NCBI GenBank assembly: GCA_001692895.1
Contig: KV748261.1
Coordinates: 124,001 to 188,000 of the forward strand
Reading direction: 5' to 3'
Source: Cenococcum geophilum 1.58
Taxonomy: Eukaryota > Ascomycota > Dothideomycetes > Gloniales > Gloniaceae
DNA length: 64,000 nt
This document shows positions 1 through 64,000 of the stretch, piece after piece. The notes beneath the pieces were generated by a model that had not been told where the DNA came from, ran no database searches, and worked only from the letters and a program-made list of their open reading frames with translations. The position numbers and the translations under genes were made by a program. Each line of letters starts with the position of its first letter. Position 1 is the stretch's first letter.

Positions 1-1122
1 ACTTACGTTTTGGACCGCAGCCTTCCCGGGGCTAGCAAGAAATACCCCAGCATTAAGGGAGAAGGCTGAGCAGTACGCAGAAGGCATGATTACAAGGGAA
101 GAATACGATTTCGCAGACAGCATGAAGAGGAATGAGCTGTCCAACACCGCATTTTATATTCAATCGCTCGGTGAGATTGTCATCTTGGCTGTGATTGTAG
201 GAATTATGTTTGGTTTGAACGTAAATGCGAGCACAGCAAATAACAATTGGGGCCTCAGCGCGCTGATAGCATTCGCAACTGGCGTATGGATTCTCCTGAG
301 TCTCCCGTGGTTCATAATGGAGAAAAGAAGGCCGGGACAAGATCCGGGGACGAATATTGTGCTGGCTGGATGTAAACAGCTTTGGGTCGCTATCACACAA
401 GTTTGGAAGCTGAAGCAAAGCTTGTTTTACCTAATCGGTAAATACTTTCCTATGATGTTAAGAGACTTTTGATTGACACTAATTACTTCCCAGGCTATTT
501 TCTCCTCGGTGATTCTCTCAATACGACCGTCACCGTTATCGGAACTCTCCAAAATAGTATAGTCACCTACAATAGCCTTGAATTAACCTACCTCCTTATC
601 GTTGGCATCACCGCTCAGGCGGTTGGAATATATTCTTTTTGGTCCGTCCAGCGCCGATACGGCCTGCCCACAAAAACGATGTTCAATGTGGTCGCCGTTG
701 GCATCATCCTTCTTGATGGCTGGGGCATGATCGGTATTTGGAGTCAACGCTTCGGCTTCCATCACGTCTGGGAAGTCTGGGCCTACCAAGCCTTTTATGG
801 GCTTTTTGTGTGTCCGTGGTACAGCTATTCCCAAACGATGATCTCAGAAGTAACGCCCAGAGGCAAAGAGTTTTTATTCTTCAGTCTTTTCAGCATCATT
901 GGGAAGACGAGCGCGTTCATCGGTCCTCTGGTTAGTAGTGCTATTATTGACGATACTGGAAATAACTCGACTCCGTTTTATTTCTTATTTAGTCTTAGCT
1001 TAGTTAGCTTTATATTTTTGCTGTTCTTTGTGGATGTGAAGAAATCTAGAAAGGAGCAGGAAGCATTCTTGGAGGAAGAAAGCATCAGGAGGAAGGAGGT
1101 GGGAAACAAAGCCAACGTATAG
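1..1122 (+). CDS. Atg22-like major facilitator protein, 3' part (5' end outside window)
   Basis: The frame is open from base 2 and reads LTFWTAAFPGLARNTP straight into later residues, so the gene enters from the left edge. An intron at 438-493 (GTAAAT...CCCAG, 56 bp) joins ...SLFYLIG to YFLLGDSLNTT; the stop is at 1120-1122. About 354 C-terminal residues are present; Atg22 proteins are usually near 500-650. The sequence has long hydrophobic helices and the family signatures RRPGQDPG, LLGDSLNTT, FGFHHVWEVW and SQTMISEVTPRGKEFLFFSLF, and ends in a charged tail (KKSRKEQEAFLEEE). Yeast Atg22 is a vacuolar membrane protein that exports amino acids after autophagic breakdown; filamentous fungi carry several paralogues whose substrates are mostly unknown, so the exact role is inferred. 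Codon quality is good and no damage is visible. Confidence 0.9.
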
Positions 1123-1640
1123 CTGAACTGGTGCTGAGATCCGACGTTTTCACAACGGATACGTAAAATAAACTTTGTCAACACATCATCTCGTCTCGAC
1201 TCAGAAAAGGGCCCGCGAAAAGTTTCAAGTCTTCCACACTGTCATCTGTCATAAAGAGTGCCGATGATGTTTCCCATGTAGCGTCATCTTGCGTCCGTTG
1301 GGGTCTAGCGAATCAATCAGGTGAGATAATAGCTACAGCAGTATGCCGTGTTGTTTGTTCTTTTGGTTTTATGCTCTGCTCGTATTTGTTGAGATAAAGG
1401 GAGCATTTATAACGGCCATTCAAGCTACAATATTTCCCTTACAACCGAGTGTCATAAGCATTCTTAATGAATACCATTCGGTCGAGAAGAAAATATATTT
1501 AGGGTAGATTTAAACGTTCGATTTGATAGGCCTCTAGTTAATACGGAGTCCGTGGACTTCGAATTTCCTGTCCCATGTGCTAATTATATCAACATGCACT
1601 CGGTGTTTCTTACAGTCGTGTTTTGGAGTGCCTTGAGTAA
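1123..1640. other. Intergenic, no gene recognised
   Basis: This stretch follows the Atg22-like stop. It has mixed composition with several stops in every frame. I see no RNA gene, repeat or transposon signature. A pyrimidine-AG junction near 1608-1615 could be a splice acceptor for the ORF that follows. Confidence 0.4.
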
Positions 1641-2090
1641 AAAAATTCGTCAGAGTTTACATACAATGTTCAACTTGTTCCTGAAAGTGGTGATGTTCCC
1701 GAATATTTTTCATCACTGAGCCCTCGGGACATCCTCGGCTACCTAGCTGTGTTCATCCACGGTTTACCAGTAGAGCTACTTCCACCTTCACAACTGGAAT
1801 TTACAGCATGGGAGGCTCCCGGTAAACCCCCGAAAGTAAAAACGAAACCTTTCATCCCACCATTCATCGGCCTTCGAACTTTGACAGAAATCGTACGTAT
1901 CTGTACTCGTCCATCCGTCGACCAGATTTTCAAGGGTCAAATGAACCTGGATGACCTCCTTGACGCAGCTATCAGCATTCTACTAGATGGTCCATATGCA
2001 CTTCTGTTTCTTGGCATCAGGACCTCTTCGAAAGCCTCGAAGATGAATTCGTCTGTGGTCGTGCTTACGGAGTCAGCCGAGTGGCAGTAG
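1641..2090 (+). CDS. Hypothetical protein or exon, weakly supported
   Basis: The frame is open from just after a TAA at 1638 to a TAG at 2088-2090, about 149 codons. It contains SGDVPEYFSSLSPRDILGYL, then FIHGLPVELLPPSQLEF, a Pro/Lys-rich patch (PGKPPKVKTKPFIPPFIG) and a hydrophobic ILLDGPYALLFLG stretch. The first in-frame start-like codon in the conserved-looking part is a GTG at 1749, and no good ATG opens the frame, so a small upstream exon is likely if this is a gene; a possible acceptor (TTCTTACAG) lies just upstream near 1615. The residue composition looks protein-like rather than random. I do not recognise a family; it could also be a decayed exon. Confidence 0.35.
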   Translation, partial: KNSSEFTYNVQLVPESGDVPEYFSSLSPRDILGYLAVFIHGLPVELLPPSQLEFTAWEAPGKPPKVKTKPFIPPFIGLRTLTEIVRICTRPSVDQIFKGQMNLDDLLDAAISILLDGPYALLFLGIRTSSKASKMNSSVVVLTESAEWQ

Positions 2091-5000
2091 TTTCAATGGC
2101 TAGATATAACCCTAGTCCTTAGTCTCGACTACCAACAAGAAGAAGAGTGAAACCATGCCTGGCCTGCGTCGTATTACGACAGTTACATTCGGAAATGTTG
2201 TGCAGCAGTGACGGAGCCAATTCGCCAAGAAGAAATTGAAAACACAAAAAACAATATTTGTAACGTAGGAGAGATTTCACAACATTCATGCTGATCAAAC
2301 CATGATAACCTCCTTACGGGCGGCAACACAGGCCCAGACCGCTCACCTTCACCGGATGTCTCACCCTCTGCAGCGAGCCTTTCTGGCCTATGGCTCGGTC
2401 ACATATGCCGTACCGCAAGTCACGAACTAGGTCACTGTTTCAGTATTGATCACTGTGTGTACCATGCGTGTAATATGCAAGGCTCCGCGTCCATAACCGA
2501 AGACGCGAGACAAGCTCCATACCTTTGTCCTATTGATTCAGTCAAAGCCGAGATTGCTACAGGCATGAGTGCCAAGAGCGCTACAAAGCTGTGATTAGGC
2601 TTGCGACGAGCATGAAGATGTCCATTCGTTCGTGGCACTCGCAGCATGGCTTCATGCTGTAATGAATAGTGGTACAATTTGAGACGTCGGCCGAAGAGAA
2701 GTCACAAGAAATGCATTGTATACGTCAATGCGGCATGTACGCCTCCGGAGCGTGCTGGCCAAATCTGAGCTGTGCCGGCTTTAGGTGATAGGAAGAATGG
2801 TTTGAATTGAGTAAAAGGCAGGGATATGTGTATTTTCGTTATGAGATTGAGTATGGCAGTATCCCTTAACCCGCTGAGGTGCAATGCCAAGCTGCACCGA
2901 GAACAAGATGGGGCTGTTCTGTGTGTAGGATTCCGTTCTGCACGACAGGGCCCTGTTGGGAGGAACACCTGGCAAAGCTCAACTCTAAGGACTAACCTAC
3001 AAATATATATATACATAGAAATCACGGGTTTGAATAACTTCACGTCGCTGCAGTTCTTATCACAGTGGCCAAGAATCAAGTCAAACGAGAGCCTCTAATT
3101 GGCTAATCCTTATCGATAACCGAGAACTAGAGTTAGCGAGTTAAGGGATAGCTCTTTGATTTAATTAGACGGGAAGAGAAGTCGTGGATCCCCCGCAACG
3201 GTGGCGTCCACACGGTAGGTGGCCCGTGCGGGAACACCAGAATCAGAAGTACGCTCATCACTTATAGATTCAATCAATATATTTTTGTCAACCATGCTTT
3301 CTAATGATACTTCTAATGATATAGACTTTGTCCCACGGACTTGATACCATATTCCACCAACTCGGAGGGCCAAACAACCACCCCCGAAGCCCTGGCTGCT
3401 GCCCGCATTCGAACCTCCACGGGTTGAGGATTACGACTCCTGTGGCGTAGATCCTATTGATTCTATTGGCTAAGCCTTATCGATTACGTGCGGGCAATTT
3501 TTACCATTGCGGGGGCACGAAAAGACTTTCCAAGGATACAGAGCCAGAGACGGAGCCTCCCTGCTCAAGAAGTGTAATTGTTAATGCAGACAAATAGATC
3601 AGGATCATTACGGCTTTACTACTTTACTGACGAGCTTCGATTAACAAATTAGAGCATGTGATACTTGGGAGATGATTATCTATTACGTCATACATTTTCT
3701 TTCTCTAGGGCAGCGTTGGACAATTTTCTAAGTCAGGATTTCCATCCTTAACAAGTGACAGTAAATGCACATGGGAAGGCTTTTCCCAGCACGTGTAAGC
3801 GTTACGAAACCTGCACTCAAGGCATATAACGGCTGCACTTATGCGGGATAAGAATCGGCAGTTGATTTTTCTATCAAATGACAGCACTTAAAAGCGGAGG
3901 CCCTGAAGGACTGGTATGTGAACATCGGCGGATTTGATTGACTAGGTATCAATTCGGCAGATGCATAGCACCAGGATGTTCGCGGCTCATTCGGATATTC
4001 TGGGATCAAGTGTTCGGATCTCACGGCGCATGTTTGGGTGAAAATGATTGTGGGGTAAGATTTGAGACGCTTTACATTGGCTAGTGTAAGAATTGTATCT
4101 TAATTGCATTAGTCTGTATTTGCTCAGAAGACCGAAGAGGTTTTCAGGCTTGGCCTTTGGAATGAGGGGCAGGCTGCTTTGAAGTAGGATTTGGAGAAGA
4201 TTGACGGTGTGCAGCTCGATGCCTATGATTTTGAGTTTGTAATGCTCGGATTCTCCGCTAAGTTGACTGGATAAAAAGGTCCACGTGGATAGCAGGCCTG
4301 TGGTGTGACGGTGTGACGAGTGGACTGTGCATGTTGGACGTCGGGAAAAGGTTGTTCGCCTCGGAAATGGGCGGCTGCAATGCTGCAAATCACTCGCCCG
4401 CCAGCGAATCAAAGCACACTCTAGCAGTCGGTCACCAACCTTTTCTGCCCCCTCCTCAATGAGTCACCATTTTCTTCATGAGAGGACAGACAACTAACAG
4501 GATCGCTGTTTCCCACTCGACTCTTCTCCTAGCTCACAGTAGCGGAAGGCTAGGCCTTCTTCTGATGCGATTGAACAGGAGTTGGGACTGGGACATGTAT
4601 GCAAGAGGACCATGTCGAGCACAGCTACCCTCGTCTCCTTGGACGTGAAATCAAGCTCGCCAGGCTGCAACGCTTGGACTGCACGAGGGTCAAGCAGCAT
4701 CGGTGCAATCGGAGAGGTGCGCATGAATACCCTTGCTTCCTTCGCCACAGGGCGTCCATTGTTCTTCGATTATCATCTGAGGCCGAACCAACCGACAACA
4801 CCACCCTGGCTTGAACGTTGTCCATATGACAGACAGTGGCAACCAAAATGTTCAATGGAAAACATGTTCTCGATGGCATGATCCGATCCACTCACTATCA
4901 TTCGCTGGGGTATTGAGGGTGCGATGGTTTGATGCACGGTCTGCCGATAAGGTTGTTGAAGTGATTCCACGGCTTTCTATCTTGGCCTGCGAGTGGACAG

Positions 5001-5217
5001 GCTCGATTTTACATATGATGAGATGATCATTTGAAGCGATTTCATATGACCATGTTATGTTCTAGTTGGTGAAGGGCCGACCCGTCTTTCCTATCAGGCT
5101 CAAATACTGCTCATCCCGCGCTCAAGAGTATTTCTTAATCTACTGGCCACATAAGCTGCACTCGTGAATTGGTATACCGTAAAATTGCAATAGTTTACAT
5201 TCGTATCGAACAATAAG
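2091..5217. other. Long non-coding or decayed interval
   Basis: There are many short open frames on both strands (none above about 140 codons) with no recognisable domain and no coherent exon series. Composition is balanced and RIP-type TpA excess is absent. Two 23-bp near-identical direct repeats (starting ATTGGCTAA) lie at 3098-3120 and 3465-3487. A tRNA-like fold on the minus strand near 3385-3496 was considered and rejected. Nothing else is supported here. Confidence 0.4.
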
Positions 5218-6365
5218 ATGTATCTCCTCCAAAGATCAAACGATGCCATCAAGATTAACAGTAGGTCTCTTGGGTTACTACCGTCCCAGAAACAGCTTGA
5301 TAACCAAAACAAATCACAGGTGATATAGTAAATGGGGCGCATGCGGACATCCACATAACGACCCATGGCTCAGACGTGTATTGGGCATGGTGTTCACTAA
5401 TGGGGCTCTGCACGATCCTGTTCTTTCTCTGGGCCCAGATGAGGTCCGAAGGCAGCCGTCTATTTCATAACGTTGCAGCATTTACTTCACTCATTGCAGC
5501 GATTGCCTATTTCACCATGGCATCGAACCTGGGCTGGACCGGCATCACCGTTGAATGGCACCGTACTAATAGCCACGTCGCTGGAAACACCCGCCAGATA
5601 TTCTATGTGCGGTATATTGAGTGGTAAGTCCTGGAAGGAAGAATTTCTGAGGAGGTGGCGCTTCTTTGTGGACTAACAAAGAGTAAGGTTCCTTACCACG
5701 CCGCTCATTCTTTCGAACCTCTTCTTCGTAGCTGGCATGTCGTGGCAGTCCTTGGTTCAGGTAATACTTGTATCCTGGATCCTCGTTGTCACCCGTCTCG
5801 TGGGCGCTCTCGTATCTACGACTTACAAGTGGGGTTACTTTGTATTCGGTATGCTGCACCTCCCTTATTCTGCCTTACGCTTTTCTGCCCTTGAGCGTGT
5901 CGTACACCGCTCCGATCGATATGTGCTCTTTTTTTCAGTTCCATACATCCTAAGTTAATGGCTATATCATCTACAGGCCTCGTAACGTACATATACATTG
6001 TATATGAGCTCCTCTTTAATGTCCGCAACCATGCCACTTCACTTGGAAATGATATCCGTAAGGCGTATTTATTTCCCGCCGCGCTAGAATCCCTCATCTG
6101 GCTCATATACCCAATCGCGTGGGGTGTATGTGAAGGCGGTAATGTCATCGCGCCAGACTCTGAGGCTGTCTTCTACGGAATTTTAGACATTGCAACTATC
6201 ATATGCATTCCAGCCCTGCTGCTTTTCAGCCTTCGTGACGTCGATCTGGCTAGACTTGTTCCCAGTGGGCCCCGGGCCGAGGCACCTGTGGAAAAGGCAG
6301 CACACCAGAACGGAACAAATGGGGCTGGTGGCTTAGACTCATCAGAAGTTGCGAACCCCGTTTGA
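5218..6365 (+). CDS. Opsin-related seven-helix membrane protein (ORP/Yro2/Hsp30 type), no retinal lysine
   Basis: Four exons fit: 5218-5260, 5320-5623, 5688-5848 and 5977-6365, giving 298 residues with phases consistent throughout; intron 2 carries CTAAC before its acceptor. An acceptor at 5328 instead of 5319 would shorten exon 2 by three codons. Microbial-rhodopsin landmarks are clear: IHITTHGSDVYWAW before helix A, IAAIAYFTMASNLGWTGI, RYIEWFLTTPLIL in helix C, YKWGYFVFG, WLIYPIAWGVCEGGNVIAPDSEA, and GILDIATI in helix G. The helix-G lysine that binds retinal is replaced: the aligned codon is ATC (Ile) at 6198-6200, while the Asp four residues before is kept. The helix-C counterion Asp is Glu and the proton-donor Asp is Asn. 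This fits the fungal opsin-related proteins, stress-linked membrane proteins that do not bind retinal, rather than a light-driven pump. The C-terminal tail is hydrophilic. Confidence 0.88.
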
Positions 6366-6888
6366 GCCGGACGAAGTCGAGATTGGAGAGGTCTGAATAG
6401 CGGAAATCCTCTTTGGCTTTTTTTTGATGCGCAATCTGTATGCGCAATCCAGTCGCTTTTATACCCCGCATACTTGACAATGCCTGCAGGATGCTTCCAC
6501 ATTTACCATTTGTTTTGGTCGAACTTCTGTATTTAAAGTAGCTTCTCATTATCGAAGAGCAGCTCTAATAAGAAACATAATAGCGGCTTAATTTTTCTTA
6601 AAGAACACCAGAAATCATTTGTATCGTGAGACGGAAACTTTAATATAGGTATTCGGATTCTTTTAGCGATATTTTGCTTCTCTGTAGTTGTGTGCGGGTC
6701 GTCTGGATCTAAAAATAGGTTGAAATCGAGTTCTAACGGAGGAATATTTTAACTGGCCGCGTTATTTATTAGCAAAGTTGGAAATTAGCATCAAAATTTG
6801 CACTATACCCGAAGGAAGCAGTAGATTGGAAGTATATTACGCAACATGATATTTTCCCCAAGCCGTATATTTCCTCTCTAAAATTTGA
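6366..6888. other. Intergenic region between two convergent genes
   Basis: This 523-bp gap separates the 3' ends of the opsin-related gene and the P450 gene. It is AT-rich, carries T-runs and several AATAAA-like or TATA-rich words compatible with 3' processing on both strands, and has no open frame worth calling. Confidence 0.5.
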
Positions 6889-8783
6889 TTATATCTCATG
6901 CGCTTCACAACCCTTGACTCTACGCGGCCGGAATTGAATGAATGGACCATCCTTCACACTTGTTAAATGATCAACAAGTTGGAACTCCTTTACCCTATGC
7001 CTCCCATCAGTGGCCCCTTCAGAACCTTCACCTACCCTTCCTAATGGACCATCTGGGCGACGGAAGTCCAAGTTCCAAGCAACCATGGCTAAGGCATTGC
7101 TTATCTCCATATAAGCAAGTCCTCGTCCCACACAGCCCCTTGGGCCTAGAGAAAATGGGTTAAACGCAGCATGGGCGAGCATGATATCCCCTTCTGAGAT
7201 ATCGCTACTCAGGATCCAGCGTTCAGGCTTGTACGTGTACGAGTCTGGGTAGTAAGCCTCGTTGTGGTGGATAGCGTACATGGAAGTTCCAACGTCGCAG
7301 CCTTCGGGGATGAACTCGCCATCTATCACCGTGCCTCCTTCTTCAACCTCACGCCACATCGCCCCCCCAGCCGGCGGAGACATGCGCATAGTCTCATTGA
7401 TGCAGGCCTTCAAGTATGTGCATTTGGTAAGTATGTCTCGAGAGTTGATTTGTGATACATTAGAGAAGTTGTTCCGGACTTCGCTCACTAGTTTCTCGTA
7501 GCACTCCGGATATCGGGTGAGGTAGAAGAAGGTAGATGCCAACACGGTAGACGAAGTATCGGAGCCTAATAAAATATGTTAACGTGTTCTAAGTCTGGTG
7601 GCTGGCAATATGGCAGACCTGCAACAACTAAGAACTTATTTTCGGACCACAGCTCCGGCAAGGAGAAACCTTTGCCAGTTTCTGGATCCTTAAAGTCAAT
7701 AACAAAAGAAAAGAGATCTTGCTTTGCGGTTTTCCCGATTTTAGCGCGTTGTTCAGCAAATTCTCGTGTTAGGTCAAGGAACTTCTTCCGCAGGATGTAG
7801 CCCCTTGGGTAGAATATCCTTTCTAGCCTGAGCTTGGCTAACTCGGGAAATTGGGCGTAGATGCTCGTACGGATATTAGAAGCAGCAATGGCATCGATCA
7901 AGAAGCGGTTCTCCTCACGGATCTGCATCTTGAAGTCTCGCCCGAAGCCAAATTCGCCCACGACATCGAATGTAAGGTGATCACCTATTACATGTCAGCA
8001 TCTTCTAGTGAAATTTGTTGAAAAAGAACTCACTATACGTTGACATATTCTTAGGTGGTGTCCATCCATCGTAGTCTGCCTCAATGCCTTCCTTCAGCCG
8101 TCCAATATATATGTTGATGTGGTCCATCAGAGCTGGCTCGAATTTCCGAAGGACGTCATCAGAGAGGCCTTGGGCGAGAACTCGGCGCTTGTGTCGATGC
8201 ATAGCCTTGTCAATCGAGGTATGAACGCTGAACGCACCTGGGGCTGGGATAATTGCCAGGTATCCTTTCGATTTCTTGACATGCTTCGAGTGATAAATAT
8301 CTTCACTGGTTAGCCAGATTGGATCGCCCTGGACAAAAAATTTATATTACCATGAAGTCCCTGGCTTGAGTTGAATAGAAGCCGGTTGGGTCCAAAGCGG
8401 ACGATGTCTCCTTATATGGTGTTATCATTTAAAAGCTGCTATTGCTCACTCATATCTCTTACCATAACGCTGGTGGGAACTCCACATGCATAGCTGGAGA
8501 TCTCCTCTATACGCATGGTATGCGGCATAAAAGTCTGTAATCTTCGCCAACCAAGGGCCGGGGTACTTGGCAAGCGGGTGGAAGGTAAGACGATAGACGC
8601 ATATGGCTAGGATCTAAGTAAGATGTGAGCACGATTCATGACAATTGTTTGTTGAAAAGCGGCCAGTACTTGGAAGATGAGTACACTGATAAAAGTGACT
8701 ATGAGGAAGCAGATGTTCAACGTCACAGGGTTTCGATACTCCGGCGTCGAGGTATGTAGAGAAAAGACTGGCTTAATTGACAT
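6889..8783 (-). CDS. Cytochrome P450 monooxygenase, complete, six exons
   Basis: Minus-strand exons 8783-8670, 8613-8463, 8410-8351, 8300-8034, 7984-7619 and 7565-6889 join with consistent phases into 544 residues; introns are 49-56 bp with GT...AG ends. The start ATG (8783-8781) opens a hydrophobic anchor (LNICFLIVTFISVLIFQ) followed by YRLTFHPLAKYPGPW, the usual ER anchor and proline hinge of fungal P450s. Then come YGDIVRFGPNRLLFNSSQGL and IDKAMHRHKRRVLAQ. The I-helix is AGSDTS (residues 319-324), ExxR is ETMR (377-380), PERW is at 433-436 and the haem loop is FSLGPRGCVGRG with the ligand Cys near 464. All catalytic landmarks are intact. The layout resembles fungal secondary-metabolism or detoxification P450s (CYP65-like), but substrate and family number are not assignable. 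No other biosynthetic gene is visible beside it. Confidence 0.92.
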
Positions 8784-9868
8784 ATTACGGTATGGAAAAG
8801 TAGTGATTGCAGCAAGTAATTTAGTGGTGTATCTCCAAGAGACGTTTTGAAGGAGCGCATTGGAGTTGAAGTTCTTCCCAGAGCGCAGGCAGGGAGATAA
8901 GTGCATTAAATGAAATTTGGTCTGCAGGTGCGACCTAGGTCGCTGCTCTGAGACTCCCACAGGGGAGTATCCTGATTGCCTATCTTGCCTGTCTGCCCTT
9001 CGTACCATGCTTCCATATTGTTGTAGATTGCCGTTAGATGTCGTTGCCTGCCCCCCTAGCTTCTTACTGCCCTGTACGTGTATCCGTGTCACCTGCGGTC
9101 CTCCTGCTTGTAGCCAATCCAGCCCTGTTCTAATACCCTCCCTAGCCTCTATCCCCTATCTTCCTGCATCCAATAGCGCGCTCAACCTAGTACTGGCCAT
9201 AGGGGTGTACTAAGCCCCTATAGCCGAGTACCCGCGCTGCCGACGTATTAGAATATGCTAGGTGGATTAAGGTATAGAGGGAGTAGAGGGCGGTTTGGAT
9301 AAGAGGCTTGTCGTAGGCCTTCCGCCTGTGAGGTGTACACGGTTTGGCTGCGTGTAGGTGCGTACGGTATATCGTTATACCGCATAAGAAGGGGGTCGCT
9401 GCCGTAGGTGGATACCGTGATTCGAGTGTACTAGACGTGTACATGAAGACGTGGTAGTCGTGTTCGTAGGCCTCCGCTGGGGCTCACCCTCCCAGCAAGA
9501 AAACTCTTCGCACCACCACCACGTCGCAGCGCCGGCGCTGCGCAGCCGTACGCACGTCTCTGCGTTTGCTCTAGTAGTCTATTGGCACGATCCTAATGAA
9601 ACGCCAATAGTAGCTGCTAGGTTCCCGGGCTCCACCGCGTGGAGGTGCAGAGGCCAATTTCATGGAGCCCTAGGGGAGATGTTATTTTAAGATATTGTCA
9701 AATATGAAGGGTAATGATACAGCCATGATTCTCAGGCTCCCTGAGTACGGCAAAAGGAAAGCTTTAACAGGGCCAAAGCCCACAACAGCTCGGCAGTACA
9801 GAGTTTCCCGTCTGACGTTGGAGAGCCAACACAGCCACTGACATGACAGCCGTCCTACCGTACTTTTT
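8784..9868. other. Non-coding interval upstream of the P450
   Basis: The first few hundred bases would hold the P450 promoter; no firm TATA or operator is identified. From about 8990 to 9680 the sequence becomes GC-richer, with pyrimidine-rich tracts and open but unrecognised frames on the minus strand (for example 9187-9444, MYTSSTLESRYPPTAATPF...). It could be an unidentified, non-RIPed repeat remnant, but nothing proves it. Confidence 0.35.
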
Positions 9869-10021
9869 GTCAGACTTGGCAACAAGCAAACTGTCAAGCC
9901 CGCTTTGACTACTACGGGTACCTTGCACATCGTCACGGACTTTTGGAAGTGTTTTGCACGGGTGCACCTACCATATACTTGTCCATGCGGGCTTGACAGT
10001 TTGCTTATTACCAAGTCTGAC
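9869..10021. repeat. Inverted repeat, 35-bp arms, 83-bp spacer
   Basis: The left arm at 9869-9903 begins GTCAGACTTGG and ends AAGCCCGC; the right arm at 9987-10021 is its reverse complement with 33 of 35 positions matching (two C-to-T differences in the GGCAAC segment). The right arm ends exactly where a LINE target duplication begins. It could form a cruciform or hairpin, or be the termini of a small foldback element. Confidence 0.8.
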
Positions 10022-10031
10022 TTCTGTAGCA

Positions 10032-10786
10032 GGCTTTCTCTGCCACCCTCACACAGATCCGTACAGGTAAGGTGGCCCTTAAAAGCTACCTCCGTAGGAT
10101 CAAACGTGCGCCTGACTCGAGGTGTACGTGCGGGGACGAACAGACAGGACGACACGTCCTAATCGAATGCCCCAACTTCAAGGATCTGAGGAAAGCAGTC
10201 TGGCCGTTTAATAGCCAACCTCAGAGCTATAAATCGATCTTGAACCTAGTATGGTTAGCAAAGAAAGCAGCACAATATATGGTACAAACAGGCCTCCTAG
10301 GGCAGTTTCTGGAGGCCAGGAACAGACTTGAAGTGACCAACTGAGTCTCTCTCAGTGGTCACACGCGACATTGGCGGAAGACGGACAGCATCAAAGCAAG
10401 AACTCTAGGCCCGTAAAACAGGCCCGGCTCCAATATACGGTACGGAACGGAGGTAATTTGTGTACTCACTACTTTTTGATTATTTAATTTCGATCATCTC
10501 CTTTGCACAGGAACTTACCCTGCTTGCATATATCCTTATAATTGTATTGCTCTGGCGTTCGATTCTCGATTCAGACTTGGCGATTTTAGGCGTTTGCTTC
10601 TCTCCTGGGCACCGTACACCTATAGCACGTGGTAGACAGGTGGGTGAGGGCCTCACGGAATCACTGCTGTAGGTGAGACGGGTGATTACCCAGGATCTAC
10701 CTCTGTAAAATAGAAGACCCGGCATGGCGCCCTTAGGGCAGCTAAAACGGTGTATGATTTCAAAAAAAAAAAAAAAAAAAAAACAA
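10032..10786 (+). mobile_element. 5'-truncated non-LTR retrotransposon (LINE) with poly(A) tail and 13-bp TSD
   Basis: The insert is bounded by perfect direct repeats GACTTCTGTAGCA at 10019-10031 and 10787-10799. It contains the C-terminal end of a LINE reverse-transcriptase ORF (10033-10344), about 420 bp of 3' untranslated sequence and a run of 22 A (10762-10783) followed by CAA. 5' truncation, A-tail and TSD are the normal products of target-primed reverse transcription. The sequence shows no RIP damage, unlike the LINEs further right, and its tail is poly(A) whereas theirs are (TAA)n-like, so it is probably a different and younger family. Confidence 0.88.
10033..10344 (+). pseudogene. C-terminal fragment of LINE ORF2 (zinc-knuckle tail)
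   Basis: The frame reads AFSATLTQIRTGKVALKSYL, then RRIKRAPDSRCTCGDEQTGRHVLIECPNF and ends ...FLEARNRLEVTN before TGA at 10342-10344. The CxC...H...C pattern (CTCGDEQTGRHVLIEC) is the cysteine-histidine motif found after the RNase H or RT region in fungal Tad1/CgT-type LINEs. Endonuclease and RT domains are missing because of 5' truncation, and no start codon of its own is expected. No stops or frameshifts occur inside the fragment. Confidence 0.85.
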
Positions 10787-11029
10787 GACTTCTGTAGCAA
10801 TGCGTGAGCCTTAGGATAAAATCCTCGCACATGCACGACGTAGCGGGACGGCAAAGCCAAAATGTACTACTTTAGCTTACTACCCACGGCTCTTCCTAGA
10901 CTGGTAGGCGCCATCGTCTGTGACTATCTTGCAGTTCTGCAACTAGTTCAACCTTTTAAATTCTCGACAAAGCTACAGAAAGAGAAGCTGCCTTATCTTA
11001 GTAAGCGACTCAGCCGGCAACCAAGACAG

Positions 11030-11159
11030 TAACGTGGGTGACAGGGTTTTGACGGTTTTGAACATCAAAACTTTAAGCGAGAGGACACAGACAAAGTTTG
11101 TATGGGAAACCTTAAAACCGTCAAAACCCATCACCGTCAAAACCCTGTCACCCACGTTA
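11030..11159. mobile_element. MITE-like element with about 28-bp terminal inverted repeats and TA ends
   Basis: The left end TAACGTGGGTGACAGGGTTT continues TTGACGGTTTT, and the right end (11132-11159) is its reverse complement. The total is about 130 bp. The outermost TA on both sides could be the duplicated target typical of Tc1/mariner-derived MITEs. A second partial copy of the inner motif (CCGTCAAAACCC) lies just inside the right arm. No coding capacity. It is intact and not RIPed, at the very edge of the AT-rich block. Confidence 0.85.
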
Positions 11160-11298
11160 ATAGGGTTCTTTAACTTTAGTAACTTTATAATAAAGTCCCA
11201 TAATATTGTTTCCTATAAACATTCTAGTATTTTAATAGGTTGTAGCCCTCTATATAGCCTATGCCTCGTTAGTTTATTCTATTAGCAATCTAGATATT
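11160..11298. other. AT-rich flank left of the first gypsy element
   Basis: This short AT-rich segment holds the left copy of the 5-bp target duplication ATATT (11294-11298). It should be contiguous with the sequence restarting at 17263 if the gypsy element is removed. No gene is visible. Confidence 0.5.
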
Positions 11299-11657
11299 TG
11301 TCACGGGACACCCCCGTGACACCTTACACACGTCCACCTGTTTCCACCGACTTAGCAAACTAGAGACTGACCACGAGACGGCAATTTGCGGCAATCTGAC
11401 GGCAATCTGCCATATTCTGCCATATTCCGCCAAGTTCCACTAAATCATGCCAAGTTCTGCTAGGACCACCACCTAAATCCTATTCTGCTCCGTGCATATA
11501 TTAACTAAGCAACCAGGCTAACAATATATACCCTTTCTCCCCGTTTTCCTGCCTTTTCTCCTTATATAACGTTTTAACTTCTTATATAGTTTATATACAT
11601 AGCTTAATAATATCTACTTTGCTATATATTATCGCCGCTTATACTTACTCCGTAACA
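11299..11657 (+). repeat. 5' LTR of gypsy family 1 copy a
   Basis: 359 bp, from TGTCACGGGACACC to CTCCGTAACA. It is less mutated than the 3' LTR and includes CTTTCTCCCCGTTTTCC and several GGCAAT/GCCATATT motifs shared by all four LTR copies of this family in the window. Confidence 0.92.
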
Positions 11658-11699
11658 CTATATTACGTTAACTTTATATACTACCTCTAAAATATAGAA

Positions 11700-14600
11700 C
11701 AACCCTAAAGCCCCTATAACGGCCGCTAGTATTATATCCGTACTTTAAAAATAACTAGTAGAAATATAGAAGTCTTTTATAGACGCCCTTATATAAAACC
11801 AAGCTACTTTAAATTAATAATAAGCTAAATAAGAAGTATAATACTAGCGATTAATTAAGAACCTTTAAGAAGAAATCCGCACACTTAAGATGCCTATGTT
11901 AGGGCCTTAAGACTAAATACTATCTCTAGAGATAAATACGCAGAACGTAAGCCCTAAACCTATAGTAGCTGTCTACCCCAAACTAACCACTGCACTATAA
12001 CAATTTAAATAACTATTAGATTCTCTAGTATTTACTAGTAAATAATAAAAACTCTAATTATTTTTAAGCTAGCTTAAAAATAAGTTAACTAGTAACGCTA
12101 ACCGCTACCTAACTAAAGCTAACTAACTCTGTTACGCCCTAAGTTAACTAGGAGGAGAAGTAGCTAACCTTATTAAACCTCTTTAGCCAAATTTAGTATA
12201 AAGCATAGTTGTACTTCTTAAAGCTATATATAGTAACCTAAACTACTAAGCTACCGCTTAGAGAAAGATAAACTATATAGCTTAAGGAATAAAGAGTTTC
12301 CTAATATACTTCTCCAAATTTAACTATTACGCAAAAAAAAATAGGCTGGAACGACTCCGTACTAGTTAATAGCCTTATTAAGTCCCTAAGCCCTAAACTA
12401 AAAACCTCCCTAATAGGCGTAGACCTACTAGGAGCCCTTAATGCCTATATAAACGTTATTAATAAACGGTATAATAATATACTACGCCTAATAACAAAAC
12501 ACGCTCCTTAATATAATATAACAGCCCTATAAACGTCCACTAAGTTATCCTAGTTTAAGCACCCCAACGCTATAGATATTAACACTAGGACCCTAAAATA
12601 CACCTTACTAGGGTCCTCTAAATAAGAACGACGCATTAAGCTAGGCCTCTACTTTAAATATAAAAGTAACTCCTACCTCTCTAACTACTATTCCGCCCCT
12701 TTTTTTTTTTTAAAAAAAAATCTATAAACAGTTAACGCTAGTAGCTTACTGCCCTAATCCTCTAGCTACCATCCCTAATCTTTATCTAGCTTTAGCTTAA
12801 TAATTAGTAAGTACTATTTGTAAGGATAAAGCTCCAACTAACGTCCTATAAGAACCCCACCCTAATTACTTCTAAAAGGAAGGTCCTAAAGCTAAATCGC
12901 TCTCTAGAACGGCTCTGCTATAGAATCTCGTTAAACGCATTTAATATTATAAACTCTAACTCTTAGGACCATAGTATAACTATTAACTACCGTCTTTGGC
13001 AGAATAGTTAATAGGTTAATACTTAAATCCTAATTAATACAGGAGCTAGTAGTATAGGATTTATTAATAAGGTCTTTATATAAGATAACGGTTTTACCCT
13101 AACCCCCCTTAACCGGCATATTAATATATTTAGATTTAATAGTAAACGCACTATCTTAGGCCGTATTACCTACGTAGTATTCCTAAGACTCTAATACCTA
13201 AACCATAAAGAATTAATTAAACTTTTTGTTACTACCTTAAGTCACCTAGTAATCTTTAGATAACCCTAGATAAAGCTATATAAAATAACTATTAATTAGG
13301 ACAACCTTAAGCTTTTATTTACCGCCTCCTATTATAAGTAGAAGTGCCTTATAACTTACTACTTAAACCCAGAACTAAAATTGAAAAAATCTACCAGGAT
13401 CCACTAGTCTAAAATTTCTATAACTATCTACCCTATACCTGAGGAATCTACCAGATTCCACCAACTTAGAAATTTCACTAAATTCCACCGACGTAAGGAA
13501 TCTACCAGATTCTACTAGTATAAGAATTCCACCGACATCCACTAAGGATCTAAAAACTCTACTAAATTCTATAAGTTATTACTAAGTACTGTACTGCCCT
13601 AAACTAAGTAGAAGATTAAGCTTAGTATATAAAACTACTAGAAGAACTAGTATCCTACGATAAAAAGAATACTTAAAAAGCCTAAACCTAAATCTAATAC
13701 TAACTCCGTACCTAATACTAAACCTAAACCTAAATAAGAAACTATAGACGATCTAAACAAGCTTAGCACCCTATATATCCGCATAATTAGAGCTACCCCG
13801 TTAGTATAACTTACTAAAAGACCTAAACATATAATCTTCGCTATCACTATAGCTAATATTAAAAAGGCCTTAGTACTAAAGAAGCACACTAACCCTACTA
13901 TAAAGGTATTAGTAGAGTACCATAACCGCCTAGAAGTATTCTTATAGAAGGAAACTAATAAGTTACTAGAATACCAATCATATAACTATAAGATTGTACT
14001 TAAAGAAGGAAAGCAGCCTAGATTTAGACTCCTATATAAGATATTCTAAAATAAACTTTAAGTGCTATAAAAGTATTTAGACAAGAACCTAAGTAAAGGA
14101 TTTATTAGAGCAAGCTCGTTACCTATAGCTATACTAGTAATCTTTATTAAGAAACCTAGTAGCGGCCTATACTTCTATATAAACTACTAAGCTCTTAACG
14201 CCATTACTATTAAGAACTAATATCCAATCCTATTAATATAGGAGACATTAAACTAACTAAGTAAGGCTCGCTACTATACAAAGCTTAATATTATCTCTGC
14301 ATTTAACCGCCTCTATATAGCAAAAGGAGATAAATAGCTTACTGCATTTCGTACTTAGTATAGGTTATTTAAATACTTAGTAATACCATTTAGCCTCACA
14401 AATTCTCTAAGCTTGTTTTAACATTATATAAATAACACCCTACGTCCCTACCCAGATATCTTCTATACTGCTTATATTGACAATATCCTAATATATAGTA
14501 ATAACCTAACCAAACATTAGAAATACGTTAACTTTATTTTATAAGCCCTATACGGAGCTAGTCTATAATTAGATGTAGATAAATATAAGTTCTATAAAAC

Positions 14601-16890
14601 GGAAGTCCTATACCTTAAACTCCTTATTTTTATAAACGGTATATAAATAGACCTAAAGAAAGTCAAAGTAATTATAAACTAGTAAAAACCTAAGAACATT
14701 AAGGATGTAAGAGCCTTTATAGGATTTGCTAATTTCTACTAACGGTTTATTAATAACTTCTCCGCCCTAGTTTTACCCCTTATTACTCTAACCTAAAAGG
14801 ATAAAGCTTTTATCTTTAATAAGGAATATAAGAAGGCCTTTACTTATCTAAAGGTTATATTTACTACTATACCTATACTCTAATACTTTAACCTAGAATA
14901 AATAAGCGTTATAGAAGCCGACTTATCTAATTACGTTACTAGAGGTATTCTATCTTAATATAATAAAGAAGGAGTATTACACCCTATAGCATACTTCTTA
15001 AAGTAACCAAGCCCTACTAAATATAATTATAAGATCTATAATAAAAAATTGCTAGCTATTATTAGATGCTTTAAGCAATGGTAACCTAAACTAAAAGGCG
15101 CCGGATTTCTAATTAAGGTCCTTAGCGACTATAAGAACCTATAGTACTTTATAACCACAAAACAGCTAAGTTATTATTAAGCCCGCTAGTTAGAATATCT
15201 ATTACGTTTCCAATTCTTAATTATATACCGCCTAGGCGTCTAAGGTTAAAAGCCTAATACCCTAACCTAACGCTTGCAAGACGCGCTAGCATTAAAAGAA
15301 GTGCGCTCTTACTAAAATTAAACCTTACTTTATCCTAAACTATTTAACCCTCCTACTAAAGACCCTACGATATACGTTCTTAAAATAACTAATTAAATAG
15401 ATTATAGTTAACGAATACCTAAATAATAAGTTTATTTAAGAAACGCTTAAGCTAATTTAAGATAGCGTTAGACGCTCTAAAAAGATTTCTTTAAGTAAAT
15501 ACGAAGCTCGCGGAAACCGCTTATATTACTAGAACCGTCTAGTTATCCCTAATTATAATAAGCTTAAGCTTAAGCTCCTTAAACACGTATATAATCTACC
15601 TGTCGCCAGCTACCTAGGCTAAAAAAACCCTAGAACTACTTTAACGGGAATATTACTAGCTAAATATGTATAATATAATATAAAGGTACGTCTCTAGCTG
15701 CCACACCTACCGATAAGCTAAAGCCTCATATAAAACGTATAACGGCCTTTTAAAGCCACTGCCTGTTCCAGACTAAAGATAGAAGGATATCTTAATTAAC
15801 TTTATTGTTAACCTCCCTAAGAGTAGAGGCTATATAAATATTATAGTAGTTATAGACCAACTATCTAAGATAAGACACTTAATCGCCTACCCTAATATAT
15901 TAACGCCTATCGTCGCCTAACTATTCCTAGATTATATATAGAAACTCCATAGACTCCCTAAAACAATTATCTCCAATAGAAGCAGCTAGTTTATCTTAGC
16001 ATTCTGAAAAAAACTAACTACTTAACTCCGTATTAAAGCACTATTATTTACTATATATTACTTAGAAATGGATAGTTAAATAAAACGCGTAAATGCTATA
16101 ATAGAATAATATATTTGGATATATATATTATATTTATAGGATAACTAGATTAACTGGCTTATATTTACCAAGTTTACTATAAATAATTCCGTCTTAAAAA
16201 CCATGAAAGTCTCCCCGTTCCTAGCTAATTACGGCTAGCACCCATAAATGGGGTTTAAACCCTTTAGTAATGTTTCTTACCCCGCTTATTACGCCTTATA
16301 AGTTATAAAAGCAAATAAATTCATAGAAAAGATAGAGGAACTATAACAGTTCCTTACTAATGAGATAATATGGGCTTAATTTGTCTATAAAGCCGCAGCG
16401 AATAAGAAATAAACCCAGCACCGGCCTATTAAATTAGTAATTTTGTTTGGCTAAATACAAGAAATCTAAACACGAAATAACCTGTTAAAAAACTTAATTA
16501 GAAGAACGCTGGCCCTTATAAGGTTAAGAAGGTCGTCTTCTCTTACTCCTACTAATTAAAGCTCCCTAATACGGTTAAAATCCACCCTATATTCTATACG
16601 TTAGTCCTCTACCCTACTACTTTTATATTAAATACCCTGCCTAGATAAATATAAGACCTTCCCTTACTAGTTAAAGTGAATAGTAAGAACGAGTATTTGT
16701 TAAAAGAATTAATAACATTAAGTATAATAAACGGAAACGCTAATATATGTATCTTATAAAATAGAGAGGCTTTACTAAGCCCTTATAAGAACCCGTTAAC
16801 TCTATAGAACTTATATAAGCCGTAAAAGACTTTTATAAACTCCACCTAGAACTACTATAGCCCTATCTCGCAGAAGCTTAAGTCTAAAGG
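11700..16890 (+). pseudogene. gag-pol of gypsy family 1 copy a, riddled with RIP stops
   Basis: Conceptual frames show gag around 11.7-12.7 kb, an aspartic protease site near 13030 (LINTGASSIG, with the catalytic Asp turned to Asn), the RT catalytic box near 14470 (AYIDNILIYS, one Asp turned to Asn), RNase H near 14920 (EADLSNYVTRGILS then HPIAYFLK), integrase near 15843 (VVIDQLSKIRHLI) and 16150-16260 (FTINNSVLKT, SPFLANYG), and a possible chromodomain tail near 16690-16800. Stop codons TAG/TAA stand where Trp or Gln codons are expected, and the Asp-to-Asn changes are G-to-A: the hallmark of CpA-directed RIP on both strands. Not functional. Confidence 0.88.
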
Positions 16891-16898
16891 AGGGGTAC

Positions 16899-17257
16899 TA
16901 TTACGGGATATCCCTATAACACCTTATATACATCTATCTGTTTCCACTAACTTAGCGGGCTGGAGATTAACTATAAAACGGCAATTTGTGGCAATCTAAT
17001 GGCAATCTGCTATATTCTGCTATATTCTACTAAGTTCTACTAAATCCTACTAAGTTTTGCTAGGACTACCACCTAAATCCTATTCTGCTTTATGCACGTA
17101 TTAACTAAGCAACTAGGCTAACAATATATAGCCTTTCTCCCCATTTTCCTACCTTCTCTTCTTATATAACGTTTTAACTTTTTATACAGTTTATATACAT
17201 AGTTTAATAATATCTACTTTGCTATATATTATCGCCGCTTATACTTACTCCGTAATA
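16899..17257 (+). repeat. 3' LTR of gypsy family 1 copy a
   Basis: 359 bp, beginning TATTACGGGATATCCC and ending CTCCGTAATA, aligned base for base in length with the 5' LTR. Terminal TG and CA have become TA through RIP-type transitions. Confidence 0.92.
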
Positions 17258-18800
17258 ATATTCCTTTATAACTTATCTTGCTAGTTTCTAGATTCCTTAA
17301 ATAATATACACCTCTTAGAGTCTTAACACTAGTCCTATAGCTCTATTATATCCTTAAGTTATTCCCTTATAGAAATCTTTAATAAACTCTTCTGTAATTC
17401 CCCTTGGGATATATATCCCTTAACTCGTTAAATTAGGCACGTAGGTTATTGATAAGAGCCTACCAATTAGAATAATAGGATTTGGTAGCCGTGCTTAGGA
17501 ATACTTAGTGTTTGCATACGGGCCTTCCCCTTTACTCGCCCTGACGGGTTAAGGGATAGCCTCTTAGTATTTATATTACTCTAAGTCTGGATCCTTATCC
17601 TATACTTCTTAAATCTTCTAAAACTATATACTCTCTAGTGCCTTATAGGTCTATTCTTCCTTAGTTACTATAAATTTAGAGTAATTATATCTAATTAACC
17701 CGTCCTTATCTTTTGGTAACATAGCTCTTAATAGTTTTTTTAAAAATTATTTTGCAGTTCTGCCTTCCTGTTAAGTATATCTACTTTTACGTTTTTAGTA
17801 CCTTTAGTATACTAAATTTTAAAATAGTATTCTATAAGCATTTCTACCTATCTAATCTATTTTTAGTTAAGTTTTTTTAGTTATTAAAAACCCGTTAAGT
17901 TCTTATCCTTTATATTATTATTTACGTCCTATAAATTGTGGCCCGTGCGTACTAATTAATAGGCTGCATTCCTAGGCGGTTAATTATTCTACTGTATTAC
18001 TAAAAGTCTTAACTAAAGCTACGAATATATTTAAATATTGGTATATATTATATATAGACACTTATTCTTTAGTATTAAGTTAATTTACATACTCTTACTA
18101 ATACGGGCCGTCTTCATATAGAGGTATTTAACAATTAACACCTATACGTTGTTCTTGGCGACCTTTAAGGTCTCTTAAACTCCTTACTATTACGTAATCT
18201 CTTTACTATATTACTAAAAGCTTGCAAAGCTTCTATAAAGAATAGCTTAAATAGCTATAAGGAGTCGCTATTATTAACGTTAGAAGGAAGATTCGGCTTG
18301 CTATAGGTATTTTCGTTCTTAATAGGAAGATCTTTAAAATTAGATAAGGCTAGGACTTGGGAGAAAGGTTTTAAGACTTCTAAGACGCGTGTTTTAGGTA
18401 TTAGATATAAAGAACAAAGTCTATATTATTACTTTCACGATTACGCAGTATAATTATAGTATATTTAATTAATAAAGCTATATATTTACAACTTTAACAC
18501 AAAGAAGTTTTAATATTCTTGACCGCGCGCACGGGCCGCATTTTATATCATATCGACAATGTAAAGAATAATCCATTTTAATTATAAATAGCTTTTCTAT
18601 ATCTTATAAGAATTCTCTTTATTCCTTAAGTACTATAACTATACCTAATAACTCCTTATTATAGATATTATAGTTTAGTTCTAGTAGTGTTATTTTTTTA
18701 AAACTATAGTATATTACTAGATACTGTACGTCCTAATACATCCGTTTTAACTACTATCGTTAGTAGATTTTAAGGCTTAGATCTTAGGTAATATAGGTAG

Positions 18801-18936
18801 TAGAGTTATAAAAGTGACCCTAGTTATAAAGGTTTGCAGGTTTTGCGAACAAATTTCGTCTATACGCTTTGCTTCGTCTATGCTCTAACACTCTAATGTT
18901 TAAACCCTTTATAACTAGGGTCACCTTTATAACCCC
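18801..18936. mobile_element. MITE-like element with about 30-bp inverted ends, not RIPed
   Basis: The left arm contains GTTATAAAAGTGACCC then TAGTTATAAAGG; the right arm (about 18903-18936) is the reverse complement, GGGTCACCTTTATAACCCC at its end. The interior is about 65 bp. Size and plan match the MITE at 11030-11159, but the terminal sequence differs. TA lies at both borders. Its normal composition within an RIPed host points to insertion after RIP, or to escape because it is too short to trigger RIP. Confidence 0.75.
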
Positions 18937-19315
18937 ATTACTTACATTAAATAATTTCTTAAGTTCTTAAAATAGCTTCTTCTATTTATTACCCTATGCC
19001 TAAAGTTTCTCCTTTTTTATTAGTCGAGTAAATAGCTTAATATTCTTTAACTACTATATAATAAACCTCTTATAGTAGTTATAAAGCCCTAAGAATAATC
19101 TTAACTATATAATGTTCTCTAGTTCTTACTAGCTTACTATAGCTTTAACTTTCTTTAAGTCTATACTAATATATTCTAGTTTAATAATAAATTTAATAAA
19201 ATTGGTCTTCTTTGCAAAGAACTTGTATTTCTTAATTACTACTAGTATTTATTCTTCCTATAGTCTCCTTAAGACCTATTTAACGTATTCTCCGTATTCT
19301 TCCTTAGTTATTAAG

Positions 19316-19320
<5 letters not shown>

Positions 19321-19352
<32 letters not shown>
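19321..19352. repeat. (AAT)n microsatellite inside the gypsy relic
   Basis: About ten AAT units in a row fall within the RT region of the minus-strand gypsy relic. It may be simple slippage, or the only trace of a very short LINE tail, since LINEs in this window end in (TAA)n. Confidence 0.85.
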
Positions 19353-20620
19353 GGTGTTCTCCTAATATACTATTAATTCGCTTCTAAAACGTTACTAGTA
19401 TATTTATAAGTCTAAATTATATAACTAATAGCTTATATAGTCTTTTCTTTAACCTAATCCGGTAGTATACCTATCTTAGATCCATCTTTATAAAGATTTA
19501 CATATTGCCAATCTTGTCTTAGATTTTGCTAATTAGGGGTAAAGGATATTTAATTGCTTATAGTTAATATATAGTCTAAGCTTTCTCCTATTCTTTAGTA
19601 TGAATAGTATTAGATATCCTGCTAATAACTGCAATAGCTAGATATACCTCTTTTATAGATTTTCTTAGATAAGCTTCTTAAATGCTCTTAACTCTTCTTT
19701 AATAAGTTTATAGATTAAAATTTTTTTAGACTAGTTCCTAGTTCTAATTATATTTTATAGTCCTATACTATATATTTTAATAGCATTTTACTTTTTAGGC
19801 TCTATAGTTTTTTTTGCCGTACTTATAGTATCTCTTTAGTATATAACTTAAGCCTCGCTTAGTTTCTTTGTATATCGCTCTAACTTAGTACTATACTAAT
19901 TTAGTTGCCTTTTATATTTTACAGCGTTAAGTATCCATAATATTAACCTAATGTAAGAGTATATATATTAGATCCCACCACGCTTATAATAAGTTCGCAA
20001 GTATTTTATATCTTTTGAGCTATATAGCAATATAGAGGCGGGATATATTATATTTAATTTATAACTAAGGCATTTCTAATACTACCTTATCTCTATACTC
20101 TATTTATCTATATTAGTTTACCTATACTTTTACCACCTTTCTCTAACTAGTAGGGCCTACTATTAACTCTTATAACTTAGTTAATTAGTTCCCTTATAAT
20201 AGTCGCGTCCTCTATAGAAATTATTGTTTAAACTTTAGCCTTTAGTCCTCGTTAGCACTATACTATTAACGCCCCATTATTCCACTTAGTTTGCTCTATT
20301 AGCGTTTTAAATTACGCTATATAGTCTATAGCTAATGCTTTCTATACAAGTTTATATAACTTTTTTTTACCGTAATTGCCAATTTTAGATCTCTATATAT
20401 TTATATAAGTCTTTCTACGAATCCGTCCTATATTTAAAATGTATATTAAACTTCTAGGTTATTTATAGCTAATCTATTAGTTTATATCTTTGTAGGATAA
20501 GGTTTAAACTATTTTAGTACCAGTCCCGTTAGGAAAACCCTATATATACTATTTAGTTAGTTAAAGTAGGTAACTTAGCTCCTTTATACTGTATTTTAAG
20601 TTTTATTTACGTAAGGAACC

Positions 20621-20864
20621 TATTACGGGACTCACACGTTCTCACGTCTCTGCGCGCTTTGACGTTCTTAACCCGTACTTACGTTCGTCCCGAGACACCT
20701 ACGTATGTTCCCCTATAACCCCTATTTATACCCGTACCTAACCTGTTCTATTTCTGCATCTAAATGTCTTTATATCAACCACGTATAGTTACGCGTACGT
20801 AGCCTTCTTCAATTACTACCCTGTTTAGTATATTGTATTCCAGCTCGTGCCCACTTCCGTAACA
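20621..20864. mobile_element. Solo LTR with 5-bp TSD GAACC
   Basis: The 244-bp segment begins TATTACGGGACTCACACG and ends CACTTCCGTAACA, matching the LTR end consensus of the gypsy elements here but with a distinct interior. It is flanked by perfect direct repeats GAACC (20616-20620 and 20865-20869). No internal region remains, which is the expected product of LTR-LTR recombination. Its near-normal base composition contrasts with the RIPed flanks. Confidence 0.88.
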
Positions 20865-21111
20865 GAACCCTTTAAGCTTTAATATTTCTCCTAAGAATTG
20901 CTTAATTAATAGTATCTTTATCTTTATCGTTCTAAAGTTATTAAGTTTCTTTTTAAATCCTACTTAATTAATATTAACGCGATCTATAATCTCTCTAAGT
21001 TAATCTGTTATAACTATCTATAAATTACCACTTTTCCCTATATTTGTGTCTCCCTAAGATCTAAAGCTTAACCCTCTTAGTATTATTATAGGTATTATTA
21101 TAGTGGTGTAA

Positions 21112-22312
21112 TTTAGCCCCCTAGATTTAATATCTAGATTAGATATAGCTTTAGGAGAGCCTAGGCCTTCTATAGTTATATAGATCGGTTTAAAGCCCTA
21201 AAGTCTTTAATAACTTAGATAAGGCCAATAAATATATAGTTTTCCTTTAATATACTCTTTTCTTCTCTCTTTACTAATTACTTATTTACTAACCAATTTA
21301 AACTAACTATACCGTAACTTTCTATCTATAAGAGCTTGTACCCTTTTATATATTTTATAGTATTTTATATAGATATAACGGCAAGCTCTTTAAACTAGAA
21401 GTCTGGTACTCTATATATAGGAGGTGTATAAAAACGATCTAAAACTACGAAATAGAAGAATATATAAAAAGGAAGGCGAAGAAGTATAGATATATTAGCA
21501 ACTAGTACGTAGCTACCGCTATAGAAATAAACTAATAATACTTGCTAAGCTCTTTATATAAGAACGATAGTTAGTAAATAGTAATAGGAAGGCAAGTACG
21601 TAGTATAATAAGATGGAGGATAAAAGGGAGGACTATAGTATACTAGGAATAGCAGAGAAAAGTCTTTTATATTTTGTTTACTATATTTACAATAGTCTAT
21701 ATAATTATTCTCTCGTTTATAAAAGCTATCTTTAAATTTATAGAAATAATGGCGATAGTATTAGTAAAGGGATTATTAGGGATATTAGGTCTATTCTATA
21801 ATAATAATAAAGGCGCTAAAAAGGGAAAGGAAAGTAAGTAGCTTATTAAACTATAAAGCTCTCCTAAACTAAGGCCTATAATACTAACTCTAACTCCTGT
21901 AATATTAGGGATTAATAACTCTTAATAGATAGAGAATAAGGGTTATAAGGTCTACCTATCTATATTTAGAGAAATTATAGGCCTACTATTTTCTGTTAGA
22001 TTACTAATAAAATAAGGCAAGGTATATATTATAGCCCAGTTTATACTAACTTTAGGAACTTTTAAAAACCCTTATTTTACGGAATAAAACATATTATAAT
22101 TTATTAAATAGTATGAGAAACTATATATTTAATATTATATTACAGACAATAAGAAACATTGAGAACTTCTAGAGTATTATAACTATTAGATAGGGATATA
22201 GATTTAAAGCCTACCTAGAGGCAACTCTCTTCTTAAGAGCTACAAGGGTATTATATACTAAGTTAATACCCACTATATAGGTATTAAGGTTTTTAGCTAC
22301 TATACTAGTAAT
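21112..22312 (+). pseudogene. Gag-region relic of a third gypsy-like family (copy a)
   Basis: The plus strand reads GINNS...NKGYKVYLSIFREIIGLL, then IAQFILTLGTFKNPYFTE and YEKLYI*YYITDNKK, resembling the conserved middle of fungal gypsy Gag (T-PYFTG-x-I-x-x-F-x-x-x-Y). The upstream 600 bp (from GTGTAATTTAGCCCCCTAG) may be an LTR or leader. A second copy is at 60425-61545. The right side is cut by the family-1 gypsy copy b at 22313 and may continue at 26571. Confidence 0.5.
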
Positions 22313-22711
22313 TATTATAGAGTGAGTATAAGTGACGATAATATATTGCAAGGTAGATATTATTAAGCTATATATATAAACTGTATAAGGAAGTCAAGAC
22401 GTTACGTAAAAAAGAAGGTAAGAAAACGGGAAGAAAGGGTATATATTATTAACTTAGTTGCTTAGTTAACATGTATACAGAGTAGGGTAGGATTTAGGTC
22501 CTAGCAGAACTTAGTAGGATTCGCGTTTTAGTAGGACTTAGTAGGATTTAGTAAAACTTAGCAGAATATAGCAGGATATAGTAGAATACGGCAGATTGCC
22601 ATTAAATTGCTATAAATTGCGGCAAATTATAGTTTTATAGTTGGTCTCTAATTGCTAAGTTAGTAGAAATAAGTGGACGTATATAAGGTATTACAGGGGT
22701 ATCCTATAATA
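22313..22711 (-). repeat. 3' LTR of gypsy family 1 copy b
   Basis: Reverse-complement match to the 359-bp LTR of copy a, starting TATTATAGAGTGAG and ending CCTATAATA. It is longer here (about 399 bp), partly from an extra GTAGGACTTAGTAGGATT-type unit. The purine tract of the internal region abuts it (CCCCCC on the plus strand at 22715). Confidence 0.85.
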
Positions 22712-24294
22712 GTACCCCCCCTTTAAACTCGAGCTTTTATAAGATAGGGCTATAGTAGTTTTAGGTAGAGTTTATAAAAGTCTTTTACGGCTTATATAAG
22801 TCCTATAGAGTTAACGGGTTCCTATAAGGGCTTAGTAAAGCCTCTCTATTTTATAAGGTATATATATTAGTATTTTTGTTTATTATACTTAATATTATTA
22901 ATTCTTTTAATAAAGTACTTATTTTTACTATCTACTTTAACTAGCAGGGGAGGGTCTTATATCTATCTAGGTAGGGTGTCTAATATATAGGGTAGTAGGG
23001 CGGAGAACTAACATATAGAATACGGGGTGGATTTTGACCATATTGGGGAGCTTTAATTAATAGGCGTAAAAGGAGACAACATTCTTAACCATATAAGAGC
23101 TAGCGTTCTTCTAATTAAGTTTCTTAGTAGGTTATTTTATATTTAAATTTCTTATATTTAGCTAAATAAAGTTACTAATTTAGTAGGCTAATACTAGGGT
23201 TTATTTCTTATTCGCTATAGCTTTATAGACAAATTAAGCCTATATTATTTTATTAGTAAAAAACTGTTATAGTTCCTCTATTTTCTAATTAATTTACTTT
23301 TGTAACTTATAAGGTATAATAGGTAAGGTAAGAAATATTACTAAAGGGATTAAAACCTATTTATAGATGCTAGCCGTAGTTAGCTAGAAATAGGGAGACC
23401 TTTATAGTTTCTAAAACGGAATTATTTGTAGTAAACTTATATTAAGAAGCGGGCTTCGGTACTAGGCGTAGTATATTATTATACAGTTTATTAATAACGT
23501 TTATATAGGCATTAAGGGCTCCTAATAGGTTCACGCCTATTAGGGAGGTTTTTAGTTTAGGGCTTAGGGATTTAATAAGGCTATTAATTAGTACGGAGTT
23601 ATTCTGGCCCATTTCCCTTACGTAATAGTTAAATTTAGAGAAGTATATTAGGAAACCTTTTGTTTTTTAAGCTATATAGTTTATCTTCCTTTAAGTAGTA
23701 GCTTAATGGTTTAGGTAACTATATATAGCTTTAAGAAGTATAACTAGGCTTTATACTAAGTTTAGCTAAAGGGGTTTAATAAGGTTAGCTACCTCTTCCC
23801 CTAGTTAACTTAGGGCGGAGTAAAGTTAATTAGCTTTAGTTAGGTAACAGTTAGCGTTACTAATTAGCTTATTTTTAAGCTAGTTTAAAAATAATTAGAG
23901 CTTTTATTATTTACTAGTAAATACTAGGGGATCTAATAGTTGTTTAAATCGTTATAGTATAGTAGTCGGCTTAGAGTAAGTAACTATTATAGGTTTAGGA
24001 CTTACGTTCTGCGTATTTATCTCTAGAGATAGCGTTTGGTCTTAAGGTCCTAGTATAAGCATCTTAAGGGTGCGAACTTCTTCTTAGAAGTCCTTAATTA
24101 ATTACTAATATTATACTTCTTATTTGGCTTATTATTAATTTAAAATAGCTTAGTTCTATATAAGGGCGTCTATAAAAGACTTCTATATCCCTACTAATTG
24201 TTCTTAGTATATAGATATAATACTAGCGGCCGTTATAGGAGCTTTGGGTTCGTTTTACATATTAATGGTAATATAGGTAGTTAATATAATATAG

Positions 24295-24660
24295 TATTAC
24301 GGAGTAAGTACAAGCGATAATAATATATAGTAAGGTAGATATTATTAAGCTATATACATAAAATATATAAGGAAGTTAAGACGTTGCGTAGAGAAAAAAG
24401 GGTATATATTATTAACTTAGTTGCTTAATTAACATATATACGGAGTAGGGTAGGATTTAGGTCTTAGTAGAACTTAGTAAGCTTCGTATCCTAGTAGGAC
24501 TTAGTAGGATTTAGTAAAACTTAGCGGAATATAGCGGAATATAGTAGAATATAGTAGATTGCCGTTAGATTACTATAGATTGCGGCAAATTGCGGTCTTA
24601 TAGTCGATCTCTAATTACTAAGTTAGTGGAAATAGGTAGATGTGTATAAAGTGTTACGGA
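24295..24660 (-). repeat. 5' LTR of gypsy family 1 copy b, split by insertion
   Basis: It begins TATTACGGAGTAAGTAC and runs to GTGTTACGGA, where the expected last bases are missing; they reappear at 26549-26565 (AGAGGTGTTCCGTAATA). This shows the satellite element inserted inside the LTR. Confidence 0.85.
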
Positions 24661-24968
24661 CATTGGGAAAATATGGTACCCTTTTAATAGCCTTAATGGT
24701 TGGTGGTTGACGCAATTGGCGCGCAGTTGAGGTCATTTGGCAACTCGACCGACTAGCCTATATCGTGTTTTTTTGACACGCAGCCTATACGCAGCCTGCG
24801 CGCAACCTGCCAGTAATCTGCGCCATTAGTAACTACAATTATATTTACCTCTTTTATATTAATAGCATATTTTAAATAAATAAAAGCTACTTTAAAGCTA
24901 TTTATAAGGCTAGCAAAATAAATATTATTATTTTAGATAATTTAATATAATATAGCGATGGTTCTCTT

Positions 24969-25305
24969 CTACCTATCTACCTATTAACTTACCTACCTAC
25001 CTGCATCGCCTACCTGTCTACATTGCCTACCTATCTATATCGCCTACCTATCTGCATCTGCTTACCTATCTGCATCTATCTACCTGTTTATATCTGCCTA
25101 CCTATCTATATCTACTTGCCTATCTATATCTACTTACCTATCTATATCTGCCTACCTGTCTATATCTGCTTACCTATCTATATCTACCTACCTATCTATA
25201 TCTACTTACCTGTCTATATCTACTTACCTATCTATATCTACCTACCTATCTGCATCTGCCTACCTATTAGCATCTCCCTATTTGTGCCTACCTGTCTATA
25301 CTACC
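24969..25305. repeat. (CTAC/CTAT/CTGT/CTGC)n microsatellite, copy A
   Basis: Tetranucleotide array of CTACCTATCTATAT-type variants with interspersed CTGCCTAC units. It gives a stop-free frame of repeating Tyr-Ile-Tyr-Leu-Pro, which is an artefact of composition. Confidence 0.92.
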
Positions 25306-25359
25306 TTAATTCGATCAATTAATCGAATCGTTTATAGTATTCGCTGGCTAGTCGTTATC

Positions 25360-25858
25360 GTCTGGCTCTGGCGACGGTCATCTGGTTCTAGCGACGGTCG
25401 TCTGGTTCTAGCGACGGTCGTCTGGCTCTGGCGACAGTCGTCTGGTTTTGGCGACAGTCGTCTAGTTTTGGCGACAGTCGTCTAACTCTAGAGACGATCG
25501 TCTGGTTCTGGCGACGGTCGTCTGGTTCTGGTAACGGTCGTCTAGTTCTAGTAACGGTCGTCTAGTTCTGGCGACAGTCGTCTGGTTCTAGTAACGGTCG
25601 TCTGGTTCTGGCGACGGTCGTCTAGTTCTGGTAACGGTCGTCTNGTTCTGGCGACGGTCGTCTGGTTCTAGCGACAGTTGTCTGGCTCTGGCGATAGTCG
25701 TCTGGCTCTGACGACGGTCGTCTAGTTCTGGCGACGGTCGTCTGGCTCTAGCGACAGTCGTCTGGTTTTGGCGACAGTCGTCTAACTCTAGAGACGGTCG
25801 TCTGGTTCTGGCGACGGTCGTCTGGTTCTAGCGATAGTCATCTAGTTCTAGCAACAGT
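25360..25858. repeat. 20-bp minisatellite, about 25 units, copy A
   Basis: Units such as TCTGGTTCTGGCGACGGTCG repeat in strict 20-bp register with CA/TG-type and other point variants (TCTAGTTCTAGTAACGGTCG). One N is present at about 25644. There are no spacers between units. Confidence 0.95.
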
Positions 25859-25984
25859 CCTCTGCTGGCTGCCGTTCTAGTGCCTCCCTAGATAGGGAGG
25901 ATATAAGGAAGGAAGGAAGGGTAAAAAATAAGGCGGCTATATAGGCAGAGACACATATAGACGCTATTGGGAATATAGCGGGGA

Positions 25985-26170
25985 CCCGATGCAGAGCTTC
26001 GTGTAGAGCCTCTGTACGCAAAGCTTCGCGCAGAGCCTTGTGCAGAGCCTTTGTACGTAGAGCTTCGTATAGAGCTTCGTGTAGAGCTTCGTGTAGAGCT
26101 TTATGTAGAGCTTCGTGTAGAGCTTTGTGTAGAGCTTTGTGTAGAGCTTCGTATAGAGCCTTGTATAGAG
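25985..26170. repeat. 12-bp AGAGCTTCGTGT array, copy A
   Basis: Tandem AGAGCTTCGTGT / AGAGCCTCTGTACGC variants directly follow the GGGGACCCGATGC boundary. About fifteen units, with C/T variation at the third-from-last positions. Confidence 0.93.
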
Positions 26171-26199
26171 CCTCTAAGTAATAAAACTGTATAAAAATT

Positions 26200-26480
26200 C
26201 ATTTGCGTAATTAGCATATAACTTTACCTTAATTGCATGTTAAGGAATATATAGTTAGCTTTTAAAGTTGTTAAATAGGTTAACTGCGTGTTAAGGAATA
26301 TACAGTTAGCTATTAAGTAGGTTAACTGCGTGTCAAGGAATATATAGTTAGCTTTTAAAGTTGTTAAATAGGTCAACTGCGTGTTATTTAACTTTTAGAT
26401 GTGTTAAATAGGTTAACTGCGTGTTATTTGACTTTTAGATGTGTCAAATTGGTCAATTGCGTGTCGAGTTGGTCAAATTG
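26200..26480. repeat. Degenerate repeats of GGTTAACTGCGTGTTAAGG, copy A
   Basis: Five to seven imperfect copies of a unit containing GTTAACTGCGTGTTA and GGAATATATAGTTAGC, with CAATTGCGTGTC variants near the right end. The same block occurs reversed at about 36585-36775 in copy B. Confidence 0.8.
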
Positions 26481-26565
26481 CATGTCAATTACGCGAAACG
26501 CGAAAACCAAAGTCTACTTAAATCTTATCCTGCGAATATTTTCCCAATAGAGGTGTTCCGTAATA

Positions 26566-27151
26566 GTAATATAGCTTTATAGAGAGGTTAAAGCTGCCTT
26601 TTACTTCTTATATTCCTTCTTTACTAGTTTATACCTTTTATAGAGAATTTAAGGCTTAGTTTTCTTATCTTTAGAAAGGGCCGTATATAATATTATTCTT
26701 AGCTTTATATTTTAAGGCCTAGAAAAGACTAGTTTAAGTAATTAAGGTAACTAATCCTATTTAGTTAAGAGGTTAATATATTTCTATATATCTCCTATTT
26801 AAGCTTAAAGCCTAATAAACTTAATATATTTATTATAATTAGCTTAGTTTAATAATATTACCGTTATAGTAATAGCTTAGGTAGGTTAATAAGTTATATT
26901 AAAAGGTGCTTATAAAGATTTTTTTTAATAATAAATAGTAATTTAATAAGGGGTAGAATTAATTAAATTAGTTAGTTAAATAAGTATAATATAATACGTT
27001 ACCCAGGCTTATAATTGCTAATTAAAAGATTAAAAGAAAAAGAAGAATAACTCTATTTTATTGCAAGTAGCTTTAGAGCTTATTATATACATTAAGTAGG
27101 TTTATTTAAAACTGGTACATTATTGCCACTTAATTAATATTAGGTAATAGG
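26566..27151. other. AT-rich RIPed remnant between insertions
   Basis: Starts with the right-hand GTAAT duplication and ends beside the left TSD of the copia element. It is very TA-rich with no conserved motif recognised. It should be the continuation of the relic interrupted at 22312. Confidence 0.4.
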
Positions 27152-27156
27152 TAATA

Positions 27157-27329
27157 TATTAGATACACAAGGGGGATATCACGTAGCTACGGTTCGTAGA
27201 TAGTATGATAATTGTTATTCTTGTTTCTTATAAAGAAAGGGGGAGGGCGAGGAACCTTAGGTTCCTCGCTACGGTAGTGCCGCGGCGACACGTAATGACA
27301 CGTGACGACCGCTTGCCTTATTCCCAACA
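27157..27329 (-). repeat. 3' LTR of copia derivative
   Basis: 173 bp with a GAACCTTAGGTTCCTCGC near-palindrome and GCCGCGGCGACACGTAATG. It is nearly identical to the other LTR except for a few transitions and a short indel near its outer end. Confidence 0.9.
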
Positions 27330-27490
27330 CTGGCAACTCTTCTTTTATAGTTACCATCTATATACACTTATAGATTGCCACTATACAAAGATACAAAGCT
27401 AAGGAAAAGAAGAAGATAAAAAAAGGACGTTAGGTTTAACGAGAATACAAAGGGAGTCGCTAAGGCGCTAGTAGTAAGCGAGCTAATAGC

Positions 27491-27517
27491 GATTTTCCAT
27501 GCCGGGCATGGAAAATC
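27491..27517. promoter_or_regulatory. 27-bp near-perfect palindrome in copia 3' region, function unknown
   Basis: The arms GATTTTCCATGCC and GGCATGGAAAATC surround a single central G, with CTGATTGG (an inverted CCAAT-type word) beside it. The same palindrome recurs at 36033-36059 with symmetric changes in both arms. It may be a hairpin or a protein-binding site; nothing here decides which. Confidence 0.6.
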
Positions 27518-27681
27518 CTGATTGGCTGGCAGAAGTTAGGGTCGGCAGAGTATNGTAGGAATTTGGNAGGTAGTACGCCCTAGGAAACTGTGTNGTTAAA
27601 ATAGGGTTGCGGAGCTAGCGGAGNGTAACTNGATACGGCTAGCTCGAGCAAATGGGAACGANAGTCGACCAATAGGAATGC

Positions 27682-27750
27682 TCTTGAATTGCCTTTGTCA
27701 TCGCATCTGCCGGGTTGTCTTGGCCACTAATCCATCGAATCCCAAAGAGT
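27682..27750 (-). pseudogene. C-terminal end of copia RNase H
   Basis: FGIRWISGQDNPADAMTK matches the end of the copia RNase H domain (IRWI-G-NPADAxTK). It is fused directly downstream of minisatellite-encoded Val-Glu-Val-Leu repeats. The rest of pol is missing. Confidence 0.8.
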
Positions 27751-27756
27751 TCTTGA

Positions 27757-28110
27757 TGCTCTACGAGAACCTCCACGAGAACCTCTGCGAGGACCTCCAT
27801 GAGGACCTCCACGAGGACCTCCATGAGGACCTCCACAAGGACCTCTGCGAGGACCTCCANGAGGACCTCTATGAGGACCTCCACAAGGACCTCTGCGAGG
27901 ACCTCCATGAGGACCTCCACGAGGACCTCCATGAGGACCTCTATGAGGACCTCCACAAGGACCTCTGCGAGGACCTCCACGAGGACCTCCATGAGGACCT
28001 CCACGAGGACCTTCATGAGGACCTCTATGAGGACCTCCACAAGGACCTCCATGAGGATCTCCATGAGGGTCTCCACGAGAACCTCTATAAGGGTCTCTAC
28101 GAGAACCTCC
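27757..28110. repeat. 12-bp/24-bp minisatellite of GAGGACCTCCAC type inside the copia derivative
   Basis: Tandem GAGGACCTCCACGAGGACCT variants (CATGAG, TATGAG, CACAAG, TGCGAG). All six frames are nearly stop-free, giving artefactual Glu-Asp-Leu-His, Gly-Gly-Pro or Val-Glu-Val-Leu strings. One N at 27860. Confidence 0.93.
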
Positions 28111-28199
28111 ATCAGTGCTTTGTAGCCGATATTGATCGTACCCTCTGCCGTATTCCAATTCCCTGCTAAACTTCTCCTGATCTTGTGGTGGTAACGTAG

Positions 28200-28500
28200 A
28201 TCTGGGTTGTTGCGGAGGTTGTTGCGGAGATTGCTGCGGAGATTGCTGCGGAGGTTGCTGCGGAGATTGCTGCGGAGGCTGCTGCGATGGATACAGAACT
28301 AAAGACAGAGGTGGATACTGGGGAACTGAAGACGGAGGTGGAAGCGATGGCTGCGGAACTAAAGACGGAGGTTATTGCGGATGTTGCCGCGGAGGTTGCT
28401 GCGGATGTTGCCGCGGAGGTTGCTGCGGAGGTTGTGGTTGCTGTGGAGGTTGCTTCGGAGCTTGTTGCGGAGCTTAATGCGGAGCTTGTTGCACAGGTTG
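28200..28500. repeat. GTTGCTGCGGAG-type repeat coding Gln/Pro-rich tract on minus strand
   Basis: Repeats of GGAGATTGCTGC / GGAGGTTGTTGC read [11 protein letters not shown] on the minus strand, continuing in the direction of the Gag ORF. Low-complexity linkers of this sort are common in fungal copia Gag, but here they seem to have expanded. Confidence 0.85.
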
Positions 28501-28548
28501 AGATACGGCAGCCTGAGGAACTTGAGGTGTTTGATAGCCTAAGGTTGT

Positions 28549-29004
28549 CTATAGTGTTGCTTGTGGCTGTCCGTTATTAGGATTCCCTCGAGAGTTAAAC
28601 TTCTTTTGGTGCTTAATCTCTTGTGGAGTCCATTTATGCTCTTCTTCTGCGTCAAGGACTTGCTGAATATTGTCTCTAATAGTACCCCCATTTATAGGGA
28701 TAAATACTCCTTTCTCCCGAAGGAAGTCTCGAAAATCTTGAATAATATAAATATTACCAAGTGCCCAGGTGTTGGCAGTCCATCCTATAAAATCCTCCCT
28801 AAAATATTCCCATAGCTGTAAATCGGTGTAGTATCTACTTTGGTAAAATAGAATACGGCGTAGAAAAAAGCCATTAACTTGTTTTGCGGTACAAGTTGCT
28901 ATATTAATGGTAAATTCGTCCCAATCTTTATCGATGAGTTTCGCGTACGTAGCTACTCCTAGTAGTAAGGAGTCTTTCCAGTTATTTAAGGTAGGCGTAG
29001 CCAT
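28549..29004 (-). CDS. Gag-like protein of copia element, open frame
   Basis: 151 codons from ATG at 29004. [20 protein letters not shown] opens the protein, followed by [39 protein letters not shown] and a hydrophilic tail ([18 protein letters not shown]). The helical, Trp-rich N-terminal arrangement fits the Gag region of fungal copia elements, and its place just after the 5' LTR leader supports this. No zinc knuckle is present in this frame. It is unusually intact for this region, so this element may have moved after most RIP, or escaped it as a low-copy family. Confidence 0.65.
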
Positions 29005-29352
29005 GTTTTTGGAGGGAGGGAAGTATTATTGGTGTAGGGATTGTCGTTTAGTACGCGTTTGTGACGTGTATTTGCGGTTATAGGGCTTAGGACCAGTTCT
29101 GGCCTTAAATCGCGAAGACTCGTAAAGCATATTATTCTGCGTAATGGACGCAAGAATCTGTAATCTGGGGAAGGCTCAGGACTAGTTCTGGCCTTTAGAT
29201 CCTTGGATTCGTGGAAGAGTTCTATTTAAGGTTTAGGACCAGTTCTGACCTTAAAAGACAGCTTCCTCTAGCACGAGTAGCACTGGTACAGTGGCTCATC
29301 TCTTCTTAGTGAAGACCTTGCTGTTCTGTGGTATAACAGTAAAGTTAACCAC

Positions 29353-29532
29353 TGATTAGTGGGGGATACATAAAGGGGATATCACGTAGCTACGGTTCGT
29401 AGATAGTATGATGATTGTTGTTCTTGTTTCTTGTAAAGAAAGGGGGAGGGCGAGGAACCTTAGGTTCCTCGCTACGGTAGTGCCGCGGCGACACGTAATG
29501 ATACGTGACGACCGCTTGCCTTATTCCCAACA
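29353..29532 (-). repeat. 5' LTR of copia derivative
   Basis: 180 bp, matching 27157-27329; ends CCCAACA on the plus strand. The right TSD TAATA follows at 29533-29537. Confidence 0.9.
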
Positions 29533-29537
29533 TAATA

Positions 29538-29921
29538 GAAGGGTAATAAAAATAATATAAAGTTATAAAGTAATAGGCGACTATAATAGAAATAGAGTAA
29601 TTACCAAAATCTGACCTAGATCGATAAAAAGTAAGTTATTAAAATTATAGGTAGAAAGGAGTAAAGTGACTATTTTTTAGCTTAACTAGTTTAACTTAAA
29701 CTAACGTATTTTAGATAAAATGCGACCGACTGCCTATATCTAATATTTTATATAATATAGCTATAACGTCGTTATTTAATGCAATAGATAGATGAGCTAA
29801 AGAGCTCTTACCTTGTAGTTTTTTTAAAATAATAACTAGACGTTATACGGAGGTCGCTAATAAAAAGTTCTTATACCTTCCTAATTAGGGAATCAATTTA
29901 CTAAGATTAACAAATATATAT
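29538..29921. other. RIPed remnant left of LINE 1
   Basis: AT-rich with no frame. It contains GTCGCTAATAAAAAGTTCTT near 29855-29880 and CTTCCTAATTAGG, which form an imperfect inverted repeat with 35451-35494 on the other side of LINE 1. The host element is unidentified. Confidence 0.4.
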
Positions 29922-29934
29922 ATTTATATATTTA

Positions 29935-32900
29935 GAAGCATGAATCCCTAAAAGAGCCGCATTAGCAGCGAAACCAGCCCGAAACCACCTAATAAAACAA
30001 TCCGACATTAGGATCCTATTCCCCGCACCGAGAAACCCTATAAAACCACGTTGCCCTTAGCTGCAAGCATGGGGGGCGACGGAGGAACGTAAGCGTCCCA
30101 CTGGAGTCACGAAAGTTGCGACGCGAGCGAGCTAAACTACAAACCAGGCGGGCAACAACACGGAAAGGACAGCCGCCAGCCTAATTAGCAATGGCAAAAA
30201 TTAAAGGAAATACTTAGATAAATTAAAGATGATCTTATAAAAGAGGAAGAAGAAACCCTATAATACTAGATACTGTCTGCGGTTTAAGAGGCAATATAAC
30301 GCGTTAAAGCACTCTTAACGCGTCTAGGGCTATAGATAACCCAAGAAAAGGAAACTAAAGCCTAGCTTAACTAGATAGAAGCTGGCATTACAAAAATCTA
30401 AAAGGAAACGCGTAAAGGAGGAATACTAAGTCTAGGAATCCCCCTAGTATAAGGCCAAACCTAGGCAGCCGTTGCCGCGCAGGCGGCCCGCATAGTAAAT
30501 ATAGTCGCGGTACCGCAGAGAGCAACTATATAGGTCCGGCTTAAGGAGCCCTAGGGCTAAGAACTAAAGGAGCTCCTTAAGACCATTTAGAGAATAATAC
30601 TAAGCGTATATGCCGTACGCACCCTTAACAGCGGGGACATTAACGTCTATATCCCCTCCCAAATAATAAAGGATTAAATCTTAAACGGACTAGATGCACT
30701 AGGGCTTAAAATACTAAGGAAAGACTACCTCCTAGAAGTGCCTGGGGTCCCACTTAAGACCCTAATTAATAGCGGAAGGAATATAGACAACTTAGAATTA
30801 ATCTAATCCATCTGCGATGCTATAAAGCGCCTTGCGCCTAGAATAGCTATTAGCCGGATCCGATAGCTACACGCCCCTAAGGCGCAGGTAAAACGCTAGA
30901 TAAACCTAAGTAGCGCCTAAAGAGAACCTAAGAAAACTAGAGGAATACTTATAATTGGGGTCCCAACCTAGGCAATTTAGTAAAAGATTATAAAAAGTGG
31001 GATAGTTATTAAATCCTAGCTTTTTAAGACTAGGCTTTTTGAGAATAGCATAATTATAAAGTAATGCTACTGATGTAATTAATAGGGATATACACAAAGC
31101 GTATATAGAAAGTAAATAAAATGCGGATAATGTATAGGATTATATAGCACCATAGATTGCCCTAAGGAAAGGGTATCTTATATTAACTGCGGTAAAGTAT
31201 ATAAAGTATAGCAAAGAAAAGAGTGTAAGACCTTCTAAAGCTACCTTAAGGGCATTTAAACAAAAAGGATAGCCCTCTTTATGCAGTCGCTCCGTATATA
31301 AGAAGCTATAGAAACAACACACCTACCCCTAATACCAGGAAACTTCTTAATTATCACTAACAAAAAAAGAGGACGGGAATTATTAGGAACCTAAGATTAA
31401 CCACTAAAACGGGGACTAGGTAAACTATCCTTTATCAATAAAGTAAGTAGAGATAGTTTATAATTAAGGCTTTAGCTACGGGCCAATAGAGTAATAACAG
31501 CTACTAGTGAAAACGAAGAGGAATAGGACACCAATATGGACGAGCCTACACCCACCCCAAATAAATAAGTGTATAATTATTTAGTATAACTACGGAAATG
31601 CAAACTAAGGGGCGTATTGCCCCTTCTTTAACAGCGTTATACTGGCGGACTATTAGGTCCTTGTAGTCTAGGAGCTGGTATATAACAGATACACTAAATC
31701 AATATACTGCCCTAGGGGATTTACACTTATATACGACGCTCTCCCTATAATAAAGGTCTGCTTTATAATTAGCAAAGATATTAAAGCTATATATTAGAAG
31801 CGCAGATAATATAGCCCCTTTATTACAGCCCTTTAGGTGCGCCTAGAGGGGTTAAAGATAATAATTATTAACGTCTATAACCCACGTAAAGACGGCCCTT
31901 AGATTAGGACATAGCCTAAGGTTAAAATGGCTATTAAGGAGGCCAAAGGAGAAATCATACTCTTAGGCGACTTTAATGCCTACTACTTGATGTAGGATAG
32001 AAAGCACGCAGCTAGTAAAGAGTAGGCGGAACGCCTACTAGCCGAAACCGACGCTAGAGGCCTTATACTCACCACACTAAGAGGAGAGCCTATATGGAAA
32101 AAAGGGGAATAGAAAAGCGTAATCGACCTTATATTCATTTCCCTAAATCTATATAGAAAAGTTAACTTCTATGGTATAATTAAGGGGTGGGCCCTTATAA
32201 GAGACTATATACCTATCCGCATCCAAATTAATAACGCCGGCTGTCCGCTAGCGGAACGCTAGCGCCTCGCCCTTAATAAACTAGACTTATAAGGCCTTAC
32301 CTAAAGTATCTAGGAGCTTAACTAGGCTATATCCGAAAAACCCCTCTAAGCCCTTTAGGAAGGAATTAAATAAGTACTTAAAGAATACTGCCCGTAAGTA
32401 TAACCTAGTTAGTAGGCCCACCGAGAATGGTTACTATATGCTATATAGCTCCACGCTAGCGCCCGCTAGGCGCGACGACAGTACTAGGACTATAATAACC
32501 CCTATGACTTATAAAGATACTTAGTTCTAAATAATAAACTCTAGAAAGAAACTAGGAGAGTTAGCCAGGATAACTAGAGGCGCTTTATTTAAGAACTTAC
32601 TAAGGACTAGTTAAAACCCTATAATAAAGGTCTATGGTTTTTATTAAAATAGAGTAGGAAAGCAAATACAGTAAAAGTAGACCCTTAGTTACTAGACCTT
32701 AGGAGAACTATTAACGACCCCTTTATAGATAACAATACTATAAAAGCGGATATCCTTATAGCAAAGTTTTTCCCTAAGACAGGTATAGCAGACCTTAGTA
32801 ATATTAAAATAGAGGTAATAATAGAATAAAGAGCACTTAATATTAGCCCTATTATCTTAAAAGAGGAGATTAATAGGTTAATTAAAGGCCTTTTAAATGG

Positions 32901-35222
32901 AAAAGCCCTAGGGCCAGATGGTATACTAAATGAGATTCTTAAAGTAATTACTTTAGTAATTGTAGAGGACCTAGCAAAAGTAGCTAGTTATTATTTTACT
33001 AATGGAACAATACTAAAAAGCCTTAAAGAATCTATAACGGTAGTATTACGTAAAGAAGGAAAGAAAGACTATTCCCTACCAAATAGTTATAGGCTAGTTG
33101 CCCTAGAAAATACGCTAGTAAAAGTCCTGGAGAAGTATATAGCTAATATTATATCAGAAGCAGCGGAAGAGTATAGATTACTCCCTTAGAACTAAATAGG
33201 AGGAAGGCGTAAGTAATCCACACTATTAGCGGTAGGACTGCTTAGCTCCTATATATAGATAGCGTGGCGAACGCGCCGCGGGTGCGTAGTGTTAATGTTA
33301 AGCCTAGATATAGTAGGGGCGTACGACTATATATCCCACAAAAGGCTTCTTTATATTTTAAAAAGAAAAGGCTTCCTAAAATAGCTTACAGACTTTATAT
33401 AAAGTTTCTTAACAGTACGTAAAACCCGTATTAAGTTTATAGGATATAAAAGCAATTAGATCTAAACACAGATAGGCATCCCCTAAGGTTCTCCCCTATT
33501 ACCAATCTTATTCCTTTTCTTTATATTAGAACTCTTAGAAAAATTCTAAAGCCCAGATAGTGGTATACTAGGGTTTGGCTTTATAGATAACACGAACCTT
33601 ATTACTTAGGGGGACTCTACAGCTAAGAACTGTCGACAACTTAAGGCCGCCTATAATTACTACGCTGAATAGGCAAACCGACACGGCGCGGCGTTTGCCC
33701 CTAAAAAATACTAGCTTATACACTTTATAAGGCGACGGCGCTATACTACCGTAGACCTTACGTCTACCGTACGCATCGCTGGCTGTAAGATAGCTTCTAA
33801 GAAAACCAGTATACGAATCCTAGGGATCTGGGTGGACCCTAAGCTTTAATAAAAAGAATAGATTAAGAAGGCGGCAGCTAAAGGCTTAATAGCCTTTAAA
33901 GCGATATTAAGGATCACTATATCCATATAGGGCCTATTAATGCGCCGCTCGCGCCTTCTATACACGGCCACCGTCCGACTAGTAATGCTATATAGCGCCC
34001 AAGTATGGGGAGTATAAGACGACGGTAGAATGCCAGCAAAAAGCCTGCTTAAACTATTATAGAAAGTCTAGAACTAGTGCCTCCGCAAAATTATAGGAGC
34101 ATACTGGCGAATACCAAGAGCCGTAATTAAAAAGGAAGCGGCTATTCCCCCAATCTAGCTCTATATTAAGACGACAGCTCTCTAAAGAGCTACTAAGACA
34201 GCTTCTAATAAAGTAGAAAAGGAATTAGTAAAGGCACTTAAAGGTATTTAGAAAATACTAGTAAAGAGCTAGTGGAAAACAAGACAGCCACTAGCACTAT
34301 TAAAAGCGCTTAGAGACCGTGTAAAGGAACGGGAAAATGAGATATAGGGGTTCCTTGCATACTAGAGGGACCGTATAGAGCAGGAAGCCGCAATAAACCC
34401 CCATAGGCGTAGCCGGCAAAGCGCTAGCAGAGTATAAACGGAACGCCGCCACCACATAGGAGGTCACTAACACCGCTAGCGGGAAACCACCCTTATTACG
34501 AAATGGGCAGACCTAGAATAGCGTCAACGGTGGTAAGTAAAGGCTAAAAATCGCATAGAAACCATATAGAAGACCCCATAGGGGAAACCTATAATCCCAT
34601 TATATAAAAATCTAATAAAAGTAGAAGTTATAGTACTATTTCTCCTTTATACGGAGGTAATAGGGCTTAAGGTATAGCTTACATCTATTAGAGTACCAGA
34701 AATTCTCCTACGGTGTAAATGTGGTTAAATAAGACAGATAGTACACTATGTGCTGTTCCAGTGTTTACAATATTAAAGGGCAGACTTTATAGCATAATGC
34801 GCCTCTAAACGCCTCTAAGAGGTCTTAAATAATAAAAGAAGTGCCTAAGCAGCTGCAAAATGGCTAGTATAGTTAGGTGCCTTAAGTTAGTTCTAAGCTA
34901 TAAAGGCAATAGATGCAGAGGATATAAGTAGATATCAGCCATTTTAAAGCTTAGAGGATTAGTAAAAGTAAGGGTAAAGATACAGGGGAAAAGGGGGTAG
35001 TGTGAGATTGTCCGCGAAGCGCGGCCAGTAGGCTTAAAATGCAGACTCCTAGCCAGGTAGAAGGCGATTCGCCGGCGTCCCAATGTGGGAACGCTGTCGT
35101 CTCTCTAGCGTGGCCCGTAATTGGGTTTTTCTCTTAAATAGAGTTTTTCCTATAGAAGGTATTAGCCTGCGTGGACCCATTAGGGGGACTAGGACGGGCG
35201 GTAAATTGAATCTATTATTATT
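29935..35222 (+). mobile_element. Tad1-like LINE, full length, RIP-inactivated (LINE 1)
   Basis: 5288 bp flanked by perfect 13-bp repeats ATTTATATATTTA (29922-29934 and 35223-35235); it ends in TTGAATCTATTATTATT. The first 250 bp are GC-richer and little damaged. Order: ORF1 with a degenerate zinc-knuckle region near 31110-31230, then ORF2 with an AP endonuclease, RT and a Cys-rich C-terminal motif. LINE 2 has almost the same length (5278 bp), which supports both being full length. Confidence 0.9.
30190..34900 (+). pseudogene. ORF1 and ORF2 (endonuclease-RT) of LINE 1, many stops
   Basis: The endonuclease shows NYGNAN*GRIAPS near 31580, EIILLGDFNAYY near 31943-31980 and SVIDLIFISLN near 32115. 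RT shows LNGKALGPDGILNEILK near 32890-32945, NSYRLVALENTLVKVLEKYI, GIP*GSPLLPILFLFFI near 33475 and the catalytic box GFIDNTNLIT near 33570, where the second Asp is Asn. A C-x-C-G cysteine motif lies near 34720. Trp and Gln positions are stops, consistent with RIP. Not functional. Confidence 0.87.
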
Positions 35223-35235
35223 ATTTATATATTTA

Positions 35236-36518
35236 TATAAATTCTAAATTAAAATTATTATATAATTAATAGTATTAAAGTAGTTATTATAACTTAAAAT
35301 TAATTAAAATTAATTATTGCTATAATTTACGCAGCCGGTATTACAGCTTACGCTATAGTGCTAAAAATTACGCATTTGTAGCGAGATCGTGTCTAAATTT
35401 ACGTAGGGTAGGCTAATAGCTACGCACTAGTGATTTCGCGTGCGCAGTCGCTTAATTTCCTAATTAGGAAGGTGCAAGAACTTTTATTAGCGACTTCTGT
35501 AAAAGGGTCGAGATACGGTAATAAAAAAGGTGATTTTAATGCTGCATTACCAGAGCTTGCCTAGGCGCGATTTTATCGTAAAATCTTACTTTACTAACAG
35601 CTTTATATTTTAATAAAAATCTAATTAATTATAGAGGAGACTAAAATAACTTACTCTTTTAACTTATTAGATTAAATTAACGTTATTAAGTAGTTAAAGG
35701 GTCTCTGTATAAAATTATAATAATTTAAGTTAAGCATTACACTATAGGCACTTAGACGGTAGGGTAGACTTAAGGCCGGTAAATAGCTGATTGGTTAAAA
35801 AACAGTGGCGTTTTCTTAGACTGAGACTAGTAACACTTTAGTATTAGTGCGTGCGCCTTAAGCTATTTAAGTTACTACTGTGATAAAAGCTGCCCGTCTC
35901 TCTATTAACCTTCTCCACTTATTAATAAACGGCGAATAGCTCGTCTTTTTAACAGAAAAGAATCTTACTCTAAATCTCAGCTCGCATTGTGACGGTGCTG
36001 GTGCGCGTCACCTACCACATTCAACCAATCAGGATTTTCTATGCCCGGCATAGAAAATCGCTATTGGCTCGCTTACCACTAGCGCCTTGGCGGCCCTCGC
36101 GACATGTCTACCTACTGCCCCTAAACGATTCTCCTTCTTCTTCTTCTCCTTAGCTTAGTATCTTTACTAGATAGCAATCCACAAGCTTCGGTTTAGAGGC
36201 ATTTGTGCGAGCCGTCATACGCATCTTATATATCCGGGTATAGCTAAACATTAACCCGAAAATGATACCTACGTACTTAGTCGCAATCACGCTGCGGCCT
36301 TAAGGTAAAAAATACCTAGTTTTAGACCAAACTAGGCCACATTTCTAACTAACTATTAAGGTATAGGCTAAACTACTAATTCTACTTATAGAAAGACACG
36401 CTTAGATTTAACCTTTACCTAAGTATCCTAACCCTAAAGCCAGACGCTCGGATTGCTAATGTTACTATTAGGACTAGGTATTTTATAAACTGCGAAAACA
36501 GATCCTTAATAACTGTGC
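35236..36518. other. RIPed mosaic right of LINE 1, with a copia fragment
   Basis: 35451-35494 is the inverted partner of 29855-29900. From about 35980 to 36190 the sequence matches the minus strand of the copia derivative near its 3' end (palindrome, GCTCGCTTACCACTAGCGCC, CTTCTTCTTCTCCTTAGC), so it is a copia fragment in plus orientation. The remainder is AT-rich and unidentified. Confidence 0.5.
36033..36059. promoter_or_regulatory. Second copy of the 27-bp palindrome
   Basis: The arms GATTTTCTATGCC and GGCATAGAAAATC differ from the 27491 copy by one change in each arm at mirrored positions, so pairing is kept. CCAATCAG lies directly upstream. Confidence 0.6.
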
Positions 36519-36584
36519 ATCGGGAAAATATTCGCAGGATGAGATTCAAGTAGACTTTGGTTTTCGCGTTTCGCGTAATTGACA

Positions 36585-36775
36585 TGCAATTTGACCAACT
36601 CGACACGCAGTTGACCTACTTGACATGCAATTTAGCCCCAACTTAACACGCAGTTAACCTACTTGACAACTTTAAAAGCTAACTATATATTTCTTAACAC
36701 GCAGTTAACCTACTTAGCAACTTTAAAAGGTAACTGTATATTTCTTGACATGCAATTAAGGTAAAGTTGTATGCC
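36585..36775. repeat. Degenerate CACGCAGTTAACCTACTTG repeats, copy B
   Basis: Reverse-complement equivalent of 26200-26480: repeated CACGCAGTTAACCTACTTG and GCTAACTATATATTTC units. Confidence 0.8.
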
Positions 36776-36827
36776 AATTACGTAAAATATATATAATCTT
36801 ATACAATCTTATATTGTTTTATTACTT

Positions 36828-37332
36828 AGAGGCTCTACACACAAGCCTCTACACGAAGCTCTACGTACAGAGGCTCTGCACGAAGCTCTACACGAAGCTC
36901 TGCACGAAGCTCTGCACGAAGCTCTGCACGAAGCTCTGCACGAAGCTCTGCACGAAGCTCTGCACGAAGCTCTGCACGAAGGCTCTGCACGAAGCTCTGC
37001 ACGAAGCTCTGCACGAAGCTCTGCACGAAGCTCTGCACGAAGCTCCTGCACGAAGCTCTGCACGAAGCTCTGCACGAAGCTCTGCCACGAAGCTCTGCAC
37101 GAAGCTCTGCACGAGGCTCTGCACCGAGGCTCTGCACGAGGCTCTGCACGAGGCTCTGCACGAGGCTCTACATACAAGAAGCTCTGCGTACAGAGGCTCT
37201 GCACGAAGCTCTACACGAAGCTCTACGTACAGAGGCTCTGCACGAGGCTCTATACGAAGCTCTATGTAGAGGCTCTGCACGAGGCTCTGCGCGAAGCTCT
37301 GCGTACAGAGGCTCTACACGAAGCTCTGCCTC
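36828..37332. repeat. 12-bp AGCTCTGCACGA array, copy B
   Basis: About 40 units of CTCTGCACGAAG, very homogeneous and hardly RIPed, with CTCTACGTACAGAGG variants at both ends and a few single-base indels that shift register (near 36980, 37045, 37083 and 37123). The array is stop-free in most frames, so the overlapping open frames are artefacts. Confidence 0.94.
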
Positions 37333-37694
37333 GGGTCCCCGCTATATTACCGATAGCCTCTACACGTGCCTCTACCCTGTAGCCACCTTATTTTTTACCC
37401 TTCCTTCCTTACATTCTCCCTACCTAGGGAGGCACCAGAACAGTAGCCAGTAGAGGACCGTCGCCAGAACTAGACGACCGTTGCCAGAACCAGACGACGA
37501 CCGTTTGAATGACCAGCCAGCAAACACCACGAATGATTCAATCAATCGATCGATCGAATTGAACCAGAGCTTTAATATTGGCCTGTCACCGAATAAAATC
37601 AAGGCCTCCTCCTAGGGAGGCACTCTAGACGACCACCGTTTGAATGTAATCAGGGCCTTCAATCGGGCCGACCCCTCCCCCAAATTGAATCATA

Positions 37695-37967
37695 TTTCAG
37701 CCAGGTAGGTATCAATCAAATGACATAAGCTGGCTGGTAGGTAGAGACACAGAATTGTACGAGTGATCTGTCCTATTCAAGGTGGCTCTCGAGGGTCTAT
37801 ATATACACGAGGAAGATGCTAGAATAGGAAAGGAGGGAGGTACAGGCAACAGAGATACGTACTAAGACATACGAAATACGAGGGTAAGCACTAGGGTAGT
37901 CTTTATATAGGGTACTAGGCATTAAAGACAATTGTAATACGGTCGAAAGCTACCTCCGTGGCTAACA
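37695..37967 (-). repeat. 3' LTR of copia element
   Basis: 273 bp, with GGTAGGTAGAGACACAGAATT and CTACCTCCGTGGCTAACA. It is the less mutated of the two LTRs. Confidence 0.9.
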
Positions 37968-38181
37968 TACCCCCTTAGATCTGACGTAGAGCGGCAGAGC
38001 TGGATTACCAGATTAGGCAGTCGGGATAGACAACCTGGTGGTGAGCTTTGCTGCTGTCCGAGTGTTAATTTACCAGATGTCTAATATCGCGGAGCCCTAC
38101 TACATTAACGAATTTTTGATGATTTTACTTTAAGAGAGCTTTAGTTAGTCTATCTGCAGCCATTTTGCTTGTCGGTACCCA

Positions 38182-38433
38182 CTATACAACAAAGCTTCTA
38201 TTTTGGACCTCTTGGCGAAGCCAGAATTGATAGATATCTACATATCGGAGCTTTGTAGATACCGTAGGAGTCTCTTTTATCACAATCCGTACTAACTGCT
38301 GATTATTATAATTAATAATAACGTCCTGTTCTAGGTTGAATCTAATGGCCTTAAATATCCGCACTATATGCTTGACCTCCCTACTAACGTATAAGAGAGC
38401 TAGGAGTTCTGCCTCCGTAGTAAACTTAGTCAC
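38182..38433 (-). pseudogene. RNase H segment of the copia pol, locally intact
   Basis: MTKFTTEAELLALLYVSREV, then FNLEQDVIINYNNQQLVRI and TPTVSTKLRYVDIYQFWLRQ match the copia RNase H core (TKSSTEAEL..., DNQQ, KHVDI..HFxR). 83 codons are open while the rest of pol carries many stops. The catalytic Asp of the DNQ motif reads Asn (NNQ), so even this part is inactive. Confidence 0.85.
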
Positions 38434-41400
38434 TACCTTTTATCTAGTTGCCTGCTATGCTATAGGCCCATTAAATAAGCTTATTAAGAAGCCCTATAAG
38501 CTCCAACGTGTTAGAGCATCGTCAGCAAAGCTAGCATTAAAAGCAGCTTTTAGAACCTAGTTTATCTTATACAGCGTAATAGTAGAGAACTCAAGAGCGA
38601 GGTATCTGGTATCGTAGAGATAGGTAAGCAATCTGTTAATCTCCATAAGATAAGCTGGTGACAGATTTTATAAGAACTTAGCTAGCTTACTAACAGAAAA
38701 AGCGATATCTAGTTGTGTAGTAGATGTAGGATACGTTATAGAACCTATACGGCGTTGATATTCTTTTATCTGATTTAGCATAGCTTCTCCTTCGTATAGT
38801 GTTAATTCTTGGCCCGATAGTAGTGTAGCTAATAGCTTTAAATATTCTAGATGGTATACCGAGACTAGCTTCTTAAGATACTGATCTAGACAGAGCTAGA
38901 GCTTTCCCTTTTGTTGATCTCGCACAACACGAGTATTTAGGAATGACGTAAATTAAGGTATTTTGCGGATCTCGAATCGATCTTATAGCTGCTTTAGGAT
39001 GTCCTCCATCTACTGTTGACAGCTTAGGTGTCCTATAATTAGGATGTCGTTAACGTAAAAGAATATAAAGATAGGTTTAGTAGGGTGTATATAGAGATAT
39101 AGCTTATCCGGTACCGCTTTTAAACCTATACTTTGTAGAGCAGCAGACATTTCCAAAAATTATAATTTTAGAGATTTCCGTAGTCCGTATATTGCCTTTC
39201 TTAGATAGAGAGAGAATCTAGGTAGTAGGTCTACACCTTTAGGGGGAATAAAGTAGACCTTATTGTCAACCAAGGCATTAATAAAGGCGTTAACGGCGTT
39301 AATCTGTATGACGTCTAGGTTAAAGCTGGCGATAAAAGCGCAGAGTAGATGGAAGGTCTAATAGGCTGCCGTAATAGCTTTAACCTCCTCTTGTAAGACT
39401 GCTTAAAGGTCTCCGCGGATAACTAGATAAGCTTTAAATCTTATAATAAAGCCGTCTAAATCTTCCTTATACGTAAAGACCTATATAGTAGGAAGTTGAT
39501 AAACCTTTTTAACTAGTCATACCTTGTCCCAGGTATGTTTTCCTATTAAGGCCTTTATTTTAATATAAGCAGCTACTTTAAACTCCGTAGCGTACCTATA
39601 ATTAAGCATCTCTTTCTATAACTTTGGTGGTGGTGGAAAGTCGTCTTAATGTCCGTATGTTTTTATAGCAGTAGTATAGAATGCGTAAGCCAATGGTGTC
39701 GTATCTAGATTAATAATATCATTACTATTACTGTTTTAAACCGCAAAGGCTCATCGTTATAGATCCTGATTTGGTATATCTTTCTTCTTTACTATAAGCC
39801 GCTTTTCACGGCTAGAATGTCTCTTACCCCCTAATAATAAGCCTGCTGTCGTCTAAGGTTCGGAATGAGGTATAAGGTCTATAAACGGTAATTCGGTGAC
39901 TTTAGAAGATAACTAAGTAGTAGATAATATCTGTGGCGTAGATGCTACCGTAGATAGTAATTGCTAAGGCGCCGAAGACGCTGATAGTATAGACGGTTCT
40001 AAAGTTAGCTCTGGGGTAGGTAGCTGACGGAGTTCTTCTGTTAAGATTTGAATGCTTTTTAACGTAGGAGTAACGTCGATACTTACTAAATGCGGCAGTT
40101 TTACATCCAGTTTTTCGTTAAAGTTCTCTATCTAGTCCTTGCTGCCATCTTAAAAATTATCTAGTAGGTCCTAGACTTATTAAAAACGGTCCTTTTAAGC
40201 CTATAAGATAATAAGGTGTTCTGGTGTTTCGGGAGATTAATATCTCTTTAACTTATTAATTCGTACATCACGAGATCGGATAATGCGGTTAGTAGTTAGT
40301 ATCTATATCCTATAGATATTTAACGCTTCTATACTAACGAGATAGCCTATTTAGGCTTATAGCTTAAACTTTGCCTTCCTAGAAATGCCATATTTAATAA
40401 GTATATAGGTTAAAGATCCGGCTATATAAAGCCCTGCTAGCTATAGCTTCCGTTTATATAGTATCTTAAATAGGGTCTTTTAGTTAATGGACTTAATGGG
40501 AGTTTAATTGAGTAGAAACACTGCAAGGAGCATAAACTCGGGCCATAGATTTACGGGTAACTTTGCTTTAATAATAGCAGTCCTTACTTATTTGGAAATG
40601 GCTCTCCCTAACCTCTCTATAGGTCTATTTTAAGCAGGAGTATCTAGTATTAATTGCTTAATAATACCTCTATTAAGCTAGATAAGGTTCTTTACCCTAG
40701 CGCCTATACCTTACTCCTTATCTATATACCAAATACGGATACCTTAAGTATTAAATTTCTTCGTAAATGCTATTATTGATTTAAAGAGTGGAAATAGCGT
40801 CTCTTGCTTATAGTTCTTAATAGGAAAGGCACGATGGTACTTTATATAGTTATACTAAAAATGAGCTATATATATATCTCCATTAAACCCGTCTTCTTCT
40901 ATAATAATATTAAAGTGTACACGTTTAAAAGGGTAGGTTCCCTTTATAGATATTCTGTAAAATATCTGCTATATTATCTTTTTAAAAACATATGGTTTAT
41001 AAAGTGGTATACTGTACAGAGTTCTTCCTCTATCTGTCTTGACCACCTTAACCCTATTTGCCGCAGTCGGCAGATAATCTACTAACTCTATATCGCAGTA
41101 TAGTAAGCGCTAATGCTATACTTTGTTATATACTGAGGTCTTAAAGAATCTGGTAGACGTAGCGTAGGTAGTAGGAGTAGGTAGTAAGCAGGTAATAGCA
41201 TTAATGAGGTAAAGACCTCCGTATTCTATAAGGTTGGTAAATAGGCTTCCGTCATCCTTATAGTGTAGGTGGTTTGTAGATTAGTCTATAATTACTCTAA
41301 CCCTATAAAGCTTCGCTGCGGATATTAGATTGGTATAAAAATAAGGAGCGTATACTATATTCCTTAATATCAGATACCTAGTTAGACGTTATTCACCCAC

Positions 41401-42944
41401 CTTAATGGCTAAGTTGATATTACTATATCCATAGATTTCTGCTCTAGAATCTCCAGCCGTTACTATAGACATGCTTAGCTTAAAGTTATGAAAGTATCTA
41501 ATATTGTTGCAGAAGTAGGTGTCTGCTATAGTGCTATACCCCTAGGCGTTAATTAAGGACAGATCTGGATGTTCCTGCGATAATGACGATAAGTAGGATG
41601 TTGTTACAGCAGCCGCTGTAGCTCGGGGCCTATCCAGATCCTTGATCCTTTTAGTAGAAGCTAGAGACGCCCTTAACTTAGGGCCTTCCTTCTTAATCTG
41701 CTTAACCCTTTTGTTATAATACTACTTGTTTGTTGGGCCCTTAAGCCATTCCTAACACCTCCGTAAACACTTGTCATTTAGTACAAAGTTTGGACCTTAA
41801 AGAGACTAAAATAGCTACTTGCAATTCTTTAACTTATAGGGTAAACCACAAGTAAAACACTTTGCTTTAGGTAATTGAGAAGGTGCTAGGGTAATAAACG
41901 TTGTAGGATCTATAAACGGCTACCCTAATAGTGTAGCATGGGCGTTATGTCCCGTATTTGGATACTTATAGAGGAGGTTAAATTCCTTAATTATTGTCAA
42001 CATTTTAAGCTTCTCTAACCTCTTCACTATCTTCTAGATGAAGGTATGGTATAGAGCTAGATAGATCTCCTTATAGTCCTAGATAAAGGCTTATATAACG
42101 CTGCCTTCTATTACCTCTATTAGCCCTTCCTCTAGCTCTTCGCCGTTTTATATTATAGTAATATAAAGCTAAAGCTATAATTCTAGAGTCTAACATTTAG
42201 GCCCTTGTTTCCGTTTCCTAAGATTGTCTAATACCATCTGCTGTAATGTAGCTTAAGATAGCTTTGCTACCTTCTTTAACTGTCTTACAATTAAATATAG
42301 TGTGGTAAGGTTCTTAAGATACCCTAAGAAGTTGGTGCCTATGGTGGCATGCAAAAGTGCTGCGAACGTGTAGAGCTTCTCTTCCCGCTTTAGGTAGTCC
42401 TGTTGTTATAGCTTATAGAGCTTAAAGAGCATTCTCTATATCTCTAAAGATTGCTAAGGTTGTTGTTCTTATTAACTTAATAACCTAGGTATAGCTGTTC
42501 TAGTAGACGCTAGAGTTACTGCTAGAGCTATAGGGTCCGCTACTAGTGCTATAGGGTCTGTAGGTGCTGCTATAGGTGCTATAGGAGCTGCCGGTGCTAC
42601 TATAGGAGCTATAAGAGCTGCTGCTATCGAAGGTATAGCTAGCTCAGTGTTTTGCTTAATTTCGTTCTCCGTCTTATCTAGGTTAACGTAGTCCCAGATC
42701 TTCGCAAAACTTACTTCTTAACGGATAAATTAAAACTATATAGGCTAGTCTTTCTAGGTTAGCAAAAGAGGGTTTATAGAGTCCTTAGTTGCTATATTAG
42801 CTTTTATTTTAAGGTTATATAAAGAGACGCGCTTACGCGTAAAGCACGCGATATTTTATAACAAACTATGCTTAAAGAGGCTTAGTGGTAGTCGTCTGGC
42901 CACTAAAATCTCCTTAGTGCTTAGAAGGTTACTAGGCTTATAAC

Positions 42945-43217
42945 TTTTAGCTAGGTAGGTATTAATCAAATAATATAAGCTGGCTGGTAGGTAGAGACAT
43001 AGAATTGTATAAGTAATCTATCCTATTTAAGGTGGCTCTTAAGGGTCTATATATATATAAGGAAGATGCTAAAATAGGAAAAGAGGGAGGTATAGGTAAT
43101 AGAGATACGTACTAAGACATACAAAATACGAGGGTAAGCACTAGGGTAGTCTTTATATAGGGTACTAGGCATTAAAGACAATTATAATACGGTCGAAAGC
43201 TACCTCCGTAACTAACA
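42945..43217 (-). repeat. 5' LTR of copia element
   Basis: 273 bp, same length as the partner; differences are mostly C-to-T or G-to-A (for example CCGTAACTAACA against CCGTGGCTAACA). Confidence 0.9.
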
Positions 43218-43231
43218 TTATACACTAACAC

Positions 43232-43292
43232 AGGCAGGCAGGTAGGTAGGTAGGTAGGTAGGTAGGTAGGTAGGTAGGTAGGCAGGTAGGTA
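43232..43292. repeat. (GGTA)n microsatellite next to copia insertion
   Basis: Clean (GGTA)n / (GGCA)n run of about 15 units between the copia LTR and the 20-bp minisatellite of copy B. Confidence 0.93.
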
Positions 43293-43445
43293 GAAGAGGA
43301 CCGTCGCTAGAACCGGACGACCGTCGCTAGAACCGGACGACCGTCGCTAAAACTAGACCACCGTTACCAGAACTAGACGACCGTCGCCAAAACCAGACGA
43401 CCGTTGCTAGAACTAGACGACCGTCGCCAGAGCCAGACGACAACG
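43280..43445. repeat. 20-bp minisatellite, copy B
   Basis: About eight units of CGACCGTCGCCAGAACCAGA, the reverse complement of the unit in copies A and C. Confidence 0.92.
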
Positions 43446-43499
43446 ACTAGCCAGCGAACACTATAAACGATTCGATCGATTAATCGAATCAAGATAGCA

Positions 43500-43815
43500 T
43501 AGATAGGTAGGCATAAACAGAGAGATGCTAATAGGTAGGTAGATATAATAGGTAGGTAGATATAGACAGGTAGGCAGATATAGATAGGTAAGTAGATGTA
43601 GATAGGCAAGTAGATATAGATAGGTAGGCAGATACTAACAGGTAGGCAGATATAGATAGGTAGGTAGATGTAAATAGGTAGGCGATATAGACAGGTAGGC
43701 AATGCAGACAGGTAGTTAATGTAAATAGGTAGGCAATGCAGACAGGCAGGCAATGCAGATAGGTGGGCAATGTAGATAGGTAGGCGATGCAGGCAGGTAG
43801 GTAAGTTAATAGGTA
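43500..43815. repeat. (GGTAGATA)-type microsatellite, copy B
   Basis: Reverse-complement equivalent of 24969-25305, with GGTAGGCAGATATAGATA variants. Confidence 0.92.
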
Positions 43816-44117
43816 GATAGGTAGAAGAGAACCATTGCTATATTATATTAAATTATCTAAAATAATATTTATTTTACTAGCCTTATAAATAGCTTTAAAG
43901 TAACTTTTATTTATTTAAAATATGCTATTAGTATAAAAGAGGTAAATATAATTATGGTTGCCAAATGCGCAGATTGCTGGCAGGTTGCGCGTAGGTTGCG
44001 TGTCAAAAAAACACGACATAGGCTAGTCGGTCGAGTTGCTAAATGCCCTTAACTGCGCGCTAATTGCGTCAACCACCAACCATTGAGGCCATTGGTAGGG
44101 TACTATATTTTGCCAAT

Positions 44118-46119
44118 ATGCTTATATTATTTTTTAGTATCTAGCTATTAGACCTCGCTTATTATCTACTAAAATCTATATAGCTTAATGGATTTAATAT
44201 TAACATTTCCTAGTTCCCGCCTGTATACTAGCTCCCCCCTAATATAAATATTAGAACTTAGGATATATTCTAAAATATACCTATTAACTTTATTAGAAAA
44301 TTTAATATTATATATATAAGACTAATCGGGCTAGTTATTAAAGATAATAATTCCCTTTTAGTAATATATAGCTTATATAAGTTACTTAGTAATATACCTT
44401 ACTTTTAGTTATAAGAAGACCTACTACTAATATCTATAAAGCCTTGCGAATATCTTTAACGGGATAAGATAAATAATACTTTATCCTTTATTACTTCTAT
44501 TAATCCAATAATTAAAACAGAAGTAGTTAAAGCGATATATTAATATATATATACTCCTAAAGGGGATATTAAGGGGCTATATAAGTAAGCATCCTTATAT
44601 CTTATAGAGTTTATGCTAAAATAAATTAGATAGAGATATTAACTTGCAACCTTTTTAAGGTAGCATAGCTTTAAGGAGGCTAAGCTTTATAAATATTAGA
44701 CTAACCTTAGTATAACGAGGTTTTAGACTAATAAGTAAGCTATTACAGCTATCCTAGGATTCGATGCTAAAAAGTCTTTAGCTATATAGCCCTTATAAAA
44801 GAATTCACCGGAAAAGTACTAAAAGGCACTAGAGAAGCTTCTAGGGCCTACTAAATCGTTAAGAACGCGGCAAATAAAGCTAAGCACGGTGCTGCAATTG
44901 TTATTCTATAGCTTATAGTAGTAGCTAGGAAAAGTTTCGGCTAGCCTAAATCTTAGAGAAAGCGTTAGGGTAATTAAAAAGCTCTAGAAATAGAGGGATA
45001 TCGACTATATTAGAAGGCTATCTTTGGATACTTTGCCTTGCTTAATATCTCAATTCTTATATACGTGGTATTGCGTTATTTATTCTAAAAGTTATTTCAG
45101 GACGGCGTATTAAGCTTAATATATTTTTTTTTATACAGAAGAGATCTAAGGGAAGAAACGATATATGTCTTTGGGCATTTCCGTCAACTTATACGTTTAG
45201 TATAACGGAACCTTATAGCAGGAACTACGGTGGGCTCATTCTTAGGCTAGGTATGTAGGTAAAGCAAGTTAAAGTCAACAATGTAATAATAACTAGTGGA
45301 GTGGTTGCCCAATAAATTAACTCTAATTGTATTCTAAGAATTACTATAAGGAAGGAACTATCTAGGTAGGGACTGTAATCCTTTAAATACACAACTATAC
45401 TCCTATGAAATCCTTCTTGTATATAATATACGTGTGCTTTATCTACTCTATTATGGATTACACAGATCCTACAGATCGTATAGATCGCGTCGTGTGACCT
45501 TAGTTACTATTCCTCATCATATAGTTCTATCGGCTCCATTCTGGACCGTGCCTAAATTAACCAACTAGCTTCTTCTAACTCTTCTCCTAGTAGTCGTAAT
45601 ATTGTACTTAAAGCGTCCGTAACATTTAGGAACTTTAAGGCCGACTTCTTTAGTAGCTCTAGGCAAGTATAAACCAAATCACCACACTAATGCTATTGAA
45701 ATTATAACATATCCTCTATTAGGAGATATTAGTTTAACCTATAAACAGACTTACTAATAAGCAAACAATTTAAATTATAAATCTTCGGTTTGACTAACTA
45801 GGTATCTTAAAGCTTTAAGCTTATTTAATTCGTTTAGTTAATTAGACTAGCAAATGGTTTAGTTCGATTTAACTATTTATATATATTTATATACATTTTT
45901 ACATAATAGTAGAAGGATCTAGGAGCTCTACGCTATAATTTAGTAATAGGCGTTTAGTATTATAATACTTACGCTAAGCATAAAAGTTAATAAAGGAAAT
46001 ATAATTAATTACTCTTAGTATTAATATTGGTTACTATAATAGTATCTAACCATTATATAAGGATAGCTTAATATAGTATAAATTATATCTTATTATTGCT
46101 CTAGTAGTTTTTAAAAAAG
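44118..46119. other. Unidentified RIPed element remnant
   Basis: About 2 kb of AT-rich sequence. Plus-strand frames around 44840-45260 look once-coding (NAANKAKHGAAIVIL, then RDIDYIRRLSLDTL and QELRWAHS with stops at Trp/Gln-like positions), but I could not assign them to RT, integrase or a known transposase. No flanking LTR or inverted end was found. From 45880 the sequence becomes nearly featureless. Confidence 0.35.
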
Positions 46120-46325
46120 ATTACATTAGGATTTTTTTTTGTGGCAGGTTGTTACGGTTTGCCGCAAATTGCCGCAAACTGTACAATCGCGGCGGTTGTA
46201 TATTGTCGTTAGCGATTTATACAAACCGCGCATTTTGCAACAAGTTTGCAGCGTCTACTAGTAAATTACAGCAAAATGCTTAACTACCAAACCAATGCTA
46301 GTATTTTGCTACCCTACAATTATAT

Positions 46326-46415
46326 AGCGCGCAAACTGTATAAACTGTACGAACTNTACAAACTGTACAAACTGTATAAACTGTGTAAACTGTACGAACT
46401 ATACAAATTATAACT
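46326..46415. repeat. 10-bp AAACTGTACA tandem repeat
   Basis: About eight units of AAACTGTACA / AAACTGTATA / GAACTGTACA with one N near 46356, within the left outer part of copy C. Confidence 0.85.
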
Positions 46416-46525
46416 ATATAAATTATTATTATATTATATAGTAACTAAATTATCACATATTTCCATAGATTGCTATAATATACTTTTAAATATATTTATA
46501 TTATAACTATATAAAATATAAAGCT

Positions 46526-46755
46526 ATCTACCTACCTACCTACCTACCTACCTACCTACCTACCTACCTACCTACCTGTCTGTCTGTCTGTCTGTCTATC
46601 TATACCTACCTATCTATGCCTACCTGTCTATGCCTACCTGTCTATACCTACCTGTCTATGCCTACCTATCTGTGCCTACCTATTTATGCCTACCTGTCTA
46701 TGCCTACCTACCTATCTATACCTACCTGCCTATGCCTACCTGTTTATATTACCTT
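46526..46755. repeat. (CTAC/CTGT)n microsatellite, copy C
   Basis: A pure (CTAC)n run, a short (CTGT)n run and then CTACCTGTCTATGC variants. Confidence 0.93.
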
Positions 46756-46814
46756 GATTCGATCAATCGATCAAATCGTTTATAGTGTTCGCTGGCTGGT
46801 CATTTAAACGGTTG

Positions 46815-47891
46815 TCGTGTGGCTCTGGTGATGGTTATCTGGCTCTAGCGACGGTTATCTGGCTCTAGCTCCGGCCGTTTAGCGATGACGACGGTCGTCT
46901 AGCTCTAACCGGTCATCTAGTAATAGCGACGGTCGTCTAGCTCTAACGACGGTCGTCTAGCTGTGGCGACGGTCATCTGGCTCTAGCTCCGGCCGTCTGG
47001 CTCTGGCGACGGTTGTCTAGCTCTGGCGACGGTTATCTGGCTCTGGCGACGGTCATCTAGCTCTAGCAATGGCCGTCTGGCGATGGCGACGGTCGTCTGG
47101 TAATGACGACGGTCGTCTAGCTCTAACCGGTCATCTGGTAATGGCGACGGTCGTCTAGCTCTGACGACGGTCGTCTAGCTGTGGCGACGGTCATCTGGCT
47201 CTGGCTCCGGCCGTCTGGCTCTGGCTCCGGCCGTCTGGCTCTGGCGACGGTCGTCTGGCTCTGGCGACGGTCGTCTAGCTCTGGCGACGGTCATCTGGCT
47301 CTGGCGACGGTCGTCTGGCTCTGGCGACGGTCATCTGGCTCTAGCGATGGCCGTCTGGCGATGGCGACGGTCGTCTAGCTCTGGCGACGGTCGTCTGGCG
47401 ATGACAATGGTCGTCTAGCTCTAACCGGTCATCTGGCGATGACAACGGTCGTCTAGCTCTAACCGGTCATCTGGCGATGGCGACGGTCGTCTAGCTGTGG
47501 CGACGGTCATCTGGCTCTGGCTCCGGCCGTCTAGCTCTGGCGACGGTCGTCTAGCTCTGGCGACGGTCGTCTGGCTCTGGCGACGGTCGTCTAGCGATGA
47601 CGACGGTCGTCTAGCTCTGACGACGGTCATCTGGCTCTGGCGACGGTCGTCTAGCTCTAACAACGGTCGTCTGGCTCTAACGACGGTCGTCTAGCTCTGG
47701 AGACGGTCATCTGGCTCTGGCTCCGGCTGTCTGGCTCTGGCGACGGTCGTCTGGCTCTGGCGACGGTCGTCTGGCTCTGGCGACGGTCGTCTGGCGATGG
47801 CGACGGTCGTCTGGCGATGGCGACGGTCGTCTGGCGATGACGACGGTCGTCTAGCTCTAACGACGGTCGTCTGGCGATGGCGACGGTCGTC
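46815..47891. repeat. 20-bp minisatellite, about 53 units, copy C
   Basis: Units alternate among several types: GCTCTGGCGACGGTCGTCTG, a GGCTCCGGCCGTCTG type, a GCGATGGCGACGG type and a shortened 18-bp CTCTAACCGGTCATCTGG type. Blocks of the same succession recur (for example around 46900 and 47120), indicating duplication of multi-unit segments. Confidence 0.95.
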
Positions 47892-48059
47892 CGCCGGCCG
47901 TCGTTCCGGTGTCTCCTTAGGTAGGGAGGATGTAAGGAAGGAAGTGTAAAAAATNAGGTGGCTACCTAGGTGGATATAGGGGGTATACTTNGCAGAGGNA
48001 CGTGTAGAGGCTATCGGGAATATAGCGGGGACCCGATAGTAATATGTCGCACGCACACA
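47892..48059. repeat. Conserved spacer between the two satellite arrays, copy C
   Basis: Contains GGTGTCTCCTTAGGTAGGGA, GGATGTAAGGAAGGAAG, GGTGGCTACC and GGGAATATAGCGGGGACCCG. Equivalent sequence lies at 25859-25990 (copy A) and 37440-37333 (copy B, reverse). Confidence 0.85.
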
Positions 48060-48955
48060 TAAAGGCTTTGTATACAGCTTCGTGTAGAGCCTCCATACGT
48101 AGAGCTTCGCGCAGAGCCTTGTGCAGAGCCTTGTGCAGAGCCTCTATATATAGAGCTTTATATAGAGCTTNNTAGAGCTTTATANAGAGCTTTATATAGA
48201 GCTTCGTGCAGAGCCTTGTATAGAGCCTCTATATGCAGAGCTTTATATAGAGCCTCGTATAGAGCCTTATATAAAGCTTCGTATAGAGCTTTATGTAGAG
48301 CTTCGTGCAAAGCTTTATGTAGAGCTTCGTGCAGAGTTTTATATAGAGCTTCGTGCAGAGCTTCGTACAGAGCTTCGTGTAGAGCCTCGTGCAGAGCCTC
48401 TATACGCAGAGCCTCGTGCAGAGCCTCTGTACGCAGAGCTTTATGTAGAGCCTTGTGTAAAGCCTCGTGCAAAGCTTCGTGTAAAGCTTTACGTAGAGCT
48501 TCGTGTAGAGCTTCGTGTAGAGCTTCGTGCAGAGCTTCGCGTAGAGCCTCGTACAGAGCCTCTATACGCAGAGCTTCGTATAGAGCCTTGTGTAGAGCCT
48601 CGTGCAAAGCTTCATGTAGAGCTTTGTGTAGAGCTTCGTGTAGAGCTTTATACAGAGCTTCGTGTAGAGCTTTATGCAGGGCTTTATGTAGAGCCTCGTG
48701 CAGAGCCTCTATACGCAGAGCTTTGTGTAGAGCCTTATGTAGAGCCTTATACAAAGCTTCGTGTAGAGCTTCGTGTAGAGCTTTATATAGAGCTTCGTGT
48801 AGAGCTTTGTGTAGAGCTTCGTATAGAGCTTTATATAGAGCTTTATATAGAGCTTTATATAGAACTTTATGCAGACCTTTGTATAGAGCCTCGTGCAGAG
48901 CCTTTATACGCAGAGCTTTATATAGAGCCCCGTGCAGAGCTTCGTGCAGAGCTTT
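48060..48955. repeat. 12-bp AGAGCTTCGTGT array, about 75 units, copy C
   Basis: AGAGCTTCGTGT, AGAGCTTTATGT and AGAGCCTCGTGC variants, with CTCTATACGCAGAGC spaced at intervals. TTCG-to-TTTA style changes are much more frequent here than in copy B. Overlapping open frames up to 258 codons arise because 12 is a multiple of three. Confidence 0.94.
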
Positions 48956-49246
48956 TGTGGTATTTTTGTTGCAGCTAAAAATTAGGGTTTAGCAATTTAC
49001 GGCGATTTGCACGAGTAGCCTGTGTGTTTGTAGTAAATCGCTGCAAATCGCCGCAAATTGCCAAAATTGCGACTTACGCAGGTTTTGCAGACCCCGATTT
49101 TCGCTTGCGACAACGTGCCCAAAATTTTTTTTCCTGACGTATATAACTCTAATTTTAATATAGAGGTTTCTTATATAAAGGTACTTAAAAAATCAATCGC
49201 CTGCTATAATAGTGGTAATATTAATCTAGCTATATAGCTAATCCTT

Positions 49247-49439
49247 TATTACGGGACGGGGGCAGTAGCTATAAAGTGTATGTATTTAAGGAGTCTATAA
49301 GACGTTACGCGATCAATCGTAAGGGTTAAGGACGTAAGGAGGTGATATACCTACGTATAGCTAATATAAGCTATACGCGAGATGTATATAAAAGCACGGG
49401 GCTCTCCTATAGAGGCCTCTATAGTAGGGTTCTATAATA
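49247..49439 (-). repeat. 3' LTR of gypsy family 2
   Basis: 193 bp, TATTACGGGACGGGGGCAG to GGTTCTATAATA. It is more RIPed than its partner. Confidence 0.9.
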
Positions 49440-51914
49440 CTACCCCCCCTCTTATAGAGGCGGAGCTCTAGTAACGCTATAGTTACTATATATATATAAA
49501 GAGGACACTTAAGGTATAGAAAAAAAGAAAAAGGGGAGTATTACTAAAGGCTTAAAACAACGTTATGTAATAGGGCTTAGCATCTAAAAATCTAACTAAT
49601 TAGATAACTTTAACCGCTAGTTAAAGTTTCTAGACATCTTAACAATATTCTAGTTACGTAATTACACTTTACCGCAATTTAACGGCAATCTAACGGTAAT
49701 TTGCCCTTACGTAGTAATATATAACGGTTTAACTTTATAAGGGCTCCTATAGAGGATTAGGTATAAAGTCTCTACTTAGGCCTAGTTTCTATGGGTTCGC
49801 GTAGTAAAAGTCACTAATTAAATCCTTTACATTTTTAAAGTCTTCCTATAGTTGCCATTCTGGCTAATCTATATTAAATCCTATGTATATAGCTCTATAG
49901 TAAAGCCGTTGTCCTTTACCTTTACTAAAGTATTTAGAGTTAATAATTTGTTTAACGGTCCACTCCTTATAGTTCTCGTCTTTATTCTTATCTCGGATTA
50001 GTACTAGTAGGGGTTTAGGCTATATCTGCTCTAGTAAGGGGTTAGGCTAATAAAGGTGTAGTAGCTATAGGTAAAATACGGGCTATATCCTGCGGGTAGC
50101 TAGGGTAGGCGAGAGTTCTAGCTTATATATGGCTCCCCTATTAATAACTTATTTAATTAGATAGGGGCTAAGGTTCTTATAATTAAGTAACTTTATAGGC
50201 CTCTATATAGAGATATTACGTATATCTGGCTATACCTAGTCACTAATACATATCTCTGGTAGTAGCGTTCTATAATAATTGGCGAAGTAAGTCTGCTTTA
50301 CTTAAGCCCAGGCCATTTCTCCCTTATAGTAGTTAAGTAGATTTTTTATACGGTCTGCATAATAGTCGGTAAGTAGTATCTTAAGGCGTTTTTTATATAG
50401 TAGTTTCTTATTAATAGGTTCTAGTGGCTCTATGCCAGATTAGGGGTAATAACCCTTATTTGCAAAGAATGGGGTAAGTCCTGTAGTGGTTAAGACGTAG
50501 CTATTCGCTGCGAATTTACTTAGTAGGAGGTAATCTACCCAATTATCTTAACTATAGGCAACTACCTATCATAGGTACGCTTTTATGCTAGCATTAGCGT
50601 TTTCCAGTTACCCAGCAGTTTTATAATAGAAGGATATAGACATCTTAACGGAGATGCTAAGGTGTTAGTGGATCGTCTCTATACATCGGAGTTAAATTAT
50701 ATGCCTTAGTTGGACGTAATCGAGTTAGGTAACCTATGTAGTTAGTAAACTTCGTAAAAAAAGGCGTTAGTAACGTCGCTAACAGCTACGCCTTTGGTTA
50801 GGACATAGTGGCGCTCTTTTATAAGTTAGTATATTATTATAAGGATATTCTTATAGGTACAGCCATATTGTTTATAGGGTAGTAGGTTAATAATAAAATC
50901 TATAGCAATATCTACCTATTATTATATAGGTACTAGTAGAGGGTATAGTAGTCCTTAGTACTTTATATTAAAGGCCTTAGCGCGCTTATAACTATAGTAG
51001 GCGCCTATAAAGCGTTTAACTAAGTCTATTATTTTTGGCTAGAAGCAGTATTAGCTAAGAAGCTCGTAGGTTCCTCCTCTACCTAGGTGGCCGCTTAATT
51101 AAAGGTTATAGGCCATTTAGATTAGTTACTATTATAGATCTTCTAAGTTAGGGATAAATAGGCGGCCTCTATAATAGAGCCTATTCTTTTTTACTTCTAA
51201 GGCTGCTATATTAATCTGGCCTAAGCTTTAGAGGTTAGTAGATAGCGTATAGGCGCTAGCAGTCTTTGCGGCAATAAGTTAATACAATAATAGGTTAATA
51301 GAGGCGTTATATGCCATAGTAATAAGCTTGTTAATTTTAGAAGGTAATTTTAGTTTTATGGTATAAAGCTAGGGTATAGTTAGCTTTATTATAGGTAGTA
51401 TACCTAGGGCTAAATTTCGTGCTTTTAGGATTGTCTATTGTTAGAACTAATTATAAGGGTTATCTTTAGACTAAGGAAGGTTATGTAAGCGGCGTATTAA
51501 GCTATTAGGTTTAGTACCTTATACTCTTAATCTATATATAATTTTAGGGTTAAAACTAGAGAGGAACTCGTTCTAATATACTTAGCGTTAGTTTAGCTAC
51601 TTTATAGTTATAAAGTACTTAAGGTTGTAATAGTCCGTAAGAACTTTAGTTAGCTAGTTAGGCTCTACTAAGGAGAGTTCTAGTTAGAATTCTTTAAACA
51701 CTTATACAATTATAAGGAGTTCTTTATTATAGATCTTATAGTTACACTCTTATAGTATAAGCTTATACGAGTAAAATACAACTAGGTAAAGGAGACCGTT
51801 ATCGCCTATCTAAGAAAGAACGCCTACGTTAATATGGTTTAAGGAGTTAGTTTTAAAGTAGAGTTATTATCCTAATATAAAGTAAGCTAGAACAGGTGCT
51901 TTAGTAAAGGTATT
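49440..51914 (-). pseudogene. RNase H to integrase part of gypsy family 2 pol
   Basis: The minus strand starts right at the LINE 2 insertion with NTFTKAPVLAYFILG, then NHINVGVLS*IGDNGLLYLV and FYSY, the gypsy RNase H. The following 2 kb toward the LTR should encode integrase; many stops prevent a confident motif-level reading. Confidence 0.7.
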
Positions 51915-54900
51915 AAAAAACTTCTAATTAAATATTCTTAAGTAAAAAAAGCCGCTACAGCAGCAGAACACGCCTACCACTTACTTAATAAAGAAATAAC
52001 CATTCCCACTTAAATCTACGGCATAATATGCCCTAGGTCTAATATACGCATTACAGCCGGAAAGTCTGCGCGACACAGAAGGGTCGTAGTAGACTTAAAG
52101 GTGGGTTAATATATAAAAAAACGTAACACTATAACAAACTTATTAGGGGGCGACATAACTATAACAACTAAAGGACAATAACCAGAAATAGTAAAAACTT
52201 ATAGACATCCTAAAAGACATTAAAGAAGATCTAGGGAAGGGAGAAGATAAACACCCACGCGTAGGGGTAGCGCGTATAGCTTAATAGGCAGGACAAATTG
52301 TATGGGAGCTATAGATAAGGCACAATAGGAATTAAAACGTAGTAGAGGATAGGCTTAGGTGTATTAAGGACGCCATAAAATTATAAAGGACACTAATAAC
52401 GCATATAATAAAGCCCTTATGGGCCAATATTGCGGCTAGCGCCTAACCGGCGCCCCCCTAGCGCCTCCCTAGCGTAGCACCCATAAGGTCTATAGTTGGG
52501 GTTTAAATACTAGAGGCAACAGGAGCAAAGCCAGTATAGCTCCTTATATTAATTAGAGCGTATATACCCAAGGCAGTAGCAGTAAAGGTCCTATATAGTA
52601 GCGACGTAGAAGTTACACTCCCTAACTAACAGGTAAAGGACTAGGCTATTACCTAGGGAGATATACCTAAATATAAGATCCTCCGCCAGGACTACCCAGT
52701 TAAAGTAATTAGAGTACCCCTAAATATATAAGTAGAAATTGGGCAAGGCGCTATAAACTTATAACTTATCTAAAAGATTACAAAGGCCACTAGAAAATTG
52801 GTCCTAGGAATTATAATATCTAGGGTTATATAGCGCCATAAGGTACGCACTATATATATAGGGGTATTACTAGGGTTCCAAAGGGTTAAAACACGCGGTA
52901 TTTTAATAATCAACCTACTAACCTAGGAGATGTAGGCGGTAGTAGTATATAAAGAAATAGTTATAGATAGCCTCTAGTACGAAGCCCGGCTATACTATAG
53001 CTTAGTCTAAATCCGCTAATACTTTAGATGCTAACAGTAGGGTTATATTTAGAGTGCATGCGGGAGACAGGAAAGGTGTAGGCGCTGCGCCGACATATAT
53101 AAGATAAAGGAGTGCACTAACAATAAGGGAGCTAGATACGTAAACTGCGGTAAAGACTATAAAGTATGGTAAAAGACGGTATATAAGACATTCTAGATAT
53201 ACCTAAAATCCACTAAGATAAGATAAGCCTAACTATACTAGGCTACAGCTACGCTACAGGGAAGCGTATATAAGAAGAAGGAGCTAAGCATAATAGGCGA
53301 TGGCGGCTAGATAGTTATATAAAGAAAAAGATCTAGGGTACCTACCCTAATAGGGGCACCCTCCGTCTAACTAGCGGTAAAGTGGAGTATAGGACGCCTA
53401 TAAGGTAGTATTAACGCTACTAGAGACCCATCCTAGTAAAGAATCCTAATTGTAACAGCCCTAAATAAGACGCCCTAGAGGCAAATAGAAGATACCTATA
53501 AGGTACTAAACCAACCAACACTATAAATAGACTAATAATAGTTTAATACAACTGCGGACACTCAAACTATAAAGTAATACGCCCCCTATTTAACAGCTTA
53601 GACCTAAAAGAGCACTAAATAATAGCCCTATAGGAACTAGTATATAATAAGCAAACACGTAAAACATACCAACTAAAAGAATACTACCTCCTATATAAAC
53701 TAAACCCGGCTACCCGTATATACTTCCTAGTTAGTTAACGCATTAATATATAGGTATAGAGCTACTATAATATTAGCCCTAATATAGATAAACTATAACT
53801 AAACACCGATAGGGGCCAAATTAGTATAATTAACGTCTATAACCCGGGGGACACTAGGCCTTAAATCGCTATATAGGGACTACTTTAACAGGCCATTAAC
53901 ACAGCGAAAGGCGAGGTAATTATCCTAGGGGACTTTAATACACACTATATAGTATAGGGGGGGTATCAGGCCATAGTTAAAGCATAGGCGACCTACCTAC
54001 TAAACGAGCTCGTAACGTGGGGGCTTACCCTAACCACCCTAACTAGTAAACCTACCTAGAAAAGAGGAACCTAAGAGAGTATAATTAACCTTATATTTAT
54101 ATAAGAAACACTTATAGACTAACTAGAGTTCTGCGGACTAGAAGATATATAGGCAATTACTATAGACTATATACCTATAAAGATAGCGCTTAACGTCGCC
54201 GCACTAGCGTAACAAACTCGCTAGAGATACGCCACTAAAAAACTTATCTAGGAAAAATATACCTAGGAAGTCTCTAATAGGCTAGCAGCTATACCCTAGG
54301 CCTCGCTAGAGGATATCTAGAGGACTATAAGCAACTGCCTAGAAGAATACTGCCTAAAGGCCTAGCCTAGTAAACACGCCCGCCGTAAATAGTCGCTAGA
54401 GGCGGCCTAGCTACTTATAGGCGTAAGGAGGGCGAGACGACAGTATAGCGTAATAGGCGAAGCCTACTACTACTAGAGCTATAAGGCCCTAAAGAATAGG
54501 CTTAAGAAGATAATACGGAAAGAGGGTAGAAATAACTGGCGCTAATTCCTAAAAGAAATTACCTTAGATCCTACTAAGCCATATAATAAAGGACTCTGGC
54601 GTATATTAAAGTGGAGCAGGCAAGCCACCAAAAAAAACGCTAGGGGACCCCTACCTACCTATACTCTATTAGATAGAATAAGACTAGTACATAAATAATA
54701 ATAAGGAAAAGATTAAAATATTAGTAGAGAGGTTCTTTCTAGGTATAGGCCAAGCTAACCTATAAAATATTAGCATCTAATCCTACCCCCTACCTATTAA
54801 AATAAGCCATATAATATCAGCAAAGGAAATAAAGGACGCGATATATAAGCTCCCTACTAGTAAAGCGCCAAGGCTAGATAAGATCCTAAATAAGGCAATT

Positions 54901-57192
54901 AAAGCCGCGGTAGAAGCGATAGTAATACCACTCGCTAATACCGCAACTACCTACCTCTAGAGAGGCGAACTACCTAAATACTTTAAAGCAATAACTACGG
55001 TTATCCTATAAAAGGCAAAAAAAAAAGACTACTCCCTCCTAGGAAGCTACCGCCTAATTACCCTAGAAAATACCTTAGGAAAACTCCTAGAAAAGATAGT
55101 TATAGAACGTATATAAGAAGCAGTAAAAGCACAGGAGCTACTACTATAGATATAAATAGGCGTAAGAAAGAAACGATTAACCCTCTTAGCTCTCTCCCTA
55201 ATTACCTCTAGCGTCTAAGCGGCATGGCAAACTCACCTAGGATGTACTGTATTTATACTAAGCCTAGACCTAAGCAGAGCCTTTAATAACGTATTATATA
55301 AGAAACTCCTATAAATCCTAAGAAAGAAAGGACTTCTAGACTGGATAATTATATTTATCTAAGCCTTCCTAACAGGGTATACTATAAAGATTATAATCGA
55401 GGGCTATAAAAGCGAATTAATACCAACACCCATAGGCATTCTATAGGGATCACCCCTATTACTAATTCTATTCCTCTTCTTTATATCTAAATTACTAGAG
55501 ATATTTAATAACAGCTAGGATATAATAGCCCTAGGATTTATAAATAATACGAACCTAATTATATAGGGAAATATAGTAGCAGAAAACTGCGCTAGGCTAA
55601 ACTAAGCGTATAATAGGTATATTATATAGGCAAAACGATACGGCGCCAAATTTACACTAGATAAATATTAGCTTATCTACTTTATAAGGAAATAAAGGAT
55701 AAGTAGTAACCTAGCCTTAATAGTAAATATCTAGGGCTATAAAGCAAAACTAGAAGCTACCCTTAAGGTCCTAGGAGTCTAGGTAGATTCCAAACTAAAC
55801 TAGAATAAGTATATTATACAGGCGACCCGTAGGGGAGCGGTAGCATTCTTAGCAGTATCGCGAATTACTACCTTAACTTAGGGACCCTCTTTTAGACACA
55901 CACGCCTACTATATATAGCTATAGTAAGGCCAACAATGCTATACGGCTTCTAGATATGGGGCCTAGGACTAAATAGTAAGGGGCTAGTAAGAGGCTCCCT
56001 AGCGCTACTAACTAAGCTATAAAACTAATGCCTATGTAGAACCACAGGGGCCTATAAGAGAACACCACACATAGCACTAGAACGCGAAGTAGTAGTCCTA
56101 CCACTAGACCTATATATTAACACAACTGCTATATAAAGAGTAGTCACAGTATAAGGCTATCTAGTAGAAGAAAATATACGCCAAATACTAAATTATATAT
56201 AAGGAGCGAGATATATATAAAGAGCGAGACATATATAAGGAGTAAGGGCCCCTTAAAGGGGCGATACGCCCAAACATACCAGCCAGGAAGCCCTCCACCT
56301 ATAAGTAGTAAAGAGAGAAAAGGAAATATGGGAGTTGCTAGCTTACTAGGTAGAGACCTAGAGCTATACTAGTAGAGCGCTATAATGGCGACAATAGAGG
56401 ATAGGAGGCTATTAATATAGATGGAGGTCCACTATACTAATTGTAAAATAGGCAGACTTTAAATAGAAACGACGATGGAAGGAGGAAGCAAGAATATAAG
56501 ACGCAGCCACATGGAATACCCTATAGTTAATACTAACTCTCCCCCTATATAAAGGACTGACGAAGGCAGAAGCTATAGCCGCCTTCCTACTAAGGACGGA
56601 GGTCCTAGGCTTAAATGCATAGCTCGTAAGTATCTACGTCCCAAATACTATACCCTAATGCATATACGGTTGGCCCATCCAGTCAGTGCGTTATATACTA
56701 CTATTCTACAGCTACCGCTTATTAAGAGATTAGCTACTTACTAGCGTAGGCACAAATAATATTACCCAGATGCTATCTATAAGTAGGGGCCTATAAGTAG
56801 TAGTAAAATAGCTTATAGGATAAGGAATCCTCCAGCAGTTCTAAACGGCACACGAAATCTAATAGGAGGACACTAAAGAATACGCCCTATTCCGGTCCCT
56901 TAGGGACTGGTTACCCCCCGCCTAGCTACAGGCGACATACTAGCAAGGCGCCAGACCCCCCTACTCCTACCCCCTAGATCTTCTAATATACCCAGGAAGT
57001 ATGGTACGTAAGGCAGACTAAAAGATATAAAGATATACTGGCTAGGTGAAGGCGGAACGCATAAGACTAGCTAAATTAAAATACTTAGGTTTTCCCCCCT
57101 ATAGGGATTTTTCCTATATAGAAAGGTAGCAGCCTATATGGACCTAAAAAGGGACTAAATCGGGCAATAAATAGAATTAATAATAATAATAA
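51915..57192 (+). mobile_element. Tad1-like LINE, full length, RIP-inactivated (LINE 2)
   Basis: 5278 bp between perfect 13-bp repeats TAGTAAAGGTATT (51902-51914 and 57193-57205); it ends GAATTAATAATAATAATAA. It has the same architecture as LINE 1 and interrupts the gypsy family 2 pol exactly between the RT and RNase H regions. Confidence 0.92.
52100..56950 (+). pseudogene. ORF1 and ORF2 of LINE 2, many stops
   Basis: A Cys-rich knuckle region with GARYVNCGKDYKVW lies near 53086-53190. The endonuclease shows NCGHSNYKVIRPLF near 53540 and GEVIILGDFNTHYIV near 53913. RT shows LPTSKAPRLDKILNKAI near 54855, GSYRLITLENTLGKLLEKIV near 55040, GIL*GSPLLLILFLFFI near 55435 and GFINNTNLII near 55529, where both catalytic Asp codons of the (Y/F)xDD box read Asn. 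The C-terminal third is open in places but interrupted. Not functional. Confidence 0.86.
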
Positions 57193-57205
57193 TAGTAAAG
57201 GTATT

Positions 57206-59294
57206 TTTAAGGTCTTAAAACGCCTTCTCGCATTTAGGCGTCTAGGTAAAGTATAAATACGTTTTTCTTTCTTTTACAGAAAGGCCCTTCGTTCGCATTA
57301 TTGCTGTAAATAGTGCTACTACGCCTAAAAAGTTGTATATAAATTTTCGATAGAAGTTAGTAAAACTAAGGAAGGCTTATACATCCTTAATGCAGTTAGG
57401 GGCTTACTATTTAGTAATTATACGTACTTTCTTAGGGTCTATACGGACACCCTTAGTGGTAATAATTAGTTTAAGGTATTTTACTTCTATCTTTATAGAG
57501 TTATCTATTAAGTAAGCCGATATATAAATCCCTTTATTATTAGGGCGTCCTAACCCGCGACTTAGGGCTAGGACTTAATATTTTCCATTTCCATATCCAA
57601 CTCTACCGCTATTACTACGTCTTTGTCTTATACGGTAGTGGTATAAAATAACGTATTTAGTATTTAGGGTATTAGGTTAGGTATTAGGCGGCGGCTACTA
57701 AACCTAGCTATTAGGCAGTTTAGGTTATCGTAATAACAGCCTTTTTAACGGCATCTATAGCAGCGTCCTAGTTTCTAAAGTAGCTCGCGCTCTTTATCTA
57801 GGAGTTTTTATAGGAAGTTTAGTATAGAGAAATCGATATTAGTTCCGGTAGTACTTAAGGTAGTAGGTATTAGTAGCTTAGTATATATAGATTTAGTAGG
57901 CCCGGGGGGCTTTTATAAAGAGGTCTTTAGGTAAGGGTTAGTAGTAGTAATCTAATTTAGTCGTCGTTTAATCTTCCATAGAGCTGCTACTATATTATAA
58001 ACATTGTTATAGTTGTGGCTAGCGGCTGCGTAACTAAGGCGATAAGTAACTTTTTTAAGGAGGTCCTCCTAGTCTTTAGTATCGTCTTAGGTAAGGGCTC
58101 TGGTATATTTTTAGAATTTAATATAGAATTCGTTAAATAATTCAGTAGGGCTCATCTTTAGGGCATATAGTTTAGCTCGGTTGGTGGCCAGTAGGTTATA
58201 ATCGTGGTATATTAGGTTAAGATCGTTAAGAACTTCTTAATAGGACTACCACTTTTAGGGGCTACTAGTCTCCTATTAGGCGAAGAGTCTATTAAACGGT
58301 GTACCCTTTATTCACCCAATAATATAGCCGATCTTAGTATCTTCCGTAGGAAAAAGGCAGGCGCTTTAAATTAGTTTCTCGCGGATTTGCATCTTCTATT
58401 AGCTATATTCCTTACGGTCTTTTTAGAAAACTAGGGGATTAGGGTAGCGTATATTAGACCCTATAGTGGCAGTTTAGGTCTAATTATTATAGCTTTTATC
58501 GTTACTGCTTTAGTAGGGGTTCTTATTAGGTAAAGCTACTTAGCGCTAGCCCTCTGTTAAGCGTTAAGTAAGTAAAGTTACTAAGGGCGTAAAGACTTAG
58601 GTGGCGTTATATATAGTAAAGAGGTGTCTAGCGTTATTACGAATATGCTCGTTAAGCTAAGATTATAGGTATTTAATTATGCCTTCTCTTTTAGTAACCG
58701 TAGCAATTAGTGTAATTTTAGCCTTCTTTAACTATTAGACGTCGCGTTTAAACACGCGGAGGTCGTCTTTAGTTTCTTAATATATATTATTAACGAGCGC
58801 CTTATAAGCTTATAGGTCTTAAATAATATCGCAATCTTAGGTAGTACGCATCTTAGCTTATATAAACTTTAAGTAGTAGTTCTATAGAAGGCGGTAGTAT
58901 TTATTAGGGTCTTATGCTACCATTTTTACAAACGTCTTAGCGTCTCGTATTTTAATTTTAATGGGTAATAGCCCTTCTGTTTGCTTATCCGTAGTTATAT
59001 AGTTAATAAAAGATAAGATATTATTGGTGTCCGTCTCCTTAGGGGTTAAGGCTAAGGCTAATAAATTAAATTCTCCTGGGATTAAGTGGCGTCGTAGGTT
59101 AAGTATAGGTATTAAATTGTTTTTTAGGTTTAATATAGTAGCTAGTAAGGAATATTATCTTACTATTATAGGTTCCTTAAAAGTATAAAGTAAGGTAATT
59201 TATAAATACACTGCTTTTAGCAACGCCTATAGTATTATAGAGACGTAGAATTGGTTATAGGCTAAGCGTTAGTAGTAAAAAAGGCGCAACGTAA
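57206..59294 (-). pseudogene. gag, protease and RT part of gypsy family 2
   Basis: Near the LINE 2 junction the minus strand reads APNCIKDV*AFLSFTNFYRK, FIYNFLGVVALFTAIM and YFT*TPKCEKAF*DLK, a typical RT to RNase H link (LGFANFYRRFI...APLTALT). Upstream (57450-59290) lie Gag and protease, with a possible Cys motif (CYRC) near 57770. Stops are frequent throughout. Confidence 0.75.
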
Positions 59295-59487
59295 TATTAC
59301 GGGACGGGGGTAGTGGCTACAAAGCGTATGTATTCGAGGAGTCTATAAGACGTTACGCGATCGATTGTAAGGGTCGAGGGCGTAAGGAGGTAATATACCT
59401 ACGCGTAGCTGACATAAGCTGTACGCGAGGTGTACGCGAGAGCACGGGGCTCTCCTATAGAGGCCCCTGCGGTAGGGTTCCGTGACA
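59295..59487 (-). repeat. 5' LTR of gypsy family 2
   Basis: 193 bp, TATTACGGGACGGGGGTAG to GGTTCCGTGACA. It keeps more CpG and CpA than the left LTR. Confidence 0.9.
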
Positions 59488-59999
59488 TCCTCTTTATATA
59501 TTATTATATATATAAAAAAGTTTTTAAAGTAGGAGATTATACTTCTTAATAGTACTAAAGTTAGAAACTAAAACTGAAGGTTTAGGTAGAACTTATCGTT
59601 CTATTTAAAAGTTAATAAACTAAATTAAATAACGCGATCTATATTTAAGTCCGAACTAGTATATAATTTCTTATATTTAATAAAGCCGTTATAGTTTTAG
59701 TTTCGTATATACTATAAGGCTATAATAATATTAGATAAGGAAAAGAAGAGTAAATAACAACCTAGTATTAGTAGTAAGTTTTTAAGTATAAGGGGACTTT
59801 ATAGATAGGGGGCTATAAAGCATAATTATAAAATAGAATAGATTATAAAGGAGATAAATTCTCAAGGAAGTAAGGCCTTTAAAATTGTAGAGACTATATA
59901 CTATAGGTATATACCTTTACCGTATAACCGGCGACTATTTAAGGGGCGTTTAGGGGCTGTCCTAAGGGCAACCTAAGGTAACTGCAATAATATTTCTTA
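59488..59999. other. AT-rich RIPed remnant
   Basis: No LTR, LINE motif or frame recognised. It begins with the right-hand TSD copy of gypsy family 2, so it is part of the element that received that insertion. Confidence 0.4.
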
Positions 60000-60424
60000 T
60001 ATTAAGGCTGCGGAGTAAAACTAAAAGCTATCCTTAAGGTCTTAGGGGTCTAGGTAGACGCTAAACTAAACTAGAACGTGTATATTATATAAGTAACTTA
60101 TAGGGGAGTAGTAATATTTATAGTAGTATTGTATATTATAGCCTCGACCTAGAAACTCTTATTTAAATGTATATAACTACTATATATAGTAGTAGTAAAG
60201 CTAATAATACTATATAGCGCCTAAATCTAAGGTCTATAACTAAATAGTAAACTAATAGTAAAAGCTCCCTAATGCTACTAGATAAGCTATAAAACTAATA
60301 CCTATATAGAATTATAGGGGCCTATAAGAGAATACTATATATAGTACTAAAACGCGAAATAGTAGTATTACTACTAGATGTATATATAGATGTAATTGCT
60401 ATATAGAGAGTAGTTATAGTATAG
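60000..60424 (+). pseudogene. Fragment of LINE ORF2, heavily RIPed
   Basis: It matches 55735-56160 of LINE 2 (KLKAIL-VLGV*VDAKLN*N, then a TMLY-like stretch and CYKR/RTTGAYKRTPHIALEREV-equivalents). It is more decayed than LINE 2, without a visible 5' or 3' end. Confidence 0.75.
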
Positions 60425-61545
60425 TAGTGTAATTTGGCCCTCTAGATTTAATATTTAGATTAGGTATAGCTTTGACAGAGCCTAGGCCTTTTATAGTTAT
60501 ATAGGTTGGCCTAAAGCCCTAAAGTCTTTAATAACTTAGACAGGACTAACAGATATATAGTTTTCCTTAAATATACTCTTTTCTTCTCTTTTTACTAATT
60601 GCTTATTTACTAACCAATTTAAACTAACTATACCGTGACTTCCTATCTATAAGGGCCTCTACCCTTCTATATATTTTATAGCATTCCATATAAGAATAAT
60701 AGTAAGCTCTTTAGATTAGAAGTCTGGTGCTTTATATATAGGAAGTATATAGGAACGATTTAGAACTATAAAATAGAAGGATATATAGAAAGGGAGGCGA
60801 AGAAGTATAGATATATTAGCGACCGGTATATAGCTACTACTATGGAAATAAATCAATAATACTTGTCGAGCTCTCTATACGGAAATATTAGTTAGTAAAT
60901 AGCGATAGAAAGGCGAGTATATAGTATAGTAAGATAGATAATAAAAGGGATAGCTATAGTATACTAAAAATGGCAAAGAAAAGTCTTTTATATTTTATTT
61001 ACTATATTAATAATAGTTTATATAATTATTCTCGCATTTATAAGAGCTATCTTTAAATTTATAGGAATAATGACGATAGTATTAGTAAAGGGATTATTAG
61101 AGATATTAGGTCTATTTTATAATAATAATAAAGGCACTTATAAAGAAGAGGAAAGTAAGTAGCCTATTAAATAATAAAGCTTTTCTAAATTAGGGCCTAT
61201 AATACCAACCTTAACTTCTATAATATTAGGGACTAATAACTCTTAATAAATAGAGAATAAAGGTTATAAGGTCTACCTACCTATCTTTAAGAAACTATAA
61301 GCCTACCGCTTTTTATTAAACTATTAATAGAATAAAATAAGGTATATATTATAGCCCAGCTTATACTAGCTTTAGGAATTTCTAAAACCCCTTACTTTAC
61401 GGGATAAAATATATTATAATTTGTTAAATAGTATAAGCAACTATATATCTAATATTATATTACGAAAAATAAGAAGTATTAAGGACTTTTAAAGTATTAT
61501 AACTACTAAATAGGGATATAGACCCAAAGCCTACCTAAGTTTATA
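60425..61545 (+). pseudogene. Gag-region relic of third gypsy-like family (copy b)
   Basis: Collinear with 21112-22260: GTGTAATTTGGCCCTCTAG start, CTAAAGCCCTAAAGTCTTTA, and a Gag motif near 61380-61440 (TPYFTG-like with intact Gly). The right side is cut by the 3' end of LINE 3. Confidence 0.55.
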
Positions 61546-64000
61546 ATTAATAATAATAATTCATTGCTTAACGTCCGATTTGGATCCCTATTAGGCCTAC
61601 GCGGACTACTCCTTATATATATATGGGGAGAAAACTCTATTTAAGAAAACCCCGTAATCTATCTCCCCGCCTTTTAGGACTCGCCTATAGGGCGCCTGCG
61701 AGGCGCCTGCGAGTCACCTATAGTGCTCCTACTACCTTACTTTTTGACCTCCTTAGGAACCACTACTGCCGTAACAAGCCTACGGACGCGCTAGTATTGT
61801 AAACTTTACTCTACTNCTNTAGAGTTATTAGGGGGCNCCNNTTACTNGCCCCCCNACCTTNTATTACTATTTCCTTTNNAACCNNGAACTGGTTTAGTAT
61901 ATTTTAGCTAATAAGCCACTAGGTAACCGCCTTAAGGCCTTTTTATATTAAGAGTAGTGTCTTATAGTTCTCTATGCCAGCTACTAAGAGCATTACTTCT
62001 TAGTTAGTACGTAAGGGGCATAGCAGTATTATATGCTTTAGTGTCTGTCTTAGCTAGCCATATTTGCATCTTAGGCTACCTACTAGAACACCTACCTAGT
62101 AGAGCCAGTCTTTTAGTCCTATTACTCCTATTCTTAAGAGTATTGCTATTATATTTTCTGCCTTTATTAGGCCTTCTTAGAGCCCTAAAGTGTTTACCCC
62201 CTATAGCGCTAACCATGCTACGGCTTAGGTTCTTCTTGCTTTAGTTAACCTCTATACCTTTAACTCCCATATACCTCTTTAGCGTTAGTTTAGCTAGTAT
62301 TATATTACGGTAGTTAGTTTCCCAGCGTTCTTTTATACTTTACTTTAGCTCTTTTCTCTCTCTTACTATTATTCTTGCTAGCCTCTTACGCGTCTCCCTT
62401 CCTCCTCTATATAGGCCTAGGCCCTAAAGCAGCACTATTCTTCTTCTACTTTCTTTACCTATTTCTCTAATATATCTTCCCTACTTTAGGGTTATTAGTT
62501 TGTTCTCCTATAAGGCGCCTTAGGGTCCCTTTATAGTTTATTTAGGCGTGTCTTAATATACTTTATAACATTAGAGTTATGTTCCTTTTACGCCCTTTAT
62601 ATTGCAGCGGCTTCAATATATAGTTATAGGGGGGGGAATATTAGCTTCCTTCTTAAGCAGTGCTGTGGCCGTTCGCTTATATCCGCCTATTATACTCTAA
62701 AGGCAGGCTATTTAGACCTTTTAGAGTGGTTTAAGGAGCGATTTAGGGGGGCCTTTTTTAGATTCTCTAATAGCCTAAATACTAAACCTATACGTTATGG
62801 TTGGCCAGATAACTACTATATATAGTAGGCGTAACCTCTAGAAGCATAGGCCCTATATAGAATTAACGATCCTAGATAATGTAATATACTATATTTAGCC
62901 CTTATAGGCCGCTTAGGCCGCATATACGCTCTACTAAAGCTTACTATCTACCCATACTCCTAATACTCTTAGGCCCTAAACTAGCTAACCCCTAAAGCCT
63001 TAAATGCGAATTATATGCTAGAGATTTATAGATTAGTTGCGTTTTCTTATAAAGTAGATTAGCTAGTACTTCTCTAGTAAGAATTAGACTTTATGTCGTC
63101 TTGCCTATTCTATATAGGTGTTATAAGCTTTCTCTAGCGTTCTACAATTCTCTGCGGCTGTTGGCCTATATATAATTAGGTTTATATCGTTAATAAAGCC
63201 TATCCCCTAGGTCGCCCCTTTCTTAAAGGAGTTAAGTAGGTTGCTTATAAAGAAAAGGAAAAGTATAGGCGAGAGGGGTAATCCTTATAGTATTCCTATT
63301 GCAACTATAATAGGGGGGCTTTAGTATCCGCTAAAGACTAGTAATATTTCTTTTTAGCCTATAAACCCTTAAATAAATTATATAATCTATTCTAAGAAGC
63401 CTTTTACTCTAAGGATATATAGGAGACGCTTATAGGGTACGTTATTGTAGACGCCACTAATATTTAGGCTAAGCATTAATACTACAAAGTCCCTTCGCAT
63501 CGCCCATGCTAATTTAATAGTGGCAGCGAGTAGCGTAAGTGCTAATAGTATTAAGCGGTTCTTTCTTACCCCTATTTAGCTTTATAGTAGTAGGGCGTAT
63601 TCCTCTACCGTGTCTACTATATGGTCCGCTATTACCCTTTCTAAGATCTTGCTAAGGGTATTCTCTAGGGCAATAGGGCGGTAGCTCCTTGGAAATAAGT
63701 AGTCTACTTTACCTTCTTTATATAGGATAAACGTTATTATAGCTTTTCTAAGTCTTGGGTAGTAGCCTATTATAAAGTATACTCTAGCTATATCCGTAAG
63801 CTAAGGTGCTATTAGTAGTCCGCAGGTCTTTAGGGCTTTATTTAGGATCCTATCTAGTCCTAGTGCTATATTATTTAAAAGGCGGCTAATAGTTCTAGCC
63901 ATTTCTTCGGTTGTTATATCACTGTTAACCCTTAGGCGAGTTACCGGTACTTCGCCCGTAATATCGCTAAGGTCTACTAAAGCTAGTTAGGGGAAAAATC
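61546..64000 (-). mobile_element. LINE 3, minus strand, 3' part, runs off the right edge
   Basis: On the minus strand it ends ...GAATTATTATTATTAATTAT, the (TTA)n-like tail shared by LINE 1 and LINE 2. A minus-strand RT segment is clear near 63300-63185: AIGIL*GLPLSPILFLFFIS followed by GIGFINDIN, where the FxDD box has one Asp read as Asn. A cluster of N lies at 61816-61885. The 5' part is outside the window, so completeness is unknown. Confidence 0.8.

Follow-up and report, generated by a model that had tools for sequence, protein, structure and literature searches.

Helitrons have no inverted ends and make no target duplication, and elements of the DINE-1/Helentrons group have internal repeats. 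PlavakaB elements are described as making duplications of 2 or 3 bp and as ending in CATCA..TGATG, the families treated there coming from Agaricomycotina (PMC12730594). Searches confined to PMC found no literature on Cenococcum geophilum transposons with terminal inverted repeats and, in those parts of the sources that were consulted, no non-autonomous fungal Plavaka element with satellites. We have analysed a window of 64,000 nucleotides from C. geophilum 1.58, within which three blocks (A, B and C) carry ordered tandem repeats. We consider it probable that A/B and C are two related non-autonomous kinds of element moved by Plavaka, and that recombination has brought together cores and ends of different families.

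Ordered satellite modules between short inverted ends

Block A (24661..26549, plus strand, 1889 bp) is a complete A-type non-autonomous element as judged from its ends and 2-bp duplication. By reading of the sequence, the target duplication GA lies at 24659..24660 on the left and 26550..26551 on the right, the left inverted end, here CATTGGGAAAATAT, at 24661..24674 (plus), and the right inverted end at 26536..26549 (minus). Between the ends, all on the plus strand, are a CTAC-type array with 18/54-bp periods (24968..25275; TRF), a CGATCAAT block (25311..25328; sequence reading and module scan), a 20-bp array (25358..25864; TRF), the core spacer (25865..25990; genome search, module scan and core alignment), a 12-bp array (25993..26171; TRF) and a right minisatellite (26229..26488; TRF). 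Within the core spacer, a CCTCCCTAG palindrome starts at 25883 and a GCGGGGACCCGAT motif occupies 25972-25990. The right minisatellite is restricted to the A type among short copies, and is also present in the Plavaka-coding elements that were read. As the sequence-only reading had proposed, block A lies inside an LTR-like repeat; the alignment with three unfilled copies in the window ends 10-17 aligned bases beyond it.

Block B (36518..44118, minus strand; ends and duplication) is an A-type copy into which a Ty1/copia element has inserted, and is flanked by the duplication TG (36516-36517 and 44119-44120; sequence reading). The nested retrotransposon (37695..43218, minus strand) was recognised by an RVT_2 match (2.4e-20) and by 274-bp terminal repeats at 37695-37968 and 42945-43218, which are 90.9% alike. 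Block C (46124..49139, plus strand; ends and duplication) is a complete C-type element between copies of TA at 46122-46123 and 49140-49141 (sequence reading). On the same strand it contains a CTAC array followed by a 14-bp array (46524..46747; TRF), a 20-bp array (46814..47891; TRF), the core spacer (47892..48037; core alignment and module scan) and a 12-bp array (48099..48955; TRF).

TRF and reading of the sequence bore out the claim that blocks A, B (reversed) and C share one succession, namely CTAC array, CGAT block, 20-bp array, CCTCCCTAGGTAGGGAGG palindrome, GCGGGGACCCGAT motif and 12-bp array. This order, ranked by median match position, was kept in 25 of 27 scanned elements (19 A-type, block B included, 5 C, 2 C2 and 1 D), which form a non-random sample because most were chosen for a match to the block A core or to C ends. 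The exceptions were block B, which the retrotransposon interrupts, and L021, with a stray second CGAT match; in six rows (L013, L015b, L019, L029, L030 and L032) the match to one or two modules was too weak to reach the threshold. Array lengths vary between copies, and the core holds a pair, ATCGGG..CCCGAT, 13 bp apart, which repeats the end motif of the transposon itself. Between the ends of short elements we observed the satellite core and no recognised genes. The earlier suggestion of a non-autonomous DNA transposon carrying satellites is supported.

The inverted ends of A-type copies are 14 bp long, CATCGGGAAAATAT; a shared inverted end of A and B had been seen correctly in the sequence-only reading, but its length had been given as 13 bp, one base short on the outside. 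Target duplications of 2 bp, with no fixed sequence (CA, GA, CG, GT, CT, TC, TG, AA and TT among them), were present at 20 of 21 A-type copies, as compared with a mean of 3.0 and a maximum of 10 in 10,000 shuffles. C-type ends begin CATCAGGA, and 10 of 12 C, C2 and D copies, the three types being pooled, have 2-bp duplications; TA is commonest in the C type, where GT and AG also occur, and those of C2 include GT and AA. The view that C has unrelated ends does not hold for the terminal 8 bp, CATC[AG]GGA, or for the 2-bp duplication, which are common to A and C. Past the terminal bases the two kinds of end do not align, and the sequence further in is unrelated. C ends, C2 ends and the D right end have CATCA as their first five bases (C right ends often have CGTCA); A ends have CATCG, or CATCA after mutation.

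Exact A ends numbered 284 left and 295 right in the genome, and reversed control patterns gave 0 and 1, respectively; chance is excluded because 284 exact left ends stand against none for the control. Of the 100 listed left ends, 96 went into the pairing, which was run without contigs C13 and C14 and gave at least 48 pairs of 1558-3456 bp. In the sequences retrieved, the known copies accounted for all A-like ends with a matching duplication except two pairs in L015 that look like chance.

Core spacers in A- and C-ended elements

Very similar core spacers are found inside A ends and inside C ends, in agreement with the earlier claim of one core with different termini. For the A-ended copy L033, the nearest core spacer is that of the C-ended L031 (98.3%), the nearest typical A core being L016 (95.5%). 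A segment of about 24 columns, missing from typical A copies, is common to L033 and the C and C2 copies, and the extra 4 bp of typical A copies are missing from L033. In the core tree L033 groups with C, C2, D, L034 and B (support 0.94). Because an A-ended spacer is closest to that of C-ended copies, we infer that cores or ends were exchanged; such recombination between families would most likely have taken place within the tandem arrays.

Alternatively, core and ends could have been inherited jointly from one satellite-carrying ancestor, the ends then diverging beyond recognition with no exchange and some A-type copies simply retaining an older core. We regard this as possible, and give it somewhat less than even weight. 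The module order is the same in each type, the 95.5% of L016 is little under the 98.3% of L031, and A33 and block A are 84% alike across core and arrays, all of which would accord with joint inheritance; however, the segment that L033 shares with C and C2, its lack of the extra 4 bp of A, its placement in the core tree, and A and C ends that do not align beyond the terminal bases argue against it. A bolder extension of exchange, which we think unlikely, is that the core is a selfish, exchangeable cassette, with the arrays as recombination handles for switching Plavaka carriers and ATCGGG..CCCGAT tied to its use or upkeep. If so, the whole ordered satellite set would spread through the genome by change of carrier.

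Plavaka transposases, other candidate partners and dispersal

A search with PF18759 (Plavaka) gave 123 scored matches in the genome and none in 14 control genomes. All 123, read without regard to introns, contain stops, and the Plavaka-coding elements are probably now dead. Among the end rows for C1-C5, a Plavaka domain lies inside A-end pairs of 19,966, 19,966, 19,998 and 23,026 bp, and pairs of 17,311, 17,874 and 18,569 bp have no Plavaka match inside; a pair of 19,935 bp on C10 (C10:374438-394372) also encloses the domain. For the transposase with matching ends that the sequence-only reading had proposed to look for, these five long elements, with A end patterns around Plavaka domains, are the candidates. 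Four of the 100 listed A right ends have a same-strand Plavaka domain 2.10-2.21 kb away, other A-type ends lie 9.7-14.9 kb from such domains at no fixed distance, and three C-type left ends out of 40 have a Plavaka domain at a distance of 6.0-6.3 kb. In L056, Plavaka was the only Pfam domain recovered.

The Plavaka elements on C5 and C10 carry the A terminus and the A right minisatellite, the stretches read being the right 8 kb of two elements and a further 2 kb of one. Left ends of the long elements were placed by a 21-bp pattern and position rather than by reading duplications on both sides; for the C5 element, the 10 kb next to the right end did not contain the left end, which by pattern and position lies about 20 kb from the domain. 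For the C39 Plavaka match, no C-type right end was found within 2 kb past it. A RIP-tolerant core pattern gave no match in three 20-kb elements in its listed range (C1, C4 and C4), a weak result because the pattern likewise fails in 17 of the 37 short A pairs and on D's own core.

Since Plavaka domains lie within A end patterns and near C left ends, the best reading is that A and C derive from two or more Plavaka families and have become laden with satellites, and Plavaka proteins probably moved the A/B and C elements. The elements would be cut-and-paste transposons whose transposases, of the Plavaka (CACTA/EnSpm-related) type and encoded elsewhere in the genome, would recognise ends starting CATC[AG]GGA and insert with a 2-bp stagger. 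Termini, duplication length and long elements with like end patterns point to Plavaka and not, as had been supposed, away from every standard transposon class; a Helitron-like carrier does not agree with inverted ends and 2-bp duplications. Neither centromere, Helitron nor new class is needed for explaining A, B and C.

Movement of the family by Tc1/mariner-type elements with TA targets is very improbable: TA is the commonest C-type duplication, but non-TA duplications occur in the A type, the C type (GT, AG) and C2 (GT, AA). Still less credible as the partner of C is a MULE, despite a transposase domain (2.2e-9) between C-like ends in L024; this MULE lies between ends of its own, CGGAGAGTCCCCGGGC, with a 9-bp duplication, GAAAATCGG, and is therefore nested in a short C-ended element. 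Membership in Mutator would call for a duplication close to 9 bp and for ends that belong to a MULE transposase; the duplications here are of 2 bp, and the nested MULE is the only one read. Two A-ended spans considered as partners (4,964 and 5,585 bp; L033 and L034) hold instead a nested element, which is about 3.1 kb long and has inverted ends of 117 bp adjoining TA. A search for a partner through the 14-bp end with other neighbours gave 7 matches, as compared with 9 for the reversed control.

Unfilled paralogous sites were observed for 11 of 24 elements tested (block A and 10 others), weak matches for L015b, L027 and block C being left uncounted. With dispersed copies and target duplications, these sites support a mobile family, and the genome search for core, ends and flanks that had been called for showed precise ends and differing flanks, so that the copies are not identical-flank duplications. 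Three blocks in one 25-kb part of the window might have suggested segmental duplication or the centromeric or subtelomeric satellite nursery once proposed, but copies on every contig C1-C14 and beyond, with precise ends, differing flanks and positions inside repeats that have unfilled copies, leave this the most remote of the alternatives.

Relation to known systems

The hundreds of copies are a natural record of DNA transposons carrying, ordering and spreading satellites, and they make core swapping between transposon families testable; RIP-like mutation would help in dating the copies. They also connect the little-studied Plavaka superfamily, in an ascomycete, with a heavy load of non-autonomous elements and with coding elements some 20 kb long. 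The newer part is the exchange of cores or ends between families that the core spacer of L033 suggests.

The known systems compare as follows. PlavakaB is approached in the CATC..GATG termini, in the 2-bp duplication (20 of 21 A-type and 10 of 12 C, C2 and D copies) and in the Plavaka transposase of long same-ended elements, which for A is placed through end patterns and position and through reading of the right 8 kb of two elements, and for C through left ends near the domain only; the present elements differ in G as the fifth base of A ends (CATCG as against CATCA), in being non-autonomous and filled with ordered satellites, and in having an ascomycete host rather than one of the Agaricomycotina (PMC12730594). 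Tetris of Drosophila virilis is likewise modular and non-autonomous, a DNA transposon whose internal tandem repeats vary in number, but it is of the foldback kind and its inverted ends contain a single 220-bp repeat (PMC4079207), whereas in the elements here several arrays of different kinds follow one another in a fixed order between short ends. The BrickBuilt MITE of Porphyromonas gingivalis also has a minisatellite within a miniature inverted-repeat element, yet it is bacterial and has one 23-bp array, with 19 copies in one strain (PMC4596501). The present elements resemble DINE-1/Helentrons in being very abundant and non-autonomous; the latter, however, are described as rolling-circle elements, and those of the present study have inverted ends and 2-bp duplications.

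Copies, ends and insertion sites of the A-type elements

Blocks A (24661-26549), B (36518-44118, reversed) and C (46124-49139) carry the fixed succession of modules that the sequence-only reading had described, and both TRF and direct reading of the sequence confirmed it: a CTAC array, a CGAT block, a 20-bp array, a core spacer and a 12-bp array. This order, ranked by median position, was common to 25 of 27 elements scanned, the exceptions being block B, which is split by a retrotransposon, and locus L021, which has one stray match. In the 18 uninterrupted A-type copies, which have 14-bp inverted ends like those of block A, we detected 4-42 of the 20-bp units and 6-48 of the 12-bp units, and element length correlated with summed array span (0.93; 17 A-type copies, block B and L015b left out).

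Genome-wide searches covered the assembly of 177,193,698 bases in 162 contigs. The core spacer gave 1314 first-look candidates, 40 of which were scored (94-100%), and 20 matches were fetched with about 5 kb of flank on each side. The A left region was found in all 20 loci and the A right region, at least partly, in 19; at L018 (~3900-4160 within the locus) an A-type copy keeps only its inner left region, and the outer left end is other sequence. Both ends were present at 16 of the 20 loci, one of which (L015) has 2 copies; together with blocks A and B this gave 19 complete A-type copies. Their outer flanks, compared by eye, were unlike one another. When L033 and L034 were added, 20 of 21 A-type copies had a 2-bp match directly outside the ends, of many dinucleotide kinds, versus 3.0 on average and at most 10 in a shuffled control. 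Flanks were also joined with a single copy of the duplication for 24 elements having 60 bp or more of flank on each side, and unfilled relatives were found for 10 of them, with at least one gapless match for L009, L011, L017, L022, L028 and L032. The unfilled relatives of the block A site, at window positions 22538-22714, 16896-17062 and 11303-11443, extend just 10-17 bases beyond the junction.

Exact A ends numbered 284 left and 295 right (reversed controls, 0 and 1), and patterns tolerant of RIP 440 and 539 (controls, 0 and 4). Among those listed (96 left and 100 right ends), 48 pairs spanned 1558-3456 bp, with a median of 2393. In the aggregate, the many copies with defined ends, 2-bp duplications and differing flanks, the unfilled relatives and the hundreds of ends genome-wide bear out the proposal of a mobile family, for which just such a core search and alignment of ends and flanks had been suggested.

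Differences among the 19 A-type copies were RIP-like: C>T or G>A accounted for 104 of the 121 differing cells in the left 130 bp and for 80 of the 94 in the core, counted relative to a reference line picked to favour C and G, a choice that itself favours this outcome. By context in the left region, 70 of 436 CpA cells, 22 of 341 CpG cells and 0 of 283 CpC cells were changed.

Two other observations concern neighbouring or nested sequences. Two A-type copies, L033 (155-3295) and L034 (2392-5532), contain an inserted element of ~3.1 kb that adjoins TA and whose inverted ends are 117 bp long (CAGTCGCTTYRGAAAAGGATG). Two 168-bp direct repeats (96.4% alike) at window positions 27162-27329 and 29365-29532, flank 12-bp tandem arrays; the segment 27162-29532 is possibly a small LTR-type element.

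Core spacers shared among element types

Block C represents a second kind of element. Its left and right regions gave 231 and 438 first-look candidates, 40 of each being scored, and its ends are CATCAGGATTTTTT and, on the right side, TCCTGATG or TCCTGACG. Seven of 9 C copies had matching duplications (five TA, one GT and one AG), as did both C2 copies and the one D copy (L019, 7744-9861), which has the same core with other subterminal sequence; the D right region gave 218 candidates, 40 of them scored. C-right sequence occurs at both ends of one short element in L024. At L024 (~5692-9690), an element nested in a short C-ended one has a MULE transposase domain (2.2e-9); its ends read CGGAGAGTCCCCGGGC, and its 9-bp duplication is GAAAATCGG.

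We aligned 30 core spacers, L029 being largely N, and computed identities without gaps. The spacer of L033, which is A-ended and was fetched for its length (block B and L034 were likewise not picked as core matches), matches that of C-ended L031 at 98.3% and that of the C2 copy L050 at 97.8%, versus 95.5% for L016, the nearest typical A copy, and 91.6% for L011. A segment of ~24 columns is common to L033 and the C and C2 copies and absent from typical A copies. The spacers of block B and L034 are nearest to L033 (92.9% and 92.3%), and the core tree groups all three, at a support of 0.94, with C, C2 and D. Between L033 and L031 the best alignment covers 332 columns at 92.8%, beginning in the last 20-bp units and stopping in the 12-bp array; L033 and block A align at 84% across 602 columns. 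Therefore, either cores or ends have been exchanged, plausibly within the arrays, or an old core has been retained by some A copies. The first reading of the window, that the core occurs with differing termini, is supported. An A-type end stood in register at 34 of the 100 core matches listed (766 in all; control, 1).

An inverted pair of the element's end motif, ATCGGG-AATATAGCGGGGA-CCCGAT, with the two copies 13 bp apart, also occurs in the core (window 25972-25990 in A, 48019-48037 in C). The pair ranks with the least variable parts of the spacer alignment, being nearly invariant across element types, and could be either a binding site or what is left of a minimal insertion.

Plavaka domains and the classification of the family

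For a Plavaka partner, PF18759 gave 123 scored matches among 266 candidates, with stops in every row, and no match in 14 control genomes. Four A-right ends among the 100 listed lie 2.10-2.21 kb from a same-strand Plavaka domain (against an expectation of ~0.010 for each end within 15 kb); further A-type ends in that listing lie 9.7-14.9 kb from such domains or outside, at no fixed distance. RIP-tolerant pairing on contigs C1-C5 (76 left and 99 right ends) enclosed the domain in pairs of 19,966 bp (C1:6268551-6288516), 19,966 bp (C4:3751388-3771353), 19,998 bp (C4:3823054-3843051) and 23,026 bp, and a 19,935-bp pair did so on contig C10 (374438-394372; domain, 4.1e-38). Pairs of 17,311, 17,874 and 18,569 bp on contigs C1-C5 had no Plavaka match; the latter two hold a core match. 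Measured from the domain, the left end is 16,939-16,980 bp away in five cases (contigs C1, C4 twice, C7 and C10), 16,749 bp in a second case on contig C7 and 19,974 bp on contig C5. In the ~20-kb elements on contigs C1, C4 and C10, as delimited by end patterns, the transposase domain is thus preceded by about 17 kb. We read directly the right 8 kb of the elements on contigs C5 and C10: their terminal 34 bases are identical to those of A copies such as L028, and the right 357 bp of A aligns to them at 68-69%. The search for a transposase with matching ends thus led to A-end pairs that enclose a Plavaka domain.

For three of 40 scored C-type left ends (contigs C39:1230453, C64:392463 and C4:3244865), a Plavaka domain is found at a distance of 6.00-6.26 kb, each time on the opposite strand, in contrast to the same-strand association of A-type ends; this suggests that the partner of C is another Plavaka family.

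The A, B and C elements form a genuine, clearly delimited mobile family of a known superfamily kind, and the initial view that they belong to no standard transposon class was not supported. Their ordered satellite load is unusual, and there is evidence that cores and ends recombine; the satellites are most likely passengers, renewed by slippage and exchange. For PlavakaB elements, PMC12730594 gives duplications of 2 or 3 bp and termini CATCA..TGATG.
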